Virus record (IMG/VR): IMGVR_UViG_3300042471_001036 | Span: 1 to 46,568 of that record | Reading direction: 5' to 3' (one strand) | DNA: 46,568 bases | Source of the DNA: a virus | Translations under genes and position numbers: made by a program | Shown here: positions 1 through 46,568 of the stretch, in pieces | Layout of the letters: each line of letters opens with the position of its first letter | Numbering within the stretch: position 1 is the first letter of the stretch | The notes under the pieces: model-generated | Told to the model about the DNA's origin: nothing | The model's database searches: none | The model's input: the letters and a program-made list of their open reading frames with translations, nothing else

Positions 1-7
1 AATAACG

Positions 8-1108
8 ATGCAGTTATTAAATGAGATAGATAGAATCAAAAGTGTAATGGGTGTGATGACCGAAGATAAAAATTCGCCAAAACATCTTAACATTAATTTA
101 TCAAAAAGTGTGGAGGCTTTAAGGTATCTTAAAATCTATAACCCGACAATTGAGAGGATGTTGATTGAAATTACCAATTTAGCCAAAGAACAAATTATTG
201 ATTTTGGATTGTTAGAGAGAGGACTTAGAAAAGTTCTACTTAAGAAGGGAGACAAAAAAAGAAACGTATCAGACTATTTTGGTAAAATAATCAGTTCTTT
301 AAAATTTAGAGAAAAAAAAGGGTATGGTGTTGAACCTGACGCTGAAGATTATGAATTTGACTTTGACGAAGAACCATCAATCGTCCCAAAGAAAGTTTAC
401 AAAAAAGAAATGTTTGAACTTCAAGTTGAATTGTTGAAATTACAAGAATGGTTAAAGAAAACAGGTAAAACAGTAATCATAGTTTTTGAAGGTAGGGATT
501 CTGCAGGTAAAGGTTCTACAATTAAGAAATTTACAGAAAATTTAAATCCAAGATACTACAATGTGGTTGCTTTAGGGATACCAAGTCCTGAAGATAGAAA
601 AGATTGGTGGGGAAGATACAAAAGAGAAATTAAACCAGGAATGATTAATTTCTTTGATAGAAGTTGGTATAACAGAGGTTTAGTTGAGCCTGTTATGGGA
701 TACGGGTCACCAGAAGAGTATGAGGACTTTATGGAAAACGTTGAGAATTTTGAAAACGATTTAGTTAGAGAAGGAGATTATTTGTTTAAGTTATGGTTTT
801 CAATTGAAAAAGATACTCAAAAAAGAAGATTTGACATCAGACAAAAATCGCCATTAAAATATTGGAAATATTCTCCAAATGATTCAAAAATGCAAGACCT
901 ATGGGATAGATTTACAGAATTTAAAGAAAAACTTTTTGATAAAACCTCCACAGTTAACAATCCTTGGGTTATTATTGATTCACAAGATAAAAGAATATCG
1001 GGATTAAACGCCATTAGATACATTTTACAAAATATTCCTTATGAGGGTAAAGACAAAAAAGTCTTAGAAAAAGAATACCCCGAGGTTGTTGCTGTATTAA
1101 AACCTTAA
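8..1108 (+). CDS. ppk2: PPK2-family polyphosphate kinase with N-terminal extension
   Basis: Predicted polyphosphate:nucleotide phosphotransferase, moving phosphate between polyP and ADP/GDP or AMP. The PPK2 core covers about residues 135-345: Walker A GRDSAGKGS (162-170), Walker B FDRSWYNR (216-223), and a lid with RQKSPLKYWK (278-287). Wording such as YNRGLVEPVMGYG is closest to PPK2 class I. About 130 residues precede the core, starting MQLLNEIDRIKSVMGV, which resembles the starts of several other proteins here (see the tag finding). It is followed after 3 bases by the DUF5872 gene in the same direction. PPK2 is a metabolic enzyme rarely expected in a phage; here it could be virion cargo or could feed nucleotide triphosphate pools. 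The fold is secure; substrate preference is not. Confidence 0.93.
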   Translation: MQLLNEIDRIKSVMGVMTEDKNSPKHLNINLSKSVEALRYLKIYNPTIERMLIEITNLAKEQIIDFGLLERGLRKVLLKKGDKKRNVSDYFGKIISSLKFREKKGYGVEPDAEDYEFDFDEEPSIVPKKVYKKEMFELQVELLKLQEWLKKTGKTVIIVFEGRDSAGKGSTIKKFTENLNPRYYNVVALGIPSPEDRKDWWGRYKREIKPGMINFFDRSWYNRGLVEPVMGYGSPEEYEDFMENVENFENDLVREGDYLFKLWFSIEKDTQKRRFDIRQKSPLKYWKYSPNDSKMQDLWDRFTEFKEKLFDKTSTVNNPWVIIDSQDKRISGLNAIRYILQNIPYEGKDKKVLEKEYPEVVAVLKP

Positions 1109-1111
1109 CAT

Positions 1112-1735
1112 ATGAATTTAAAAGAATTAATTAAAGAAACATTAGAAGAACATTTAGACAAATCTTTAGTTCTTAAAGAGTCGGTTGAAATGTCCGATGC
1201 ATTGAAATACCATGTTGAAAATGGTATGACATTAACGAACAATATCTTCAGAACATACTCTGAGAGTTATTTCAATTTAGTAAACGAAGTAAGAGCTCTT
1301 TGGGAGAACGGGTTAATTAAATTGAACGAAGAGGATACTCTTATGGTTGAATCCGACTTAGGTAAAAAAATTATGGTTAATGGAAAATTAATTTATCTTG
1401 ATGCTCCTTTCATTTATGAAGATGAGGAAGACGAGGAAGTTTTAGAGGAAGCAAAACACAGAGGTAAAAATGTTAAACTTAATAAACCATTCAGAACTTC
1501 TGGTGGGGCAAAAAAGTTTTCGGTTTACGTTAAATCAAAAAGTGGAGGTATTAAAAAGGTATCGTTTGGTGACCCTAATTTAAGAGTAAGAAATAAGAAC
1601 AAAGGAGCTGCAAAATCTTTTAGAGCAAGACACAAATGTGACCAAAAGAAAGATAGAACCACCGCAGGATACTGGTCTTGTAATGTTGGGAGATATGCAA
1701 AACAATTAGGACTTTCTTCTTCAAACTCTTGGTAA
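1112..1735 (+). CDS. DUF5872-domain phage protein with N-terminal tag
   Basis: The C-terminal part (about 118-195) matches the DUF5872 pattern from memory: KLNKPFRTSGG, KKFSVYVK, VSFGDPNLRV, FRARHKCDQ and YWSCN, with two conserved cysteines (176, 190). The domain is common in tailed-phage proteins of unknown role. The N-terminus MNLKELIKETLEEHL is a short charged amphipathic helix containing IKE, like the capsid-targeting tags proposed for this genome. The middle is acidic (EDEEDEEVLEEA near 103-114). It sits between ppk2 and the next gene, whose ATG overlaps this stop codon (TAATG), so it is part of one operon. Likely a virion-associated protein; exact function unknown. Confidence 0.8.
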   Translation: MNLKELIKETLEEHLDKSLVLKESVEMSDALKYHVENGMTLTNNIFRTYSESYFNLVNEVRALWENGLIKLNEEDTLMVESDLGKKIMVNGKLIYLDAPFIYEDEEDEEVLEEAKHRGKNVKLNKPFRTSGGAKKFSVYVKSKSGGIKKVSFGDPNLRVRNKNKGAAKSFRARHKCDQKKDRTTAGYWSCNVGRYAKQLGLSSSNSW

Positions 1736-2028
1736 TGGAATCAGATAAAATTGAAAGATACTTACAAACGTATATTGATGATGTTGTTGAGCCGAAAATT
1801 AATGATGAGTTAGTCGGCGAAGATGACGAACCAATAAAAATTACGGTTTATAAAGTACATCATGCTGAAACAAATCCTAACAGAATTGTTTTTTTCTTAG
1901 ATATGGACCCAGATTGGTCTAAAGGTAGTATTATCAACAACATTAATTCAGACATTTCAAGTTTTTTTAGATTGTTAGGTATTAACAAAGACTTACGCAT
2001 TTATTGGAACAAAAGACCTTTATTTTAA
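1735..2028 (+). CDS. Small phage protein, tandem family copy 1
   Basis: A 97-residue protein that I cannot name. I chose ATG 1735 because it overlaps the previous stop (TAATG); a TTG six bases upstream is less likely. Pattern: N-terminal helix KIERYLQTYIDD, strand KITVYKVHH, strand RIVFFLDMD, helix INSDISSFFRLLGI, last strand LRIYWNKRP. The next gene has the same order (KEYLQNYVDS, ITMNVTDV, HVFIQIE, ESNIADFFKVFSI, IKVHWNKTP), so the two are tandem paralogues. The N-terminal half of the 4194 protein and the 5174 protein look like longer relatives. Confidence 0.85.
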   Translation: MESDKIERYLQTYIDDVVEPKINDELVGEDDEPIKITVYKVHHAETNPNRIVFFLDMDPDWSKGSIINNINSDISSFFRLLGINKDLRIYWNKRPLF

Positions 2029-2029
2029 T

Positions 2030-2350
2030 ATGGATTTAGAAATAATAAAAGAGTATTTACAAAACTATGTAGACTCAGTTCTTATACCAAAAATCAATAC
2101 AGATGAATCTTTGATTGAACCTATTACTATGAATGTGACAGATGTTCTAAAAGGGAGTTATCAACCACCAATATATCATGTTTTTATCCAAATTGAGCCT
2201 CACGATACATTAAAAAGTTTATTAAAAAAAACTGAATCAAACATTGCTGACTTTTTTAAAGTTTTTTCTATTAATAATAGAATAAAGGTACACTGGAATA
2301 AAACCCCCGCATTCAAAAATACGGATTTTTACGGAACCAAAGATTTATAA
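2030..2350 (+). CDS. Small phage protein, tandem family copy 2
   Basis: A 106-residue paralogue of the gene before it, separated by one base. It shares the helix-strand-strand-helix-strand plan and ends each core with an (F/Y)WNK or HWNK motif, here VHWNKTP, followed by a 15-residue tail absent from copy 1. No catalytic motif is visible. Its place inside the ppk2/DUF5872 operon suggests joint expression, and the family members around 4.2-5.9 kb suggest a structural or scaffold-like role, but that is inference. Confidence 0.85.
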   Translation: MDLEIIKEYLQNYVDSVLIPKINTDESLIEPITMNVTDVLKGSYQPPIYHVFIQIEPHDTLKSLLKKTESNIADFFKVFSINNRIKVHWNKTPAFKNTDFYGTKDL

Positions 2351-2351
2351 T

Positions 2352-2618
2352 ATGGAACATCCCTTTAAACAAATAGAAAAAGAAGGAAAATTAGTTAGGA
2401 CTTTTAGTCCTGATGTTGATTCAGACGAATTAAAGTGGCATCAAGACCTAATGGACCGAAAAGTTACAATTATAGAATCTGGAGGTTGGTCATTTCAAAT
2501 GGATGATGGTTTGCCAAACAAATTGTTAAATGCCGAACAAATTCTAATTCCAAAATTTGTTTGGCATAGAGTCATAAAAGGAGAAACACCTTTAATTGTA
2601 GAAATAGAAGAATTTTAA
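2352..2618 (+). CDS. Small cupin-like phage protein
   Basis: An 88-residue protein one base after the preceding stop; last gene of the operon before a terminator at 2627. The motif order LKWHQDLMDRKV, GWSFQMDDGLP, ILIPKFVWHRVIKGE and VEIEEF gives a short beta-rich domain with an IPK..WHRVIKG strand typical of cupin-like folds, where the histidines could bind a metal. Proteins with this pattern are common in marine tailed phages, with no function I know of. Confidence 0.8.
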   Translation: MEHPFKQIEKEGKLVRTFSPDVDSDELKWHQDLMDRKVTIIESGGWSFQMDDGLPNKLLNAEQILIPKFVWHRVIKGETPLIVEIEEF

Positions 2619-2626
2619 AAATAAAA

Positions 2627-2646
2627 AACCCACCAATAGGTGGGTT
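2627..2646. terminator. Bidirectional intrinsic terminator
   Basis: AACCCACC (2627-2634), loop AATA, GGTGGGTT (2639-2646), with A-rich sequence before and T-rich after. It lies between the convergent genes ending at 2618 and 2653 and can serve both. Confidence 0.85.
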
Positions 2647-2652
2647 ATTTAT

Positions 2653-3669
2653 TTATGCTCTCATAGTAGGAACAATTTCGGATTGAACCTCCATTTCCAT
2701 AACTTCTTCCGTATTAATTCTTTCTTGTAATAATCTACCAAAGTCACGAACAGTTTCAATAATTCCTTCTTCAGCCATTTCATCCATCATTGGTTGTTCA
2801 TATCCGATTTCTCTTGGTACTTCTATTTCAGATTTTATCTCATAATATTCGCATTCTTTTAAAACGCTATCAGCCAATTCTTCAGAACAAAAATCTTTGT
2901 TTGTTTTTGTCGAGCTCAAGATTTTTTTAACAATTGGGAACAAGTAATCATCCACTTGTACATCTAAATAATCAACACGACTATCCGCCGAATTCCAAAA
3001 ACTTAATTCTGTATCACCATCTAACGCTTTAAATCCCGCAAATTTATATCCACTTTCTTTATTGATAAAGTAAACCAAAATACCTTTTTTCCAATATCTT
3101 GCGAAATATTGTTTTTCTTTTTGATAGGTTGTACACCATCTTGTTGATGCTCCGTACTTTGAAGATGATTGGAATGTTAGAGGTCTAACCACCAACCACT
3201 TTTCGTCTTCAAATTCTTTAACAACTTGTAATTCAAGTTCTTTATCTAATTCTTTTAAAGATGCCAAACTTACAGCAGTCCTTAAAGATTCCAAGTTTGG
3301 ATAAGATGTAACATCTTTATTTTCCATTTGATTTTTATCCATTCTTTCCATGAATTCTTTAACAGTTGTAAAAGTTTCATAGTTATAAAAATCAGTGAAT
3401 TGGTGAATTGTGTAAAGTTCAGAAAATGTTAAATCTGAACACGTAATTCCTTTATGTGTTAATCCGCTTACTAACTCATCTTTTTGACCATCAATTTTTG
3501 ATTTTTTATTAAATCCATATTGTTTTTCCGCATCAAACCTTTCGCCAAAAATTTTACATAACAACGGCATGTATTTGTAGGTTTTTGACGTATCCATACG
3601 GTTTAAAAGGTCAAACAAGCTAATGTTCAACTCAGGGTACTGTTTTTTTAATTCATCTAATCTCGACAT
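2653..3669 (-). CDS. YGxxTxWC-domain phage protein, paralogue A
   Basis: A 338-residue protein of unknown function. The central part contains KYGASTRWCTTY, then FARYWKKGILVYFINKESG and a later FWNSADS. The protein at 42003 has the same string of motifs (KYGSNTKWCVT, FGRY, LYFIINK, YWDAQDS), so the two share a domain. The invariant Tyr-Gly, Trp-Cys and Asn-Lys positions suggest an enzyme-like core with a possible cysteine nucleophile, but I do not recognise an active site. The N-terminus MSRLDELKKQYPELNI is charged and helical. It diverges from the 3757 gene across an 87-base intergenic region that must hold promoters for both. Confidence 0.75.
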   Translation of the reverse strand: MSRLDELKKQYPELNISLFDLLNRMDTSKTYKYMPLLCKIFGERFDAEKQYGFNKKSKIDGQKDELVSGLTHKGITCSDLTFSELYTIHQFTDFYNYETFTTVKEFMERMDKNQMENKDVTSYPNLESLRTAVSLASLKELDKELELQVVKEFEDEKWLVVRPLTFQSSSKYGASTRWCTTYQKEKQYFARYWKKGILVYFINKESGYKFAGFKALDGDTELSFWNSADSRVDYLDVQVDDYLFPIVKKILSSTKTNKDFCSEELADSVLKECEYYEIKSEIEVPREIGYEQPMMDEMAEEGIIETVRDFGRLLQERINTEEVMEMEVQSEIVPTMRA

Positions 3670-3744
3670 CTTTAACGTATTTTTTTTTAAATTTACAAAT
3701 AATAAAAATTATAATCAACATTCGTTTTGTATTCCCAAAAATAA

Positions 3745-3752
3745 TATATTTG
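3745..3752 (+). promoter_or_regulatory. Bacteroidota-type -7 element, leaderless
   Basis: TATATTTG matches TAnnTTTG and ends four bases before the ATG at 3757, so transcription should start at or next to the start codon. TTTG at 3726-3729 could be the upstream element, with a shorter spacing than usual (15). Confidence 0.6.
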
Positions 3753-3756
3753 CATT

Positions 3757-4191
3757 ATGAAAACAACCATCACCTCAATTTTTGTGTTATTATGTTCCAT
3801 TGTGTATGGGCAGACAGCAGATGTAATGTACGTTAAAGACCAAAACACATTGGTTGCAACTTACAATAGCAACTATTCTCCAATAGGTTATTACGTTGGG
3901 GGGTATTTCAGAACCAGCTTCCCACAACCGTATATCTACACCACCCCAATATCATTTATGAATCGGGTTGGAATTAGTTTAACAAACAACAAAATTAGTG
4001 TGATGGGTGGTGCGTTTATTGAAAGTTATGTTGATAAAATTGAACTTGAGCCAGATGTTTGGGTTAAAGTTTATCCATTAAGAATCATTACAAATACTGA
4101 AAGAGGGTTCGATTTCACATTCGGAGTTAACTACATGAAGGGTTTTCGTTTCGGAGTTGGGATTGCAATTCCATTTGATGGTATTTATTAG
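3757..4191 (+). CDS. Secreted or outer-membrane beta-rich protein
   Basis: 144 residues starting with a clear Sec signal peptide (MKTTITSIFVLLCSIVYGQ, cleavage probably after YGQ/TAD). The rest alternates aromatic and polar residues (YYVGGYFRTSF, VGISLTNNKISVMGG, FDFTFGVNYMKGFRFGVGIA), the style of outer-membrane barrels or exported host-interaction proteins in Bacteroidota. An exported small protein in a phage may alter the host surface. Its own promoter places the -7 box 4 bases before ATG. The stop is followed two bases later by the next ATG, so the two may be co-transcribed. Confidence 0.8.
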   Translation: MKTTITSIFVLLCSIVYGQTADVMYVKDQNTLVATYNSNYSPIGYYVGGYFRTSFPQPYIYTTPISFMNRVGISLTNNKISVMGGAFIESYVDKIELEPDVWVKVYPLRIITNTERGFDFTFGVNYMKGFRFGVGIAIPFDGIY

Positions 4192-4193
4192 AG

Positions 4194-5174
4194 ATGAATC
4201 TAATAGATTTTCCAATAGAAAGAATAAATCAGTTTTTTGAAAACCACATCTTTGAGGTTTATTTACAACCAACACATGATGAGGATTTTTCTCTGCCAAC
4301 AAATGTTAAGGTAAAACTAACAGGTGTTAAAGATTATATTAGTATTGGAGATAAAAAACCTCACGTTGAGTATACCGCATATATTCTACCAACAAACGAA
4401 AACTCAGACAGATGGAGTAGTGTGTTCGGTCAGGTGTACGGTAACGACATTGATATCAATACAAGTAGTCAAGAATATGCAAATTTAAGGTGGGTTATTA
4501 GTGATAAACTAACAAATTTTTTAAAATATTTTGGCATTGAAATGCCAGCAATATGTACTAAAGTAATAAATGAGGTAAGGGCAATGAAATTAACAGAAGG
4601 TATTATAACAGAAGGTGTTTTAGATAAGACAACAAGAAAGCTGGTTCAAGACGTTATTAAGTTTTTTAAGCACCAAAGAAAGGGTGAGTTCGGATTACCT
4701 GAAGATTTGAGTGACGAGGAGATGGTATATAATTTACCAGGGTTTGAAGGGTTTACCATATTTTTAGATTTACAAACTGATGAGAACATTGAAGGTGTAG
4801 ATGTTGACGGTGATTTATATTTTGACGATGATTTGGTAAACATTACAATTATATCTAACCCTGAATCAGGATATTCTAATTTGGATGAATTAACTAGAGA
4901 ACTTAATGACATTATAAGACACGAGTTAGAACATATCAAACAACATAGGGAGGGTATGAAAATTCCGAAAAAAGAACCAAAATCTCCTGAAAAATATTAC
5001 ACACAACCACACGAACTTGGAGCTCAGAGAGCTGGTTTTAGAAAAAGAGCCAAATCAGAAAAGTCCGATTTTGAAACTATTGTAAGACAATGGTTTGAAA
5101 AAAATTCTCATAAACATAACTTGAATCCTAACCAAAAAGAGAGAGTTATTCAGAAAATTTTGGACACAAAATAA
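4194..5174 (+). CDS. HExxH metalloprotease-like phage protein
   Basis: 326 residues in two parts. Residues 1-128 resemble the small proteins at 1735/2030 (INQFFENHI, VKVKLTGV, VEYTAYILP, ISDKLTNFLKYFGIE). Residues 131-150 carry a tag-like stretch (MKLTEGIITEGVLDKTTRKL) and the rest is a putative zinc peptidase: RHELEHIKQH gives HExxH at 243-247, and QPHELGAQRAGF offers a downstream glutamate (274) as third ligand. Zincin-like proteins of this kind occur in phage virions, perhaps maturing other proteins. The arrangement, a family domain fused through a tag-like linker to a protease, is unusual. Stop overlaps the next gene's ATG (TAATG). Confidence 0.75.
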   Translation: MNLIDFPIERINQFFENHIFEVYLQPTHDEDFSLPTNVKVKLTGVKDYISIGDKKPHVEYTAYILPTNENSDRWSSVFGQVYGNDIDINTSSQEYANLRWVISDKLTNFLKYFGIEMPAICTKVINEVRAMKLTEGIITEGVLDKTTRKLVQDVIKFFKHQRKGEFGLPEDLSDEEMVYNLPGFEGFTIFLDLQTDENIEGVDVDGDLYFDDDLVNITIISNPESGYSNLDELTRELNDIIRHELEHIKQHREGMKIPKKEPKSPEKYYTQPHELGAQRAGFRKRAKSEKSDFETIVRQWFEKNSHKHNLNPNQKERVIQKILDTK

Positions 5175-5914
5175 TGACGAGTAGAATAGAAAATATAATT
5201 AAAAGATTTTTACTTGAAAACGAATTTGAAATTGATGAAAACCGATTCAAATTTCTTTCCGTTGAACCGTATGACCTTCATAGTAAGATGGCCTTCAGAT
5301 TCAAGGTTAATGTCATATTACCAAGAGAAAATATGTGTTATGCTGTACCAAAATTTGACGGGAACATACAAGACATATTAATCAATCTTTGGAATTATAT
5401 TGGAACGCAATTTTCATATTCAATAGATAAAATATTTGTTAATGGAAAAATACCTGAATACCCAATATACATTACACCCGAAAAACAAAAAGAAATTATA
5501 TCAAGTTTAAATAACGATGTTGGGAGAATAGAACTTAGAGGTAAAGAATTTAGAGTTGATTTTAATACTGGATTCAGACCCGCAAAAGATTATTTTTATG
5601 AGTTAAGTGATGTTAATATTAATTTTTATTTTACCGTACAAGCGAGTTCTTTTCAAGAAAACGGGAAACCAATTAACCCTAATTTAGATAAAATAGATGA
5701 TTTAGGTGCGGCAATTTCAGAAGGAATGAATGATAATGATTACATTAGAAATTTTGTTGAGAATGTAATCTATAGAATATTAGAACCAGATATGAGAGTT
5801 ATGAATGTTGATGACTTATATTATAATGTCTCATTCTACGTTAACAAAATAGATGGAATTGAAGTTTCAGGGAGTGATTGGGGTGTCTATATAACTCGAG
5901 AATTATTTACTTAA
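5174..5914 (+). CDS. Tagged phage protein of the 1735/2030 family type
   Basis: 246 residues, unknown function. It begins MTSRIENIIKRFLLENEFEI, a charged amphipathic helix containing LLE as in the proposed targeting tags. Two similar halves can be sensed: FRFKVNVILP with ILINLWNYIGTQF, and NFYFTVQA with FVENVIYRIL, echoing the strand-helix-strand plan of the 1735 and 2030 proteins. It overlaps the 4194 stop by one base and converges on the 5907 gene with an 8-base overlap of the ends. Probably a virion or morphogenesis protein. Confidence 0.7.
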   Translation: MTSRIENIIKRFLLENEFEIDENRFKFLSVEPYDLHSKMAFRFKVNVILPRENMCYAVPKFDGNIQDILINLWNYIGTQFSYSIDKIFVNGKIPEYPIYITPEKQKEIISSLNNDVGRIELRGKEFRVDFNTGFRPAKDYFYELSDVNINFYFTVQASSFQENGKPINPNLDKIDDLGAAISEGMNDNDYIRNFVENVIYRILEPDMRVMNVDDLYYNVSFYVNKIDGIEVSGSDWGVYITRELFT

Positions 5915-6527
5915 TTCTATCTATAATTTTCTTAATAGTTCTTGATAAAACCTGACTTCCAATTATAACCACACCCGATGCGGATAATCTTTGAGCAATC
6001 ATAATCGCGGTTTCTTTTGGGTCTCCACCACTCATTGCCGCTTCTTGTATGTCTGTAATTATAGGTATTAAAAAACTATAAGCCACGGTATCCATAAAAC
6101 TACCAGTGCTTACATTCACAGAACTCATAAAATTCAAAAAAGATTCTTTAAGTTGTTTACCCTTGTTAAGTCCAACTTTATAAACATCAGAAAGACCCTC
6201 TTCTTTAATTAATTTTAATAATTTACTTAAAGGACTTTTAGTCTCAAAGAAAAGAGTAAACGCAATTCCCGCCAAAACTAACATCCTTTGATTGTCAGTT
6301 AAATCAAAATTACCTGTCCTAAGATAACGGTCCAAAGGTAAAACCATACCACCAACAGAAGTACCCCATGTTAATAACATTCTTAAGTTCAAACCGTAAG
6401 ATTTAAGAACTCTATTGACAATTTGTTTTGTGAATGAGTTTAATTGTTTCATATACCCATCCATTCTGGACCTTTCCTGTTCAGTTAATATTTTTTTAAG
6501 TTGTGATTCTGTAATTAAAAACTCCAT
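5907..6527 (-). CDS. Tagged multi-pass membrane protein
   Basis: 206 residues. The N-terminus MEFLITESQLKKILTEQE is a very typical form of the tag seen in this genome (ITESQLKKIL). Four hydrophobic stretches follow: about LLTWGTSVGGMVLPL, RMLVLAGIAFTLFF, FMDTVAYSFLIPIIT and ASGVVIIGSQVL. A phage protein with a targeting tag plus membrane segments could be injected and enter the host membrane, or be holin-like. Divergent from the 6562 gene across 34 bases. Confidence 0.75.
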   Translation of the reverse strand: MEFLITESQLKKILTEQERSRMDGYMKQLNSFTKQIVNRVLKSYGLNLRMLLTWGTSVGGMVLPLDRYLRTGNFDLTDNQRMLVLAGIAFTLFFETKSPLSKLLKLIKEEGLSDVYKVGLNKGKQLKESFLNFMSSVNVSTGSFMDTVAYSFLIPIITDIQEAAMSGGDPKETAIMIAQRLSASGVVIIGSQVLSRTIKKIIDRIK

Positions 6528-6561
6528 ACAACTTATAAATATACTGTATATATTTATTATT

Positions 6562-7185
6562 ATGAAAGGACAGTTAAATCCACCATTAAAAGAGGGTGAT
6601 GTAGTAGTTTGTTACCATATGGATGGTGAAACATCAGTACCACCAGGTACAAGAGGAACTGTTAGGAGTTTATCAAGAGACCCATTTGAACCTGCAGGTG
6701 AATTAATTTATAATGTTAATTGGGAAAACGGAAGCACGTTAGGCCTTTTATCTACAACCGACGCTTGGAAAAAAGTTGAGTCGGAATCAATTAAAGAAGC
6801 CAAAGATGGTAATTGGAATTATATAACACAAAATCCAGACATTTATGACCACTTCGATTGGAGATGGTTTAGAGAGTACTTAACTAAAATTAGGGATTCA
6901 GGGATTATTAATATGTTCGGAGCGTCTCCTTTATTATATGCAGGTAAAGAACACATTGACAGATATTATGGTGAAGGTAGAGAAGACGAGGAGGAATTTC
7001 AAGCGGTTTTAGAAGATGCTGACGAGTCCAAGGACAAAATTGTACAAGGTGTGATTAGTTATATGATTAAGCATAACAAAGACCTTGACAATATGGGAAT
7101 GGTTAATCATTATGCGAAAAACTTTTCTCAAAAAATACTTGGTTTATATATAACTTTGGCGGGAATGACAGGTAATCTATCTTAA
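6562..7185 (+). CDS. Conserved phage protein with SH3/KOW-like N-terminus
   Basis: 207 residues using ATG 6562; the open frame extends upstream, but that part overlaps the divergent gene and has no coding character. Residues 1-70 read as a small beta-barrel (LKEGDVVVCYHMDGE, GTRGTVRSLSRDP, IYNVNWENGSTLGLL), similar in style to KOW/SH3-like phage domains. The C-terminal half is helical and acidic. Function unknown. It converges with the cupin gene at 7182, overlapping by four bases. Confidence 0.75.
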   Translation: MKGQLNPPLKEGDVVVCYHMDGETSVPPGTRGTVRSLSRDPFEPAGELIYNVNWENGSTLGLLSTTDAWKKVESESIKEAKDGNWNYITQNPDIYDHFDWRWFREYLTKIRDSGIINMFGASPLLYAGKEHIDRYYGEGREDEEEFQAVLEDADESKDKIVQGVISYMIKHNKDLDNMGMVNHYAKNFSQKILGLYITLAGMTGNLS

Positions 7186-7523
7186 TCCTGTCTACCATAA
7201 TCATCTTCTAATCTTACGATATCATCTTCACCAAAGTATTCACCAACCTGTACTTCAATAAAAACTAATGGGAATTCTTCTTCATTGATGATTCTATGTT
7301 TTGCACCAAGTGGAATGTGGATTGATTCTCCTTGATACCTGAAAACTTTTTCATCATCTAAAATTATAGTTGCAGAACCCTGAACTATTGTCCAATATTC
7401 TTTCCTAAAGTTATGGTATTGGTAGGACAATTTTTGACCAGGGTTTACCGTTATCTGTTTTACTTTAGTGTATTCTTTATCTAATAGGATTTCATAAAAT
7501 CCCCAAGGTCTTTCTTCTCTCAT
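7182..7523 (-). CDS. Cupin, phosphomannose isomerase type II-like
   Basis: A 113-residue single cupin domain: RPWGFYEIL at the start, VNPGQKLSYQYHNFRKEYW with the metal-binding histidine and glutamate, GSATIILD, and IPLGAKHRIIN near the end. This is the C-terminal domain pattern of bifunctional mannose-1-phosphate guanylyltransferase/isomerases, here alone. Its start overlaps the stop of the epimerase gene by 4 bases. Probable sugar isomerase or sugar-binding cupin within a sugar-nucleotide operon. Confidence 0.85.
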   Translation of the reverse strand: MREERPWGFYEILLDKEYTKVKQITVNPGQKLSYQYHNFRKEYWTIVQGSATIILDDEKVFRYQGESIHIPLGAKHRIINEEEFPLVFIEVQVGEYFGEDDIVRLEDDYGRQD

Positions 7524-8374
7524 AATGATTGAATATATAATTTTAATTTATCTGATGGACTCCACCCCAATCGGGCCAATGTGTCAAAATTTTCTCTTAG
7601 TGTTGAAGGATAGTTTCCCGCTTGGTCAGGAATATGGATTTTTTTAATCTCACCAAATCTTTCTACCATCATTTCATAAACTTCATTTACTGAGTAATTA
7701 ACCCCTGTTCCTAATTCCCAAGCGTCCTCATGTTTTTCTGAAGACATGCCAACTCTATATAGACCATCTACAATGTCTTCAACATGGGTAAAGTCTCTAC
7801 GTTGGTTACCATCACCAACTATTGTAATTGGTAATCCATTATTAATTTGATATCTCCAAATTCCAATAACCGCCGCCATCTTACTGTCGACTAATTCGTT
7901 TGGACCATAAACATTATAGAATCTACAAATTTCAAAATCACAATTATATGCCGTCCTGTACATCTTAAGAATGTCCTCACCAATTTTTTTACTTGTTGCG
8001 TAAGGAGAAGTTTGAGGATTACACCAACGAGATGATGAACCAGCATAAACTACTTTAACATTATTTTCTTTTGCCCATTGAGCAACAGTTTGAGTACCTC
8101 CCGCGTTTACTCTGAAGTTTTCCATTGGGTCATCAAATGAAGTTTGGATTCGAGACAACGCAGCAAGATGGTAACACAAATCAAAGTTATCATTTTTCCA
8201 ATATAAAAGTTGTTCAATGTCGCCATACGAGTAACTACATCCTTTAACTTCATATTCTTTCAAACCTGTTGATAAGTCATCTAATGACACTACGTTATGA
8301 CCTTCACTAACTAATCTCTTAATTAAATTACTACCGATAAATCCATTACCACCCGTTACTAAAATTTTTTTCAT
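7520..8374 (-). CDS. NAD-dependent nucleotide-sugar epimerase/dehydratase (SDR)
   Basis: 284 residues, extended SDR fold. TGGNGFIG (7-14) is the NAD-binding glycine motif; the catalytic pair is Y125 and K129 in YATSK, preceded by AGSSS (111-115). FYNVYGPNE matches the RFFNVYGP-type substrate segment of GalE/RmlB/GDP-sugar enzymes. It is co-directional with the nucleotidyltransferase and cupin genes, so it probably makes an activated sugar for surface glycans or DNA glycosylation. Exact substrate not assignable. Confidence 0.92.
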   Translation of the reverse strand: MKKILVTGGNGFIGSNLIKRLVSEGHNVVSLDDLSTGLKEYEVKGCSYSYGDIEQLLYWKNDNFDLCYHLAALSRIQTSFDDPMENFRVNAGGTQTVAQWAKENNVKVVYAGSSSRWCNPQTSPYATSKKIGEDILKMYRTAYNCDFEICRFYNVYGPNELVDSKMAAVIGIWRYQINNGLPITIVGDGNQRRDFTHVEDIVDGLYRVGMSSEKHEDAWELGTGVNYSVNEVYEMMVERFGEIKKIHIPDQAGNYPSTLRENFDTLARLGWSPSDKLKLYIQSL

Positions 8375-8379
8375 AGTTT

Positions 8380-8808
8380 TTACTTAATCATGTCACTTGA
8401 GTTGTGAGTTTTTAATCCTAACCCATCAACTATTTTTATAGCTAATGAATCACAAACTACTTTCTCAGGGATTTCATTTGCGAATCGGTCTCCACCCTTT
8501 GTGAAGATGATTTCAGACTCAGAGTCTAATGATTTAATTTTATTGTGGAATAATTTAATTGTTTCACAAACACTACCATCTTGGTCAATAGCGATTTCTG
8601 CATGGTCAACGTATCTAATTGATTCAATAACCACTTTACGATATTCCTCATCTTGAAAGGAAGGAACCCCTCTCTTTAATTCAGCCTGTTTATCGTTATT
8701 TACGATTACCCATAATTCGTCCACAAGTTCTTTGGACAACATAAGACATTCGATATGTCCTGGATGGATAGGGTTTCCATACATTGAGGTTATTCCGTAT
8801 TTTTTCAT
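8380..8808 (-). CDS. Cytidylyltransferase-like nucleotidyltransferase
   Basis: 142 residues. The HxGH motif is HPGH at 15-18 in YGNPIHPGHI; GGDR later and a C-terminal SSDMIK (in place of the usual ISSTxI/R) complete the family pattern. Relatives activate glycerol-3-phosphate, heptose-1-phosphate, pantetheine or FMN. Context with an SDR epimerase and a sugar cupin favours a sugar- or polyol-phosphate nucleotidyltransferase. Its start codon overlaps the stop of the upstream 8808 gene. Confidence 0.85.
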   Translation of the reverse strand: MKKYGITSMYGNPIHPGHIECLMLSKELVDELWVIVNNDKQAELKRGVPSFQDEEYRKVVIESIRYVDHAEIAIDQDGSVCETIKLFHNKIKSLDSESEIIFTKGGDRFANEIPEKVVCDSLAIKIVDGLGLKTHNSSDMIK

Positions 8809-9029
8809 TAAACAGTAATTTGAATTATCGTTTTATCTTCTTTCTTTATTATTTTATATTCTTTCAAATAGCGATTATCTAATGAAAGACAATATTTTTT
8901 CAAATCGATAATTGTTTTATCCACATTTTCACCTCGGATAACTCCAGTAATTGTTTGAGGGGCAAAATCAATTCCAATGTTATGCCATTCGTCACCGATT
9001 ATTTCGGGTAGTATAATTTCGTATTCCAT
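8808..9029 (-). CDS. Small hypothetical protein
   Basis: 73 residues, not recognised. Alternating strands (MEYEIILPEI, QTITGVIRGE, YKIIKKEDKTIIQITV) around one helix suggest a small alpha/beta domain. It overlaps the ends of both neighbours by one base, so it is translated within the thyA to nucleotidyltransferase operon. Confidence 0.75.
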   Translation of the reverse strand: MEYEIILPEIIGDEWHNIGIDFAPQTITGVIRGENVDKTIIDLKKYCLSLDNRYLKEYKIIKKEDKTIIQITV

Positions 9030-10261
9030 TAGTTTGATAAAGGAGCTTTAATTTTTGGGTGTGATTGATAATTGATTAGTTCAAAACAATCAGGTCGATA
9101 ACTTTTGATTTTCTCATCTAAAGTTTTTTCACCTAAATGTTCCTTAACTAATTCGTGTTGGTACCAATTTCTTTCTGTAATTTTTAATCTTGGTAATTTA
9201 AATGGTTGTCTAGTTCGAGTTGGGATTCCAGCGTCGTCCATAATATCTAATCCGTTTATTTTACCCCAAGCATTTCCTCCACCATCTTCCCAAGTTTTAT
9301 TATCGCCAGTATACATTGAATATCTCTCATCAAATGTTAATGGTCTTCCTATTTGTTCTTTTGCTTGTTCAATATGATTCAAATATAAGTGAGTGTCACC
9401 AAGATTGCCAATTAATTCATCGGGAATCATTCCAACCTCTTTGGCGATAATTTCTAATAACAAGGCGTATGATGCAATATTAAAAGGTAATCCCAAAAAT
9501 GTGTCCACAGAACGTTGGTTCCATATTAAAGAAATTGCACGTTTTGGTGTTGGCTCATAATATGGGTTTTCCATATCGGGAATTAGATTATAGTTTTTCT
9601 CCATCCCTGTTTCATAGTTTCTGGAAAACCAATAATCATATCTTTCTTTGTATCTCAACTCTCTTGTGTAAACCTGAAACCCATAATGACAAGGAGGAAG
9701 AACCATTTGGTCTAACTCTCCAACATTCCACGCATTAACCATTAATCGTCTTGAATCAGGGTTTGTTTTAAGTTCATCAATTAAGTTTTTAATTTGGTCG
9801 ATATGTTCCCTATCATATTTCATACCCGCATAATTAACCACTTCATTTTCCCAATGCCTCCATTGTTTACCATAAATTGGACCCAATTCTCCCCATGTTT
9901 TTCTAAACAATTCGTCCTCTTTTATTTTTTTGATAAACTCACTCATTGTTGGAGTTTCTTGCAATTCCCAAGTACGAGACCTTTCATATCTTTTGTATGC
10001 ATCCCCATCCCATATATGACAGTCGTAGTCTAACAAGAATTTAATATTTGTTTCTCCTCTTAAAAACCACAAAAGCTCGGTAACAATCGAATTCCAAGCC
10101 ATTTTTTTTGTGGTAAGTAATGGAAACCCTTCAGACATTTTATGTCTGATTTGTCTACCAAAAACCGAAAGGGTCCCTGTTCCAGTTCGGTCTTTCTTTT
10201 CTACTCCGTTGTCAAGAATGTCTTGAAGAAGCTCCGTATATTTTTTATCTATGTTATTCAT
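9029..10261 (-). CDS. thyA: Thymidylate synthase with insertions
   Basis: Makes dTMP from dUMP and methylene-tetrahydrofolate. Catalytic C191 in LPPCHYGFQ; RR 171-172 and the phosphate-binding TGTGTLSVFG (27-36); N261 in GLPFNIASYALL is the dUMP-type asparagine (dCMP hydroxymethylases have aspartate); HLYLNH at 291-296. At 410 residues it is much longer than the 264 of the E. coli enzyme. Extra sequence sits after QVYTREL (about 203-240) and around 305-360. The inserted part is charged and aromatic, and does not look like an intein. It heads the sugar-operon side and is preceded by small genes. Phages carry it to raise dTTP supply. Confidence 0.95.
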   Translation of the reverse strand: MNNIDKKYTELLQDILDNGVEKKDRTGTGTLSVFGRQIRHKMSEGFPLLTTKKMAWNSIVTELLWFLRGETNIKFLLDYDCHIWDGDAYKRYERSRTWELQETPTMSEFIKKIKEDELFRKTWGELGPIYGKQWRHWENEVVNYAGMKYDREHIDQIKNLIDELKTNPDSRRLMVNAWNVGELDQMVLPPCHYGFQVYTRELRYKERYDYWFSRNYETGMEKNYNLIPDMENPYYEPTPKRAISLIWNQRSVDTFLGLPFNIASYALLLEIIAKEVGMIPDELIGNLGDTHLYLNHIEQAKEQIGRPLTFDERYSMYTGDNKTWEDGGGNAWGKINGLDIMDDAGIPTRTRQPFKLPRLKITERNWYQHELVKEHLGEKTLDEKIKSYRPDCFELINYQSHPKIKAPLSN

Positions 10262-10263
10262 AA

Positions 10264-10428
10264 TTAAACGTGTTCTTTTATGTGTTTCATTGCGTGCTCC
10301 AATGATTCTAAAAAAGACATATTTGGAGATACTTCTTTTATTTTAGTAGCAAGGTCTAACACCTCTATTCTTAATTTCAATTGTTCTGCCTCGTGAAGCA
10401 GTTCTTCAACAATTTCTTCGTTTGTCAT
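10264..10428 (-). CDS. Small coiled-coil protein
   Basis: A 54-residue ORF beginning MTNEEIVEELLHEAEQLKLR and ending KHIKEHV. It is almost entirely helical with heptad-like leucines. The start ATG overlaps the stop of the upstream 10425 gene (ATGA) and the stop is 2 bases before thyA, so it fits the operon precisely. Function unknown. Confidence 0.7.
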   Translation of the reverse strand: MTNEEIVEELLHEAEQLKLRIEVLDLATKIKEVSPNMSFLESLEHAMKHIKEHV

Positions 10429-10625
10429 GATTTATGTTGGTTGTTCCATTCTTCAATTATGTACTTGACGTTGTCAGATAGGTAATCCATTTTGGATAAC
10501 CAACCTAACACGTCATTAACCCCTAAATTATAAGATTCCTCAACACATTTTTCAACTGATTGTTTGTCTAAAAAACTATTGTGGACTATGTTTTTTTCTA
10601 TTATTTTTTCTAATTCTGATTTCAT
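10425..10625 (-). CDS. Small helical hypothetical protein
   Basis: 66 residues, charged and helical (MKSELEKIIEKNIV, SVEKCVEESYNLGVNDVLGW). Overlaps the RNA ligase stop by 4 bases and the next gene start by 4 bases. Not recognised. Confidence 0.7.
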   Translation of the reverse strand: MKSELEKIIEKNIVHNSFLDKQSVEKCVEESYNLGVNDVLGWLSKMDYLSDNVKYIIEEWNNQHKS

Positions 10626-11683
10626 GATTCATCTTCTTTTTGCCAAAACGGTTTTGAATATTGTGGTCTTATTAACTTCCAAATTATTTCATCATAATTT
10701 TTATTATCTAACATTGAAAATAAAATTGATGGGTTTTTATATCTCATTGCGTATTCTGCAAATATTTTTCTGTCTTCAATACCTTCAACTCGTTTAGTTA
10801 CCTTAAAAATCCACTGATATTCTTTTTCTATACCCTCAAATTGTGAATTTAATTCGTTTACTGTATTTCTAACCCATGCATCAAATTCGTCAGGAACTTT
10901 GTCTAAAAGTTCGTTTAAATCTTTTTTGTCTTTAAGGTATTCCCATATATCTACGTTAGAAAATCCAGTAAGTATTCTATGAAGACGAACATATTCATCA
11001 CCTTTTATCTTTATTCTAAAACCGTTTCTGAAACGAACAACATATCCTTCTCTATCTTTAGATATTAAAGTTTTTAGGGTCTTATAATCTTGAATTCCGT
11101 CATATTTTTTTATAACAGGAAGGCCAGTTTCTTCATTTATTTTTAGAAGAGAATCGTAATCAAGTTCTTTACCTGAAGCGTTACTTACCATAGATAAAAC
11201 AACTAAAACTTCATCATTTCCGTAGCTACAAACTATACGATTCTCAGGGTATATTATCTCAACCAAAGTGGTATATCCTTTAGGTATTGGTTCTACGTTG
11301 TATTTTGAATTCAATATGTTTTTTCCCTTAATTGCTTGGTCGGAAATAAAAGAACCCTTACTTGCAAGTATCCATTTACCTTGGTACCAAAACAATATTC
11401 CTAATGAACCATCAAGTTTTTCGTAAACTTCAAATTCTTCGTTTGGTATTTCTTCAGGATTGTGCTCCTCAAGATTAAAAAACTTATCAAATGATTTTGC
11501 GACAACATTTCCTTCTCTATCCAATATCAGCCCTCGGCAACTTTTGGTTATATTGTCCCATTTACCTTCATACTGAGTAGTACGAGAATAGTTGTATATA
11601 GATAAAGGAAGGGTTGGGTGGTCATTTTTAACCACCAACCCCTTCTCTATGTAATCATTTAATATGTCTATATCGAATACCAC
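10622..11683 (-). CDS. T4 Rnl1-like RNA ligase
   Basis: 353-residue ATP-dependent RNA ligase. The nucleotidyl lysine is K89 in EKLDGS (motif I, 88-93); E142 in VEIIYP fits motif IIIa; EGYVVRF (212-218) is motif IV; RIKIKGDEY (223-231) is motif V; SCRGLILD (48-55) is the upstream RG-motif of Rnl1/DRB-like ligases. The C-terminal third is helical, as in Rnl1. Such ligases seal tRNAs broken by host anticodon nucleases. A P-loop kinase and a metallophosphoesterase lie in the same minus-strand run, and the large tRNA array is in the same genome, consistent with RNA repair. Confidence 0.9.
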   Translation of the reverse strand: MVFDIDILNDYIEKGLVVKNDHPTLPLSIYNYSRTTQYEGKWDNITKSCRGLILDREGNVVAKSFDKFFNLEEHNPEEIPNEEFEVYEKLDGSLGILFWYQGKWILASKGSFISDQAIKGKNILNSKYNVEPIPKGYTTLVEIIYPENRIVCSYGNDEVLVVLSMVSNASGKELDYDSLLKINEETGLPVIKKYDGIQDYKTLKTLISKDREGYVVRFRNGFRIKIKGDEYVRLHRILTGFSNVDIWEYLKDKKDLNELLDKVPDEFDAWVRNTVNELNSQFEGIEKEYQWIFKVTKRVEGIEDRKIFAEYAMRYKNPSILFSMLDNKNYDEIIWKLIRPQYSKPFWQKEDES

Positions 11684-11699
11684 TTTTTATTATTGAATA

Positions 11700-11921
11700 T
11701 TAATATATTTTTCCATCTTTATCATCTTCTTGGTTTTCAGTTATTTCATTCCAAATAATGACCCCAACTATTGTTGAAACAATACCTGACAATATAAATG
11801 ATAAAATGTTAATTGTTATACTTTGAGATGTTAGTCCAGGTGCAATAATCCAATCAAAAATTGCCACAACACCCAATACTGAAAATAGGATTTTTAAACC
11901 ATTTTTGATTTTCTCTTTCAT
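11700..11921 (-). CDS. Small two-helix membrane protein
   Basis: 73 residues with two hydrophobic helices (about 10-28, ILFSVLGVVAIFDWIIAPG; and 38-58, INILSFILSGIVSTIVGVII) and an acidic tail. No family recognised. Inner-membrane location expected. Confidence 0.75.
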   Translation of the reverse strand: MKEKIKNGLKILFSVLGVVAIFDWIIAPGLTSQSITINILSFILSGIVSTIVGVIIWNEITENQEDDKDGKIY

Positions 11922-11924
11922 ATA

Positions 11925-12146
11925 TTAATTTTGAATTAACATGTTTGTGTTAGAAATTGGAAATCTGGCAACAGGTACTCTGTTTTCAATTTCATTAATC
12001 ATCACTTTTGCCTTTACCTCATAATGTGCTACGGCAACAGATACGGTTGGAACATCGTTAAATGTGTGGATTATTTTTGACTCTTCTGGTACGCCTTCAT
12101 AAACGACCACTGTCTTGGTTTTTGTGTTAAATACGAGTGTCTGCAT
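11925..12146 (-). CDS. Small beta-rich hypothetical protein
   Basis: 73 residues. MQTLVFNTKTKTVVVYEG and VPTVSVAVAHYEVKAKV form likely beta strands; the C-terminus is PVARFPISNTNMLI. This resembles a widespread unnamed small phage protein. Lies in the kinase to ligase run, 3 bases upstream of the membrane gene. Confidence 0.7.
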   Translation of the reverse strand: MQTLVFNTKTKTVVVYEGVPEESKIIHTFNDVPTVSVAVAHYEVKAKVMINEIENRVPVARFPISNTNMLIQN

Positions 12147-12157
12147 TTTATTTTATT

Positions 12158-12568
12158 TTAAAGTTTAATTTCAAATCTGTCTTTCATTTGTTGAATTTTT
12201 TCATTAGGAACCCCATGTTCATTGTTCCCCCCATGCCTATTTTCAACAATAATAGTTGTTACCTTATAACCGTATTTCTTTGCAATTATTTGGTAAAACT
12301 TCATCTCCCATTCTTGAGTAAATGTGTTTGACACCACAATATTACGAAAAAATAACCAATTAAACAAACCAGGGTGCATCCAATAATGAACTCTACGTTT
12401 GCAGGATTCATGTGCCAACCTAAGTTTTGTGAAGTCAAAATTATATTTTCCATGTTTCATAAAAAATTGGTCGGCCTCAAAAATTTGCCAAGGTTTGGCA
12501 ATAGACTTCGCGAAAGTGGATTTACCACTTCCAGGAACTCCCCTTATAATATATAAATTTTTTTCCAT
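12158..12568 (-). CDS. P-loop polynucleotide-kinase-like protein
   Basis: 136 residues. GVPGSGKST (10-18) is the Walker A motif; EADQFFMKHGKYNFDF (31-46) carries the acidic residue and the FD..KL..AH..C segment typical of N4BP2L1/AAA_33-type kinases, relatives of T4 polynucleotide kinase. It lacks a phosphatase domain. With the RNA ligase 0.5 kb downstream in the same direction, a 5'-end RNA kinase role in repair is plausible; nucleotide kinase activity is the alternative. Confidence 0.85.
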   Translation of the reverse strand: MEKNLYIIRGVPGSGKSTFAKSIAKPWQIFEADQFFMKHGKYNFDFTKLRLAHESCKRRVHYWMHPGLFNWLFFRNIVVSNTFTQEWEMKFYQIIAKKYGYKVTTIIVENRHGGNNEHGVPNEKIQQMKDRFEIKL

Positions 12569-12569
12569 A

Positions 12570-12773
12570 CTACCAAGAATCTATATCGGTTAAATCTAAT
12601 TCTACCCTTGCTTTTTCGCTGTAAACGTAAATCCCTTCTCCAATCCCTGTTGGAGTAATTTTCCAAGTCAAAGAACCGTATTCACCATACAAAGCCTTCA
12701 GATGAGACAACCATTCTTCGTACATTTTTTGTTGTTTGTCGTTTAATTCGACACAAATTATTTTATTAGGCAT
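12570..12773 (-). CDS. Small hypothetical protein
   Basis: 67 residues with a helix (LNDKQQKMYEEWLSHLKALY) and then strands (SLTWKITPTGIGEGIYVYS). One base separates it from the kinase gene. It overlaps the upstream gene by 8 bases. Unrecognised. Confidence 0.7.
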   Translation of the reverse strand: MPNKIICVELNDKQQKMYEEWLSHLKALYGEYGSLTWKITPTGIGEGIYVYSEKARVELDLTDIDSW

Positions 12774-13131
12774 CGCGTATATTGTTTTCTATTTTCCAAA
12801 TATTGAAAGGGTCAAACTCGTTTTCTTTTTCCCACCCATATATCCTCATACTAATTTCATTACGAGTCTCCAAAGATAGGAATTTTGAAAGATGTTCTCT
12901 ACTATTTTGATGAATCATTTGAACCATCATTACAAAATTAGACCCCTCGTTTTTTAAATCTTTTATTTCGTCAATTTTAGATTTTGCATATTCACGTTGT
13001 AATTTATGATGTTCTTCATCCCAAACCGCAAATCCTGGAAACACATTCCAAAAACGAATGCAAAGAGATTTTAACTCCTCAAAACACTCGTCTTTGGGTG
13101 GTTTATAAAACAATTTGACTGACTTATCCAT
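12766..13131 (-). CDS. Hypothetical protein
   Basis: 121 residues, mixed helical, beginning MDKSVKLFYKPPKDECFEEL. No catalytic motif seen. It overlaps the metallophosphoesterase gene by 8 bases and the next gene by 8 bases, so translation is probably coupled. Confidence 0.7.
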   Translation of the reverse strand: MDKSVKLFYKPPKDECFEELKSLCIRFWNVFPGFAVWDEEHHKLQREYAKSKIDEIKDLKNEGSNFVMMVQMIHQNSREHLSKFLSLETRNEISMRIYGWEKENEFDPFNIWKIENNIRDA

Positions 13132-13798
13132 TGTCTTTATTTACAAGGTCATCTAAATGGTGGTCATTTGGCATTTCTGATAATTTTTCTCTATGTCTAA
13201 GTAATGGTACCACTTCATCCATAACATTGTAAGGTCTGAATTCAGGGTGTCCGTCCATACCGACATCCATTCTTTGTCCTTTACCAAATCTTAAATTTGT
13301 TGGTAAGTGACAGTGTCCGTGTAAGTGCATAACACCTTTATTAAGACCATCCCATGAACTAATAGGATAGTGCATCAAACGGAACTTAAACTGACCCATC
13401 TCAAGAGTATTGTAGTGAGAAACACTTTTAAAAAGTCCTTGGGACCCGTCTCTATTTCTATCGATGTGGTGGTCGTGATTACCAAGAATTAAGTGAATAT
13501 TTTTACACATAATTCTATCCCAGAACTCGCGGATACTTTCAAACCCACCAAAAGACCAATCACCAAGACATATTAGTGTATCGTCAGGCATTGCACAGTT
13601 GTTAATGTTATTAACAATTGCTGCGTTCATTTTTTCTATGGTTGGAAAATCACGGGTTTGAGCAATAGGGATTTCACCATCAGAAGTTTTCCAATTGGTT
13701 ACACCACGACATATATTCTTGTGGTTATAGTGAGGGTCAGAGAATATCCAAACATTGTTCTCTGGCCGACCTTTGCTATTTACGTCTACTTTTATCAT
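13124..13798 (-). CDS. Calcineurin-like metallophosphoesterase
   Basis: 224 residues with all metal-site motifs: FSDPHYNH (D21, H23), LGDWSFGG (D80), GNHDHH (106-111), H143 in LMHYP and GHCH (161-164). Members act as nucleases, nucleotide phosphatases or 2',3'-cyclic phosphodiesterases. In this run with a P-loop kinase and an RNA ligase it could clean RNA ends before sealing, which is inference. It heads the minus-strand run, with a -7 box six bases upstream of its ATG. Confidence 0.9.
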   Translation of the reverse strand: MIKVDVNSKGRPENNVWIFSDPHYNHKNICRGVTNWKTSDGEIPIAQTRDFPTIEKMNAAIVNNINNCAMPDDTLICLGDWSFGGFESIREFWDRIMCKNIHLILGNHDHHIDRNRDGSQGLFKSVSHYNTLEMGQFKFRLMHYPISSWDGLNKGVMHLHGHCHLPTNLRFGKGQRMDVGMDGHPEFRPYNVMDEVVPLLRHREKLSEMPNDHHLDDLVNKDNG

Positions 13799-13804
13799 AG
13801 AGCA

Positions 13805-13812
13805 AAGATAAT
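13805..13812 (-). promoter_or_regulatory. Bacteroidota -7 element, near-leaderless
   Basis: On the minus strand TATCTTTG followed by CTCTCT and the ATG of the metallophosphoesterase gene. It would start the long minus-strand run down to 7182. Confidence 0.65.
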
Positions 13813-13819
13813 AAAAAAA

Positions 13820-14074
13820 TTATTCTGAAACTAAAAAAACAGGATTTTGTTCTCCAGCGTAAAGACCGATAATATTGTAGTCAAAAAATTCTTCAGCCTC
13901 TCCCATTGTCATCAGGTCTCTTTCACACAAAATGTTAAGAATTTTGTTTTTTGAATATAGGATACGAGGACCATTACCAAACTCCTCAACAATACCGATA
14001 ATGGCATCATCAAGTCCATCAAGAATGATGGCTCCTTCCGCATATTGGTCAATATCATAGTTGTTAATAGTCAT
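13820..14074 (-). CDS. Small conserved phage protein
   Basis: 84 residues from ATG 14074 (a start 5 codons upstream is possible but less phage-like). Pattern YAEGAIILDGLDDAIIGIVEE, KILNILCERDLMTMGEAEEFF and LYAGEQNPVFL matches a small protein very common in large tailed phages, function unknown. The stop is just upstream of the metallophosphoesterase promoter. Confidence 0.8.
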   Translation of the reverse strand: MTINNYDIDQYAEGAIILDGLDDAIIGIVEEFGNGPRILYSKNKILNILCERDLMTMGEAEEFFDYNIIGLYAGEQNPVFLVSE

Positions 14075-14138
14075 ATAAAAAAGAAACAAGTGGACCGTGT
14101 AGATTAAGGCGATAAATAAATTACCAAGATACTATCGA

Positions 14139-14231
14139 ATGAAATACGGGTCTCACTTGTCTCAACAAATAATAGAATTAGTTCTGAATAATGTCAAACG
14201 AAATAAATTAAAAAACAAAACTATTTATTAA
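14139..14231 (+). CDS. Possible 30-residue peptide
   Basis: An ATG-started ORF in the otherwise empty stretch 14075-14245. It begins MKYGSHLSQQIIELVLNN and continues with a lysine/asparagine-rich end, so a short amphipathic basic helix. Coding status is uncertain; the region must also hold the promoter for the 14246 gene. Confidence 0.3.
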   Translation: MKYGSHLSQQIIELVLNNVKRNKLKNKTIY

Positions 14232-14245
14232 GAAAACTAAAAACT

Positions 14246-15283
14246 ATGAGAGGATACTTTGGATTAGGTCAATTGTCTGCAACTGAGAAGTCAGACATCT
14301 TGAACCAACATAAAAGTTTATATAACGGATACCAAACAATGCAGCCACAAGTTTCAAATACACAACCTTTGTACGTGTATGATTTTGCTGGTGATAAAGA
14401 CGGTATGGTTGTAAACAATAAAGGTGAAGTTAAGAAATACACAAACATGGGAATCAATGAACAAGTTGAAGAAAAACAAATGTGTTCAGAATGTGGTTCG
14501 GGTTACATGGAAGAAGGTGTTTGTAATGAATGTGGTTCGGGTTACATGGAAGAAGAAACTGGACATTTAGATGATATCTATGATGAACAAGATTTAGACC
14601 CAACAGGTGGGTTTGATTACATTGAAGGACCATCTAATGATGTTGATACGTTTGAAGGTATGCATAAAAATCTTTACAAAGAAGATGAATATGAAAATAC
14701 GGACAATGAAGATGATGGATTTGAAGATATTGAATCAGGTGAAGAAATGGACGAACAAGGATATACTGGTGGTGGAAACGCCCCTGATATGGACTTAAGT
14801 AACATTGACCCAGCATATGATTTCATTTCTGACGGACCAATGGCGGGAGGAGATGTCTATCCAACTGAAGAAATGGACGAACAATGTTTAGATTGTGATG
14901 AAGAGTATGAAACTATGGAATCTGCGTGGGCGGAATCAGAAATGGACGAAGTAGATGTATCAGGTTCTCAAGGAATTTATGGTGACATGGAAAGTGCTTA
15001 TGACTTTGATAGTGAAGGACCAGGAAAGGCAGGACCTTACCAACGTTCATCATACAATGAAAACGAAGTTGAAGAACAAAGAAGAAAAAGAGATGATGAC
15101 GACTTTGAAGAAGATGAGTTAGAAATTGATTTTGGCAAATTTGACCCGAGAGACAAATCGTGGGAAGAAATCAAATCTTACACAGGTGATTGGGATGAGG
15201 TTGACGAAGATTTACAAGAGTCTTTTATCTCACAAAAGAACAAAGTAATGGAAATGATGAACAGAATGAAAATTATAAAATAA
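14246..15283 (+). CDS. Acidic repeat protein with zinc-ribbon and tag
   Basis: 345 residues, very acidic. The N-terminus ATEKSDILNQHKSLYNGYQ matches the start of the 20364 protein (SEKKNILSMHKSLMKEQ), and GINEQVEE follows at about 69-76, as in the other tagged proteins. Four cysteines (80, 83, 93, 96) in two direct repeats CxxCGSGYMEE make a zinc ribbon. The rest holds three diverged modules of GFDYIEGP / AYDFISDGP / AYDFDSEGP, each followed by an acidic EMDEQ-type spacer. The low-complexity acidic character suggests a scaffold or internal head protein. Monocistronic, between its own leader and the terminator at 15284. Confidence 0.8.
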   Translation: MRGYFGLGQLSATEKSDILNQHKSLYNGYQTMQPQVSNTQPLYVYDFAGDKDGMVVNNKGEVKKYTNMGINEQVEEKQMCSECGSGYMEEGVCNECGSGYMEEETGHLDDIYDEQDLDPTGGFDYIEGPSNDVDTFEGMHKNLYKEDEYENTDNEDDGFEDIESGEEMDEQGYTGGGNAPDMDLSNIDPAYDFISDGPMAGGDVYPTEEMDEQCLDCDEEYETMESAWAESEMDEVDVSGSQGIYGDMESAYDFDSEGPGKAGPYQRSSYNENEVEEQRRKRDDDDFEEDELEIDFGKFDPRDKSWEEIKSYTGDWDEVDEDLQESFISQKNKVMEMMNRMKIIK

Positions 15284-15312
15284 AAAAATCCCCTCCAAAA
15301 GAGGGGTTTTTT
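15284..15312. terminator. Bidirectional terminator
   Basis: CCCCTC (15290-15295), loop, GAGGGG (15301-15306), flanked by A-run and T-run; between convergent genes. Confidence 0.85.
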
Positions 15313-16525
15313 ATTTATGTAGTAAATCGTATATAAAATTATCTTTAATTATTGACCAAGGATATGATATGGTTTTACCAGCAAAATAAAACTCAAAAAT
15401 ATCAATATCTAATGGGTGTAATGAAATTAAAACCGACTTAATTTCATTTAAAACATACATTTTCTGAAAATTTTTCAAATTATTATCTTCTATTAATACG
15501 TCATAATAATTTATGTTTGGAATTTGAATGTAGTGTATTTTAACGTTATCTGAAACTTGTTTATATGGTTCCGTATCAATTGAAGTAGTATGGGATATTA
15601 TAGACACTGTTTCAAAATTATCAGTATCGATATTTTGAGAAGCATCAATCCCAACAACAACTAAATGTTTTTTAGGTAATACCCTACCAATTTCTTGGCT
15701 ATCTAACATATCAACATATACTGGTAAATCCCCATCATATTTTACTAACGACATTGGGTTTAATAACGTTTTAAAATCATAATAAATTAACTCATTTCTA
15801 CTATTAGAAACAATTGAATTAATTTTTTCAAGGTCATCGTGACCGTATTTTGATGCAATACTATGTACGGAATTTTCTAAGTTTTGGAATAATTCAAATT
15901 TAAATCCTGAGTTTATTGGAGTAAAATTTAAAGTTATTTCTCTTGAACTATTTTCAGTAAAAATGTGGGAAATGTGGTTGTTTGTTATAAAATGTGAATA
16001 TTGAAAACACAACGACCCTAAATGATTCTCTTGCTTAACAAAACCTTTATTCCACAAAAAATTTTTTTGTAAAAAAACAACAGGTTCAAAAGAAAGGAAA
16101 GATTGTAAAACCTCTGACTTAGGTAGAATCGGAATCTCATCAATGTTTGAAATTAAAATTATATCATCAAAATTTAAATTTAAAGAGATTAGACAAACGG
16201 ATAAATCGTGGATTTGACTAAGTTTAATTGGTACAACTTTAAGGTTATTTTTTTCATTTAATTCATGCTTTTCAAGCATATCACTAATAGTTTCTTCCGA
16301 AGGGTGAGTCGATTTGATATGTATTATCTTATCTTTCCACAATTCAAATTTTTCTATATTACTTTCAAATAATGATGTTTTTTCATTTTCACCTGTTATT
16401 TCTAAGATAATAAAAAAATCTACCATGTTGTTTAGTTCCGTAAATCTGAATTGCAAATAATCTATCTCCCCGTTAAAAAATACGGAATCAACAACCTTAA
16501 ATTTTTTTTCTATATTCATTTCCAT
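15311..16525 (-). CDS. GT17-like glycosyltransferase
   Basis: 404 residues. The first 200 fit the glycosyltransferase family 17 pattern: VDSVFFNGEIDYLQFRFTEL, MVDFFIILEI, FELWKDKIIHIK, then FDDIILISNIDEIPILP, where DEIP carries the DxD-like acidic pair. Family members add N-acetylglucosamine or related sugars. The C-terminal 130 residues are a separate, unrecognised alpha/beta region. Either ATG 16525 or 16519 could start it. Divergent from the oxygenase at 16580. Could decorate phage structural proteins, DNA or host surface glycans. Confidence 0.75.
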   Translation of the reverse strand: MEMNIEKKFKVVDSVFFNGEIDYLQFRFTELNNMVDFFIILEITGENEKTSLFESNIEKFELWKDKIIHIKSTHPSEETISDMLEKHELNEKNNLKVVPIKLSQIHDLSVCLISLNLNFDDIILISNIDEIPILPKSEVLQSFLSFEPVVFLQKNFLWNKGFVKQENHLGSLCFQYSHFITNNHISHIFTENSSREITLNFTPINSGFKFELFQNLENSVHSIASKYGHDDLEKINSIVSNSRNELIYYDFKTLLNPMSLVKYDGDLPVYVDMLDSQEIGRVLPKKHLVVVGIDASQNIDTDNFETVSIISHTTSIDTEPYKQVSDNVKIHYIQIPNINYYDVLIEDNNLKNFQKMYVLNEIKSVLISLHPLDIDIFEFYFAGKTISYPWSIIKDNFIYDLLHK

Positions 16526-16579
16526 CTATTGAAATTAGATTTGTTATTGTTTATAATTAAAATACAAAATTTAAATAAA

Positions 16580-17179
16580 ATGTCAGCAGCAAACAAATTT
16601 TTAGACGAACAGAGAAATAACGTAAACCACTTAAATTATTATTATTTCACAAACGCATTTACACCTAAAGAAATTGAAAAAATAATTGAAATAGGGGAAT
16701 CGTACCCTAAACAAGCCGCAACAACAGTGGGTCACGACCAAAGTCAGGATGTTTCCGATTATAGAATAAGTGAGATTGCTTGGTTGAATGAAACACCAGA
16801 AACCGCATTCATTTATGACAAATTGGCGGAATATGCTATTATTGCCAATAAAGAAATGTGGAACTTTGATATATGGGGATTTGGAGACGGATTACAATAT
16901 ACAAAATACTATGGAGATGGTGGTCATTACGATTGGCATGTTGATTTAGGTCCTGGCATTTCAAATAGAAAACTTTCTTGTGTGTTACAATTATCAACAC
17001 CAGAAGAATATGAAGGAGGTCAATTACAAATTAATCCAGGTGGGAATATAATTGAAGTACCAAAAGGATTGGGAACAATGGTTTTTTTCCCTTCGTTTTT
17101 ATTACATAGAGTAACTCCACTAACATCAGGTGTTAGAAAATCATTGGTTACTTGGTTTTGCGGGGCAAATCTTAGATAA
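16580..17179 (+). CDS. 2-oxoglutarate/Fe(II) oxygenase (prolyl-hydroxylase-like)
   Basis: 199 residues from ATG 16580; the open frame upstream is non-coding and overlaps the divergent gene. Iron ligands H120 and D122 in HYDWHVD, distal H176 in FLLHRV, and R186 for 2-oxoglutarate in VRKSLVTWF. EGGQLQI and KGLGTMVFFPS are the usual jelly-roll strands. This is the PKHD/PiuC-like form seen in phages, acting on protein or nucleotide substrates that cannot be told from sequence. One-base overlap with the next gene (TAATG). Confidence 0.9.
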   Translation: MSAANKFLDEQRNNVNHLNYYYFTNAFTPKEIEKIIEIGESYPKQAATTVGHDQSQDVSDYRISEIAWLNETPETAFIYDKLAEYAIIANKEMWNFDIWGFGDGLQYTKYYGDGGHYDWHVDLGPGISNRKLSCVLQLSTPEEYEGGQLQINPGGNIIEVPKGLGTMVFFPSFLLHRVTPLTSGVRKSLVTWFCGANLR

Positions 17180-17601
17180 TGATTAGGGAAAAAGTATCAC
17201 ATAAAGATTATTTCAAAATTGCCAAAGAGAATGAATATTTTCTTTGGCATTTTTTGCAAAAGGACCAAAATGAAGGTAGTCTTGCGATATCCACATTAAT
17301 TGGGGATATAAAGGAAACAAACACGTTACCGTTTATAATTGATAACATTAATATACCTTATTTTGAATCTTATACGGAGGACAGTATTGATTTTTTAATG
17401 GAATTGGGGATTAGATATGAAAACTTATATAGAAATGCTAAAATAGAACAAAAAAGAAAATTTAGTCCTGTTATAATCGGGTTCAAAAAATTTACCAAAA
17501 TATCTTCCACATTTGATTATTGTTATTGTCACGATGGAGTTATAAGTATACTAAATGACTTAGACCCAAAGTTTATAGAAGAATTAAATAATAGTTTGTA
17601 A
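17179..17601 (+). CDS. Hypothetical protein
   Basis: 140 residues, not recognised; mixed alpha/beta with an aromatic and cysteine cluster FDYCYCHDGVISILN near 111-125. Translationally coupled to the 2OG oxygenase through TAATG, so perhaps a partner protein. Followed by a terminator. Confidence 0.7.
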   Translation: MIREKVSHKDYFKIAKENEYFLWHFLQKDQNEGSLAISTLIGDIKETNTLPFIIDNINIPYFESYTEDSIDFLMELGIRYENLYRNAKIEQKRKFSPVIIGFKKFTKISSTFDYCYCHDGVISILNDLDPKFIEELNNSL

Positions 17602-17605
17602 TAAA

Positions 17606-17629
17606 AAACCCCGACCAAAATCGGGGTTT
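17606..17629. terminator. Bidirectional terminator
   Basis: AAACCCCGA / TCGGGGTTT hairpin with flanking A and T runs, between convergent genes ending at 17601 and 17634. Confidence 0.85.
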
Positions 17630-17633
17630 ATTT

Positions 17634-18215
17634 TTATTTTTCAGTGTTGAAAAAGAATACTTGAAACAGTCTTCCGTCGTACATATCCTTACCAAAATAA
17701 TCTAATGATACGTGGTAATTGTCTGCTCTGTACATTACACATCTATTAAATGAGTTTCCATATCTGTCAACCATTTCCCATTTTGTATAATCTTGCATAT
17801 CGTGACCTGGAGGAGCCGATTCTTTATATCCTGGTTCGTTTTCTCTCTTATAATCAAAATGTTGCCAACCAGTTTCTTTGTGTCTAAAAATACCTGTACC
17901 TGATGACAAAGGTGCGTTAGGAGTAAGGTAAATCAATGCCGCCCAATCAGTTGTTGAGTCCGCATGAATCCATGACCTATCTGATGCTGTTGTGTATTGG
18001 AATGACCCAGTATATTCACCACCCCACCAAGTAATCTCACCCGCAAATGGATAAAGAATATCTCTAAATTTTTTTCTAATTCCGTCAGATAAGAACGATT
18101 CAGTTCTCATTCCAGGGTAGTTCCCTCTTACTTTAAATTCTTGATTAAGGGCAAATTCTCTAACCTCCATTGGGTTTTCATAGAAGTTATCGATTGTTAA
18201 TGAATTAAATCTCAT
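17634..18215 (-). CDS. DUF6445-like oxygenase-fold protein
   Basis: 193 residues. Pattern TIDNFYENPMEVREFAL, GNYPGMRTESF, GSFQYTTASDRSWIHAD, DWAALIYLTPNAPLSSGTG, IFRHKETG and NRCVMYRADNYHVS corresponds to DUF6445, a family related to 2OG-Fe(II) oxygenases. H in RSWIHAD and H in NYHVS are candidate metal ligands. Frequently found in phages alongside other oxygenases. Own minus-strand unit. Confidence 0.8.
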   Translation of the reverse strand: MRFNSLTIDNFYENPMEVREFALNQEFKVRGNYPGMRTESFLSDGIRKKFRDILYPFAGEITWWGGEYTGSFQYTTASDRSWIHADSTTDWAALIYLTPNAPLSSGTGIFRHKETGWQHFDYKRENEPGYKESAPPGHDMQDYTKWEMVDRYGNSFNRCVMYRADNYHVSLDYFGKDMYDGRLFQVFFFNTEK

Positions 18216-18312
18216 ATGTTGCGTATTTTTCTATCTTAATTATAATCATAAATACAAATAAAAAAATATGACTTTTAATTTGTTTTTAGATATTTCTTTA
18301 TAAATTGTGTTT

Positions 18313-18615
18313 ATGGAAATAAAAGAAATTGTGTCCTATTTCCTTAATAGTGACTCCAACATTTTAGACGTGTCTTTCAGAACTATTGAAGACGACGAAG
18401 AGGTTATGAGAACCGACAGTATAGATTATAGTATTGTTGAAGATTACGGATTTGATTTAGTGACCGAATCTTTTGACTTTTTTGATGATGACTTTGAAGA
18501 TGACGAAGTCTTACCAATGGACAAAGTTGAATTAGATGAGGATGAATTAATTACGTTTTTAAACGAATATTATACGATTAACCCTGAGGTATTACCAAAG
18601 AGTGAGTTCTATTAA
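18313..18615 (+). CDS. Very acidic small protein
   Basis: 100 residues from ATG 18313. Rich in Asp/Glu (for example DFFDDDFEDDEVLPMDKVEL), which could mimic DNA or bind basic proteins, but no family is recognised. Its stop overlaps the convergent lipoprotein gene end by four bases. Confidence 0.7.
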   Translation: MEIKEIVSYFLNSDSNILDVSFRTIEDDEEVMRTDSIDYSIVEDYGFDLVTESFDFFDDDFEDDEVLPMDKVELDEDELITFLNEYYTINPEVLPKSEFY

Positions 18616-19142
18616 GGACCCACTCTTGTTAATGAAAGTGTCATAACTTGTTTCTGACCAAATTTACCGTTAAACCACGCTCCTTCTGTTTTTAATTGGA
18701 GGGATTGTAAACCATCGTCCTCAATTAAAAATGTAATCAGACGATGTCCGCCGCTTTGTGAGGTGTAGTCATATTGTAGATAACCCGCATGATACGGAGT
18801 TCCACCAAAAGTTTTATAAAAAATTTCATTAGGAGAATTTCCATACTGCCAAATATCTTGGCCAGCATTTGAAACCCCTAATAATTTCATTCTAACTGTA
18901 GAATAGTCAAAATGAAAATAAGAGTTGTTAATGGGAATATTATTAAATGGATGAGGTAAGTTAGGATTTACATATGTTGTACCAACAAGGTATAAAGAAT
19001 CCCTTGTATAGTTTTGGTCCACATTTGTAATCTCTAACTTTGATACCACGTACTTACCACTTAATGTAACATCTTTAATTTCAACCACATATTGTTCACA
19101 AGAGGTTAAAAATATACCTAATAATAAAATAAGTTTTCTCAT
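18612..19142 (-). CDS. Phage-encoded lipoprotein
   Basis: 176 residues. Signal MRKLILLLGIFLTSCEQ with lipobox LTSC (cysteine 15). The mature part is beta-rich: TLSGKYVVSKLEITNVD, SLYLVGTTYVNPN, HRLITFLIEDDGLQSLQLK. No enzyme motif. Exported lipoproteins in phages can block receptors (superinfection exclusion), which is a hypothesis here. The upstream minus-strand TATCTTAG is a weak -7 box a few bases from the ATG. Confidence 0.8.
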   Translation of the reverse strand: MRKLILLLGIFLTSCEQYVVEIKDVTLSGKYVVSKLEITNVDQNYTRDSLYLVGTTYVNPNLPHPFNNIPINNSYFHFDYSTVRMKLLGVSNAGQDIWQYGNSPNEIFYKTFGGTPYHAGYLQYDYTSQSGGHRLITFLIEDDGLQSLQLKTEGAWFNGKFGQKQVMTLSLTRVGP

Positions 19143-19190
19143 GGGGCTAAGATAATCAAATTCTTTTCAAATTACAAAATATTTATTAAC

Positions 19191-19439
19191 ATGACATTAG
19201 ACGTAGATTTCCTTATAGATTTTTTTAAAAAATTTTCAAACACAGAATCAAAAGGTGAAATGGGTGAACAAGACGCAGCCGCAGCTGCTTCACCAGCACC
19301 TTCATCAGGAGGAGGTGGGAAAGTTCCTAAATGGTCTGATTCATATAATATAACAAGAGGAAAGGCAAATAAATTAGGTGCTTCGGGAGAAAAATGGGAA
19401 ACTGGCCTCACAAGAGGTGCTGCTAATCAAATTTGGTAA
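19191..19439 (+). CDS. Small conserved phage protein (GKAN..KWETGLTRGAAN)
   Basis: 82 residues. A helical start (VDFLIDFFKKFSN), an alanine/proline/glycine linker, and a conserved end SYNITRGKANKL, KWETGLTRGAANQIW. Proteins ending in this pattern are common in large marine phages; function unknown. First gene of the plus-strand set leading to the tagged proteins at 19473-22094. Confidence 0.75.
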   Translation: MTLDVDFLIDFFKKFSNTESKGEMGEQDAAAAASPAPSSGGGGKVPKWSDSYNITRGKANKLGASGEKWETGLTRGAANQIW

Positions 19440-19472
19440 TAATCGTATATTTATAAATAAAAATTACTTATC

Positions 19473-20360
19473 ATGGTACAACCACAATACAGCCCACAAG
19501 AGGCGCTAGACAGAATAAAATTGATGATGAAGTATGATACTTCAAAAACGTTAAATGAAAACGTTGAAACAATTAAACAACCAGTAAATGAGGTTGCCCC
19601 ATTAGTTATTCCTGCAATTACAATCGCAGCACCTTGGCTTTGGGCCGCAGGGGCAACCGCAGCAGCAGCTGTAGGTGCTTGGATTTATAAGGTCCAAGGA
19701 GGAGGAGACGCTTTTAGTAAAACCCAAACATTTTTACAAGGATGTTCTTCACTTGATAAAAACTTAAAACCAACTCAAAGTAAAGGAGACCACAGAGAGG
19801 CTGCGGATTCAATATACAACGCTATTCAAGGAATAGGTACTGATGAGGATGCAATTAAAGGAGCTATATCATCGATGGAAACTGTTGCCGACCTTTGTGC
19901 AATGGCGAAATACTACAATAAAGTTTATGGTGATTTATATGATGACTTAGATAGTGATATTGATGGAGAAGATTTTAGAAAATATGTTTGGTCAGCAATT
20001 GCACCTATAGTTGACGACGCTGAAGAAGATTTGGCAAAATCAAAAGAAGAAGGTGGTAAAGAAGAAGGTGATGGTAAAAAGAAAAAAGGCGGAGGCGGAG
20101 GAACTGGTGGCGGATATAAACCATGTTCAGGAAGCTACACTAAAGGATGTAAGTCTGATGCAATTGCAAAAGTTCAAGGATGTTTAGGATTAGTTACCGA
20201 CGGTAAATTTGGTCCAAAAACTGAAGCGGCGTTAAAGGCAAAAGGATTTTCATCATTTACAGATGCAGAGGTTGATAAAATCTGTAATAAACCAACAACA
20301 ACACCTACAGTAGATTCTGATGAAGAAGATGTTGATGGAGTAGACCCAAATCAAATTTAA
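19473..20360 (+). CDS. Tagged protein with annexin-like and peptidoglycan-binding domains
   Basis: 295 residues. Tag: PQEALDRIKLMMKYDTSKTL then LNEN (residues 27-30). A hydrophobic stretch at about 42-72 (IPAITIAAPWLWAAGATAAA) can cross a membrane. Residues 110-172 look like one annexin repeat: AADSIYNAIQGIGTDEDAIK, ending LDSDIDGEDFRKY; GIGTDE is the type II calcium-binding loop. Glycine/lysine-rich linker, then a PG_binding_1-like domain at 224-260 (AIAKVQGCLGLVTDGKFGPK). A membrane- and wall-binding protein carried in the virion would suit genome delivery. The annexin resemblance rests on motif reading only. Confidence 0.75.
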   Translation: MVQPQYSPQEALDRIKLMMKYDTSKTLNENVETIKQPVNEVAPLVIPAITIAAPWLWAAGATAAAAVGAWIYKVQGGGDAFSKTQTFLQGCSSLDKNLKPTQSKGDHREAADSIYNAIQGIGTDEDAIKGAISSMETVADLCAMAKYYNKVYGDLYDDLDSDIDGEDFRKYVWSAIAPIVDDAEEDLAKSKEEGGKEEGDGKKKKGGGGGTGGGYKPCSGSYTKGCKSDAIAKVQGCLGLVTDGKFGPKTEAALKAKGFSSFTDAEVDKICNKPTTTPTVDSDEEDVDGVDPNQI

Positions 20361-20363
20361 AAT

Positions 20364-21380
20364 ATGAAACAGTTTTTAATAGAAGAAGAATCAGAAAAGA
20401 AAAATATTTTGTCAATGCACAAATCTTTGATGAAAGAACAAACTAAAGCGACGGGAGAATTATCTCCTGAAGAAGGTCTTTTACGTAAAGCTATTAGTGC
20501 TGGATGTTTGAAAAACGGTTCATTAAAACGTCAAAAATCTACAGGTAAACTATACTACAAGAAAGAAAGTACTAAACAAGTTGGAAAATTTGTTAGATTT
20601 TTTCCTGACATGACTTTTGCATTTGAAGACGGAAGTAGAAAAGGAAAATGGGTTTGTCCTCAATTAGCAAATGCAACTGCGACTGAAATTACAACACAAC
20701 AAACAACGGCAGATAACGAATCTAAAATTGCGACCGAAATTAAAAAAGGTTGGAAAAAATTAGAAACTTTAAGAGCTGAAGGAGTTGATTTAACAACATT
20801 AGATAAAGTTTACGACACTCAAGTTGTTGGTAACGTAACATTATACAGACCAAAAGGTTCCTCAACAAATTTTACACCAAACACTTCAACAACAGATTTT
20901 AACAAAGACCAATTATCATTCATTTCTACGTTTGAACAAAAAGGATATAAGTTAAATCCAAGTAGAATCGAACAATCAACTTTGGTAAAGGTTACCGATA
21001 AAGATTTAGGTGCACCTGCAGACCTTTTCCCTAATGGATTGGTTATGTGGTATAATCCTAATACTCAAGACGATATTAAAAGAAATGATGGAAGCGTTCT
21101 TTCGGATGTTCTTTCAAATCAATCAATTAATAGACAAGCTTGTAGAAAAAATGTTACGGATTACTTCGAAACATTCAGAAGAAAAAATAGTATTGTCATT
21201 GACCCAGCAACAATTAACAAAGCGAAAAGAATTGTACAAGCTTGTAAGGATGAACACTATGGTAAATGGGGTATTGCAGGTGGTGGAAATAGATTAGACA
21301 ATTATTTAGATATATTATCAGGAAATAAAGAAGGTGGTCCAACATCATACGGAGACGATTCAATTTGGAGAATAAAGTAA
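20364..21380 (+). CDS. Tagged virion-type protein
   Basis: 338 residues, three bases after the preceding gene. The tag FLIEEESEKKNILSMHKSLMKEQ parallels the start of the 14246 protein. The middle is a small beta domain (KLYYKKESTKQ, VRFFPDMTFAFEDGSRKG), and the C-terminal third is helical (NRQACRKNVTDYFETFRRKN). Function unknown; organisation points to a cargo or structural role. Confidence 0.75.
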   Translation: MKQFLIEEESEKKNILSMHKSLMKEQTKATGELSPEEGLLRKAISAGCLKNGSLKRQKSTGKLYYKKESTKQVGKFVRFFPDMTFAFEDGSRKGKWVCPQLANATATEITTQQTTADNESKIATEIKKGWKKLETLRAEGVDLTTLDKVYDTQVVGNVTLYRPKGSSTNFTPNTSTTDFNKDQLSFISTFEQKGYKLNPSRIEQSTLVKVTDKDLGAPADLFPNGLVMWYNPNTQDDIKRNDGSVLSDVLSNQSINRQACRKNVTDYFETFRRKNSIVIDPATINKAKRIVQACKDEHYGKWGIAGGGNRLDNYLDILSGNKEGGPTSYGDDSIWRIK

Positions 21381-21389
21381 TTTGAGAAT

Positions 21390-22094
21390 ATGTTAGATAA
21401 AAACATCAAAAAAGCAATTTTAGAAACTAAAGAAAGGAAAGAAAAACTTTTGATTGAAGAAAATTTAGTCAAAAGTAGAATTATGATGATTTTTGAGTCA
21501 GAAAAAAACATCAAAAATTTTAGTTCTCTTCCTAAGAAAAAACAAGAAAAAATTGCTTATAAACTTTTAGAAGAAATTAATTACCTACAAGAAACAAGTT
21601 TGTTGAATGAACAACTTATGGACTTTTTAGGTAAAATCTTTGGGAATAGTTTAGGAGGTATTTTTCAAACGGTTGCTGAACCTTTAGTTAATTCAGTATT
21701 AAGTGCAATTGGACTAAAAGGATATTTTAAAGATTTTTTAGTTTCATTTATAACAACAAACCCTGCAAGATTAGCTAAAGCAATGAAAAGTTGTGAAGAA
21801 CTTACAAAATTAATTGCTGAGGCGTTGTCTGAGGCGGTCTTCATGATGATTCAAAGACAACAAGGATTAGAAGGTCAAGGATATACGTTCCTTAGAAATG
21901 CTTTAGGAGGCGCGGTTAAAGATTATGGGTTTATACAAAGTATTGAAAAACAGATAAGTGGAATAGTTTGTGAATTGTTTGGAAAAATGAATGATAAAGC
22001 TTCAGGAGTTTACGACAAACTTAAAACTGATGTTACTAGTGGTGGTCTTGGAGGTCTAATTCCATCTTTGGGAACTTCAGCTACGCCAAAATAA
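21390..22094 (+). CDS. Tagged helical protein, possible membrane-active
   Basis: 234 residues. Charged N-terminal helices (NIKKAILETKERKEKLLIEE; SRIMMIFESEKNI) end with SLLNEQLMDFLG (about 73-84), the LNEQ junction typical of the tag. The rest is amphipathic/hydrophobic with glycines (FGNSLGGIFQTVAEPLVN, LVSFITTNPARLAKAM), ending GGLGGLIPSLGTSATPK. Could be a membrane-inserting cargo protein. Third of three consecutive tagged genes. Confidence 0.7.
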   Translation: MLDKNIKKAILETKERKEKLLIEENLVKSRIMMIFESEKNIKNFSSLPKKKQEKIAYKLLEEINYLQETSLLNEQLMDFLGKIFGNSLGGIFQTVAEPLVNSVLSAIGLKGYFKDFLVSFITTNPARLAKAMKSCEELTKLIAEALSEAVFMMIQRQQGLEGQGYTFLRNALGGAVKDYGFIQSIEKQISGIVCELFGKMNDKASGVYDKLKTDVTSGGLGGLIPSLGTSATPK

Positions 22095-22152
22095 GTAAAA
22101 CTATTTTGTGATAAACTGACGAACAAAAATAAAGGGGGTGTTCTAAAGTCTA

Positions 22153-22183
22153 AAAAAAGAAGGGTTATTTACCCTTCTTTTTT
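22153..22183. terminator. Bidirectional terminator
   Basis: AAAAAAGAAGGGT / ACCCTTCTTTTTT hairpin; it overlaps the end of clpP on the minus strand and follows the 21390 gene after 60 bases. Confidence 0.85.
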
Positions 22184-22845
22184 GTTTTAACAATTTCATC
22201 AATAATTCCGTAAGCTAACGCCTCTTCACTATCTAACCATAAATCACGAGTTGCATCAAGTTTAACTTGTTCTGCGGTTTTACCACAATATTCACCTAAA
22301 AGGTCAAATAAAGTATCGTTGATTTTTTCCCATTCTTTAAATGATACTCTAGCGTCTTGGATATTTCCACCAGCACCTCCTGAAGATTGGTGTAACATAG
22401 TTCTTGAGAACTTTAATGAACTTCTTTTACCTTTAGTTCCTGCACCTAACAATACTGACCCCATAGATGCTGCCATACCTGTGTTAATAGTTCTAATATC
22501 ACAAGCGATGTAATTCATAACATCAACCATAGATAAACCAGATTTAACACTTCCACCTGGAGAGTCAATATGCATTGTAATATCTGTTTTATCGCTTGAA
22601 TCCAAGAACATTAATTGAGCTTGAACTATTGTTGACATATGGTCATTAACAGGACCCGCAACCCATAGAATCCTATCTCTCATTAATCTTGAAAAGATAT
22701 CAATTTGAGTTGCCCTCAATTCCCTTTCTTCCAAAATATAAGGAGTCATGGAAGATTCGATATGGTTTGAAAAATTATGTAAATCCAATGAAGACTTACC
22801 TAAATGTTTAACGTAGTAGTTTTGAAAATCTTGTCCTATATTCAT
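22165..22845 (-). CDS. clpP: ClpP-like serine protease
   Basis: 226 residues. Catalytic triad S127 (GMAASMGSVL), H152 (RTMLHQSSGG) and D201 (TRDLWLDSEEA); MHIDSPGGSV (91-100) forms the substrate-binding glycine-rich loop. The N-terminal 50 residues are longer than in bacterial ClpP. No ClpX/ClpA ATPase lies in the window, so it may join host ATPases or act as a prohead-type protease; phages of T5 or lambda type use ClpP-fold enzymes for head maturation. That would suit the tagged-protein hypothesis. Own promoter upstream. Confidence 0.93.
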   Translation of the reverse strand: MNIGQDFQNYYVKHLGKSSLDLHNFSNHIESSMTPYILEERELRATQIDIFSRLMRDRILWVAGPVNDHMSTIVQAQLMFLDSSDKTDITMHIDSPGGSVKSGLSMVDVMNYIACDIRTINTGMAASMGSVLLGAGTKGKRSSLKFSRTMLHQSSGGAGGNIQDARVSFKEWEKINDTLFDLLGEYCGKTAEQVKLDATRDLWLDSEEALAYGIIDEIVKTKKKGK

Positions 22846-22862
22846 ATATGTTTTATTTTGAA

Positions 22863-22870
22863 CAAAGATA
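22863..22870 (-). promoter_or_regulatory. Promoter -7 element of clpP
   Basis: Minus-strand TATCTTTG, 17 bases before the clpP ATG; matches the TAnnTTTG consensus. Confidence 0.65.
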
Positions 22871-22877
22871 AGAAAAA

Positions 22878-23516
22878 TTAACTTAAACCCAAAATATCAT
22901 CTGAAATTTCTTTTGCGGATAACTCCTTCCAATTTCTTGGGTGTTGATAAGACCAAAAAACTTTCCAGTTTCCAAACCAAAGATTACCATATTTTCTTGT
23001 TTCACCAACACTTTTGAAATCATTTACTGTTTTATGAAACCTACCTATGTTGTATGTTTTATATGGAGACTGGATTTCAGTTGAGTATTGATTGTTAATT
23101 TCCTCAAATTTAGAATTAACTTTTACAATACACCCGTGTTTTTTTTGATATTCATCAATACTTTTAGTCCAAATCTTGGCATCTTCAATATTATCCGTAA
23201 CTAAATTAAATTGAACTAATTGGCCACAATCATTATACCTATGAGAATGTATTTTTTGTAAGCCAACATTTTTTACAAATTTGAAAATTGATATTTCATA
23301 GTCTCCGTAGAATTCACCAAAGAAATAAAAATTATAATCTTTGACAACATTGGCGTTTCTGTTAAAATGAAATCCTTCTACAAATTTTGATTCAGGATTG
23401 TCTTTAACATATTCACGAACCTCAACATAATAAAAATGTTCAGGACCCCAAACATTAACATAAATGTAAGGGTCAAACTTAATCTCTATCCGTTCATTAT
23501 TTACGATAATAAACAT
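22878..23516 (-). CDS. Hypothetical protein coupled to carbamoyltransferase
   Basis: 212 residues, aromatic-rich (YIYVNVWGPEHFYYVEV, YNFYFFGEFYGDYEISIFK), no family recognised. Its start overlaps the end of the carbamoyltransferase gene by 20 bases, implying coupled translation and possibly a shared pathway. Confidence 0.75.
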   Translation of the reverse strand: MFIIVNNERIEIKFDPYIYVNVWGPEHFYYVEVREYVKDNPESKFVEGFHFNRNANVVKDYNFYFFGEFYGDYEISIFKFVKNVGLQKIHSHRYNDCGQLVQFNLVTDNIEDAKIWTKSIDEYQKKHGCIVKVNSKFEEINNQYSTEIQSPYKTYNIGRFHKTVNDFKSVGETRKYGNLWFGNWKVFWSYQHPRNWKELSAKEISDDILGLS

Positions 23517-25089
23517 AATCTCCTATAATTAATTTATCTATGATTCCTTTTTTTAACGTATCAAACGCTTGTTGTGGAGAATCTATAATTGGTTCGTTGT
23601 GAGAATTAAATGACGTATTCAATAAAACAGGGATTCCTGAAATTTTATAATACGCGTTTAATATTTCCCAAAACTTTTTGTTTTTATTTTTTACAACAAT
23701 CTGAGGTCTTGCCGTTTTATCGGATTTTTGAATAACTGCGGGAATTTTGTTTATCCAAGATTCTCTTGTGGAATAACAAATTGTCATAAATTCAGAAGAG
23801 TATTTTGATTTGGAAGGATAAAAAATTTCGTCAAAATATTCTTCCATTACAATTGGTGCAAATGGCATTATTTCATACCTCTTAAGTCTTTCATTTAGAA
23901 CTCGGTGCGTACCAATTTCGGTTGGTTTAACCAATATACTTCGTGCGCCTAATGCTCTTGGACCATGTTCAAATCTATCCTGAAACCATCCTATAATACC
24001 ACCATTATCGATGTCTGATGCAATTTCTTCAGGTACATATAGTGACTTATTGAAGTCATAATCTTTTGATATGTTGTCCACTTCTTCATTTGTGTATTCA
24101 ATACCAAAAAACACATTTTTTAACTTAATTGGTTTTGTTATTTCACCCAACTCCACAGCTTTTTTAATACAGGCACCTAATGGAAGTCCTTCATCACCCA
24201 TTGGGGGATAAACAAAAATCTCATCAACAAAATCTAATTCATTTATCTTTTGGTTCAACTTTACGTTTGCAAAAAGTCCACCCGAGAACGCAAATTTTCT
24301 ATACTCAGGGTAAAGTTTGTTTAGGTCAGTTAAAAACTCAACAAACATTTTGTTTGTATAATGTTGTAAATTATATGAAAAAACTTCTCGTTGTTCTTTG
24401 GTATCAAAGGCACCTTGTAATCGTAATGAGTCCATTAAAAATTTAGTTCTTTCTCCTGTTGTTGATGGACTAAATTTTAAATCTTTATATTTTATAACGG
24501 ACTTTAACATATTAATAATGTTTTCATCGTAATATCCGTCCGCCGCCATACCCATTAATTTACCTTCATCTTTACAAATTTTCCAAATTGATGCACCGTC
24601 CTCACCAACCCCTAAAATACCTGTAGTAGAAAATCCCCAAAGATGTGATAAACTTCCAAAGGTTGAATAATCCAAACTTTTAAGTAATGTCATTTTACCA
24701 TTTTCACATAGGTAAATTTTCATAACTGACTTATCACCTCCACCATCATAGGATATTGTCATAACTTTTCCGTCCATTCCACTTGTAAAATATGAACCGT
24801 AACAATGTGAGTCGTGGTGACTAACTCTTTCATATTTACCATTTGTAAGTTCATCTGCATACAAATCAGGTACTGGCTCTACCATTATTCTATAGTCCGC
24901 ATCTTTTATTTGTAAACCAGATAATTCAACAATTTTGGATGACGATAAATTTGGAAATGATTCGTATTTATCTCCTGCTTTGATTCTACTTAATCTCTCT
25001 TCCTCAATAACATATTTTATTTCACCATCAATGATTAATGATGATGTTGCACTATGTGAACCCGCAAAAAAAGAATAAATTGAACTCAT
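23497..25089 (-). CDS. NodU/TobZ-family carbamoyltransferase 1
   Basis: 530 residues. N-terminal Kae1-like half with HHDSHCYGSYFTSG (91-104; the HH and H are metal ligands) and ISYDGGGD (112-119); C-terminal YrdC-like half with IGWFQDRFEHGPRALGARSI, RYEIMPFAPIV and PVLLNTSFNSHNEP. It transfers a carbamoyl group from carbamoyl phosphate to a hydroxyl, via carbamoyl-AMP. Family members modify sugars of Nod factors and antibiotics. Phage relatives occur in DNA hypermodification or surface-glycan clusters. Begins one base after the second carbamoyltransferase stops. Confidence 0.92.
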   Translation of the reverse strand: MSSIYSFFAGSHSATSSLIIDGEIKYVIEEERLSRIKAGDKYESFPNLSSSKIVELSGLQIKDADYRIMVEPVPDLYADELTNGKYERVSHHDSHCYGSYFTSGMDGKVMTISYDGGGDKSVMKIYLCENGKMTLLKSLDYSTFGSLSHLWGFSTTGILGVGEDGASIWKICKDEGKLMGMAADGYYDENIINMLKSVIKYKDLKFSPSTTGERTKFLMDSLRLQGAFDTKEQREVFSYNLQHYTNKMFVEFLTDLNKLYPEYRKFAFSGGLFANVKLNQKINELDFVDEIFVYPPMGDEGLPLGACIKKAVELGEITKPIKLKNVFFGIEYTNEEVDNISKDYDFNKSLYVPEEIASDIDNGGIIGWFQDRFEHGPRALGARSILVKPTEIGTHRVLNERLKRYEIMPFAPIVMEEYFDEIFYPSKSKYSSEFMTICYSTRESWINKIPAVIQKSDKTARPQIVVKNKNKKFWEILNAYYKISGIPVLLNTSFNSHNEPIIDSPQQAFDTLKKGIIDKLIIGDYVYYRK

Positions 25090-25090
25090 A

Positions 25091-26758
25091 TTAATTTTTG
25101 GAGATAATAAAATTATTGATGACCAAGTAGTCTAAATTGTTTTCTAAGAATGTATTAATTGCTTCTTTAGGTGTTTCTACAATAGGTTCTTTTGGTCCGT
25201 TAAAACTTGTGTTCAATAAAACAGGAACATTAGTTTTTTCGTAGAATTTTTTAATCAAAGAATAGAATTTAGGGTTATTTTTTTCGGTAACCGATTGATG
25301 TCTTGCAGAATTATCAATATGAACTACGGCTGGTATTTTATTTATCCAATCTTCTTTAACTGTTGTTGTCAACAACATGTAAGGTGAATATACATCAGAT
25401 TCAAAAACTTCTGATTGATGCTCAAATAATACTGCAGGTGCAAAAGGTCTATACCACTCTCTTTTCTTTATGTCTGAGTTTATATGACCAGTCATCCATG
25501 ACTTAATTGGAGATGCCAATATAGAACGATTACCTAACGCTCTTGGACCAATCTCCGAACCTCCTTGAAACCACCCAATAACTCTATTTTGTGTTAACCA
25601 ATAACTAATTTCATTGATTAGTAAATCAAAATTATCGTATTCAGTATACTTTAAACCTGGATACTCGTTAAGTGCTTCAACAACATCGTTTTTACTGTAT
25701 GATTTACCAAGATAAGGGCTTAATTGTTCTACTTCCGAAATATCGGTTAATTTTTGATATGCAAACCAAGCACAACCTAATGGAATTCCACTATCATCGC
25801 TTGGCGGAATGAAATAACAATTTTCATATAAACCTGAATTTAAAATTCTTTCATTAGAATTACAATTCAAAAAAGAACCACCCGCAACACATACATTTTC
25901 TGAACCTGTTTTATCTTTTGCGATTTTTGCTAAAATTAAGGATGCTCTTTCTTGTTCTCTTTGATATATTCCCGCAACACATGCTCTTGAAAAGAAATCA
26001 GACCCCCAAGTAACTTTTGGGTATATTGCGTTATTGGGAATATAGATATCATCACCTAAATCTTGAACATATTCAGGGGCTTCTTTTACAATTTCATCAT
26101 CCGCATAAGATGCCAGTCCCATTAATTTACCTGCAGGCCAAGTATGTTCATTTGGTTCATAGATTAACTGTAAAGAACCTTGTGAATATACGGTACCAAC
26201 CGACACACCTTCATTAGTATCAATAGGTACAGGATATTTTATCCATTTTTTATAAACTTCATTATATTCATTTTTCTTAAAATGATATATTGAAATTCCT
26301 TCTGTCCAATCTTCATCAGGGTTCAATCCCGTACGGTCAACTTCATACCATAAATGTAATTTATTTTTGAAGTTTAATATACTACCTGACGCGTCGGCAA
26401 CAATAACCGCAGCGTCATCAAATCCTGAACTAAAGAATGTTGAATAAGCGTGTGCTAAATGGTGAGGTATAAAAAATAATCTATCGTAACTAATGTCATT
26501 ATATTTTCTGAAAAAATCCGCAGCTGTTTTATCCTCAAGCTCCGTTGTACTATAAACAAAAAGGTCAATTTCTTTATAAGTAATACCAATTGAGTTTAGA
26601 CAATAATTTATTGACTCAAAAGGTATAAGTCCTCCTTGATGTGCTCCATCATGTTTAACACGAGAAATTCTTTCTTGTGTTATACCCACAATAACTTTCC
26701 CATCTTCAATAATAACCGCTCCTTTATCGTGGCCTACTGAAAACCCTAATACCCTCAT
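25091..26758 (-). CDS. NodU/TobZ-family carbamoyltransferase 2
   Basis: 555 residues, paralogue of the downstream enzyme. HHLAHAYSTFFSSG (99-112), VADASGS (120-126), CVAGGSFLNCNSNERIL, then FQGGSEIGPRALGNRSIL and YRPFAPAVLFEH in the C-terminal half, and PVLLNTSFNGPKEP. All family motifs are intact, so both enzymes should be active. They are diverged from each other throughout, which suggests different acceptors or a paired requirement rather than recent duplication. Confidence 0.92.
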   Translation of the reverse strand: MRVLGFSVGHDKGAVIIEDGKVIVGITQERISRVKHDGAHQGGLIPFESINYCLNSIGITYKEIDLFVYSTTELEDKTAADFFRKYNDISYDRLFFIPHHLAHAYSTFFSSGFDDAAVIVADASGSILNFKNKLHLWYEVDRTGLNPDEDWTEGISIYHFKKNEYNEVYKKWIKYPVPIDTNEGVSVGTVYSQGSLQLIYEPNEHTWPAGKLMGLASYADDEIVKEAPEYVQDLGDDIYIPNNAIYPKVTWGSDFFSRACVAGIYQREQERASLILAKIAKDKTGSENVCVAGGSFLNCNSNERILNSGLYENCYFIPPSDDSGIPLGCAWFAYQKLTDISEVEQLSPYLGKSYSKNDVVEALNEYPGLKYTEYDNFDLLINEISYWLTQNRVIGWFQGGSEIGPRALGNRSILASPIKSWMTGHINSDIKKREWYRPFAPAVLFEHQSEVFESDVYSPYMLLTTTVKEDWINKIPAVVHIDNSARHQSVTEKNNPKFYSLIKKFYEKTNVPVLLNTSFNGPKEPIVETPKEAINTFLENNLDYLVINNFIISKN

Positions 26759-26780
26759 TTAAAATTTGTTTTTAAAAAAA

Positions 26781-27086
26781 TTATACCTCTTCGGTTGGTT
26801 CCACAACTTCAGGACCCTCATTTTTTTGGTCCATATTTACCGCGGTCCCTTCTTCAAGGTCTTCTTCACACTTATATATGTGAACTTGGTTTTGATATTC
26901 AAAAACGATAACTTTTTTTACGTCTTCTCCTAAATTAATGTCTCCTTTGATGTCGACAACAATACCTTCACCTTCTTTAAGAATTAAACCTAAAGCTCTG
27001 GCAAAAATTAATGATGCGTTAATAAGGTCTTGAGGGTTTTGTCCCTGACCTGATTGTTCTGGGTTTGTGTAATTTGAATCTTGCAT
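26781..27086 (-). CDS. Small hypothetical phage protein
   Basis: 101 residues. Disordered N-terminus rich in Asn/Gln, a helix (LINASLIFARALGLIL), beta strands (GIVVDIKG, KKVIVFEYQNQVHIYKC) and an acidic tail. Lies 22 bases upstream of the carbamoyltransferases. Not recognised. Confidence 0.7.
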   Translation of the reverse strand: MQDSNYTNPEQSGQGQNPQDLINASLIFARALGLILKEGEGIVVDIKGDINLGEDVKKVIVFEYQNQVHIYKCEEDLEEGTAVNMDQKNEGPEVVEPTEEV

Positions 27087-27098
27087 TTTATTTTATTT

Positions 27099-27419
27099 TT
27101 ATTCTGTTTCTTGTGATATTATGTCACCGTATTGTGACGCGGCTTTTGGATTTCTCTCCTTAAAAATTTCATATGCGATTTGATATCTTCCAAGCTCAAC
27201 TTGACATGGGAAAATTTCAACCTCTAAAGAATCAATTACATTTTGTAATGAATCCATAGTTTGAACTTTAGAAATATCTCCGCCACTAAACACCTCAATT
27301 TTTAATTCTTTTTCTTTTAATTTTTGTTCTTGTTTACTGTACATAACAGTTCCCCAGCAAAGAATTAATCCAAGGATAACAATTGTAATTCTCAATGATT
27401 TGTCTGACATATTACTCAT
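27099..27419 (-). CDS. Single-pass membrane protein with coiled coil
   Basis: 106 residues from ATG 27419 (another in-frame ATG lies at 27410). One membrane helix (LRITIVILGLILCWGTVMY), then a charged helical segment (KQEQKLKEKELKIEVF) and a second helix with LQNVIDSLEVEI. The layout, N-in anchor plus periplasmic coiled coil, is like inner-membrane spanins, but small coiled-coil proteins of other kinds look the same. The ORF can be read upstream into the HNH gene; that part is unlikely to be used. Confidence 0.6.
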   Translation of the reverse strand: MSNMSDKSLRITIVILGLILCWGTVMYSKQEQKLKEKELKIEVFSGGDISKVQTMDSLQNVIDSLEVEIFPCQVELGRYQIAYEIFKERNPKAASQYGDIISQETE

Positions 27420-27436
27420 AATTATAGGTTTTATTT

Positions 27437-27928
27437 TTAAGAAATGAATGATTCTTGATACGCATTCCAAACATTCAATAAAGTTTTGTCTTCGTACATA
27501 ATTTGTGGAATGTATGGTTTAGATTTCATGTTCATTTTGGCCTCATCTGGTGTTCTATCTGCTTTTTTACGATTACATTTCATACAAGACGTAACAAGGT
27601 TAGTCCATTCATTTGTCCCACCTCTTGATTTGGGTAATACGTGGTCTAAGGTCAACTCTTTTTTTGACCCACAATAAACACACTCATATCCGTCTCTTTT
27701 ATATATTCGACTTCTGTTTGCCCTTAATGTCCTTGAACGATGTTTGATATATTTCAGTAATCTAATAATAAGTGGACGTACATAAGTATTATATCCTGCA
27801 ACAATCGGATTTTCGTCTGATTTTACAATTTCTGCCTTTCCTTTATCAACTAACACAAACCCCCTCCAAACACTAGTTGTGTTTAACGGAGTGTAGTCAA
27901 AATTTAATACCAATACAGTGCTCATCAC
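27437..27928 (-). CDS. HNH endonuclease
   Basis: 163 residues (start ATG 27928 or 27925). The HNH domain occupies about 75-122: YECVYCG (C83, C86), LTLDHVLPKSRGG (D95, H96), NLVTSC and CMKCNRKK (C115, C118). The N-terminal VLVLNFDYTPLNTTSVWRG is typical of this HNH family from Bacteroidota and phages. Could be a homing nuclease, but it does not interrupt a gene here; packaging-type HNH roles are also known. Confidence 0.9.
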   Translation of the reverse strand: MMSTVLVLNFDYTPLNTTSVWRGFVLVDKGKAEIVKSDENPIVAGYNTYVRPLIIRLLKYIKHRSRTLRANRSRIYKRDGYECVYCGSKKELTLDHVLPKSRGGTNEWTNLVTSCMKCNRKKADRTPDEAKMNMKSKPYIPQIMYEDKTLLNVWNAYQESFIS

Positions 27929-27940
27929 TAAAATTTTTTA

Positions 27941-27948
27941 CAAAGATA
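27941..27948 (-). promoter_or_regulatory. Promoter -7 element of the HNH unit
   Basis: Minus-strand TATCTTTG, 12 bases before the HNH ATG. Confidence 0.6.
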
Positions 27949-27967
27949 TATTATTTTTATTAAAAAC

Positions 27968-27996
27968 AAAAGGGGTCAATTTAGTCGACCCCTTTA
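27968..27996. terminator. Bidirectional terminator
   Basis: AAAGGGGTC / GACCCCTTT hairpin. On the minus strand it follows the small ORF at 28012 and ends in T-rich sequence. Confidence 0.75.
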
Positions 27997-28011
27997 TATT
28001 ATACTACAGAT

Positions 28012-28113
28012 TTAGCAATAGTTTATGGTTCGAGGTTTTCCACGTCTCAAATCGCCCGAGTTCTCATATTTTTGGTTAGTTCCCAAAAGACACGTTATAT
28101 TTTTGTCTGTCAT
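28012..28113 (-). CDS. Candidate 33-residue micropeptide
   Basis: An ATG-started ORF just upstream of a minus-strand terminator. It begins MTDKNITCLLGTNQKYENSG and ends RTINYC, with cysteines at 8 and 33 and a basic segment between. No relative recognised. Coding status rests on the ORF-terminator arrangement alone. Confidence 0.4.
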   Translation of the reverse strand: MTDKNITCLLGTNQKYENSGDLRRGKPRTINYC

Positions 28114-28161
28114 AATATCTATAAATATCACAAAAAAATTTCCAAAATCAAATTTATTGTT

Positions 28162-28169
28162 TATCTTTG
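28162..28169 (+). promoter_or_regulatory. tRNA promoter -7 element
   Basis: TATCTTTG, nine bases before the first tRNA gene at 28179. Confidence 0.65.
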
Positions 28170-28178
28170 TATCAAATT

Positions 28179-28252
28179 GGACTTGTAGCTCAGTTGGTTA
28201 GAGCAACACACTCATAATGTGAAGGTCCCTGGTTCGAGCCCAGGCTGGTCCA
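28179..28252 (+). tRNA. tRNA-Met or tRNA-Ile2 (CAT)
   Basis: Complete cloverleaf; loop CTCATAA gives anticodon CAT at 28213-28215, discriminator A252, no encoded CCA. The anticodon stem lacks the three G-C pairs of initiator tRNA, so it is elongator Met or lysidine-type Ile. Confidence 0.9.
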
Positions 28253-28277
28253 CTAAACTATTAAAAAAAAAATAATT

Positions 28278-28559
28278 ATGCCTGAATTTTGTGTAGAAGA
28301 AATCGACATTGACCCGTATGAATTTGTTACGGCCTGTGACCCAAGAGAAATTAAAGAATTAATTGAAGGGTTAGTTGAAGAAAACCATTTACCTAAATCA
28401 GTGTTGTCTCAAATACAAACTGATAAAAATGGTAAACCAAAAACATCTATTTTAGAAGATGAATTTTTAGAGAAAATGGATAAGTTATCTCAAAAATTTC
28501 ATGTTATAAGTAGGGAAGATGAAGACACCTTAGAAACAATTTTTAAAAAATACATTTAA
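28278..28559 (+). CDS. Small conserved phage protein
   Basis: 93 residues. EFVTACDPREIKELIEGLVEE is a recognisable N-terminal segment of a small phage family that has no known function; the rest is helical and acidic. Ten bases upstream of a lipoprotein gene, so probably co-transcribed with tRNA 1. Confidence 0.75.
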   Translation: MPEFCVEEIDIDPYEFVTACDPREIKELIEGLVEENHLPKSVLSQIQTDKNGKPKTSILEDEFLEKMDKLSQKFHVISREDEDTLETIFKKYI

Positions 28560-28569
28560 ACAAACAATC

Positions 28570-29352
28570 ATGAAAATCAAACAATTATTATTATCATTCC
28601 TTACCTTATCGGTATTTGTTGTGTCTTGTTCTAAAGAAGACATCACTGGAGTAGACTTCGAAAAAACTAAAATTGAGCAATCCCAAGAACTTAACTCAAC
28701 TTCAAGTACGAACCCTAATTTAAGGGTTACGACAAGTTCAACACCTAATTTGAAGGCGTATGTTTTTATTGAAAAGCAAGCTAAAACAACATTAATTGTT
28801 AATTACCTTAAAAACTCAGTTCCAAGAAACCCACAATCTACAAGCGTTCCATTTTACTCTTGTTGGACAATGGTGAGTATTCAAAATACCAATTACCGAG
28901 ATTTAAACAATTATTTAAACATGCCATTTTGGACTAATGGTGTGTTACCACAAGTTATTCAGGCTGACATACCACAAGTAAGTGGTGGAGTTGATGAACA
29001 CGGTAACCCTAAAATGGCATATAATTTTACAACAGTAAAAATATCTAAAAATACTGTTAATGATAACGCTTGGGTTTTAGTTTTGATTCCTGTCTCGGCA
29101 ATGAATAATGATACAAAAAGACAAACTAGAATTGGTTATTATGCGAAAAACGGTACAAGAATAGTGTCAAGTGCTAACAATAGTCAAACAGTGTTGAACA
29201 CAAATACTCAGTTGTCATCATACTTGATTAATTATACAGGGAATGTAATTCCACAGGGTCAATATAGAGTTTATAGTACTTATCCAAACTCATCAATGAG
29301 GATTAATTTCAATATGACAAATGATGTTTATTTGAGAGGTTTTAGTAACTAA
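28570..29352 (+). CDS. Surface lipoprotein
   Basis: 260 residues. Signal MKIKQLLLSFLTLSVFVVSC with lipobox VVSC; the cysteine is followed by SKED, which fits the Lys-(Asp/Glu)2 lipoprotein export signal described in Capnocytophaga and relatives, so the mature protein may sit on the cell surface. The mature part is Asn/Thr/Ser-rich and beta-like (YVFIEKQAKTTLIVNYL, AWVLVLIPVSAM, QYRVYSTYP). No enzyme motif. A candidate receptor-masking or adhesion protein. Confidence 0.8.
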   Translation: MKIKQLLLSFLTLSVFVVSCSKEDITGVDFEKTKIEQSQELNSTSSTNPNLRVTTSSTPNLKAYVFIEKQAKTTLIVNYLKNSVPRNPQSTSVPFYSCWTMVSIQNTNYRDLNNYLNMPFWTNGVLPQVIQADIPQVSGGVDEHGNPKMAYNFTTVKISKNTVNDNAWVLVLIPVSAMNNDTKRQTRIGYYAKNGTRIVSSANNSQTVLNTNTQLSSYLINYTGNVIPQGQYRVYSTYPNSSMRINFNMTNDVYLRGFSN

Positions 29353-29385
29353 TATTTATTTTTTGGTTTTTAAATATATTTATTG

Positions 29386-29393
29386 TAATATTG
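29386..29393 (+). promoter_or_regulatory. Leaderless -7 element (TAATATTG)
   Basis: One mismatch to TAnnTTTG; the ATG at 29398 begins after four bases. Confidence 0.5.
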
Positions 29394-29397
29394 CACT

Positions 29398-29496
29398 ATG
29401 AAAACTATGAACACAAATACGAATTTAGACACACCGACAACTCCTAATGGGGATGCGGGCACTATTTGCGTAAGTTCAGAAGCGAGTGGTTGGTAA
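29398..29496 (+). CDS. Candidate 32-residue micropeptide
   Basis: Starts MKTMNTNTNLDTPTTPNGD and ends CVSSEASGW. It lies between its own -7 box and a terminator at 29519, an isolated monocistronic unit. The Asn/Thr-rich start and a single C-terminal-half cysteine recall peptide precursors, but no maturation enzyme is nearby. Confidence 0.5.
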   Translation: MKTMNTNTNLDTPTTPNGDAGTICVSSEASGW

Positions 29497-29518
29497 ACAA
29501 TATTATAGCCAATTATCT

Positions 29519-29550
29519 AAACCCTGAACTAATACTTCAGGGTTTTTTTA
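29519..29550 (+). terminator. Intrinsic terminator
   Basis: AACCCTGAA / TTCAGGGTT with T7 tail, 22 bases after the micropeptide stop and five before tRNA-Pro. Confidence 0.85.
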
Positions 29551-29554
29551 TGTA

Positions 29555-29628
29555 CGGGATGTAGCGTAGTCAGGTATCGCGCCACGTTTGGGACGTGGAG
29601 GCCGTTGGTTCGAATCCAGCCATCCCGA
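29555..29628 (+). tRNA. tRNA-Pro (TGG)
   Basis: Acceptor CGGGATG/CATCCCG, stem CCACG/CGTGG around loop TTTGGGA, discriminator A. Confidence 0.95.
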
Positions 29629-29665
29629 CAAAAGTTTCCTTTGTTGGAAAATTTGATTATAATTT

Positions 29666-29737
29666 TGCTCTATCGTATAATGGTTATTACGGAGGACTGT
29701 TAATCCTTTTATCCTGGTTCGAGCCCAGGTGGAGCAG
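29666..29737 (+). tRNA. tRNA-Asn (GTT)
   Basis: Acceptor TGCTCTA/TGGAGCA, loop CTGTTAA, discriminator G as usual for Asn. Confidence 0.95.
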
Positions 29738-29817
29738 CTGAGGTGGGTGGAAAATTTCCAATGTTGTGGTATCGTGGATGGAGTAATCCTGAAGCATAAA
29801 CAGACAAAAAGAAAGAA

Positions 29818-30309
29818 ATGAAGTTAAAAACATTCTTATTGACTGTGTTGTTATTGTTAGGAACAATGACAACAAAAGCACAAGAGAAGCAAGTACAAAC
29901 AACTTATCAGACACAAGATGATAGGTTGACAAAAGAAGAATTGTACGAGCAGATAATTAAGTTTGGTATAAAATTTCCTGATATTGTGTTTGCACAAGCT
30001 GTGTTAGAGTCAGGAGCATTTACATCAAAATTGTTCAAAACGGCAAACAATCTGTTTGGAATGAGAGTTCCAACAAAAAGAGAAACGTCTTCAGTTGGTA
30101 AAACTCAGAGCGGATACTCAAAATATACAGATTGGAACCTTAGCGTATATGATTACTTTTTATGGCAAGATTATATGTTAAAAGGTAAAGACGATTTGAC
30201 AAAAAATCAGTATCTTGCACTACTCGGAAGGGTATATGCGTCTGATAAGAGATATGTTAGTAGTTTAAAACGAGTAATCGGAGAACATCAACACATCTTA
30301 ACAAATTAA
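29818..30309 (+). CDS. Secreted glucosaminidase (Bax/FlgJ-like)
   Basis: 163 residues: Sec signal MKLKTFLLTVLLLLGTMTTKAQ, then a glucosaminidase domain. FAQAVLESGAFTSKLFKTAN carries the catalytic glutamate (E64) and NNLFGMR the conserved following motif; YTDWNLSVYDYFLW is the aromatic tail of the family. It cleaves peptidoglycan glycan strands in the periplasm, so it is a candidate exported endolysin or a wall-remodelling enzyme. Sits between tRNA genes, so likely transcribed with them. Confidence 0.9.
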   Translation: MKLKTFLLTVLLLLGTMTTKAQEKQVQTTYQTQDDRLTKEELYEQIIKFGIKFPDIVFAQAVLESGAFTSKLFKTANNLFGMRVPTKRETSSVGKTQSGYSKYTDWNLSVYDYFLWQDYMLKGKDDLTKNQYLALLGRVYASDKRYVSSLKRVIGEHQHILTN

Positions 30310-30337
30310 AAAGTTTGGGGTGAAACTCCCCACACAC

Positions 30338-30413
30338 GGTCCCGTGGTTGAATGGTTACAATTCCACCCTGTCACGGTGCGAGATACGGGTTCGAATCCC
30401 GTCGGGACCGCCA
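30338..30413 (+). tRNA. tRNA-Asp (GTC)
   Basis: Acceptor GGTCCCG/CGGGACC, loop CTGTCAC, discriminator G410 followed by genomic CCA, the only clear CCA in the set and possibly by chance. Confidence 0.95.
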
Positions 30414-30418
30414 AAATT

Positions 30419-30491
30419 GCGGAAGTAGCTCATTTGGTAGAGCACCGTCCTTCCAAGTCGGGGGTGGCCAGTTCGAGCCTGGTCTTCCGCT
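30419..30491 (+). tRNA. tRNA-Gly (TCC)
   Basis: Acceptor GCGGAAG/CTTCCGC, loop CTTCCAA, one T-T mismatch in the anticodon stem. Confidence 0.93.
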
Positions 30492-30498
30492 CAACGGG

Positions 30499-30539
30499 TT
30501 GTGGGAACCCATGAGTATGTGATGAGCATACACCCACAA
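30499..30539 (+). other. Structured tRNA spacer hairpin
   Basis: TTGTGGG (30499-30505) pairs with CCCACAA (30533-30539); inside, GTATG/CATAC with a seven-base loop. GGGTT/AACCC (30496-30510) is a competing hairpin. It fills the Gly-Thr tRNA spacer. Confidence 0.5.
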
Positions 30540-30541
30540 AT

Positions 30542-30614
30542 GCCTCCTTAGCTCAGCAGGTAGAGCAACTGATTTGTAATCAGTAGGTCGTTGGTTCGAT
30601 TCCGACAGGAGGCT
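30542..30614 (+). tRNA. tRNA-Thr (TGT)
   Basis: Acceptor GCCTCCT/AGGAGGC, anticodon stem CTGAT-type around TTTGTAA, discriminator T. Confidence 0.95.
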
Positions 30615-30620
30615 CAAACA

Positions 30621-30693
30621 GGGGAATTAGCTCAGTTGGTAGAGCGCTTGATTTGCATTCAAGTTGTCGTGGGTTCGATTCCCTCATTCTCCA
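30621..30693 (+). tRNA. tRNA-Ala (TGC)
   Basis: Acceptor GGGGAAT/ATTCTCC, loop with TGC anticodon (TTTGCAT region), discriminator A. Confidence 0.95.
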
Positions 30694-30708
30694 CTAAAAC
30701 TTTTATTT

Positions 30709-30942
30709 ATGCAATTATTTTGGTCGTATTACGTTGTTTGTTTCATTTACTGCGTAATCATGTCAATTAGAAAATGGAACAGAGATGTTATGTCAGGTGG
30801 TCTTGGAATATCTCCAGGTCTTGAGAGTATGGCGTTAATTATTATGTGTTGGATTTTAGCACCTATTGATGTATTTTTAACATGGGTTAGGGTTTACAAA
30901 GAAGCTGAGGAAGCAAGAAGAAACAACTCACAAATTAAATAA
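30709..30942 (+). CDS. Small two-helix membrane protein
   Basis: 77 residues from ATG 30709, after tRNA-Ala; a longer reading would run through the tRNA. Two hydrophobic helices (LFWSYYVVCFIYCVIM and ESMALIIMCWILAPIDVFLT) with a basic loop and a charged tail. Two bases before the DUF6915 gene. Function unknown. Confidence 0.75.
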   Translation: MQLFWSYYVVCFIYCVIMSIRKWNRDVMSGGLGISPGLESMALIIMCWILAPIDVFLTWVRVYKEAEEARRNNSQIK

Positions 30943-30944
30943 TC

Positions 30945-31298
30945 ATGGCACATCCAAATTTACATGCAAAATCATCCGCCAAAAAGTTTGGAGGAAAACC
31001 TGAGGATTACATTCATTTACATGAATGGTTAGATGAAACCAAATCTTGGTTTGGAGATTCTCTTCATAGAATGTTTAGACATCATAGTGAAGGAATTTTT
31101 GAAATGGAAAAAAGATTTGGAACTGAGTTCTTAAACTCAGACGGAAAAACAGTTTATACCCGATATGTTGGAGAACAACACGTAAAAGAAGATTGTAATA
31201 ATTACATACCTTCAGCCAAAGAGTGGATTAGTAACATCTCGTCAAATCAAAGACCCCAATGGATGTTAAAAACAATGAAATTAGAGTTTGAAGACTGA
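30945..31298 (+). CDS. DUF6915-family phage protein
   Basis: 117 residues. HPNLHAKSSAKKFGG, DYIHLHEWLDETK, HRMFRHHSEGIFEMEKRFG, GEQHVKEDCNNYIPSAKEW match the DUF6915 pattern, with many conserved histidines that could bind metal. Common in phages and their hosts; function unknown. Confidence 0.85.
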   Translation: MAHPNLHAKSSAKKFGGKPEDYIHLHEWLDETKSWFGDSLHRMFRHHSEGIFEMEKRFGTEFLNSDGKTVYTRYVGEQHVKEDCNNYIPSAKEWISNISSNQRPQWMLKTMKLEFED

Positions 31299-31309
31299 TA
31301 TTTATTTAT

Positions 31310-32041
31310 ATGGAAAAACTTTTAACAACAGAAGAAAAACAATACCTGAGAAGAGTTTGTAATTATTTGAGCTCTCTCGGAATGGAAGTCGGTGAGTTTG
31401 AATTCGAGATGGATGATTATGGTGATACACTTAACTATAATAATATAGATTGGAATCAAATGACACATTTCTCCAATAACTGGAGAGCGGACGTTCCGTC
31501 AGGGTTGATACCGATACTTCAAAAAATTACGAAGTATGCGTCTGACCAAGAATTATATAGTAGTGAGACACCAGATATTGATGCGATGTCATGGCAAAAG
31601 TTTGAGATTAGTATTAATTCTGCAAACAAAGACATTTCATTTAACCATTATTGGTCTTGGTATGATAGAGGAGACGCTAGTGGGACTGAATGGTCAGAAG
31701 AAGAAGGTCAAGAAATTTTTGAAGAATGGGAAAAAGATGGGGTTCTATCTGATTTAGAAATTCCACAAGATGGAATATTAACTCTAAGATATAATGGTTC
31801 GGGGGATTCTGGTTATATTGAAAGTTCATTTGAAGAAAATGGTGATTCAGTTCCGTCAACAATTGAAGATTGGTGTTATAATCAACTTGAAAGTCATTAT
31901 GGTGGTTGGGAAATTAATGAAGGGTCAGACGGAGAGTTCGTATTTAATTTCAATGACATGACAATTGAATTAAATCACACTTATAATACAGAAGAAAATT
32001 CTTCTGATACGTTATGGGAAGAAGAGTTTGATGCTCAATAA
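31310..32041 (+). CDS. Acidic hypothetical protein
   Basis: 243 residues, strongly acidic, Trp- and Tyr-rich, with stretches such as ISFNHYWSWYDRGDASGTEW and LTLRYNGSGDSGYIESS. Family not recognised. Last gene before a terminator. Confidence 0.7.
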   Translation: MEKLLTTEEKQYLRRVCNYLSSLGMEVGEFEFEMDDYGDTLNYNNIDWNQMTHFSNNWRADVPSGLIPILQKITKYASDQELYSSETPDIDAMSWQKFEISINSANKDISFNHYWSWYDRGDASGTEWSEEEGQEIFEEWEKDGVLSDLEIPQDGILTLRYNGSGDSGYIESSFEENGDSVPSTIEDWCYNQLESHYGGWEINEGSDGEFVFNFNDMTIELNHTYNTEENSSDTLWEEEFDAQ

Positions 32042-32067
32042 AAAAGGTAATAACTTTATATAATAGG

Positions 32068-32100
32068 ACCCCAAACTAAAAAAAAAGTTTGGGGTTTTTT
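32068..32100 (+). terminator. Strong terminator
   Basis: ACCCCAAACT / AGTTTGGGGT hairpin with a T tail, after the 31310 gene. Confidence 0.9.
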
Positions 32101-32123
32101 TTGATTTATGATTCCATAAAGGT

Positions 32124-32131
32124 TATATTTG
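32124..32131 (+). promoter_or_regulatory. tRNA promoter -7 element
   Basis: TATATTTG, with TTTG at 32100-32103 (20-base spacing), nine bases before tRNA-Leu. Confidence 0.75.
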
Positions 32132-32140
32132 TAAGACAAT

Positions 32141-32226
32141 GCCGAGGTGGTGTAATGGTAGCCACGAGGGACTTAAAATCCCTTGGTCAGTAAACGGCCG
32201 TGAGGGTTCGAGTCCCTCCCTCGGTA
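32141..32226 (+). tRNA. tRNA-Leu (TAA)
   Basis: 86 bases with a long variable arm; stem AGGGA/TCCCT around CTTAAAA; discriminator A. Confidence 0.95.
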
Positions 32227-32230
32227 CAAT

Positions 32231-32304
<74 letters not shown>

Positions 32305-32307
32305 CAA

Positions 32308-32399
32308 TCATTATCGTACCTCAGTGAGATACGGCGCAAGTTACACACTTAAACAACGCGGGAGAGGCGCCTTTCCCGATGTGGCTGAAGCGATAATGA
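32308..32399 (+). ncRNA. Structured inter-tRNA RNA with possible pseudoknot
   Basis: A 92-base element exactly filling the spacer between tRNA-Arg(TCT) and tRNA-Leu(TAG). A perfect 9-bp stem (32308-32316 with 32391-32399) closes it. Inside: hairpin 32338-32341/32347-32350; stem 32359-32365/32372-32378 with loop GGCGCC; the loop (32367-32371) can pair with GGCGC at 32333-32337. No tRNA arms and no ORF. Could be a stable phage RNA of T4 RNA C/D type, a ribozyme or only a processing stem. Confidence 0.55.
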
Positions 32400-32402
32400 C
32401 AC

Positions 32403-32483
32403 ACCCCGATGGCGTAACGGTAGCCGCGTTGGTCTTAGGAACCAATGACTTCGGTCGTGAGAGTTCGAGTCTCTCTTGGGGTA
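32403..32483 (+). tRNA. tRNA-Leu (TAG)
   Basis: Acceptor ACCCCGA/TTGGGGT, stem TTGGT/ACCAA around CTTAGGA; 81 bases. Confidence 0.95.
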
Positions 32484-32496
32484 CAAGATTTAAATT

Positions 32497-33207
32497 ATGT
32501 ACGTAAAAAATCCATTAGTTAAAACAAGTCAGGAGAATCTTTTTCATCTTGCACCTATTCCTGTGTTTATGAAAGTATTCACAGATGACGAACTTCAAGA
32601 CGAAGTTTATAATTTTGGTTTTAATGCTCTAACCGACCAACAAAAATTGATGGGTCAAGAGTTACCAGAACAATACGACGAACAAAGACAATCTACATAT
32701 CAAGTAAACTACAATAGGCAAGACATGTGGGTGGAACCAACGGAACATAACCCCATTGGTAGTCGATTTTGGACCCCGCCAAACGATTTTCTTAATATAG
32801 ATGAGGAATGTGTTAAGAAAATTAAAAAAAGGGTAGAATTGGGTTATATGGAGATGCTGGACAAACTTGGATTTGAACACAACAGAAAACCAATGATTAC
32901 TGAGAGTTGGATGCAATATTATAATCCAACTGAAGGTCGTGGACATAACGCTCATAATCATTGTAGATGGCAACCAAATGAAGAAACAACTTTAAACTTT
33001 TCTGGTGGTTATTATCTATCTGACGGAGACCCAGTTGATGACCATCCATATAGTGGGGTATTTACATTTCACGTTAGGGGAATGTCTTACTTTATTAGAC
33101 CAAAGAAAGGGATGTTAATAATTTGGCCTTACGATATTGTTCATTCGGTTAAACCTTTTTACGGAAAAACTCACAGATGTGTGATTAATTTTAATATTCA
33201 GGGATAA
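32497..33207 (+). CDS. Putative 2OG-Fe(II) oxygenase
   Basis: 236 residues following tRNA-Leu by 13 bases. NAHNHCRWQPN and NFSGGYYLSDG carry the first metal ligand region, HVRGMSYFIRPKKGMLIIWP the central strands, and DIVHSVKPF with RCVINFN the distal histidine and 2-oxoglutarate arginine. This matches the putative 2OG-Fe(II) oxygenase family often seen in cyanophage-type genomes. Third oxygenase-fold gene in the window. Confidence 0.85.
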   Translation: MYVKNPLVKTSQENLFHLAPIPVFMKVFTDDELQDEVYNFGFNALTDQQKLMGQELPEQYDEQRQSTYQVNYNRQDMWVEPTEHNPIGSRFWTPPNDFLNIDEECVKKIKKRVELGYMEMLDKLGFEHNRKPMITESWMQYYNPTEGRGHNAHNHCRWQPNEETTLNFSGGYYLSDGDPVDDHPYSGVFTFHVRGMSYFIRPKKGMLIIWPYDIVHSVKPFYGKTHRCVINFNIQG

Positions 33208-33234
33208 TATTTTTTGTGGTACGAAATATTTTTG

Positions 33235-33242
33235 TATCTTTG
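33235..33242 (+). promoter_or_regulatory. Promoter -7 element of a small transcript
   Basis: TATCTTTG with TTTG at 33213-33216 (18-base spacing). The small transcript it starts ends at the terminator at 33328. Confidence 0.75.
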
Positions 33243-33246
33243 TATT

Positions 33247-33297
33247 GTGATTGAGGAGCACGATTTAGATACACAAGCTCAATTACAAACTGGGTAA
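33247..33297 (+). CDS. Possible 16-residue leaderless peptide
   Basis: GTG-started ORF four bases after the -7 box, reading (M)IEEHDLDTQAQLQTG, with its stop inside the terminator stem. The unit could equally be a short non-coding RNA. Confidence 0.3.
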   Translation: MIEEHDLDTQAQLQTG

Positions 33298-33338
33298 CAC
33301 GGGAACGATTCAGATACTAGTGTTACCCTTTTTTTTTT
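33292..33338 (+). terminator. Terminator of the small transcript
   Basis: GGGTAACAC / GTGTTACCC with a long T run. Also usable as the end of the convergent 33338 gene. Confidence 0.85.
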
Positions 33339-33757
33339 TAAATGTCTGAGTAAATCACCAATTGGTTTTCACCCACTCTAAAAGGGTTGTATTTGGATTC
33401 TCTGAATACTGTTTTGATAATTAATTGCCAATAAGTTCCTCCAATATGAACAGGAGTTATTGCCATGGCTAATTCCCATTTTAAGGACTTTACAACAAAA
33501 TCTACTTCAGGGTTAATTTCCCTTGAAACTATTTTTTCGGCAATATCTTTTTTTACTGTACTGATAATCTCTCTAATTTCAGCGTTAACAATCGGTCTTA
33601 CATTATACCCTTCAATATCATCTCTTGTGTCTCTATCAAAGGCGTGAGTGGTCCTGTTTACGTCAAATAGGAATACTACTTCTAAAGACGAATTAACTTG
33701 AGTGATTCTTTTTTCAAGTAATAATTCTTCCTTAATGATTTGTCTCAATGTTTTCAT
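33338..33757 (-). CDS. Tagged phage protein
   Basis: 139 residues. N-terminus MKTLRQIIKEELLLEKRI is close in style to T4 capsid-targeting sequences (for example MKTYQEFIAEA of internal proteins). The rest is an alpha/beta domain (SLEVVFLFDVNRTTHAFDRD, VNAEIREIISTVKKDIAEKI, YWQLIIKTVFRESKYNPF). Function unknown; probably head-directed. Confidence 0.75.
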   Translation of the reverse strand: MKTLRQIIKEELLLEKRITQVNSSLEVVFLFDVNRTTHAFDRDTRDDIEGYNVRPIVNAEIREIISTVKKDIAEKIVSREINPEVDFVVKSLKWELAMAITPVHIGGTYWQLIIKTVFRESKYNPFRVGENQLVIYSDI

Positions 33758-33782
33758 CTTTTATAAATAGTTAAAAAAAATA

Positions 33783-33813
33783 TTTGACACCCAAAGATTT
33801 TTTTGTATCTTTG
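33783..33813 (+). promoter_or_regulatory. Complete Bacteroidota promoter
   Basis: TTTGACA (33783-33789) and TATCTTTG (33806-33813) with 19 bases between TTTG and TA. The clearest promoter in the window, driving the 33832 ORF. Confidence 0.85.
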
Positions 33814-33831
33814 TACTATATATAAGAAACA

Positions 33832-33930
33832 ATGAAAACTACATTTAAACATATGGTCTTTAGTACACAACAATCGATTTGTTGGTATGAGCGTATGCTA
33901 TTATGTAGTTCGGATGTCAAAATAGGATAA
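33832..33930 (+). CDS. Candidate 32-residue micropeptide
   Basis: Begins MKTTFKHMVFSTQQSICW, has a second cysteine (25), and is framed by the best promoter here and a terminator at 33964. Peptide or non-coding RNA cannot be decided from sequence, but the 18-base leader and length match the other micropeptides. Confidence 0.5.
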   Translation: MKTTFKHMVFSTQQSICWYERMLLCSSDVKIG

Positions 33931-33963
33931 TTTTTTTAGATTAATAAACTAAATTTTTTATAT

Positions 33964-33998
33964 ACCCCGAACTCGTAAAAAGGTTCGGGGTTTTTTAT
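33964..33998 (+). terminator. Terminator of the micropeptide unit
   Basis: ACCCCGAAC / GTTCGGGGT, T6 tail. Confidence 0.88.
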
Positions 33999-34032
33999 TT
34001 TGATGTTTTTTGGTTCTTTGATTTATTGGTCG

Positions 34033-34040
34033 TATTTTTG
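34033..34040 (+). promoter_or_regulatory. tRNA promoter -7 element
   Basis: TATTTTTG ten bases before tRNA-Glu, with TTTG at 34009-34012. Confidence 0.65.
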
Positions 34041-34050
34041 TTGAATAATT

Positions 34051-34124
34051 GCTCCGTTGGACAAATTGGTTAAGTCGTCACCCTTTCACGGTGAAGATTA
34101 CGGGTTCGAGCCCCGTACGGAGTA
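34051..34124 (+). tRNA. tRNA-Glu (TTC)
   Basis: Stem TCACC/GGTGA around CTTTCAC; acceptor GCTCCGT/ACGGAGT. Confidence 0.95.
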
Positions 34125-34129
34125 CAAAC

Positions 34130-34202
34130 AGTCCTTTAGCTCAGTTGGGAGAGCGCTTGTTTTACATGCAAGATGTCGTAGGTTCGATTCCTACAGGGAC
34201 TA
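34130..34202 (+). tRNA. tRNA-Val (TAC)
   Basis: Stem CTTGT/GCAAG around TTTACAT; acceptor AGTCCTT/AGGGACT. Confidence 0.93.
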
Positions 34203-34207
34203 CAAAT

Positions 34208-34280
34208 GGTGATGTAGCTCAGTTGGTAGAGCACTTGGCTGAAGACCAAGGTGTCGTCAGTTCGATTCTGACCGTTACCA
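34208..34280 (+). tRNA. tRNA-Phe (GAA)
   Basis: Loop CTGAAGA, acceptor GGTGATG/CGTTACC with two G-U pairs. Confidence 0.93.
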
Positions 34281-34286
34281 CAATAA

Positions 34287-34360
34287 GACTTCGTAGCTCA
34301 GTTGGCTAGAGCACTTCACTTTTAATGAAGGAGTCCCGAGTTCGAATCTCGGCGGGGTCA
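34287..34360 (+). tRNA. tRNA-Lys (TTT)
   Basis: Stem CTTCA/TGAAG around CTTTTAA; acceptor GACTTCG/CGGGGTC. Confidence 0.93.
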
Positions 34361-34386
34361 CATTAGAAAAATTAAATAAAATTGTG

Positions 34387-34394
34387 TATATTTG
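34387..34394 (+). promoter_or_regulatory. Leaderless -7 element
   Basis: TATATTTG four bases before the ATG at 34399. Confidence 0.65.
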
Positions 34395-34398
34395 TAAT

Positions 34399-34599
34399 AT
34401 GAAAGTTGTAACAAAAAAAGACTGTACTGACATCTTCTTCAACCTTTTTGAGGGTTCAGTGCTCCATGATGTAAAAGAGGTTGGGTCCAACTACGTTGGT
34501 GTATTCTCATCGTTTATGGGTTCATATTACGTTGAAGTACCAAAAAAGAGATGTAAAAAATATAAAGAGAAAAAAAATGAAAGCTGTTTTAGAATTTAA
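34399..34599 (+). CDS. Small basic hypothetical protein
   Basis: 66 residues from ATG 34399. MKVVTKKDCTDIFFNLFE, then GSNYVGVFSSFMGSYYVEV and a lysine-rich end. No family recognised. It overlaps the next gene's start by 23 bases and is probably leaderless. Confidence 0.6.
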   Translation: MKVVTKKDCTDIFFNLFEGSVLHDVKEVGSNYVGVFSSFMGSYYVEVPKKRCKKYKEKKNESCFRI

Positions 34600-34810
34600 T
34601 TTACCTGAGGACCAACAAGATTTCGACTTGGCAACTAAAGGAATGAAGATGTGGTCAATACTTTGGGATTTGGACCAATCATTGAGAGCGAAAACTAAAT
34701 ATGCTTCCGATGATTTACCACAGGACAAGTATGACGCATATCAGGAAATAAGAAATGAACTTCGTGAATTAATGTCAGAGAATATGATTAACTTTGATAT
34801 GGTTAAATAA
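34577..34810 (+). CDS. Small conserved phage protein
   Basis: 77 residues from ATG 34577. KAVLEFNLPEDQQDFDLATK, MWSILWDLDQSLR, then a helical acidic end; this pattern is widespread in tailed phages, function unknown. Immediately upstream of tRNA-Cys. Confidence 0.85.
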   Translation: MKAVLEFNLPEDQQDFDLATKGMKMWSILWDLDQSLRAKTKYASDDLPQDKYDAYQEIRNELRELMSENMINFDMVK

Positions 34811-34816
34811 AACAAT

Positions 34817-34888
34817 GGTCGGGTGGCCGAGCGGCTTAGGCGTTAGTCTGCAAAACTAATTACCCCAGTTCGATTCTGGGTTCGACCT
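34817..34888 (+). tRNA. tRNA-Cys (GCA)
   Basis: Stem TTAGT/ACTAA around CTGCAAA; discriminator T as required for Cys. Confidence 0.93.
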
Positions 34889-34902
34889 CAAAAAATAAAC
34901 TT

Positions 34903-35145
34903 ATGGAAACAGACACAAGAGTATTAAACGATTTCAGAAGAAGAATGGACAAACTGGGAATCAAATGTGAATTCGCAGGTAACATTCCATGGATTTATCT
35001 TGAAAAAGTTAATGGAAAAAGAGTAACCGAACGTTTTTGTGGAAACCACGGATTTACCGTGGCATTCTATCCAATCCGTGTCGGACAAAAGATGGAACTT
35101 ACAGATATCGGAGAGATAATGAAGATTATCAGGAAGTATAGGTAA
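34903..35145 (+). CDS. Small conserved phage protein
   Basis: 80 residues. DFRRRMDKLGIKCEFAGNIP, WIYLEKVNGKRV, CGNHGFTVAFYP are strands and loops of a small phage family without known function; it lies between two tRNA genes. Confidence 0.8.
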   Translation: METDTRVLNDFRRRMDKLGIKCEFAGNIPWIYLEKVNGKRVTERFCGNHGFTVAFYPIRVGQKMELTDIGEIMKIIRKYR

Positions 35146-35150
35146 TATAA

Positions 35151-35224
35151 GCGGGTGTAGCTCAGTTTGGTAGAGTACTGGTCTCCAAAACCAGTTGTCG
35201 GGAGTTCGAACCTCTCCACCCGTG
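35151..35224 (+). tRNA. tRNA-Trp (CCA)
   Basis: Stem CTGGT/ACCAG around CTCCAAA; acceptor GCGGGTG/CACCCGT; discriminator G as usual for Trp. Confidence 0.92.
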
Positions 35225-35457
35225 CAAAACATACAGTATAATCAGTCAAGCCGTATTTAGCTGTTAGTGTATGTTAGATAAGAGAAGGAGACGGCTGGGA
35301 CATTCTATTATCGTTTTATAGGTTGATTGGGGAATGGTGGTACCTATGACATGAGAGTGTATTTTGGTCGGTATCATCGGAGTTGGGAGAAATACACCTG
35401 AGTAATGCCAATCGTAAAAGGAGATGTCCACTCGACCATCTTCTCCTTTCCTAACTT
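35225..35457 (+). other. Unexplained structured non-coding stretch
   Basis: 233 bases between tRNA-Trp and tRNA-Tyr with no credible ORF. Four local hairpins: 35228-35235/35268-35275 (8 bp), 35318-35323/35342-35347 (6 bp), 35357-35364/35390-35397 (8 bp) and 35417-35424/35442-35449 (8 bp). No known RNA family recognised; RNase P, tmRNA and 6S signatures are absent. Confidence 0.45.
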
Positions 35458-35537
35458 GGGAGTGTTGAGCAACGGTTGCTTAGCAGACTGTAAATCTGTG
35501 GTCGTCGACATTGGGGGTTCGAATCCCTCCACTCCCA
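35458..35537 (+). tRNA. tRNA-Tyr (GTA)
   Basis: Perfect acceptor GGGAGTG/CACTCCC; stem GCAGA/TCTGT around CTGTAAA; 80 bases. Confidence 0.95.
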
Positions 35538-35545
35538 CACTAAAG

Positions 35546-35616
35546 TGTCCTTTAGTATAACGGTAGTACAGGTGGTTTTGGTCCATCCAGTTGGGGTTCG
35601 AATCCCTGAGGGACAA
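35546..35616 (+). tRNA. tRNA-Gln (TTG)
   Basis: Loop TTTTGGT; acceptor TGTCCTT/AGGGACA. Confidence 0.92.
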
Positions 35617-35620
35617 CAAC

Positions 35621-35692
35621 GGTTTTATGGTGTAATGGATAGCACACGAAACTACGGATTTCGGAGTTTGGGTTCGAGTCCTAATAAAACCA
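35621..35692 (+). tRNA. tRNA-Arg (ACG)
   Basis: Stem CGAAA/TTTCG around CTACGGA; A34 should be converted to inosine by host TadA. Confidence 0.93.
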
Positions 35693-35698
35693 CTAAAC

Positions 35699-35768
35699 TG
35701 CGTGGCTTAGTGGGAAAGAACTTTCTCTCATAAGGAAGGTCAAGTGAGTTCGAACCTCATACACGCAA
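35699..35768 (+). tRNA. tRNA-Ile2 or tRNA-Met (CAT)
   Basis: Second CAT tRNA; loop CTCATAA, weak anticodon stem, one acceptor mismatch next to the T-arm. Lacks the initiator G-C run. One of the two CAT tRNAs probably reads AUA after lysidine modification. Confidence 0.8.
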
Positions 35769-35773
35769 CATAT

Positions 35774-35848
35774 GGTGTCTATAGCTCAGTAGGTAGAGCG
35801 CTTGATTGTGGTTCAAGTTGTCACGGGTTCGATTCCCGTTAGTCACCC
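35774..35848 (+). tRNA. tRNA-His (GTG)
   Basis: Stem CTTGA/TCAAG around TTGTGGT; discriminator C as required for His; one T-T mismatch in the acceptor. Confidence 0.92.
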
Positions 35849-35948
35849 AAAAGTGTTTACAACGGACAAGGCTTAGGCGTAAGTACGATGACCACAGGGG
35901 GAATCGTCATACTGCGGTGGGTAGCGAGTGGTTGACCAAAACACTTTT
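35849..35948 (+). ncRNA. Structured inter-tRNA RNA, second example
   Basis: A 100-base element filling the spacer between tRNA-His and tRNA-Ser(TGA). A perfect 10-bp stem (35849-35858 with 35939-35948, AAAAGTGTTT/AAACACTTTT) closes it. Inside, 35882-35884/35911-35913 and 35885-35889/35903-35907 form a bulged hairpin. It shares GGCGYAAGT, a following hairpin, and GTGG(C/T)TGA near the 3' end with the element at 32308, so the two may be one RNA class. Confidence 0.5.
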
Positions 35949-35952
35949 ATTT

Positions 35953-36039
35953 GGAGGAATGGCAGAGCGGTTGATTGCACCAGTCTTGAAAACTGGCATA
36001 CTCGAAAGGGTATCTGGGGTTCGAATCCCTGTTCCTCCG
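35953..36039 (+). tRNA. tRNA-Ser (TGA)
   Basis: 87 bases, perfect acceptor GGAGGAA/TTCCTCC, stem CCAGT/ACTGG around CTTGAAA, long variable arm, discriminator G. Confidence 0.95.
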
Positions 36040-36044
36040 CAAAT

Positions 36045-36214
36045 TGTAAGGTGGCGAAATTAGGTTGTCTCAGTTATGACCTTGGCATACGCACCCTCCT
36101 GTCTCGGGGGCGGGGACAAAGAAATAGATTGATAATATGGGGTAGACCACCAGCTTGCAAGCGTTGTGTTATCAATTGAATCTCCTCTTGAAGGTTCGAC
36201 TCCTTCCCTTACAG
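36045..36214 (+). other. Abnormal tRNA-like element with about 90 extra bases
   Basis: Acceptor TGTAAGG (36045-36051)/CCTTACA (36207-36213) and T-arm GAAGG-TTCGACT-CCTTC (36190-36206) are normal, and GCG (36054-36056) can pair with CGC (36090-36092) as a D-stem. But a 21-base hairpin (36062-36082) sits in the D-loop, and a hairpin 36128-36135/36169-36176 lies in an enormous variable region. The best anticodon arm is CCCTC/GGGGG (36094-36110), loop CTGTCTC. No group I intron motifs. It may be a degenerate tRNA, a tRNA with an insertion, or a tRNA mimic. Confidence 0.5.
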
Positions 36215-36219
36215 CACAT

Positions 36220-36293
36220 TGGAATATAGCTCAGTTGGTTAGAGCGCTATCCTGATACGGTAGATGTCGATGGTTCGAATCCATCTATTCCAA
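36220..36293 (+). tRNA. tRNA-Ile (GAT)
   Basis: Perfect acceptor TGGAATA/TATTCCA, stem CTATC/GGTAG around CTGATAC. Confidence 0.95.
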
Positions 36294-36294
36294 C

Positions 36295-36633
36295 ATGGAA
36301 TCACAAATTAAAAAAAAACAGACAAACAGAACAAAGTTTAAAAAAATTGTTAAAGAGTACAAAGAGGCTACCACATTTGAAATTTGGGAAGGAGTTAGAG
36401 ATAATTTTACTTTTGGTTTTATTGGTGCGACTATTGTTGTATTCATTGCAACAAGAACGGATTTAGCGGTGTTATTAGGGTACTTAACATATTACTTTTA
36501 TATGGGTAAGATTGTTAACAGACCAAAATACGTTACAGATTTAGGTAAAATGATTGTTTTCCCATTACCATCAGCTCTTGGTGCGTTTACAGGATATAAA
36601 TTATCTTATTATTTAATACAATTATTACAATAA
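36295..36633 (+). CDS. Small membrane protein
   Basis: 112 residues beginning one base after tRNA-Ile. Basic N-terminus (KKKQTNRTKFKKIVKEYK), then hydrophobic helices (FGFIGATIVVFIATRTDLAV, LLGYLTYYFYMG, PLPSALGAFTGYKLSYYLI). No family recognised. Confidence 0.75.
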   Translation: MESQIKKKQTNRTKFKKIVKEYKEATTFEIWEGVRDNFTFGFIGATIVVFIATRTDLAVLLGYLTYYFYMGKIVNRPKYVTDLGKMIVFPLPSALGAFTGYKLSYYLIQLLQ

Positions 36634-36719
36634 GGAGGGTTACCCAAGTTGGTGAAGGGGCCTGTTTGCTAAACAGGTAGGGTGTAACAGCCGCGTTGGT
36701 TCGAGCCCAACACTCTCCG
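36634..36719 (+). tRNA. tRNA-Ser (GCT)
   Basis: Starts directly after the preceding stop codon; stem CCTGT/ACAGG around TTGCTAA; discriminator G; long variable arm. Confidence 0.95.
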
Positions 36720-36835
36720 CATAACAAAATTTTAACAAAAAAAAACTTTTAAAATAATTGACACATAAGATAATTCTTCATATATTTATGGTTCATAAGT
36801 TAATAAAATACATAACAAACAAAAAACAAAAAAAC

Positions 36836-37027
36836 ATGAAAAAAATCGTAGCACTATTTGCAATTGCAGCAACAACAATGTTAGCATCTTGCGGAAACGG
36901 GACTGGTAAATCTACAGAAGCGGTTGATTCAACTGCAGTAGCTGTTGATTCAGTTAAAGTTGATTCATCTGCAGTGGCAGTTGATTCAGTTAAAGCTGAT
37001 GTTGAGAAAGTAGAAGAAGTAAAATAA
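36836..37027 (+). CDS. Small repeat lipoprotein, flavobacterial style
   Basis: 63 residues from ATG 36836. Signal MKKIVALFAIAATTMLASC with lipobox, then repeats of AVAVDSVKVD type (AVDSTAVAVDSV, SSAVAVDSVKAD). Very like small lipoproteins of Flavobacteriia chromosomes, so a likely host acquisition. Upstream TTGACA and TATATTTA near 36758-36787 form its promoter. Confidence 0.8.
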   Translation: MKKIVALFAIAATTMLASCGNGTGKSTEAVDSTAVAVDSVKVDSSAVAVDSVKADVEKVEEVK

Positions 37028-37049
37028 TTTATAACTTTCCCTTAAAAAC

Positions 37050-37076
37050 AAAACCCACCTAATGGTGGGTTTTTTA
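37050..37076. terminator. Bidirectional terminator
   Basis: AAACCCACC / GGTGGGTTT between convergent genes ending at 37027 and 37077. Confidence 0.88.
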
Positions 37077-38954
37077 TTATAACATCTTTTTAATTTTTTC
37101 TATATTTTCATTAACCTTTTTTCTATTGAATGGGTCTTTTAAGAAATTTAAAACCCATGGGTCTACTTGTTGTTTGTCGGCAACACCACCATATCTTTTT
37201 TCTGTTCTGTTACCTGACTTATCATATTTATCTTGAAACAATTTACCTGGAATACCCATAATAGATGCCATAAGAGGGTCAAAATACTCAGGGTCAGAAC
37301 TTTTTCTTGTTTTATCTACCTCTTCTTCTTTATCCTTTTCTTTTTTATCTATTTTTAAATCCTTAGAAGGAATATTAATTCTATTCCACCTACTATCATA
37401 CATAATAGCTTCTACATCCGAATCAGTAGTACCTAATACATCACCAACATTTACTCTCCTACCATTACTAACTTTTACATTTGATATACCACAATATTGT
37501 AAATAAACAGTTCCGTTGTCATTATTTTCAATAGTTAATTGATTTGCGCAACCCGAAAAATACTTTTTATTGTTAATAACACCAGATATTGGAGATTTAA
37601 TTTTTGGATTATCATCTTTTGGAATTATAACCCTACCATATCTGTTTGATATATTTTTACCAAAATTTCTCTGCTCATTCAACCCTTCGGCACTTGTCAC
37701 AGTCCCAACAACTTCTGCATATTTTGGAATACTTGATGATGTTTGTGAAGATTGTTTACTAACGGCATAATCATACGCTTTTGATGATGCGTCATCAGTA
37801 GAAGGAGAATTACTAATTTCTCCTCCAGTAATTTGTTGACCTTTTGCACATTTCATTGTACCATCATCATTCAAAAACTGTCGTATGTTTCCAGTCTCAA
37901 CTCCAATGTGAACGTGGTCGTAACTACTATTAGGAAAATCCATAATATAACCTAAAAATTGACCGCACTTGATTGTTGCTCCTTTTGTTACAGGTGAGCC
38001 TTCCAAATGTGTGTAATAAATACTTGGAAGACCTCCGTCACTTTTCACTGTAAAACTTTGACCGTAAAGTTTTTTTCCTTGGGTTGCTCTAACCTCTCTT
38101 CCATAGTCTGAAAATGTTTGGGCAACTCCATCGGCTAATGCATAAACAGGTGTACCTACGGGTGCCGCAATATCCCAAGCATTATTACTTTGCCATCCTG
38201 ATTGACCTGCGTGAGCCCCGTCTACAGGTATTTTTACGTTATTACCACCAAATAATTCACTACTTGCGGAAGAGGCTTCTTTAAGAATTATATCGTAAAG
38301 TTTTAAAATTTCTTGTATTTCTTCGTTCATTCCTTCTGCACTTGTTACTGTACCAACAACCTCAGCATATTTTGGTGATGAACTTGTTGTGGATTTATTT
38401 TTAGACGTTGCATAATCATACGCATCTTCTGATGCTTTAGACGAGGATTCAGGGGTACTTCCTGTCATGACAATACCTTCTTTGCCAATAAAATTCATAG
38501 GGTCAACAACTTGACCATCTTTTCTTAAAGTAAAATGTAAATGTCTACCATCACTTCTACCTTTACCAGGGTCATTAGGACCACCACCACTAATTCCGAT
38601 TACTTCACCTTTTTGAACTTTTTGACCTGCTCTTACATTAATTTTTTGCATGTGGCAATACCCTGATTTATAACCGTCAGCATGATTAATCATGATAGTA
38701 CCTCCACAATCATCATTTTTGATTGCGGCAATGTCAACAACACCATCCGCAGGAGATTTAACATTTGCTGCGTCCGCAGCTAAATCAACACCATTATGTA
38801 ATCTACCCCATCTTGGTCCAAAACCAGAATTTACTCTTACAGTATCTAATGGAGCTTCCAAAGCGGCTTCATTTAAACCAATCGTTTTTATAATTGACTT
38901 TTGTGATTCGGTAATCTGATTGTAGATTTCTAAGATTTTTTTATCTATGCTCAT
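37077..38954 (-). CDS. Multi-module M23 peptidase with repeated tags
   Basis: 625 residues from ATG 38954 (13 upstream codons rejected). Tag IYNQITESQKSIIKTIGLNEA. Module 1 is an intact LytM/M23 domain: HNGVDLA (HxxxD), YCHM, and RHLHFTLR (HxH). Module 2 keeps THLE and DHVHIGVE but has NNAWDIA instead of HxxxD. Module 3 (RVIIPKDDNPKIKSPISGV onward) has lost the histidines. Modules are separated by two near-identical linkers ending PKYAEVVGTVTSAEG followed by MNEE or LNEQ. Cuts peptidoglycan peptide bridges; modules 2-3 may only bind. A virion lysin is the likely role. Confidence 0.85.
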   Translation of the reverse strand: MSIDKKILEIYNQITESQKSIIKTIGLNEAALEAPLDTVRVNSGFGPRWGRLHNGVDLAADAANVKSPADGVVDIAAIKNDDCGGTIMINHADGYKSGYCHMQKINVRAGQKVQKGEVIGISGGGPNDPGKGRSDGRHLHFTLRKDGQVVDPMNFIGKEGIVMTGSTPESSSKASEDAYDYATSKNKSTTSSSPKYAEVVGTVTSAEGMNEEIQEILKLYDIILKEASSASSELFGGNNVKIPVDGAHAGQSGWQSNNAWDIAAPVGTPVYALADGVAQTFSDYGREVRATQGKKLYGQSFTVKSDGGLPSIYYTHLEGSPVTKGATIKCGQFLGYIMDFPNSSYDHVHIGVETGNIRQFLNDDGTMKCAKGQQITGGEISNSPSTDDASSKAYDYAVSKQSSQTSSSIPKYAEVVGTVTSAEGLNEQRNFGKNISNRYGRVIIPKDDNPKIKSPISGVINNKKYFSGCANQLTIENNDNGTVYLQYCGISNVKVSNGRRVNVGDVLGTTDSDVEAIMYDSRWNRINIPSKDLKIDKKEKDKEEEVDKTRKSSDPEYFDPLMASIMGIPGKLFQDKYDKSGNRTEKRYGGVADKQQVDPWVLNFLKDPFNRKKVNENIEKIKKML

Positions 38955-38982
38955 ATTGAAATAAATATCATAGACATAAATA

Positions 38983-39010
38983 AAAAAGACCAATATTAAT
39001 TGGCCTTTTT
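38983..39010 (-). terminator. Probable terminator
   Basis: CCAAT/ATTGG extended by AAAAAG/CTTTTT with one mismatch; it ends the DUF2061 operon on the minus strand. Confidence 0.65.
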
Positions 39011-39295
39011 AGTATAAACTAATCTCTTAGTTTTTTGTTCTTCTTTTTGTTCTTCTTTTTTTGGTTTTTCGTCTTTAATCTTAATCAAACCATATTTTAT
39101 ATATCTATACCAAATTCTTTCATGAATATAATACTGAATTGGTTTATATACTAATTCCGCAACTCCAAATGCTGCTCCAACTGTTATACTTCCACTAACT
39201 GCCCACATTATTAAAAATCCTATTAATGTGCTGATTATACGATAACTAATTGTTTTTGCTAAGTGTCTCTTAGCAGATACTTTAATTTGACTCAT
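38996..39295 (-). CDS. DUF2061 membrane protein
   Basis: 99 residues. RHLAKTISYRIISTLIGFL, GAAFGVAELVYKPIQYYIHERIW match DUF2061; two membrane helices and a charged tail. Overlaps the HAD gene by 14 bases. Function unknown; also found in bacteria. Confidence 0.9.
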   Translation of the reverse strand: MSQIKVSAKRHLAKTISYRIISTLIGFLIMWAVSGSITVGAAFGVAELVYKPIQYYIHERIWYRYIKYGLIKIKDEKPKKEEQKEEQKTKRLVYTKKAN

Positions 39296-39674
39296 AAGAT
39301 TTTACACTCTCAGGTATGGTTATATTTTTTAACCCACCGTTTCTATCTAAGTTTATCCCAACCGCTCTGTCTATCGGATTTTCAGGGTCTTTGTCATTCA
39401 AAATGACTCTTGTACCTCTACCACAATCCATAATTAATTGATGGTATTTTACACCAATCTTTTCTAATTCTTGTTTGGTAAATAATTCGTAGGTTGAAGG
39501 TCTGGCTGTTGTTATCATAACAACTGAACCATTATCATAGTGGTTATTAACAAAATCAATCACATCCTGAATTGGGGTAAGTATTGATTCAGATAACTCA
39601 CTAAACTTACGATACTCAACTAGTGTACCGTCTATGTCAACAAATAATGTTGGGTTTTTAATTACTTTACTCAT
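39282..39674 (-). CDS. HAD-family phosphatase
   Basis: 130 residues. FVDIDGTLVE (11-20) is HAD motif I; MITTARP is motif II; VILNDKDPEN contributes a late acidic pair. A capless HAD similar to polynucleotide or sugar phosphatases. Overlaps pspC by four bases (ATGA). Confidence 0.85.
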   Translation of the reverse strand: MSKVIKNPTLFVDIDGTLVEYRKFSELSESILTPIQDVIDFVNNHYDNGSVVMITTARPSTYELFTKQELEKIGVKYHQLIMDCGRGTRVILNDKDPENPIDRAVGINLDRNGGLKNITIPESVKSYESN

Positions 39675-39859
39675 GGTATTAATCTATCTTTTGGAATGAA
39701 TATCCAAAGTAAAAAATAAGTGAAAATCGTAGGAAACGGAGTGAAAATTCCAATTAAAAACAAAACTCGTACTACAGTTTCGTCAATGTTAAAATAATCT
39801 CCAATTCCTCCGCAAACTCCTCCAATCTCTCCGTGTTCGCGTCTTAATAGTCTTTTCAT
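39671..39859 (-). CDS. PspC-domain protein
   Basis: 62 residues. RLLRREHGEIGGVCGGIGDYF and a hydrophobic helix (VLFLIGIFTPFPTIFTYFLLW) are the whole PspC domain. Inner-membrane protein linked to envelope stress in bacteria; its phage role is unclear. First gene of the PspC-HAD-DUF2061 operon. Confidence 0.93.
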   Translation of the reverse strand: MKRLLRREHGEIGGVCGGIGDYFNIDETVVRVLFLIGIFTPFPTIFTYFLLWIFIPKDRLIP

Positions 39860-39883
39860 AAAAAAATTGTTTTTAATAAAAAA

Positions 39884-39966
39884 GATGGTCAGAGGTTGGT
39901 GGGAATATTAACCCTTGGAGCTAGCACCCGTTCACTGCTGCAGACAGTTACACCAACTTGACCATC
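39884..39966 (-). other. Imperfect inverted-repeat leader element
   Basis: GATGGTCA/TGACCATC (39884-39891 with 39959-39966) extended by GTTGGTG/CACCAAC (39895-39901 with 39951-39957). On the minus strand it lies between the 39972 micropeptide and pspC. Possible leader RNA, attenuator or protein-binding site; no riboswitch family recognised. Confidence 0.45.
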
Positions 39967-39971
39967 ATACG

Positions 39972-40067
39972 TTAAAATGTGCAATTGTCACCGTGTTGGT
40001 CCCAATCATCCTGAGAATCTTGAGAGCAATTTGGGTCGAGTTCTACCTCAAAATCCAAATAAGACAT
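39972..40067 (-). CDS. Candidate 31-residue acidic micropeptide
   Basis: Begins MSYLDFEVELDPNCSQDSQD and ends DNCTF; very acidic with two cysteines. A -7 box (TATATTTG on the minus strand, 40095-40102) lies 27 bases upstream. No relative recognised. Confidence 0.5.
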   Translation of the reverse strand: MSYLDFEVELDPNCSQDSQDDWDQHGDNCTF

Positions 40068-40094
40068 ACATTCAACGATTTAACTTCTTTAATA

Positions 40095-40102
40095 CAAATA
40101 TA
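40095..40102 (-). promoter_or_regulatory. Promoter -7 element
   Basis: Minus-strand TATATTTG, directing the 39972 ORF and perhaps the pspC operon beyond it. Confidence 0.6.
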
Positions 40103-40110
40103 GTATATTT

Positions 40111-40326
40111 TTAATTATTATCAAAATTGATTTTATTCATTTCTTCTATAGATAATTTTTCCATTTTCCACTCTAACCATACATCCATGTCCTTTAGTTG
40201 TTCTAATGTATTTTCGTGAACTAAAACAAACCCTTCAGGGGCGATTCCATGAAATTTTCTGATATGACCTTCTTCTTTGATTAATTTCTTAATGTCAATT
40301 GTCGTCAGTTTTTCTTGTTTTTCCAT
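40111..40326 (-). CDS. Small hypothetical protein
   Basis: 71 residues, helical and charged (TTIDIKKLIKEEGHIRKFHG, LEQLKDMDVWLEWKMEKL). Overlaps the thioesterase gene end by 32 bases. Not recognised. Confidence 0.65.
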   Translation of the reverse strand: MEKQEKLTTIDIKKLIKEEGHIRKFHGIAPEGFVLVHENTLEQLKDMDVWLEWKMEKLSIEEMNKINFDNN

Positions 40327-40669
40327 GAGGGTAAGGTTTTCCGTTTCCGTCTAATAACACAAATACAATCTCATCAATTTTAATAATAGAATCTTTTGTT
40401 TTTTTATTTCTAACATCACAAGCTATTGTAATGGATGTAGTACCAATTTTAACTAAATCTAATCCAAATTCAATAACATCACCAACTTTTGCTGTAGACA
40501 CAAAATTTATTTCAGACATTGCTTTGGTTACAATGTTCGAACTGTTCAATTGGCATATTGCATAAATTGCAGACTCTTCATCAATCCATTGAAGAACCCT
40601 GCCACCAAATAGGGTTCCTCTTGGATTTAAATCTTCTGGTTTAATTAATCTTCTTGTCCTGTATTTCAC
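40295..40669 (-). CDS. Acyl-CoA thioesterase-like hotdog protein
   Basis: 124 residues. LNPRGTLFGGRVLQWIDEE is the YciA/BACH-type hotdog motif with the catalytic Asp; EINFVSTAKVGDVIEF and a variable end complete one hotdog domain. It hydrolyses acyl-CoA thioesters in bacteria; in a phage it may change membrane lipids or act on another thioester. Overlaps both neighbours (32 and 29 bases), so it is well embedded. Confidence 0.88.
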   Translation of the reverse strand: MKYRTRRLIKPEDLNPRGTLFGGRVLQWIDEESAIYAICQLNSSNIVTKAMSEINFVSTAKVGDVIEFGLDLVKIGTTSITIACDVRNKKTKDSIIKIDEIVFVLLDGNGKPYPHGKTRKTDDN

Positions 40670-41264
40670 TATTTAAAAATTTTATAATTTTTTCTTTAAT
40701 ACCTGTTTGTTTGATACCCTCAGTACTTTTCGGAGTCTCAACAAAATTATCTAATCCCCACTCATGCTCGTAAGGTATACTATAGTCAAGACCTTCTTTA
40801 CCCATTCTCAAATCATCAATAGAAACCCAATGAGTAATCTCGGGATGGTCATGTAGGTATTGTTTAATTTCAATAACTCTAGTTTGTTCCAAATCCCATG
40901 CTCGAGACCACATAAAACCAGCAGGATATGCATCAATGTACCAAGTACATTGACCCAAATTAGGGGTAAATGCAATAGGTTTCTTTTTGATTCCCTGAGA
41001 CTCATAATATTCACCCATCTCCTCAACGTTTGCCCATCTTTTCCAATCAGACGACACAACGATTTCCGCTCCTGTTTCTTCTAAGATTTCATTTAAGATT
41101 TTGATTGCCTTTTTATTGAAGTTATCAAATCTACAATCTAAAGGGACTTCACTATTTGTCATAGACAATTTTCGTCCGCCCCATTCCTTTTGTTTTTTAT
41201 GGCGACCACCCCACTCAGTAGATAAGCATATTACTCCGTCATGGTCTAAAAATATAACTTTCAT
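40641..41264 (-). CDS. HAD-domain protein of RNA-repair (Swiss Army Knife) type
   Basis: 207 residues. FLDHDGVICLS (5-15) is motif I; KKAIKILNEILEETGAEIVV then SSDWKRWA is motif II; WVSIDDL is a late acidic motif. The LN.I...TGA.IVVSS.W wording is that of HAD domains in Swiss Army Knife RNA-repair proteins. May remove terminal phosphates of RNA; the assignment to RNA is inference. Confidence 0.82.
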   Translation of the reverse strand: MKVIFLDHDGVICLSTEWGGRHKKQKEWGGRKLSMTNSEVPLDCRFDNFNKKAIKILNEILEETGAEIVVSSDWKRWANVEEMGEYYESQGIKKKPIAFTPNLGQCTWYIDAYPAGFMWSRAWDLEQTRVIEIKQYLHDHPEITHWVSIDDLRMGKEGLDYSIPYEHEWGLDNFVETPKSTEGIKQTGIKEKIIKFLNSEIQDKKIN

Positions 41265-41265
41265 A

Positions 41266-41718
41266 TCAATTCTTTTTTTCTTTTTCTTTTAGCCATGCGT
41301 CATAACCATATTTATCAAATTCTTCTTTAGTCCCAATTCCTATTGGGACAAAAAGGGCAAATCCATTATCATCTTCAAAATGGTTACATTCGTCTTCCAT
41401 AGGAAAAAACTCCCATTTCCAATATTCAAACACATCACCATTCCATCTCGCAATTCCTGTACACCTGTGGTCACCAATGTAATACTCGCCAACAACCAAG
41501 TCTTTTTTTGGAATTGCACCCAACTCAATTAATTTTGGGATATAAAACTGTTCCCATTCTTCTTTATCTACTATTGGTAATTGTGGAATATCGTTTTTAT
41601 CCTTAAACGGACCTCGAGTTTTCCAATATTCTTTGACACGAGCATATCTCTCTTCTTTGGTCTCAGTTTTCTGTTTGACCCAAGTTTTGAATGCCTCTTT
41701 GTCATTAAATTTTTCCAT
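41266..41718 (-). CDS. Hypothetical protein
   Basis: 150 residues. Charged N-terminal helix (KTETKEERYARVKEYWKT), then a beta-rich aromatic domain (LVVGEYYIGDHRCTGIARWN, FEYWKWEFFPM). No family recognised. Its ATG follows a -7 box by four bases, so it is likely leaderless; one base separates it from the HAD gene. Confidence 0.7.
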   Translation of the reverse strand: MEKFNDKEAFKTWVKQKTETKEERYARVKEYWKTRGPFKDKNDIPQLPIVDKEEWEQFYIPKLIELGAIPKKDLVVGEYYIGDHRCTGIARWNGDVFEYWKWEFFPMEDECNHFEDDNGFALFVPIGIGTKEEFDKYGYDAWLKEKEKKN

Positions 41719-41722
41719 ATCA

Positions 41723-41730
41723 CAAAGATA
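41723..41730 (-). promoter_or_regulatory. Leaderless -7 element
   Basis: Minus-strand TATCTTTG, four bases (TGAT) before the ATG at 41718. Confidence 0.7.
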
Positions 41731-41791
41731 ATGTATTTATATAAAAAACAACGCGGAATTCGCATAAATTTTAAATACCTACATATGGAAG

Positions 41792-42016
41792 ATGGTGAAA
41801 AGAATGAAAACGTGGAGAAGGAGCCTCCAAGACAACCTATCACAGGTATTTTTAATGCTCGCGTTATTTTTCAATCCTTTTGGATTCGATGCCGTTCAAT
41901 ACTCCCTAATATTACTGACAGGAAGTTTATGGAGCGCAAACTTCGTTTTGTATTGTGTTGCGGGGTTGTTTTTTGGATTATATATCTACTTTCGAAGGTT
42001 ATCTAAAGAGCCTTGA
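41792..42016 (+). CDS. Small membrane protein
   Basis: 74 residues. Two hydrophobic segments with VFLMLALFFNPFGFDAVQYS and LYCVAGLFFGLYIYF, a pattern shared by small phage and bacterial membrane proteins. The other plus frame here is a worse candidate. Overlaps the convergent YGxxTxWC gene by 14 bases. Confidence 0.7.
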   Translation: MVKRMKTWRRSLQDNLSQVFLMLALFFNPFGFDAVQYSLILLTGSLWSANFVLYCVAGLFFGLYIYFRRLSKEP

Positions 42017-43487
42017 GCTTACCTTCTTTGAAGGCCTCAAAATTTGGACCTTTGATGAGGAAATAATCTTTTCCTATTTTTCTATAATTTAAAATTCCAG
42101 CATTTTTTGCTGCGGCAAAGAATGAAGAATGTTGACCTCTTAAGTCTCGAGGATTATATAGAAAACCAAGTTTACTTTTTCTAAATTGTGTTTTACCGTC
42201 TTGAGTTATTTTTTCTAAATAACCAATATCTGTGAGGAAATCTAGTTTTGTTCCTATCTTTCCTTTATCCAAATAATCAACAAGTTTTTTAACCCAACCT
42301 TTATTTTTACCAAATTTGTAACCATAGGTAGACCTAAAAACTCTTGAAGAACCTGCAACTTTTTGAAGTAATTTTGGATTGTTTTTAATGTGGTCTAATA
42401 CTCTTGTTACAATGTGTCTTCTAACACCTTCAGCGGTTTCTGCGGGGGTTTTACCAAGATAGTATGTTGAATCAATTCCCCACCCTTCAAGACCAAGGTC
42501 CTCAAAATCATCACCCGCAACCTCATCATTCCCCATAAACCCTATGCTGGCAGAGAACGTTCTATCATCTTTACTTTTGTACGTAATAAAAACTTGATAT
42601 TCGTCAATTAATTTATTTTCTGTGTCCGATTTTAAAGAAACTGATAAGCGGGCTTCGGAATGTCCAAAACCTAAATCGAGGATGTTTTGGAACCCTCTTA
42701 TATAAGTTGTTAAATTATAATTAGAATTTAAGTAATTTTTAGCTTCAACAGAATTCTCACCCACTTTATCAAAAGTTTCTATCAAAAATCTGTCTGTCAT
42801 TGACCCCTTGTAAACCTTATAGTCATTTTTAATTGACTCAATCATTTCAGGAAATGCATATTCAAATACATCAATTTCTCTTTGACTCATTGGTGAATCT
42901 TGAGCATCCCAATATCTCATAAACCCTTCATCATCAAAATGGATTGCAACTTTTGAATAATTTTTGTTTGTGGATTTGGCTTTGTTGATAATAAAATATA
43001 ACGATTGACGACCTGAGGTATATCTACCAAAATGACCTGAACCTTTTGATGTAACACACCACTTAGTGTTTGAGCCATACTTACAAGAAGCTTCTTCAGT
43101 TTTTGGTTGAATCACCACAAAATCTCCTTTTTCATAGATTTTTTTAGATTGACCTTCTAATTCTTTTTCTTTCTCTTTTTCATGGAATGGTAATAAAGCT
43201 CCTTCTAATTCAGAAAAAGTATTATATTGATTAATATCTTTCTTATTTAATTGAGATTGATATTTGTCAAAATCTTGTATTAACCCAACGGCAATATCAA
43301 CATTCATATCAATATCTGAATTTGGGTCTAAAGCCTTTAAAATAAAGTCAGTGTATTTGTGATTGAAATCTACAAGGTCGGAAATATTCAAAATCCAGTT
43401 TAATGTTTCTTCATCAAACTTGTTTGAGTATTTTTTCTTTAGGTCTTCTTTTCTACCTTCTAATATAAGAATTGACATGAATTTCAT
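42003..43487 (-). CDS. YGxxTxWC-domain phage protein, paralogue B
   Basis: 494 residues (start 43487 chosen; 43478 or 43502 possible). The N-terminus SILILEGRKEDLKKKYSNKF carries ILE, as in the tags. KYGSNTKWCVTSKG, FGRYTSGRQSLYFIINK, and YWDAQDSPM form the domain shared with the 2653 protein. The C-terminal 270 residues are beta-rich then basic (KFGKNKGWVKKLVDYLDKGK). Unknown enzyme or virion protein. Confidence 0.75.
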   Translation of the reverse strand: MKFMSILILEGRKEDLKKKYSNKFDEETLNWILNISDLVDFNHKYTDFILKALDPNSDIDMNVDIAVGLIQDFDKYQSQLNKKDINQYNTFSELEGALLPFHEKEKEKELEGQSKKIYEKGDFVVIQPKTEEASCKYGSNTKWCVTSKGSGHFGRYTSGRQSLYFIINKAKSTNKNYSKVAIHFDDEGFMRYWDAQDSPMSQREIDVFEYAFPEMIESIKNDYKVYKGSMTDRFLIETFDKVGENSVEAKNYLNSNYNLTTYIRGFQNILDLGFGHSEARLSVSLKSDTENKLIDEYQVFITYKSKDDRTFSASIGFMGNDEVAGDDFEDLGLEGWGIDSTYYLGKTPAETAEGVRRHIVTRVLDHIKNNPKLLQKVAGSSRVFRSTYGYKFGKNKGWVKKLVDYLDKGKIGTKLDFLTDIGYLEKITQDGKTQFRKSKLGFLYNPRDLRGQHSSFFAAAKNAGILNYRKIGKDYFLIKGPNFEAFKEGKLKAL

Positions 43488-43502
43488 ACCAATAAATACC
43501 AA

Positions 43503-43850
43503 TTACTTCCAAAACAATTGGATTCCAACAATTGTTAACGCCAGTAATATACACACAACAGTTTTTAATGACATATGTTCCCCAAACAACATTGAAGACA
43601 TAGATGTAAAAACCATGATACCAAGCGCGAATCCAATCAATCTACTCGGCCAAATTTGACCACCAAAACCTTCCACATACATTCTAACGGCTACAATGTA
43701 CAAATAACTTATTGGGATACTTGAAAGTAAAACCACCCACATATATTTTTCGTACCATCCATATTTGATGGCCCCTTGTAATTGCAGAAATGAACCTATC
43801 TGACCAAAAATCATAATGATAGTTGCAATTAATACTTTTGTTAAACTCAT
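43503..43850 (-). CDS. Four-helix DMT/EamA-like membrane protein
   Basis: 115 residues with four hydrophobic helices (VLIATIIMIFGQIGSFLQL; VVLLSSIPISYLYIVAV; LIGFALGIMVFTSMSSMLFG; VVCILLALTIVGIQLFW), the size of a small drug/metabolite transporter half. Function in a phage unclear. Confidence 0.8.
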   Translation of the reverse strand: MSLTKVLIATIIMIFGQIGSFLQLQGAIKYGWYEKYMWVVLLSSIPISYLYIVAVRMYVEGFGGQIWPSRLIGFALGIMVFTSMSSMLFGEHMSLKTVVCILLALTIVGIQLFWK

Positions 43851-43883
43851 AACGTAATAATAGTAAATTATTTAAAATAAAAA

Positions 43884-43910
43884 ACCCCCACCATAGGTGA
43901 GGGCTTAAAA
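43884..43910 (-). terminator. Probable terminator
   Basis: CCCCCACC/GGTGAGGG with one mismatch and A/T-rich flanks, after the lipoprotein gene. Confidence 0.7.
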
Positions 43911-43927
43911 TTTTAATTAAAAGAATA

Positions 43928-45133
43928 TTAATTTCCTCTTGATGGAAATCTTGTCCAACCATTAGTCCATGTTGGTTTAGAAAGTATTTCTAATTCTGCT
44001 CTCGTATAATTTTTCTCAAGGTTACCTTCACTTAACGATTTTTCTTTCATTTGTAATGCGGTAAACACTGTTGAGGTTGATTTAAAATTTAATAATGGGT
44101 CAAACGATTGAACCTCATTATTTTGAAATTTAGATACCCCATCTCTATATGATTGTGCGGTTTCATTACTTTCAATAGAAAACGAACCTTTTTGATAACC
44201 TAATATCTTTGAGTTTGTTATTGTAAACTGTGTTGCACGTCTCCATCTTAACCCTAAATTATGGTTTGATAGTGATGACACATCAAACGGTCCAATTAAA
44301 ATCATACCACTTAATTTAGGATGTGTAAAAGGTTGTGCTGATGAACCTGTTCCATCGTTATCACATTCTACACCATTTCCTGCATCTCCGTTGTCTACAA
44401 ATTGAGGGTCTCTTTTTGAAACACTGTTTGTTACGGTTCCGTTATATCCAAAGTCAAAATCGTAATCATCATCTGCGGTCGCAAACGCGTATAAGTTTCT
44501 TGGTGATACAGTTCCTCCAAAGAATTCAAATGCATCATCGTTAGCGTAAATTGTTTGAACATATTCAATTATTGTTCCACTACCAACACCACCTAATGTC
44601 AATGCATTTATTTCAGAATTCGGCATTGCCGCGATACCAGCGTATTCAATTCTTACATAACGAAGAATACCGCTATTATCTAAATCGTTTGTTCCACCAA
44701 ACGGTCTGCCAATACCACCTTCGATTGTTGGTTCTGATGTTCTATTGGTTTTTGCTCTACCCAATATTACAATACCACCCCAATCACCAGGTGATTTTTC
44801 TCCAACCGCTCTACCAGATGTAAAAATAATTGGTTTTGTTACGGTTCCTTCTGCAATAATTTGAGCACCTCTTTCAATACATAATGCTCCTTTTTCTGCA
44901 ATGTCAGAAACGATTGTCGTACCTGGTTGAATAATAAGTTTTGCTCCGTCGGTTACGTATACATAACCTTTTAGTGTCCAAACTTTATCTGCAGTTAAAG
45001 TTGTTGTTGTATTGATGTTACCTGAAAGTGTTGTTGAAGTTGGAATGTTAATTGGTCCATCTTCTCCACCACCTAAATCTTTTTCGCAACTCAATAATCC
45101 TAATGCTAAAATAGCAATTAATAATTTTTTCAT
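43928..45133 (-). CDS. Surface lipoprotein with beta-helix-like repeats
   Basis: 401 residues. Signal MKKLLIAILALGLLSCEKD with lipobox LLSC. The mature protein has WTLKGYVYVTDGAKLIIQPG, GALCIERGAQIIAEGTVTKP, GDWGGIVILGRAKTNR, TIIEYVQTIYANDDAFEFFG, repeating strands of a right-handed beta-helix kind. Such lipoproteins in Flavobacteriia are encoded next to TonB receptors, as here (overlap of 4 bases). It would form an outer-membrane uptake pair. Likely host-derived. Confidence 0.85.
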   Translation of the reverse strand: MKKLLIAILALGLLSCEKDLGGGEDGPINIPTSTTLSGNINTTTTLTADKVWTLKGYVYVTDGAKLIIQPGTTIVSDIAEKGALCIERGAQIIAEGTVTKPIIFTSGRAVGEKSPGDWGGIVILGRAKTNRTSEPTIEGGIGRPFGGTNDLDNSGILRYVRIEYAGIAAMPNSEINALTLGGVGSGTIIEYVQTIYANDDAFEFFGGTVSPRNLYAFATADDDYDFDFGYNGTVTNSVSKRDPQFVDNGDAGNGVECDNDGTGSSAQPFTHPKLSGMILIGPFDVSSLSNHNLGLRWRRATQFTITNSKILGYQKGSFSIESNETAQSYRDGVSKFQNNEVQSFDPLLNFKSTSTVFTALQMKEKSLSEGNLEKNYTRAELEILSKPTWTNGWTRFPSRGN

Positions 45134-46568
45134 AATGTTAGATTTAATGTTAATGAAATTGTTTGCTCATTGTTTATTTTTATTAGATTTCGGTTTTGTA
45201 CCTTTTGGTAATAAATTGATGGTTGAGCAAATACATCACCTATTGCCAATTTTATTTCTCCTTTTGAAAGTTTATGTAAGAATGTAATGTCTAATACATC
45301 TCTACTATTTTCGAATATATCAGGATACCCCTGAAACCCTACAGATGATATTCTATCACCAACTCTATTATAAGTTAAATTAAGGGTGTTTTTCTTTTTA
45401 TGTATGTTTACTCCTCCGTTTAAAACATAGTTTGATTGACCCTGTAATTGTCTTTTGATACCATTAACTTCTACTTCTGAATTCATTACCGAAGCATTTG
45501 TATAAACATCAAACCAATCACTTATCTTTTTACGAACTTCAAATTCAATACCGTATAAGATTGCTGAATTAGGGTTTGTGTAAGTTAAAAGAAGATTTGA
45601 AGGAACTGAGCCGTCTGCAACAATTTGTTCAATTGGTTTAATGAAATTTTTACCAAATAAAGAAACCGAAATGTTTTCACCTGTCTTTGGGTACCATTCG
45701 TATTTAAGGTCTAAATTATATATGTCAGATTTTTCTAACTTTGAATTTCCCAATATTTGAGCATTTCTTACAAAATCATAATAAGCAAAATTAGCAACTT
45801 CTCTGAATTCAGGTCTTGCCAATGTTTTACTTACTGAGAATCTATACTTTGTTTTTTCTTCGTTGTATGAGAGATTTAACGAAGGTAAAAGGTCTAAATA
45901 TTTTCTGTTAACATTCACTTCCGTACCACTAAAATCTGCGGTTTGAACATTAAATAAATTATATTCACCTCTTATTCCACCATTTATTTTCCATTTACCA
46001 AATTCGTTTTCATACATCGAGTAAAGAGACCCCAAATCAAAATCGGCAGTATATCTGTCGGTGTTGTTTGTTATTTCATCCATCATGTCTGTTGATAGAT
46101 AACGAAATATTCTAGCGTTAAAACCTCTAAACCTTTTAATGTACCCACCACCAATTTTAATATTATTGAGTTCTTTATTTATGTTACCGTTAAATGAGTT
46201 TTCATCCATTACACTCCAAAAACGATATGTGTCTCTCCACGCAGTTGCGTAAGGTTCGTTAACACCTAATGATTTTGTGATTGGATTAATCCTATAATCT
46301 GGTTGTTCTCTAAACGTATAATTGTATCCTAAATTAAAATTTAATGTTTTAATTTTACCGTCAAATTGAGAACTAATTACAACGTTGTTAACATGATTCG
46401 AAGACGTTGTTAAAACATTCTGAACGTTATCAAAATTATCGCCATTACGGTTTAGATATGAATCTTCAATTTGGTAGTTTACTAAAGTTTTCCAACTGTA
46501 TCTATTTTCACCCAAGTAAGTTAAATTAAACAAACTGTTTGTTGAAAATCTTTTTGTAAATAAAACAT
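45130..46568 (-). CDS. TonB-dependent receptor, C-terminal part (runs off window)
   Basis: The reading frame stays open to the window edge, so only the barrel is present (about 479 residues). VSKTLARPEFREVANFAYYD, LGNSKLEKSDIYNLDLKYEW, YPKTGENISVSLFGKNFI, and the terminal QTISLTLNLTL are characteristic of flavobacterial TonB receptors with a carboxypeptidase-like N-terminus. An outer-membrane active transporter. Together with the lipoprotein it is a substrate-uptake pair; substrate unknown. Very unusual in a phage. Confidence 0.9.
   Translation of the reverse strand, partial: VLFTKRFSTNSLFNLTYLGENRYSWKTLVNYQIEDSYLNRNGDNFDNVQNVLTTSSNHVNNVVISSQFDGKIKTLNFNLGYNYTFREQPDYRINPITKSLGVNEPYATAWRDTYRFWSVMDENSFNGNINKELNNIKIGGGYIKRFRGFNARIFRYLSTDMMDEITNNTDRYTADFDLGSLYSMYENEFGKWKINGGIRGEYNLFNVQTADFSGTEVNVNRKYLDLLPSLNLSYNEEKTKYRFSVSKTLARPEFREVANFAYYDFVRNAQILGNSKLEKSDIYNLDLKYEWYPKTGENISVSLFGKNFIKPIEQIVADGSVPSNLLLTYTNPNSAILYGIEFEVRKKISDWFDVYTNASVMNSEVEVNGIKRQLQGQSNYVLNGGVNIHKKKNTLNLTYNRVGDRISSVGFQGYPDIFENSRDVLDITFLHKLSKGEIKLAIGDVFAQPSIYYQKVQNRNLIKINNEQTISLTLNLTL

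What the first reader, a model, noticed from the sequence alone, without database searches (positions are those of the whole stretch)
8..43487. Shared N-terminal tag ending in (L/I)NE or (L/I)xE on about ten unrelated proteins: a proposed capsid-cargo system
Proteins starting at 8, 1112, 5174, 6527(-), 14246, 19473, 20364, 21390, 33757(-), 38954(-) and 43487(-) have different bodies but similar starts: LLNEIDRIK, LKELIKETL, NIIKRFLLEN, ITESQLKKIL, EKSDILNQHKS, ALDRIKLMMKY...LNEN, KNILSMHKS, AILETKE...LLNEQ, LRQIIKEEL, ITESQK...GLNEA, ILILEGR. Nearly all carry (L/I)xE, and several (L/I)NE(Q/N/A) at the junction with the body. T4 internal proteins use N-terminal capsid-targeting sequences cut by the prohead protease after (L/I)xE. 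If the same holds here, PPK2, an M23 peptidase, an annexin-like protein and others are packaged and injected. Caution: LxE is common by chance in acidic helices.
Basis: partly seen in the sequence, partly recalled or inferred. Interest (0 to 1): 0.88.

Follow-up and report, generated by a model that had tools for sequence, protein, structure and literature searches.

The report
Capsid address tags on phage cargo
Large uncultured viruses of bacteria put a few interchangeable N-terminal address tags on dozens of otherwise unrelated proteins, most likely so that these are loaded into the virus head, trimmed free by the head protease and carried into the next cell.

Summary
The shared N-termini are real, but form four tag classes, not one tag. 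In four related 233-321 kb records, 148 of 1371 proteins (gp23 copies included) score as tagged. Two tags pulled from viral contigs sit on 66 body clusters. Conservation ends at (L/I/V)-x-E: 38 of 38 class II and 29 of 29 class I clusters (loci were ranked by tag similarity). The phage encodes a T4-type gp21 protease, portal and gp23, and the known T4 gp23 cleavage site aligns with LINE|A. Best reading: a T4-type capsid-targeting and cleavage system, greatly enlarged, with leaders unlike T4's. Packaging, cleavage and injection are inferred; no virion data were available. The likely protease is gp21-like and outside the window, not the ClpP at 22165.

The parts
8..64 (+). Class I tag of PPK2 (gene 8-1108), MQLLNEIDRIKSVMGVMTE|D
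   Evidence: 20.5 bits in the blind test; E6 and E19 each in 40 of 47 unique sequences; PPK2 E 3.6e-71
1112..1180 (+). Class IV tag of gene 1112-1735 (phrog_7595 C-terminal domain), MNLKELIKE|TLEE...LVLKE|S
   Evidence: 11.3 bits; E9 41 of 45, E23 39 of 45; phrog_7595 E 4.6e-13
6480..6527 (-). Class II/III-like tag of gene 5907-6527(-), MEFLITE|SQLKKILTE|Q
   Evidence: 8.2 bits; E7 21 of 27, E16 24 of 27
14246..14338 (+). Class III tag (residues 1-31) of gene 14246-15283; no [LIVM]xE before residue 72
   Evidence: 9.6 bits; 16 unique aligned sequences keep E14, I18, H22
19473..19559 (+). Class I-like tag of gene 19473-20360 (weak annexin match), ...KTLNE|N
   Evidence: 7.0 bits; LNE or LTE in the ortholog starts listed; annexin E 5.8e-4, below the Pfam cut-off
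20364..20438 (+). Class III tag of gene 20364-21380, ...ILSMHKSLMKE|Q
   Evidence: 16.0 bits; one ortholog only
38868..38954 (-). Class III-like tag of the M23 peptidase (gene 37077-38954), ...ITESQKSIIKTIGLNE|A; further MNE and LNE at residues 211 and 427
   Evidence: 7.4 bits; three M23 stretches, E 4.2e-45
43458..43487 (-). Short T4-length leader of gene 42003-43487, MKFMSILILE|G
   Evidence: (L/I)xE|G in 5 of 5 aligned starts; not found by the profiles
21390..21497 (+). Possible leader of gene 21390-22094, several LxE sites; unproven
   Evidence: not among the 28 best of the blind test; ortholog starts by eye
33713..33757 (-). Possible class IV leader of gene 33338-33757, MKTLRQIIKE|ELLLE|K; unproven
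   Evidence: 4.1 bits; no ortholog
5174..5218 (+).
   Evidence: 6.8 bits, but 4 of 17 listed ortholog starts keep (L/I)xE there
22165..22845 (-).
   Evidence: phrog_94 E 1.5e-35; an S77 protease sits in the head cluster of the same phage
29818..30309 (+). Glucosaminidase with a signal-peptide-like start (by eye); its homolog G001_0223 carries a class I tag instead
   Evidence: Pfam E 9.1e-17

Best explanation
The tags are cleavable capsid-targeting leaders of a T4-type head. A short amphipathic N-terminal helix (four classes: I LxENIxRIKxMMG, II RLTESDLxRLVKRVI, III TEEEKxxILxxHxS, IV MxxLIxKxLKE) docks its protein onto the scaffold core during prohead assembly. The gp21-type (S77) protease then cuts after (L/I)-x-E at the end of the tag, as it would at LINE|A in the capsid protein, and frees the cargo inside the head; the cargo enters the next cell with the DNA. 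Cargo includes PPK2, wall and protein hydrolases, small kinases and many fast-changing proteins without known function. Shown here: the tags, their reuse on different bodies, the conserved site, the T4-type head genes, the homology of the capsid cleavage site. Inferred: docking, cleavage, packaging, injection.
For: Blind profiles find 12 of 151 N-termini in the same phage. 148 of 1371 proteins in four relatives score as tagged against 7 of 830 internal segments, and 17 of 315 against 0 of 170 in LR756508, not used for training. Tags on 153 proteins in 66 body clusters. The tag ends at (L/I/V)xE. T4 gp23 E65 aligns with LINE|A, and 12 of 13 capsid proteins have [LIV]xE there. S77, Gp23 and Portal_T4 in this phage; of 20 further tag-bearing long contigs 13 have S77 and the same 13 have Gp23. 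Core proteins tagged in 1 of 96 homologs against 166 of 1809 overall. Codons vary under the tag.
Against: No virion proteomics or cleavage data. No leader similarity to T4: 0 of 248 T4 proteins match. P1' is mostly Q in class II but A, S or T in the phages' own capsid proteins. 14246 has no nearby site. The signal in this phage alone is modest. 7 of 20 tag-bearing contigs lack both head markers; they may be fragments. The gp22-like scaffold was named from its position only: no Pfam match. Class I and II loci were ranked by similarity to a query that contains the site, which favours a conserved E.
Confidence: 0.75

Rival explanations
1. The tags are real sorting signals for another destination (tail or baseplate, membrane, a phage-made compartment, an assembly chaperone), and LxE is part of the helix, not a cleavage site.
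For: Nothing measured here shows packaging. P1' of class II (mostly Q) differs from the capsid site. 14246 has no LxE near its tag.
Against: Conservation ends at (L/I/V)xE with varying spacing in class I, the same motif as at the capsid site. Tail and baseplate homologs examined carry no tag.
Confidence: 0.14
2. Chance: acidic amphipathic helices with LxE are common, and the likeness is in the eye of the reader.
For: G008 alone shows no excess of high-scoring pairs; about 45% of untagged proteins have [LI]xE in residues 7-45 (498 of 1118).
Against: Blind test, internal controls, 66 body clusters under two tags.
Confidence: 0.03
3. Shared 5' ends come from DNA-level recombination or a shared regulatory sequence, not from selection on the peptide.
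For: Tagged genes crowd into one region in several records.
Against: Synonymous codons vary at invariant positions: Ser in five codons and Leu in four at LTESDL, across 38 body clusters.
Confidence: 0.03
4. The ClpP-like protein at 22165 is the prohead protease for the tags.
Against: The same phage has an S77 protease in the cluster with gp23 and portal, and L/I-x-E is the gp21 specificity (PMC9026906, passages).
Confidence: 0.04

Closest known systems
T4 capsid targeting sequences of internal proteins, with gp21 protease (PMC9026906, PMC3012670, passages read)
   Same: Short N-terminal leader on unrelated bodies, ending in L/I-x-E; S77 protease; gp23 propeptide with its site at the homologous place
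   Different: Leader sequences do not match T4's (0 of 248); four classes; 29-50 proteins per large record instead of a few; unknown whether packaged
phiKZ and SPN3US head propeptides (passages read)
   Same: Large phages with many cleaved head proteins; several cleavage sites per propeptide
   Different: Motif S/A-x-E and often propeptides over 100 residues there; (L/I)-x-E and short leaders here
P1 DarB capsid targeting signal (PMC9024508, passages read)
   Same: N-terminal signal that sends a protein into the head
   Different: One reported protein with about 30 residues sufficient, against dozens of proteins under four tag classes here
bS21-encoding phages of freshwater Bacteroidetes (PMC9723584; abstract, sections 11 and 13, passages read)
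   Same: Same head cluster with bS21 on the opposite strand; genomes up to 331 kb
   Different: The parts that I read do not mention tags; 'N-terminal' occurs twice in the text and the passage shown concerns bS21

Membership tests
T4-type capsid targeting (CTS with gp21) | gp21-family (S77) prohead protease encoded | tested here: met
   PF03420 E 5.4e-23 in G008; 10 of 11 related records
T4-type capsid targeting (CTS with gp21) | gp23-type capsid protein whose propeptide ends in (L/I)xE at the T4 site | tested here: met
   LINE|A aligned with T4 E65; 12 of 13 sequences [LIV]xE (the alignment places a gap just before the T4 site)
T4-type capsid targeting (CTS with gp21) | Short N-terminal leader shared by unrelated proteins | tested here: met
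T4-type capsid targeting (CTS with gp21) | Leader ends in (L/I)xE | tested here: met
   exception 14246
T4-type capsid targeting (CTS with gp21) | Leader sequence homologous to the T4 leader | tested here: not met
   0 of 248 T4 proteins reach 8 bits
T4-type capsid targeting (CTS with gp21) | Scaffold core protein (gp22) | tested here: inconclusive
   Gene in the expected place between protease and gp23, no Pfam match
T4-type capsid targeting (CTS with gp21) | Tagged proteins are in the virion and cleaved after the leader | not testable with these tools
   needs virion proteomics
T4-type capsid targeting (CTS with gp21) | Leader alone packages a foreign protein | not testable with these tools
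   needs a packaging assay
phiKZ/SPN3US propeptides | S/A-x-E cleavage motif | tested here: not met
   class II P3 is I 35, V 2, L 1 of 38
ClpP-type prohead protease system | ClpP-type protease in the head gene cluster | tested here: not met
   The protease in the head cluster is S77; the ClpP-like gene is tens of kb away
bS21 phage group | bS21 on the opposite strand inside the T4-type head cluster | tested here: met
   G008 43597-43788(+), PF01165 E 1e-8

The most novel reading that the evidence does not exclude
These phages run a general protein-delivery system: four interchangeable capsid addresses can be put on almost any protein, each virion carries dozens of different injected proteins, and the tagged region is a fast-turning arsenal that disarms and re-plumbs the host before any phage gene is expressed. 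The four addresses may dock on different scaffold surfaces and so sort cargo within the head.
Probability: 0.45. Interest if true: 0.92.

Novelty: new variant of a known kind. Interest (0 to 1): 0.8.

Why it matters
Most tagged bodies have no known function: the 25 Pfam families listed for 117 tagged proteins add up to 29 member matches. If the tag marks injected cargo, a sequence motif alone names the likely injected proteins of large uncultured phages and turns dozens of anonymous genes per genome into candidates for early host takeover and anti-defence. It would also add new capsid-targeting leaders beside the T4 one. I found no description in print: 'capsid targeting sequence' occurs in 15 held papers (listing seen), and the strings LTESDL, RIKEMMG, RMQKLAGI and RMQQLAGI in none. 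Most subscription papers and all bioRxiv preprints lie outside that library.

Tried and rejected
Pairwise comparison within G008 and G007: no excess over shuffles at high scores. First tag profiles: the class IV model drifted onto gp23; rebuilt without body homologs of G008. Class I and II tags against 50,697 mostly cultured phage records: no match; a local check gave the same hits with masking on and off. A looser tag hit LR756508 and two weak Rhodococcus phage records. The immuto tag hit only immuto records. Protein 1112: no PDB fold match at E 0.001 or better. Considered and rejected: 5174 as a member; ClpP at 22165 as the prohead protease; chance; DNA-level sharing. The small protein at 40111-40326(-) reached 8.2 bits with the first profiles and 4.8 with the blind ones: left open.

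Rows dropped before counts: one search excluded 8 of 86, 4 of 82, 1 of 54, 12 of 36 and 58 of 62 orthologs and collapsed identical ones. could not locate 3 of 158 loci. One search used 117 of 148 tagged proteins (split by a fetch boundary, under 110 residues, gp23 copies, and one short one left out). Searches used 13 and 7 tags chosen as clear examples. Searches return only the best-ranked loci (80 of 446 and 78 from 144). Searches used 20 long contigs picked by hand, some of similar length and score and so perhaps near-copies. One search used 32 annotated immuto proteins of my choice; 29 gave homologs. LR756508 was read for its first 260 of 484 kb.
Full report
What the window is. It is a stretch of a large T4-like phage. 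A 118 kb record (G008) contains all of it at 99.99% identity, on the opposite strand. Outside the window G008 carries a T4-type portal (PF07230, E 8.9e-76), an S77 prohead protease (PF03420, E 5.4e-23), gp23 (PF07068, E 1.1e-71) and, on the opposite strand, ribosomal protein bS21 (PF01165, E 1e-8). This order is the one reported for bS21-encoding phages of freshwater Bacteroidetes with genomes up to 331 kb (PMC9723584; abstract, sections 11 and 13 and passages read). Further related records of 321, 294, 269, 233, 182 and 99 kb were fetched. Of the first 11 related records 10 have S77 and 8 have Gp23 over the cut-off.

Noticed in passing
43928-46566 (-); complete copies at G008 61412-65091 (+): The phage carries an outer-membrane beta-barrel protein (OMP_b-brl_3, E 1.5e-26; 825 aa in G008) next to a 401-aa protein with a lipoprotein-like start (by eye): possible receptor change or superinfection exclusion.
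   Followed up: partly
23497-26758 (-): Two adjacent carbamoyltransferases (Carbam_trans_C E 5.5e-51 and 5.7e-67), possibly for DNA or sugar modification.
   Followed up: no
28179-36720 (+): 23 tRNA genes, all on the + strand, interleaved with small genes.
   Followed up: no
G003 near 31-35 kb and 233-238 kb: One 269 kb record holds two different S77/gp23 sets (gp23 copies G003_0043 and G003_0344, 32% and 74% identical to G008): a two-capsid phage or a joined assembly.
   Followed up: no
G008_0042 (34721-35413 -), G001_0084 (101177-102070 -): Proteins beside gp23 start with a short LKE|A or INE|A leader and carry a class IV-like stretch near their C-terminal part.
   Followed up: no
G008 4667-5140 (+) and family members in G001, G002, G003, G004, G007: WYL-like family (sub-threshold Pfam match) with a T4-length leader that keeps [LI]xE in all six members listed, mostly missed by the profiles: tagged counts are probably too low.
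   Followed up: partly
NC_055915.1 25061 and 111675 (L184, L186): A cultured Flavobacterium phage has two class I-like tags (MKKQILSEQFxRMQxLAGIITES): a laboratory entry point.
   Followed up: partly
37077-38954 (-): The M23 region also matches PDB phage chains named Gp16 (9m7n, E 7.2e-5) and Internal protein (9k2v, E 5.8e-4).
   Followed up: no
L390-L396: Seven class II tag places in cellular genome records, three of them from one Alphaproteobacteria MAG; whether these contigs are phage was not checked.
   Followed up: no
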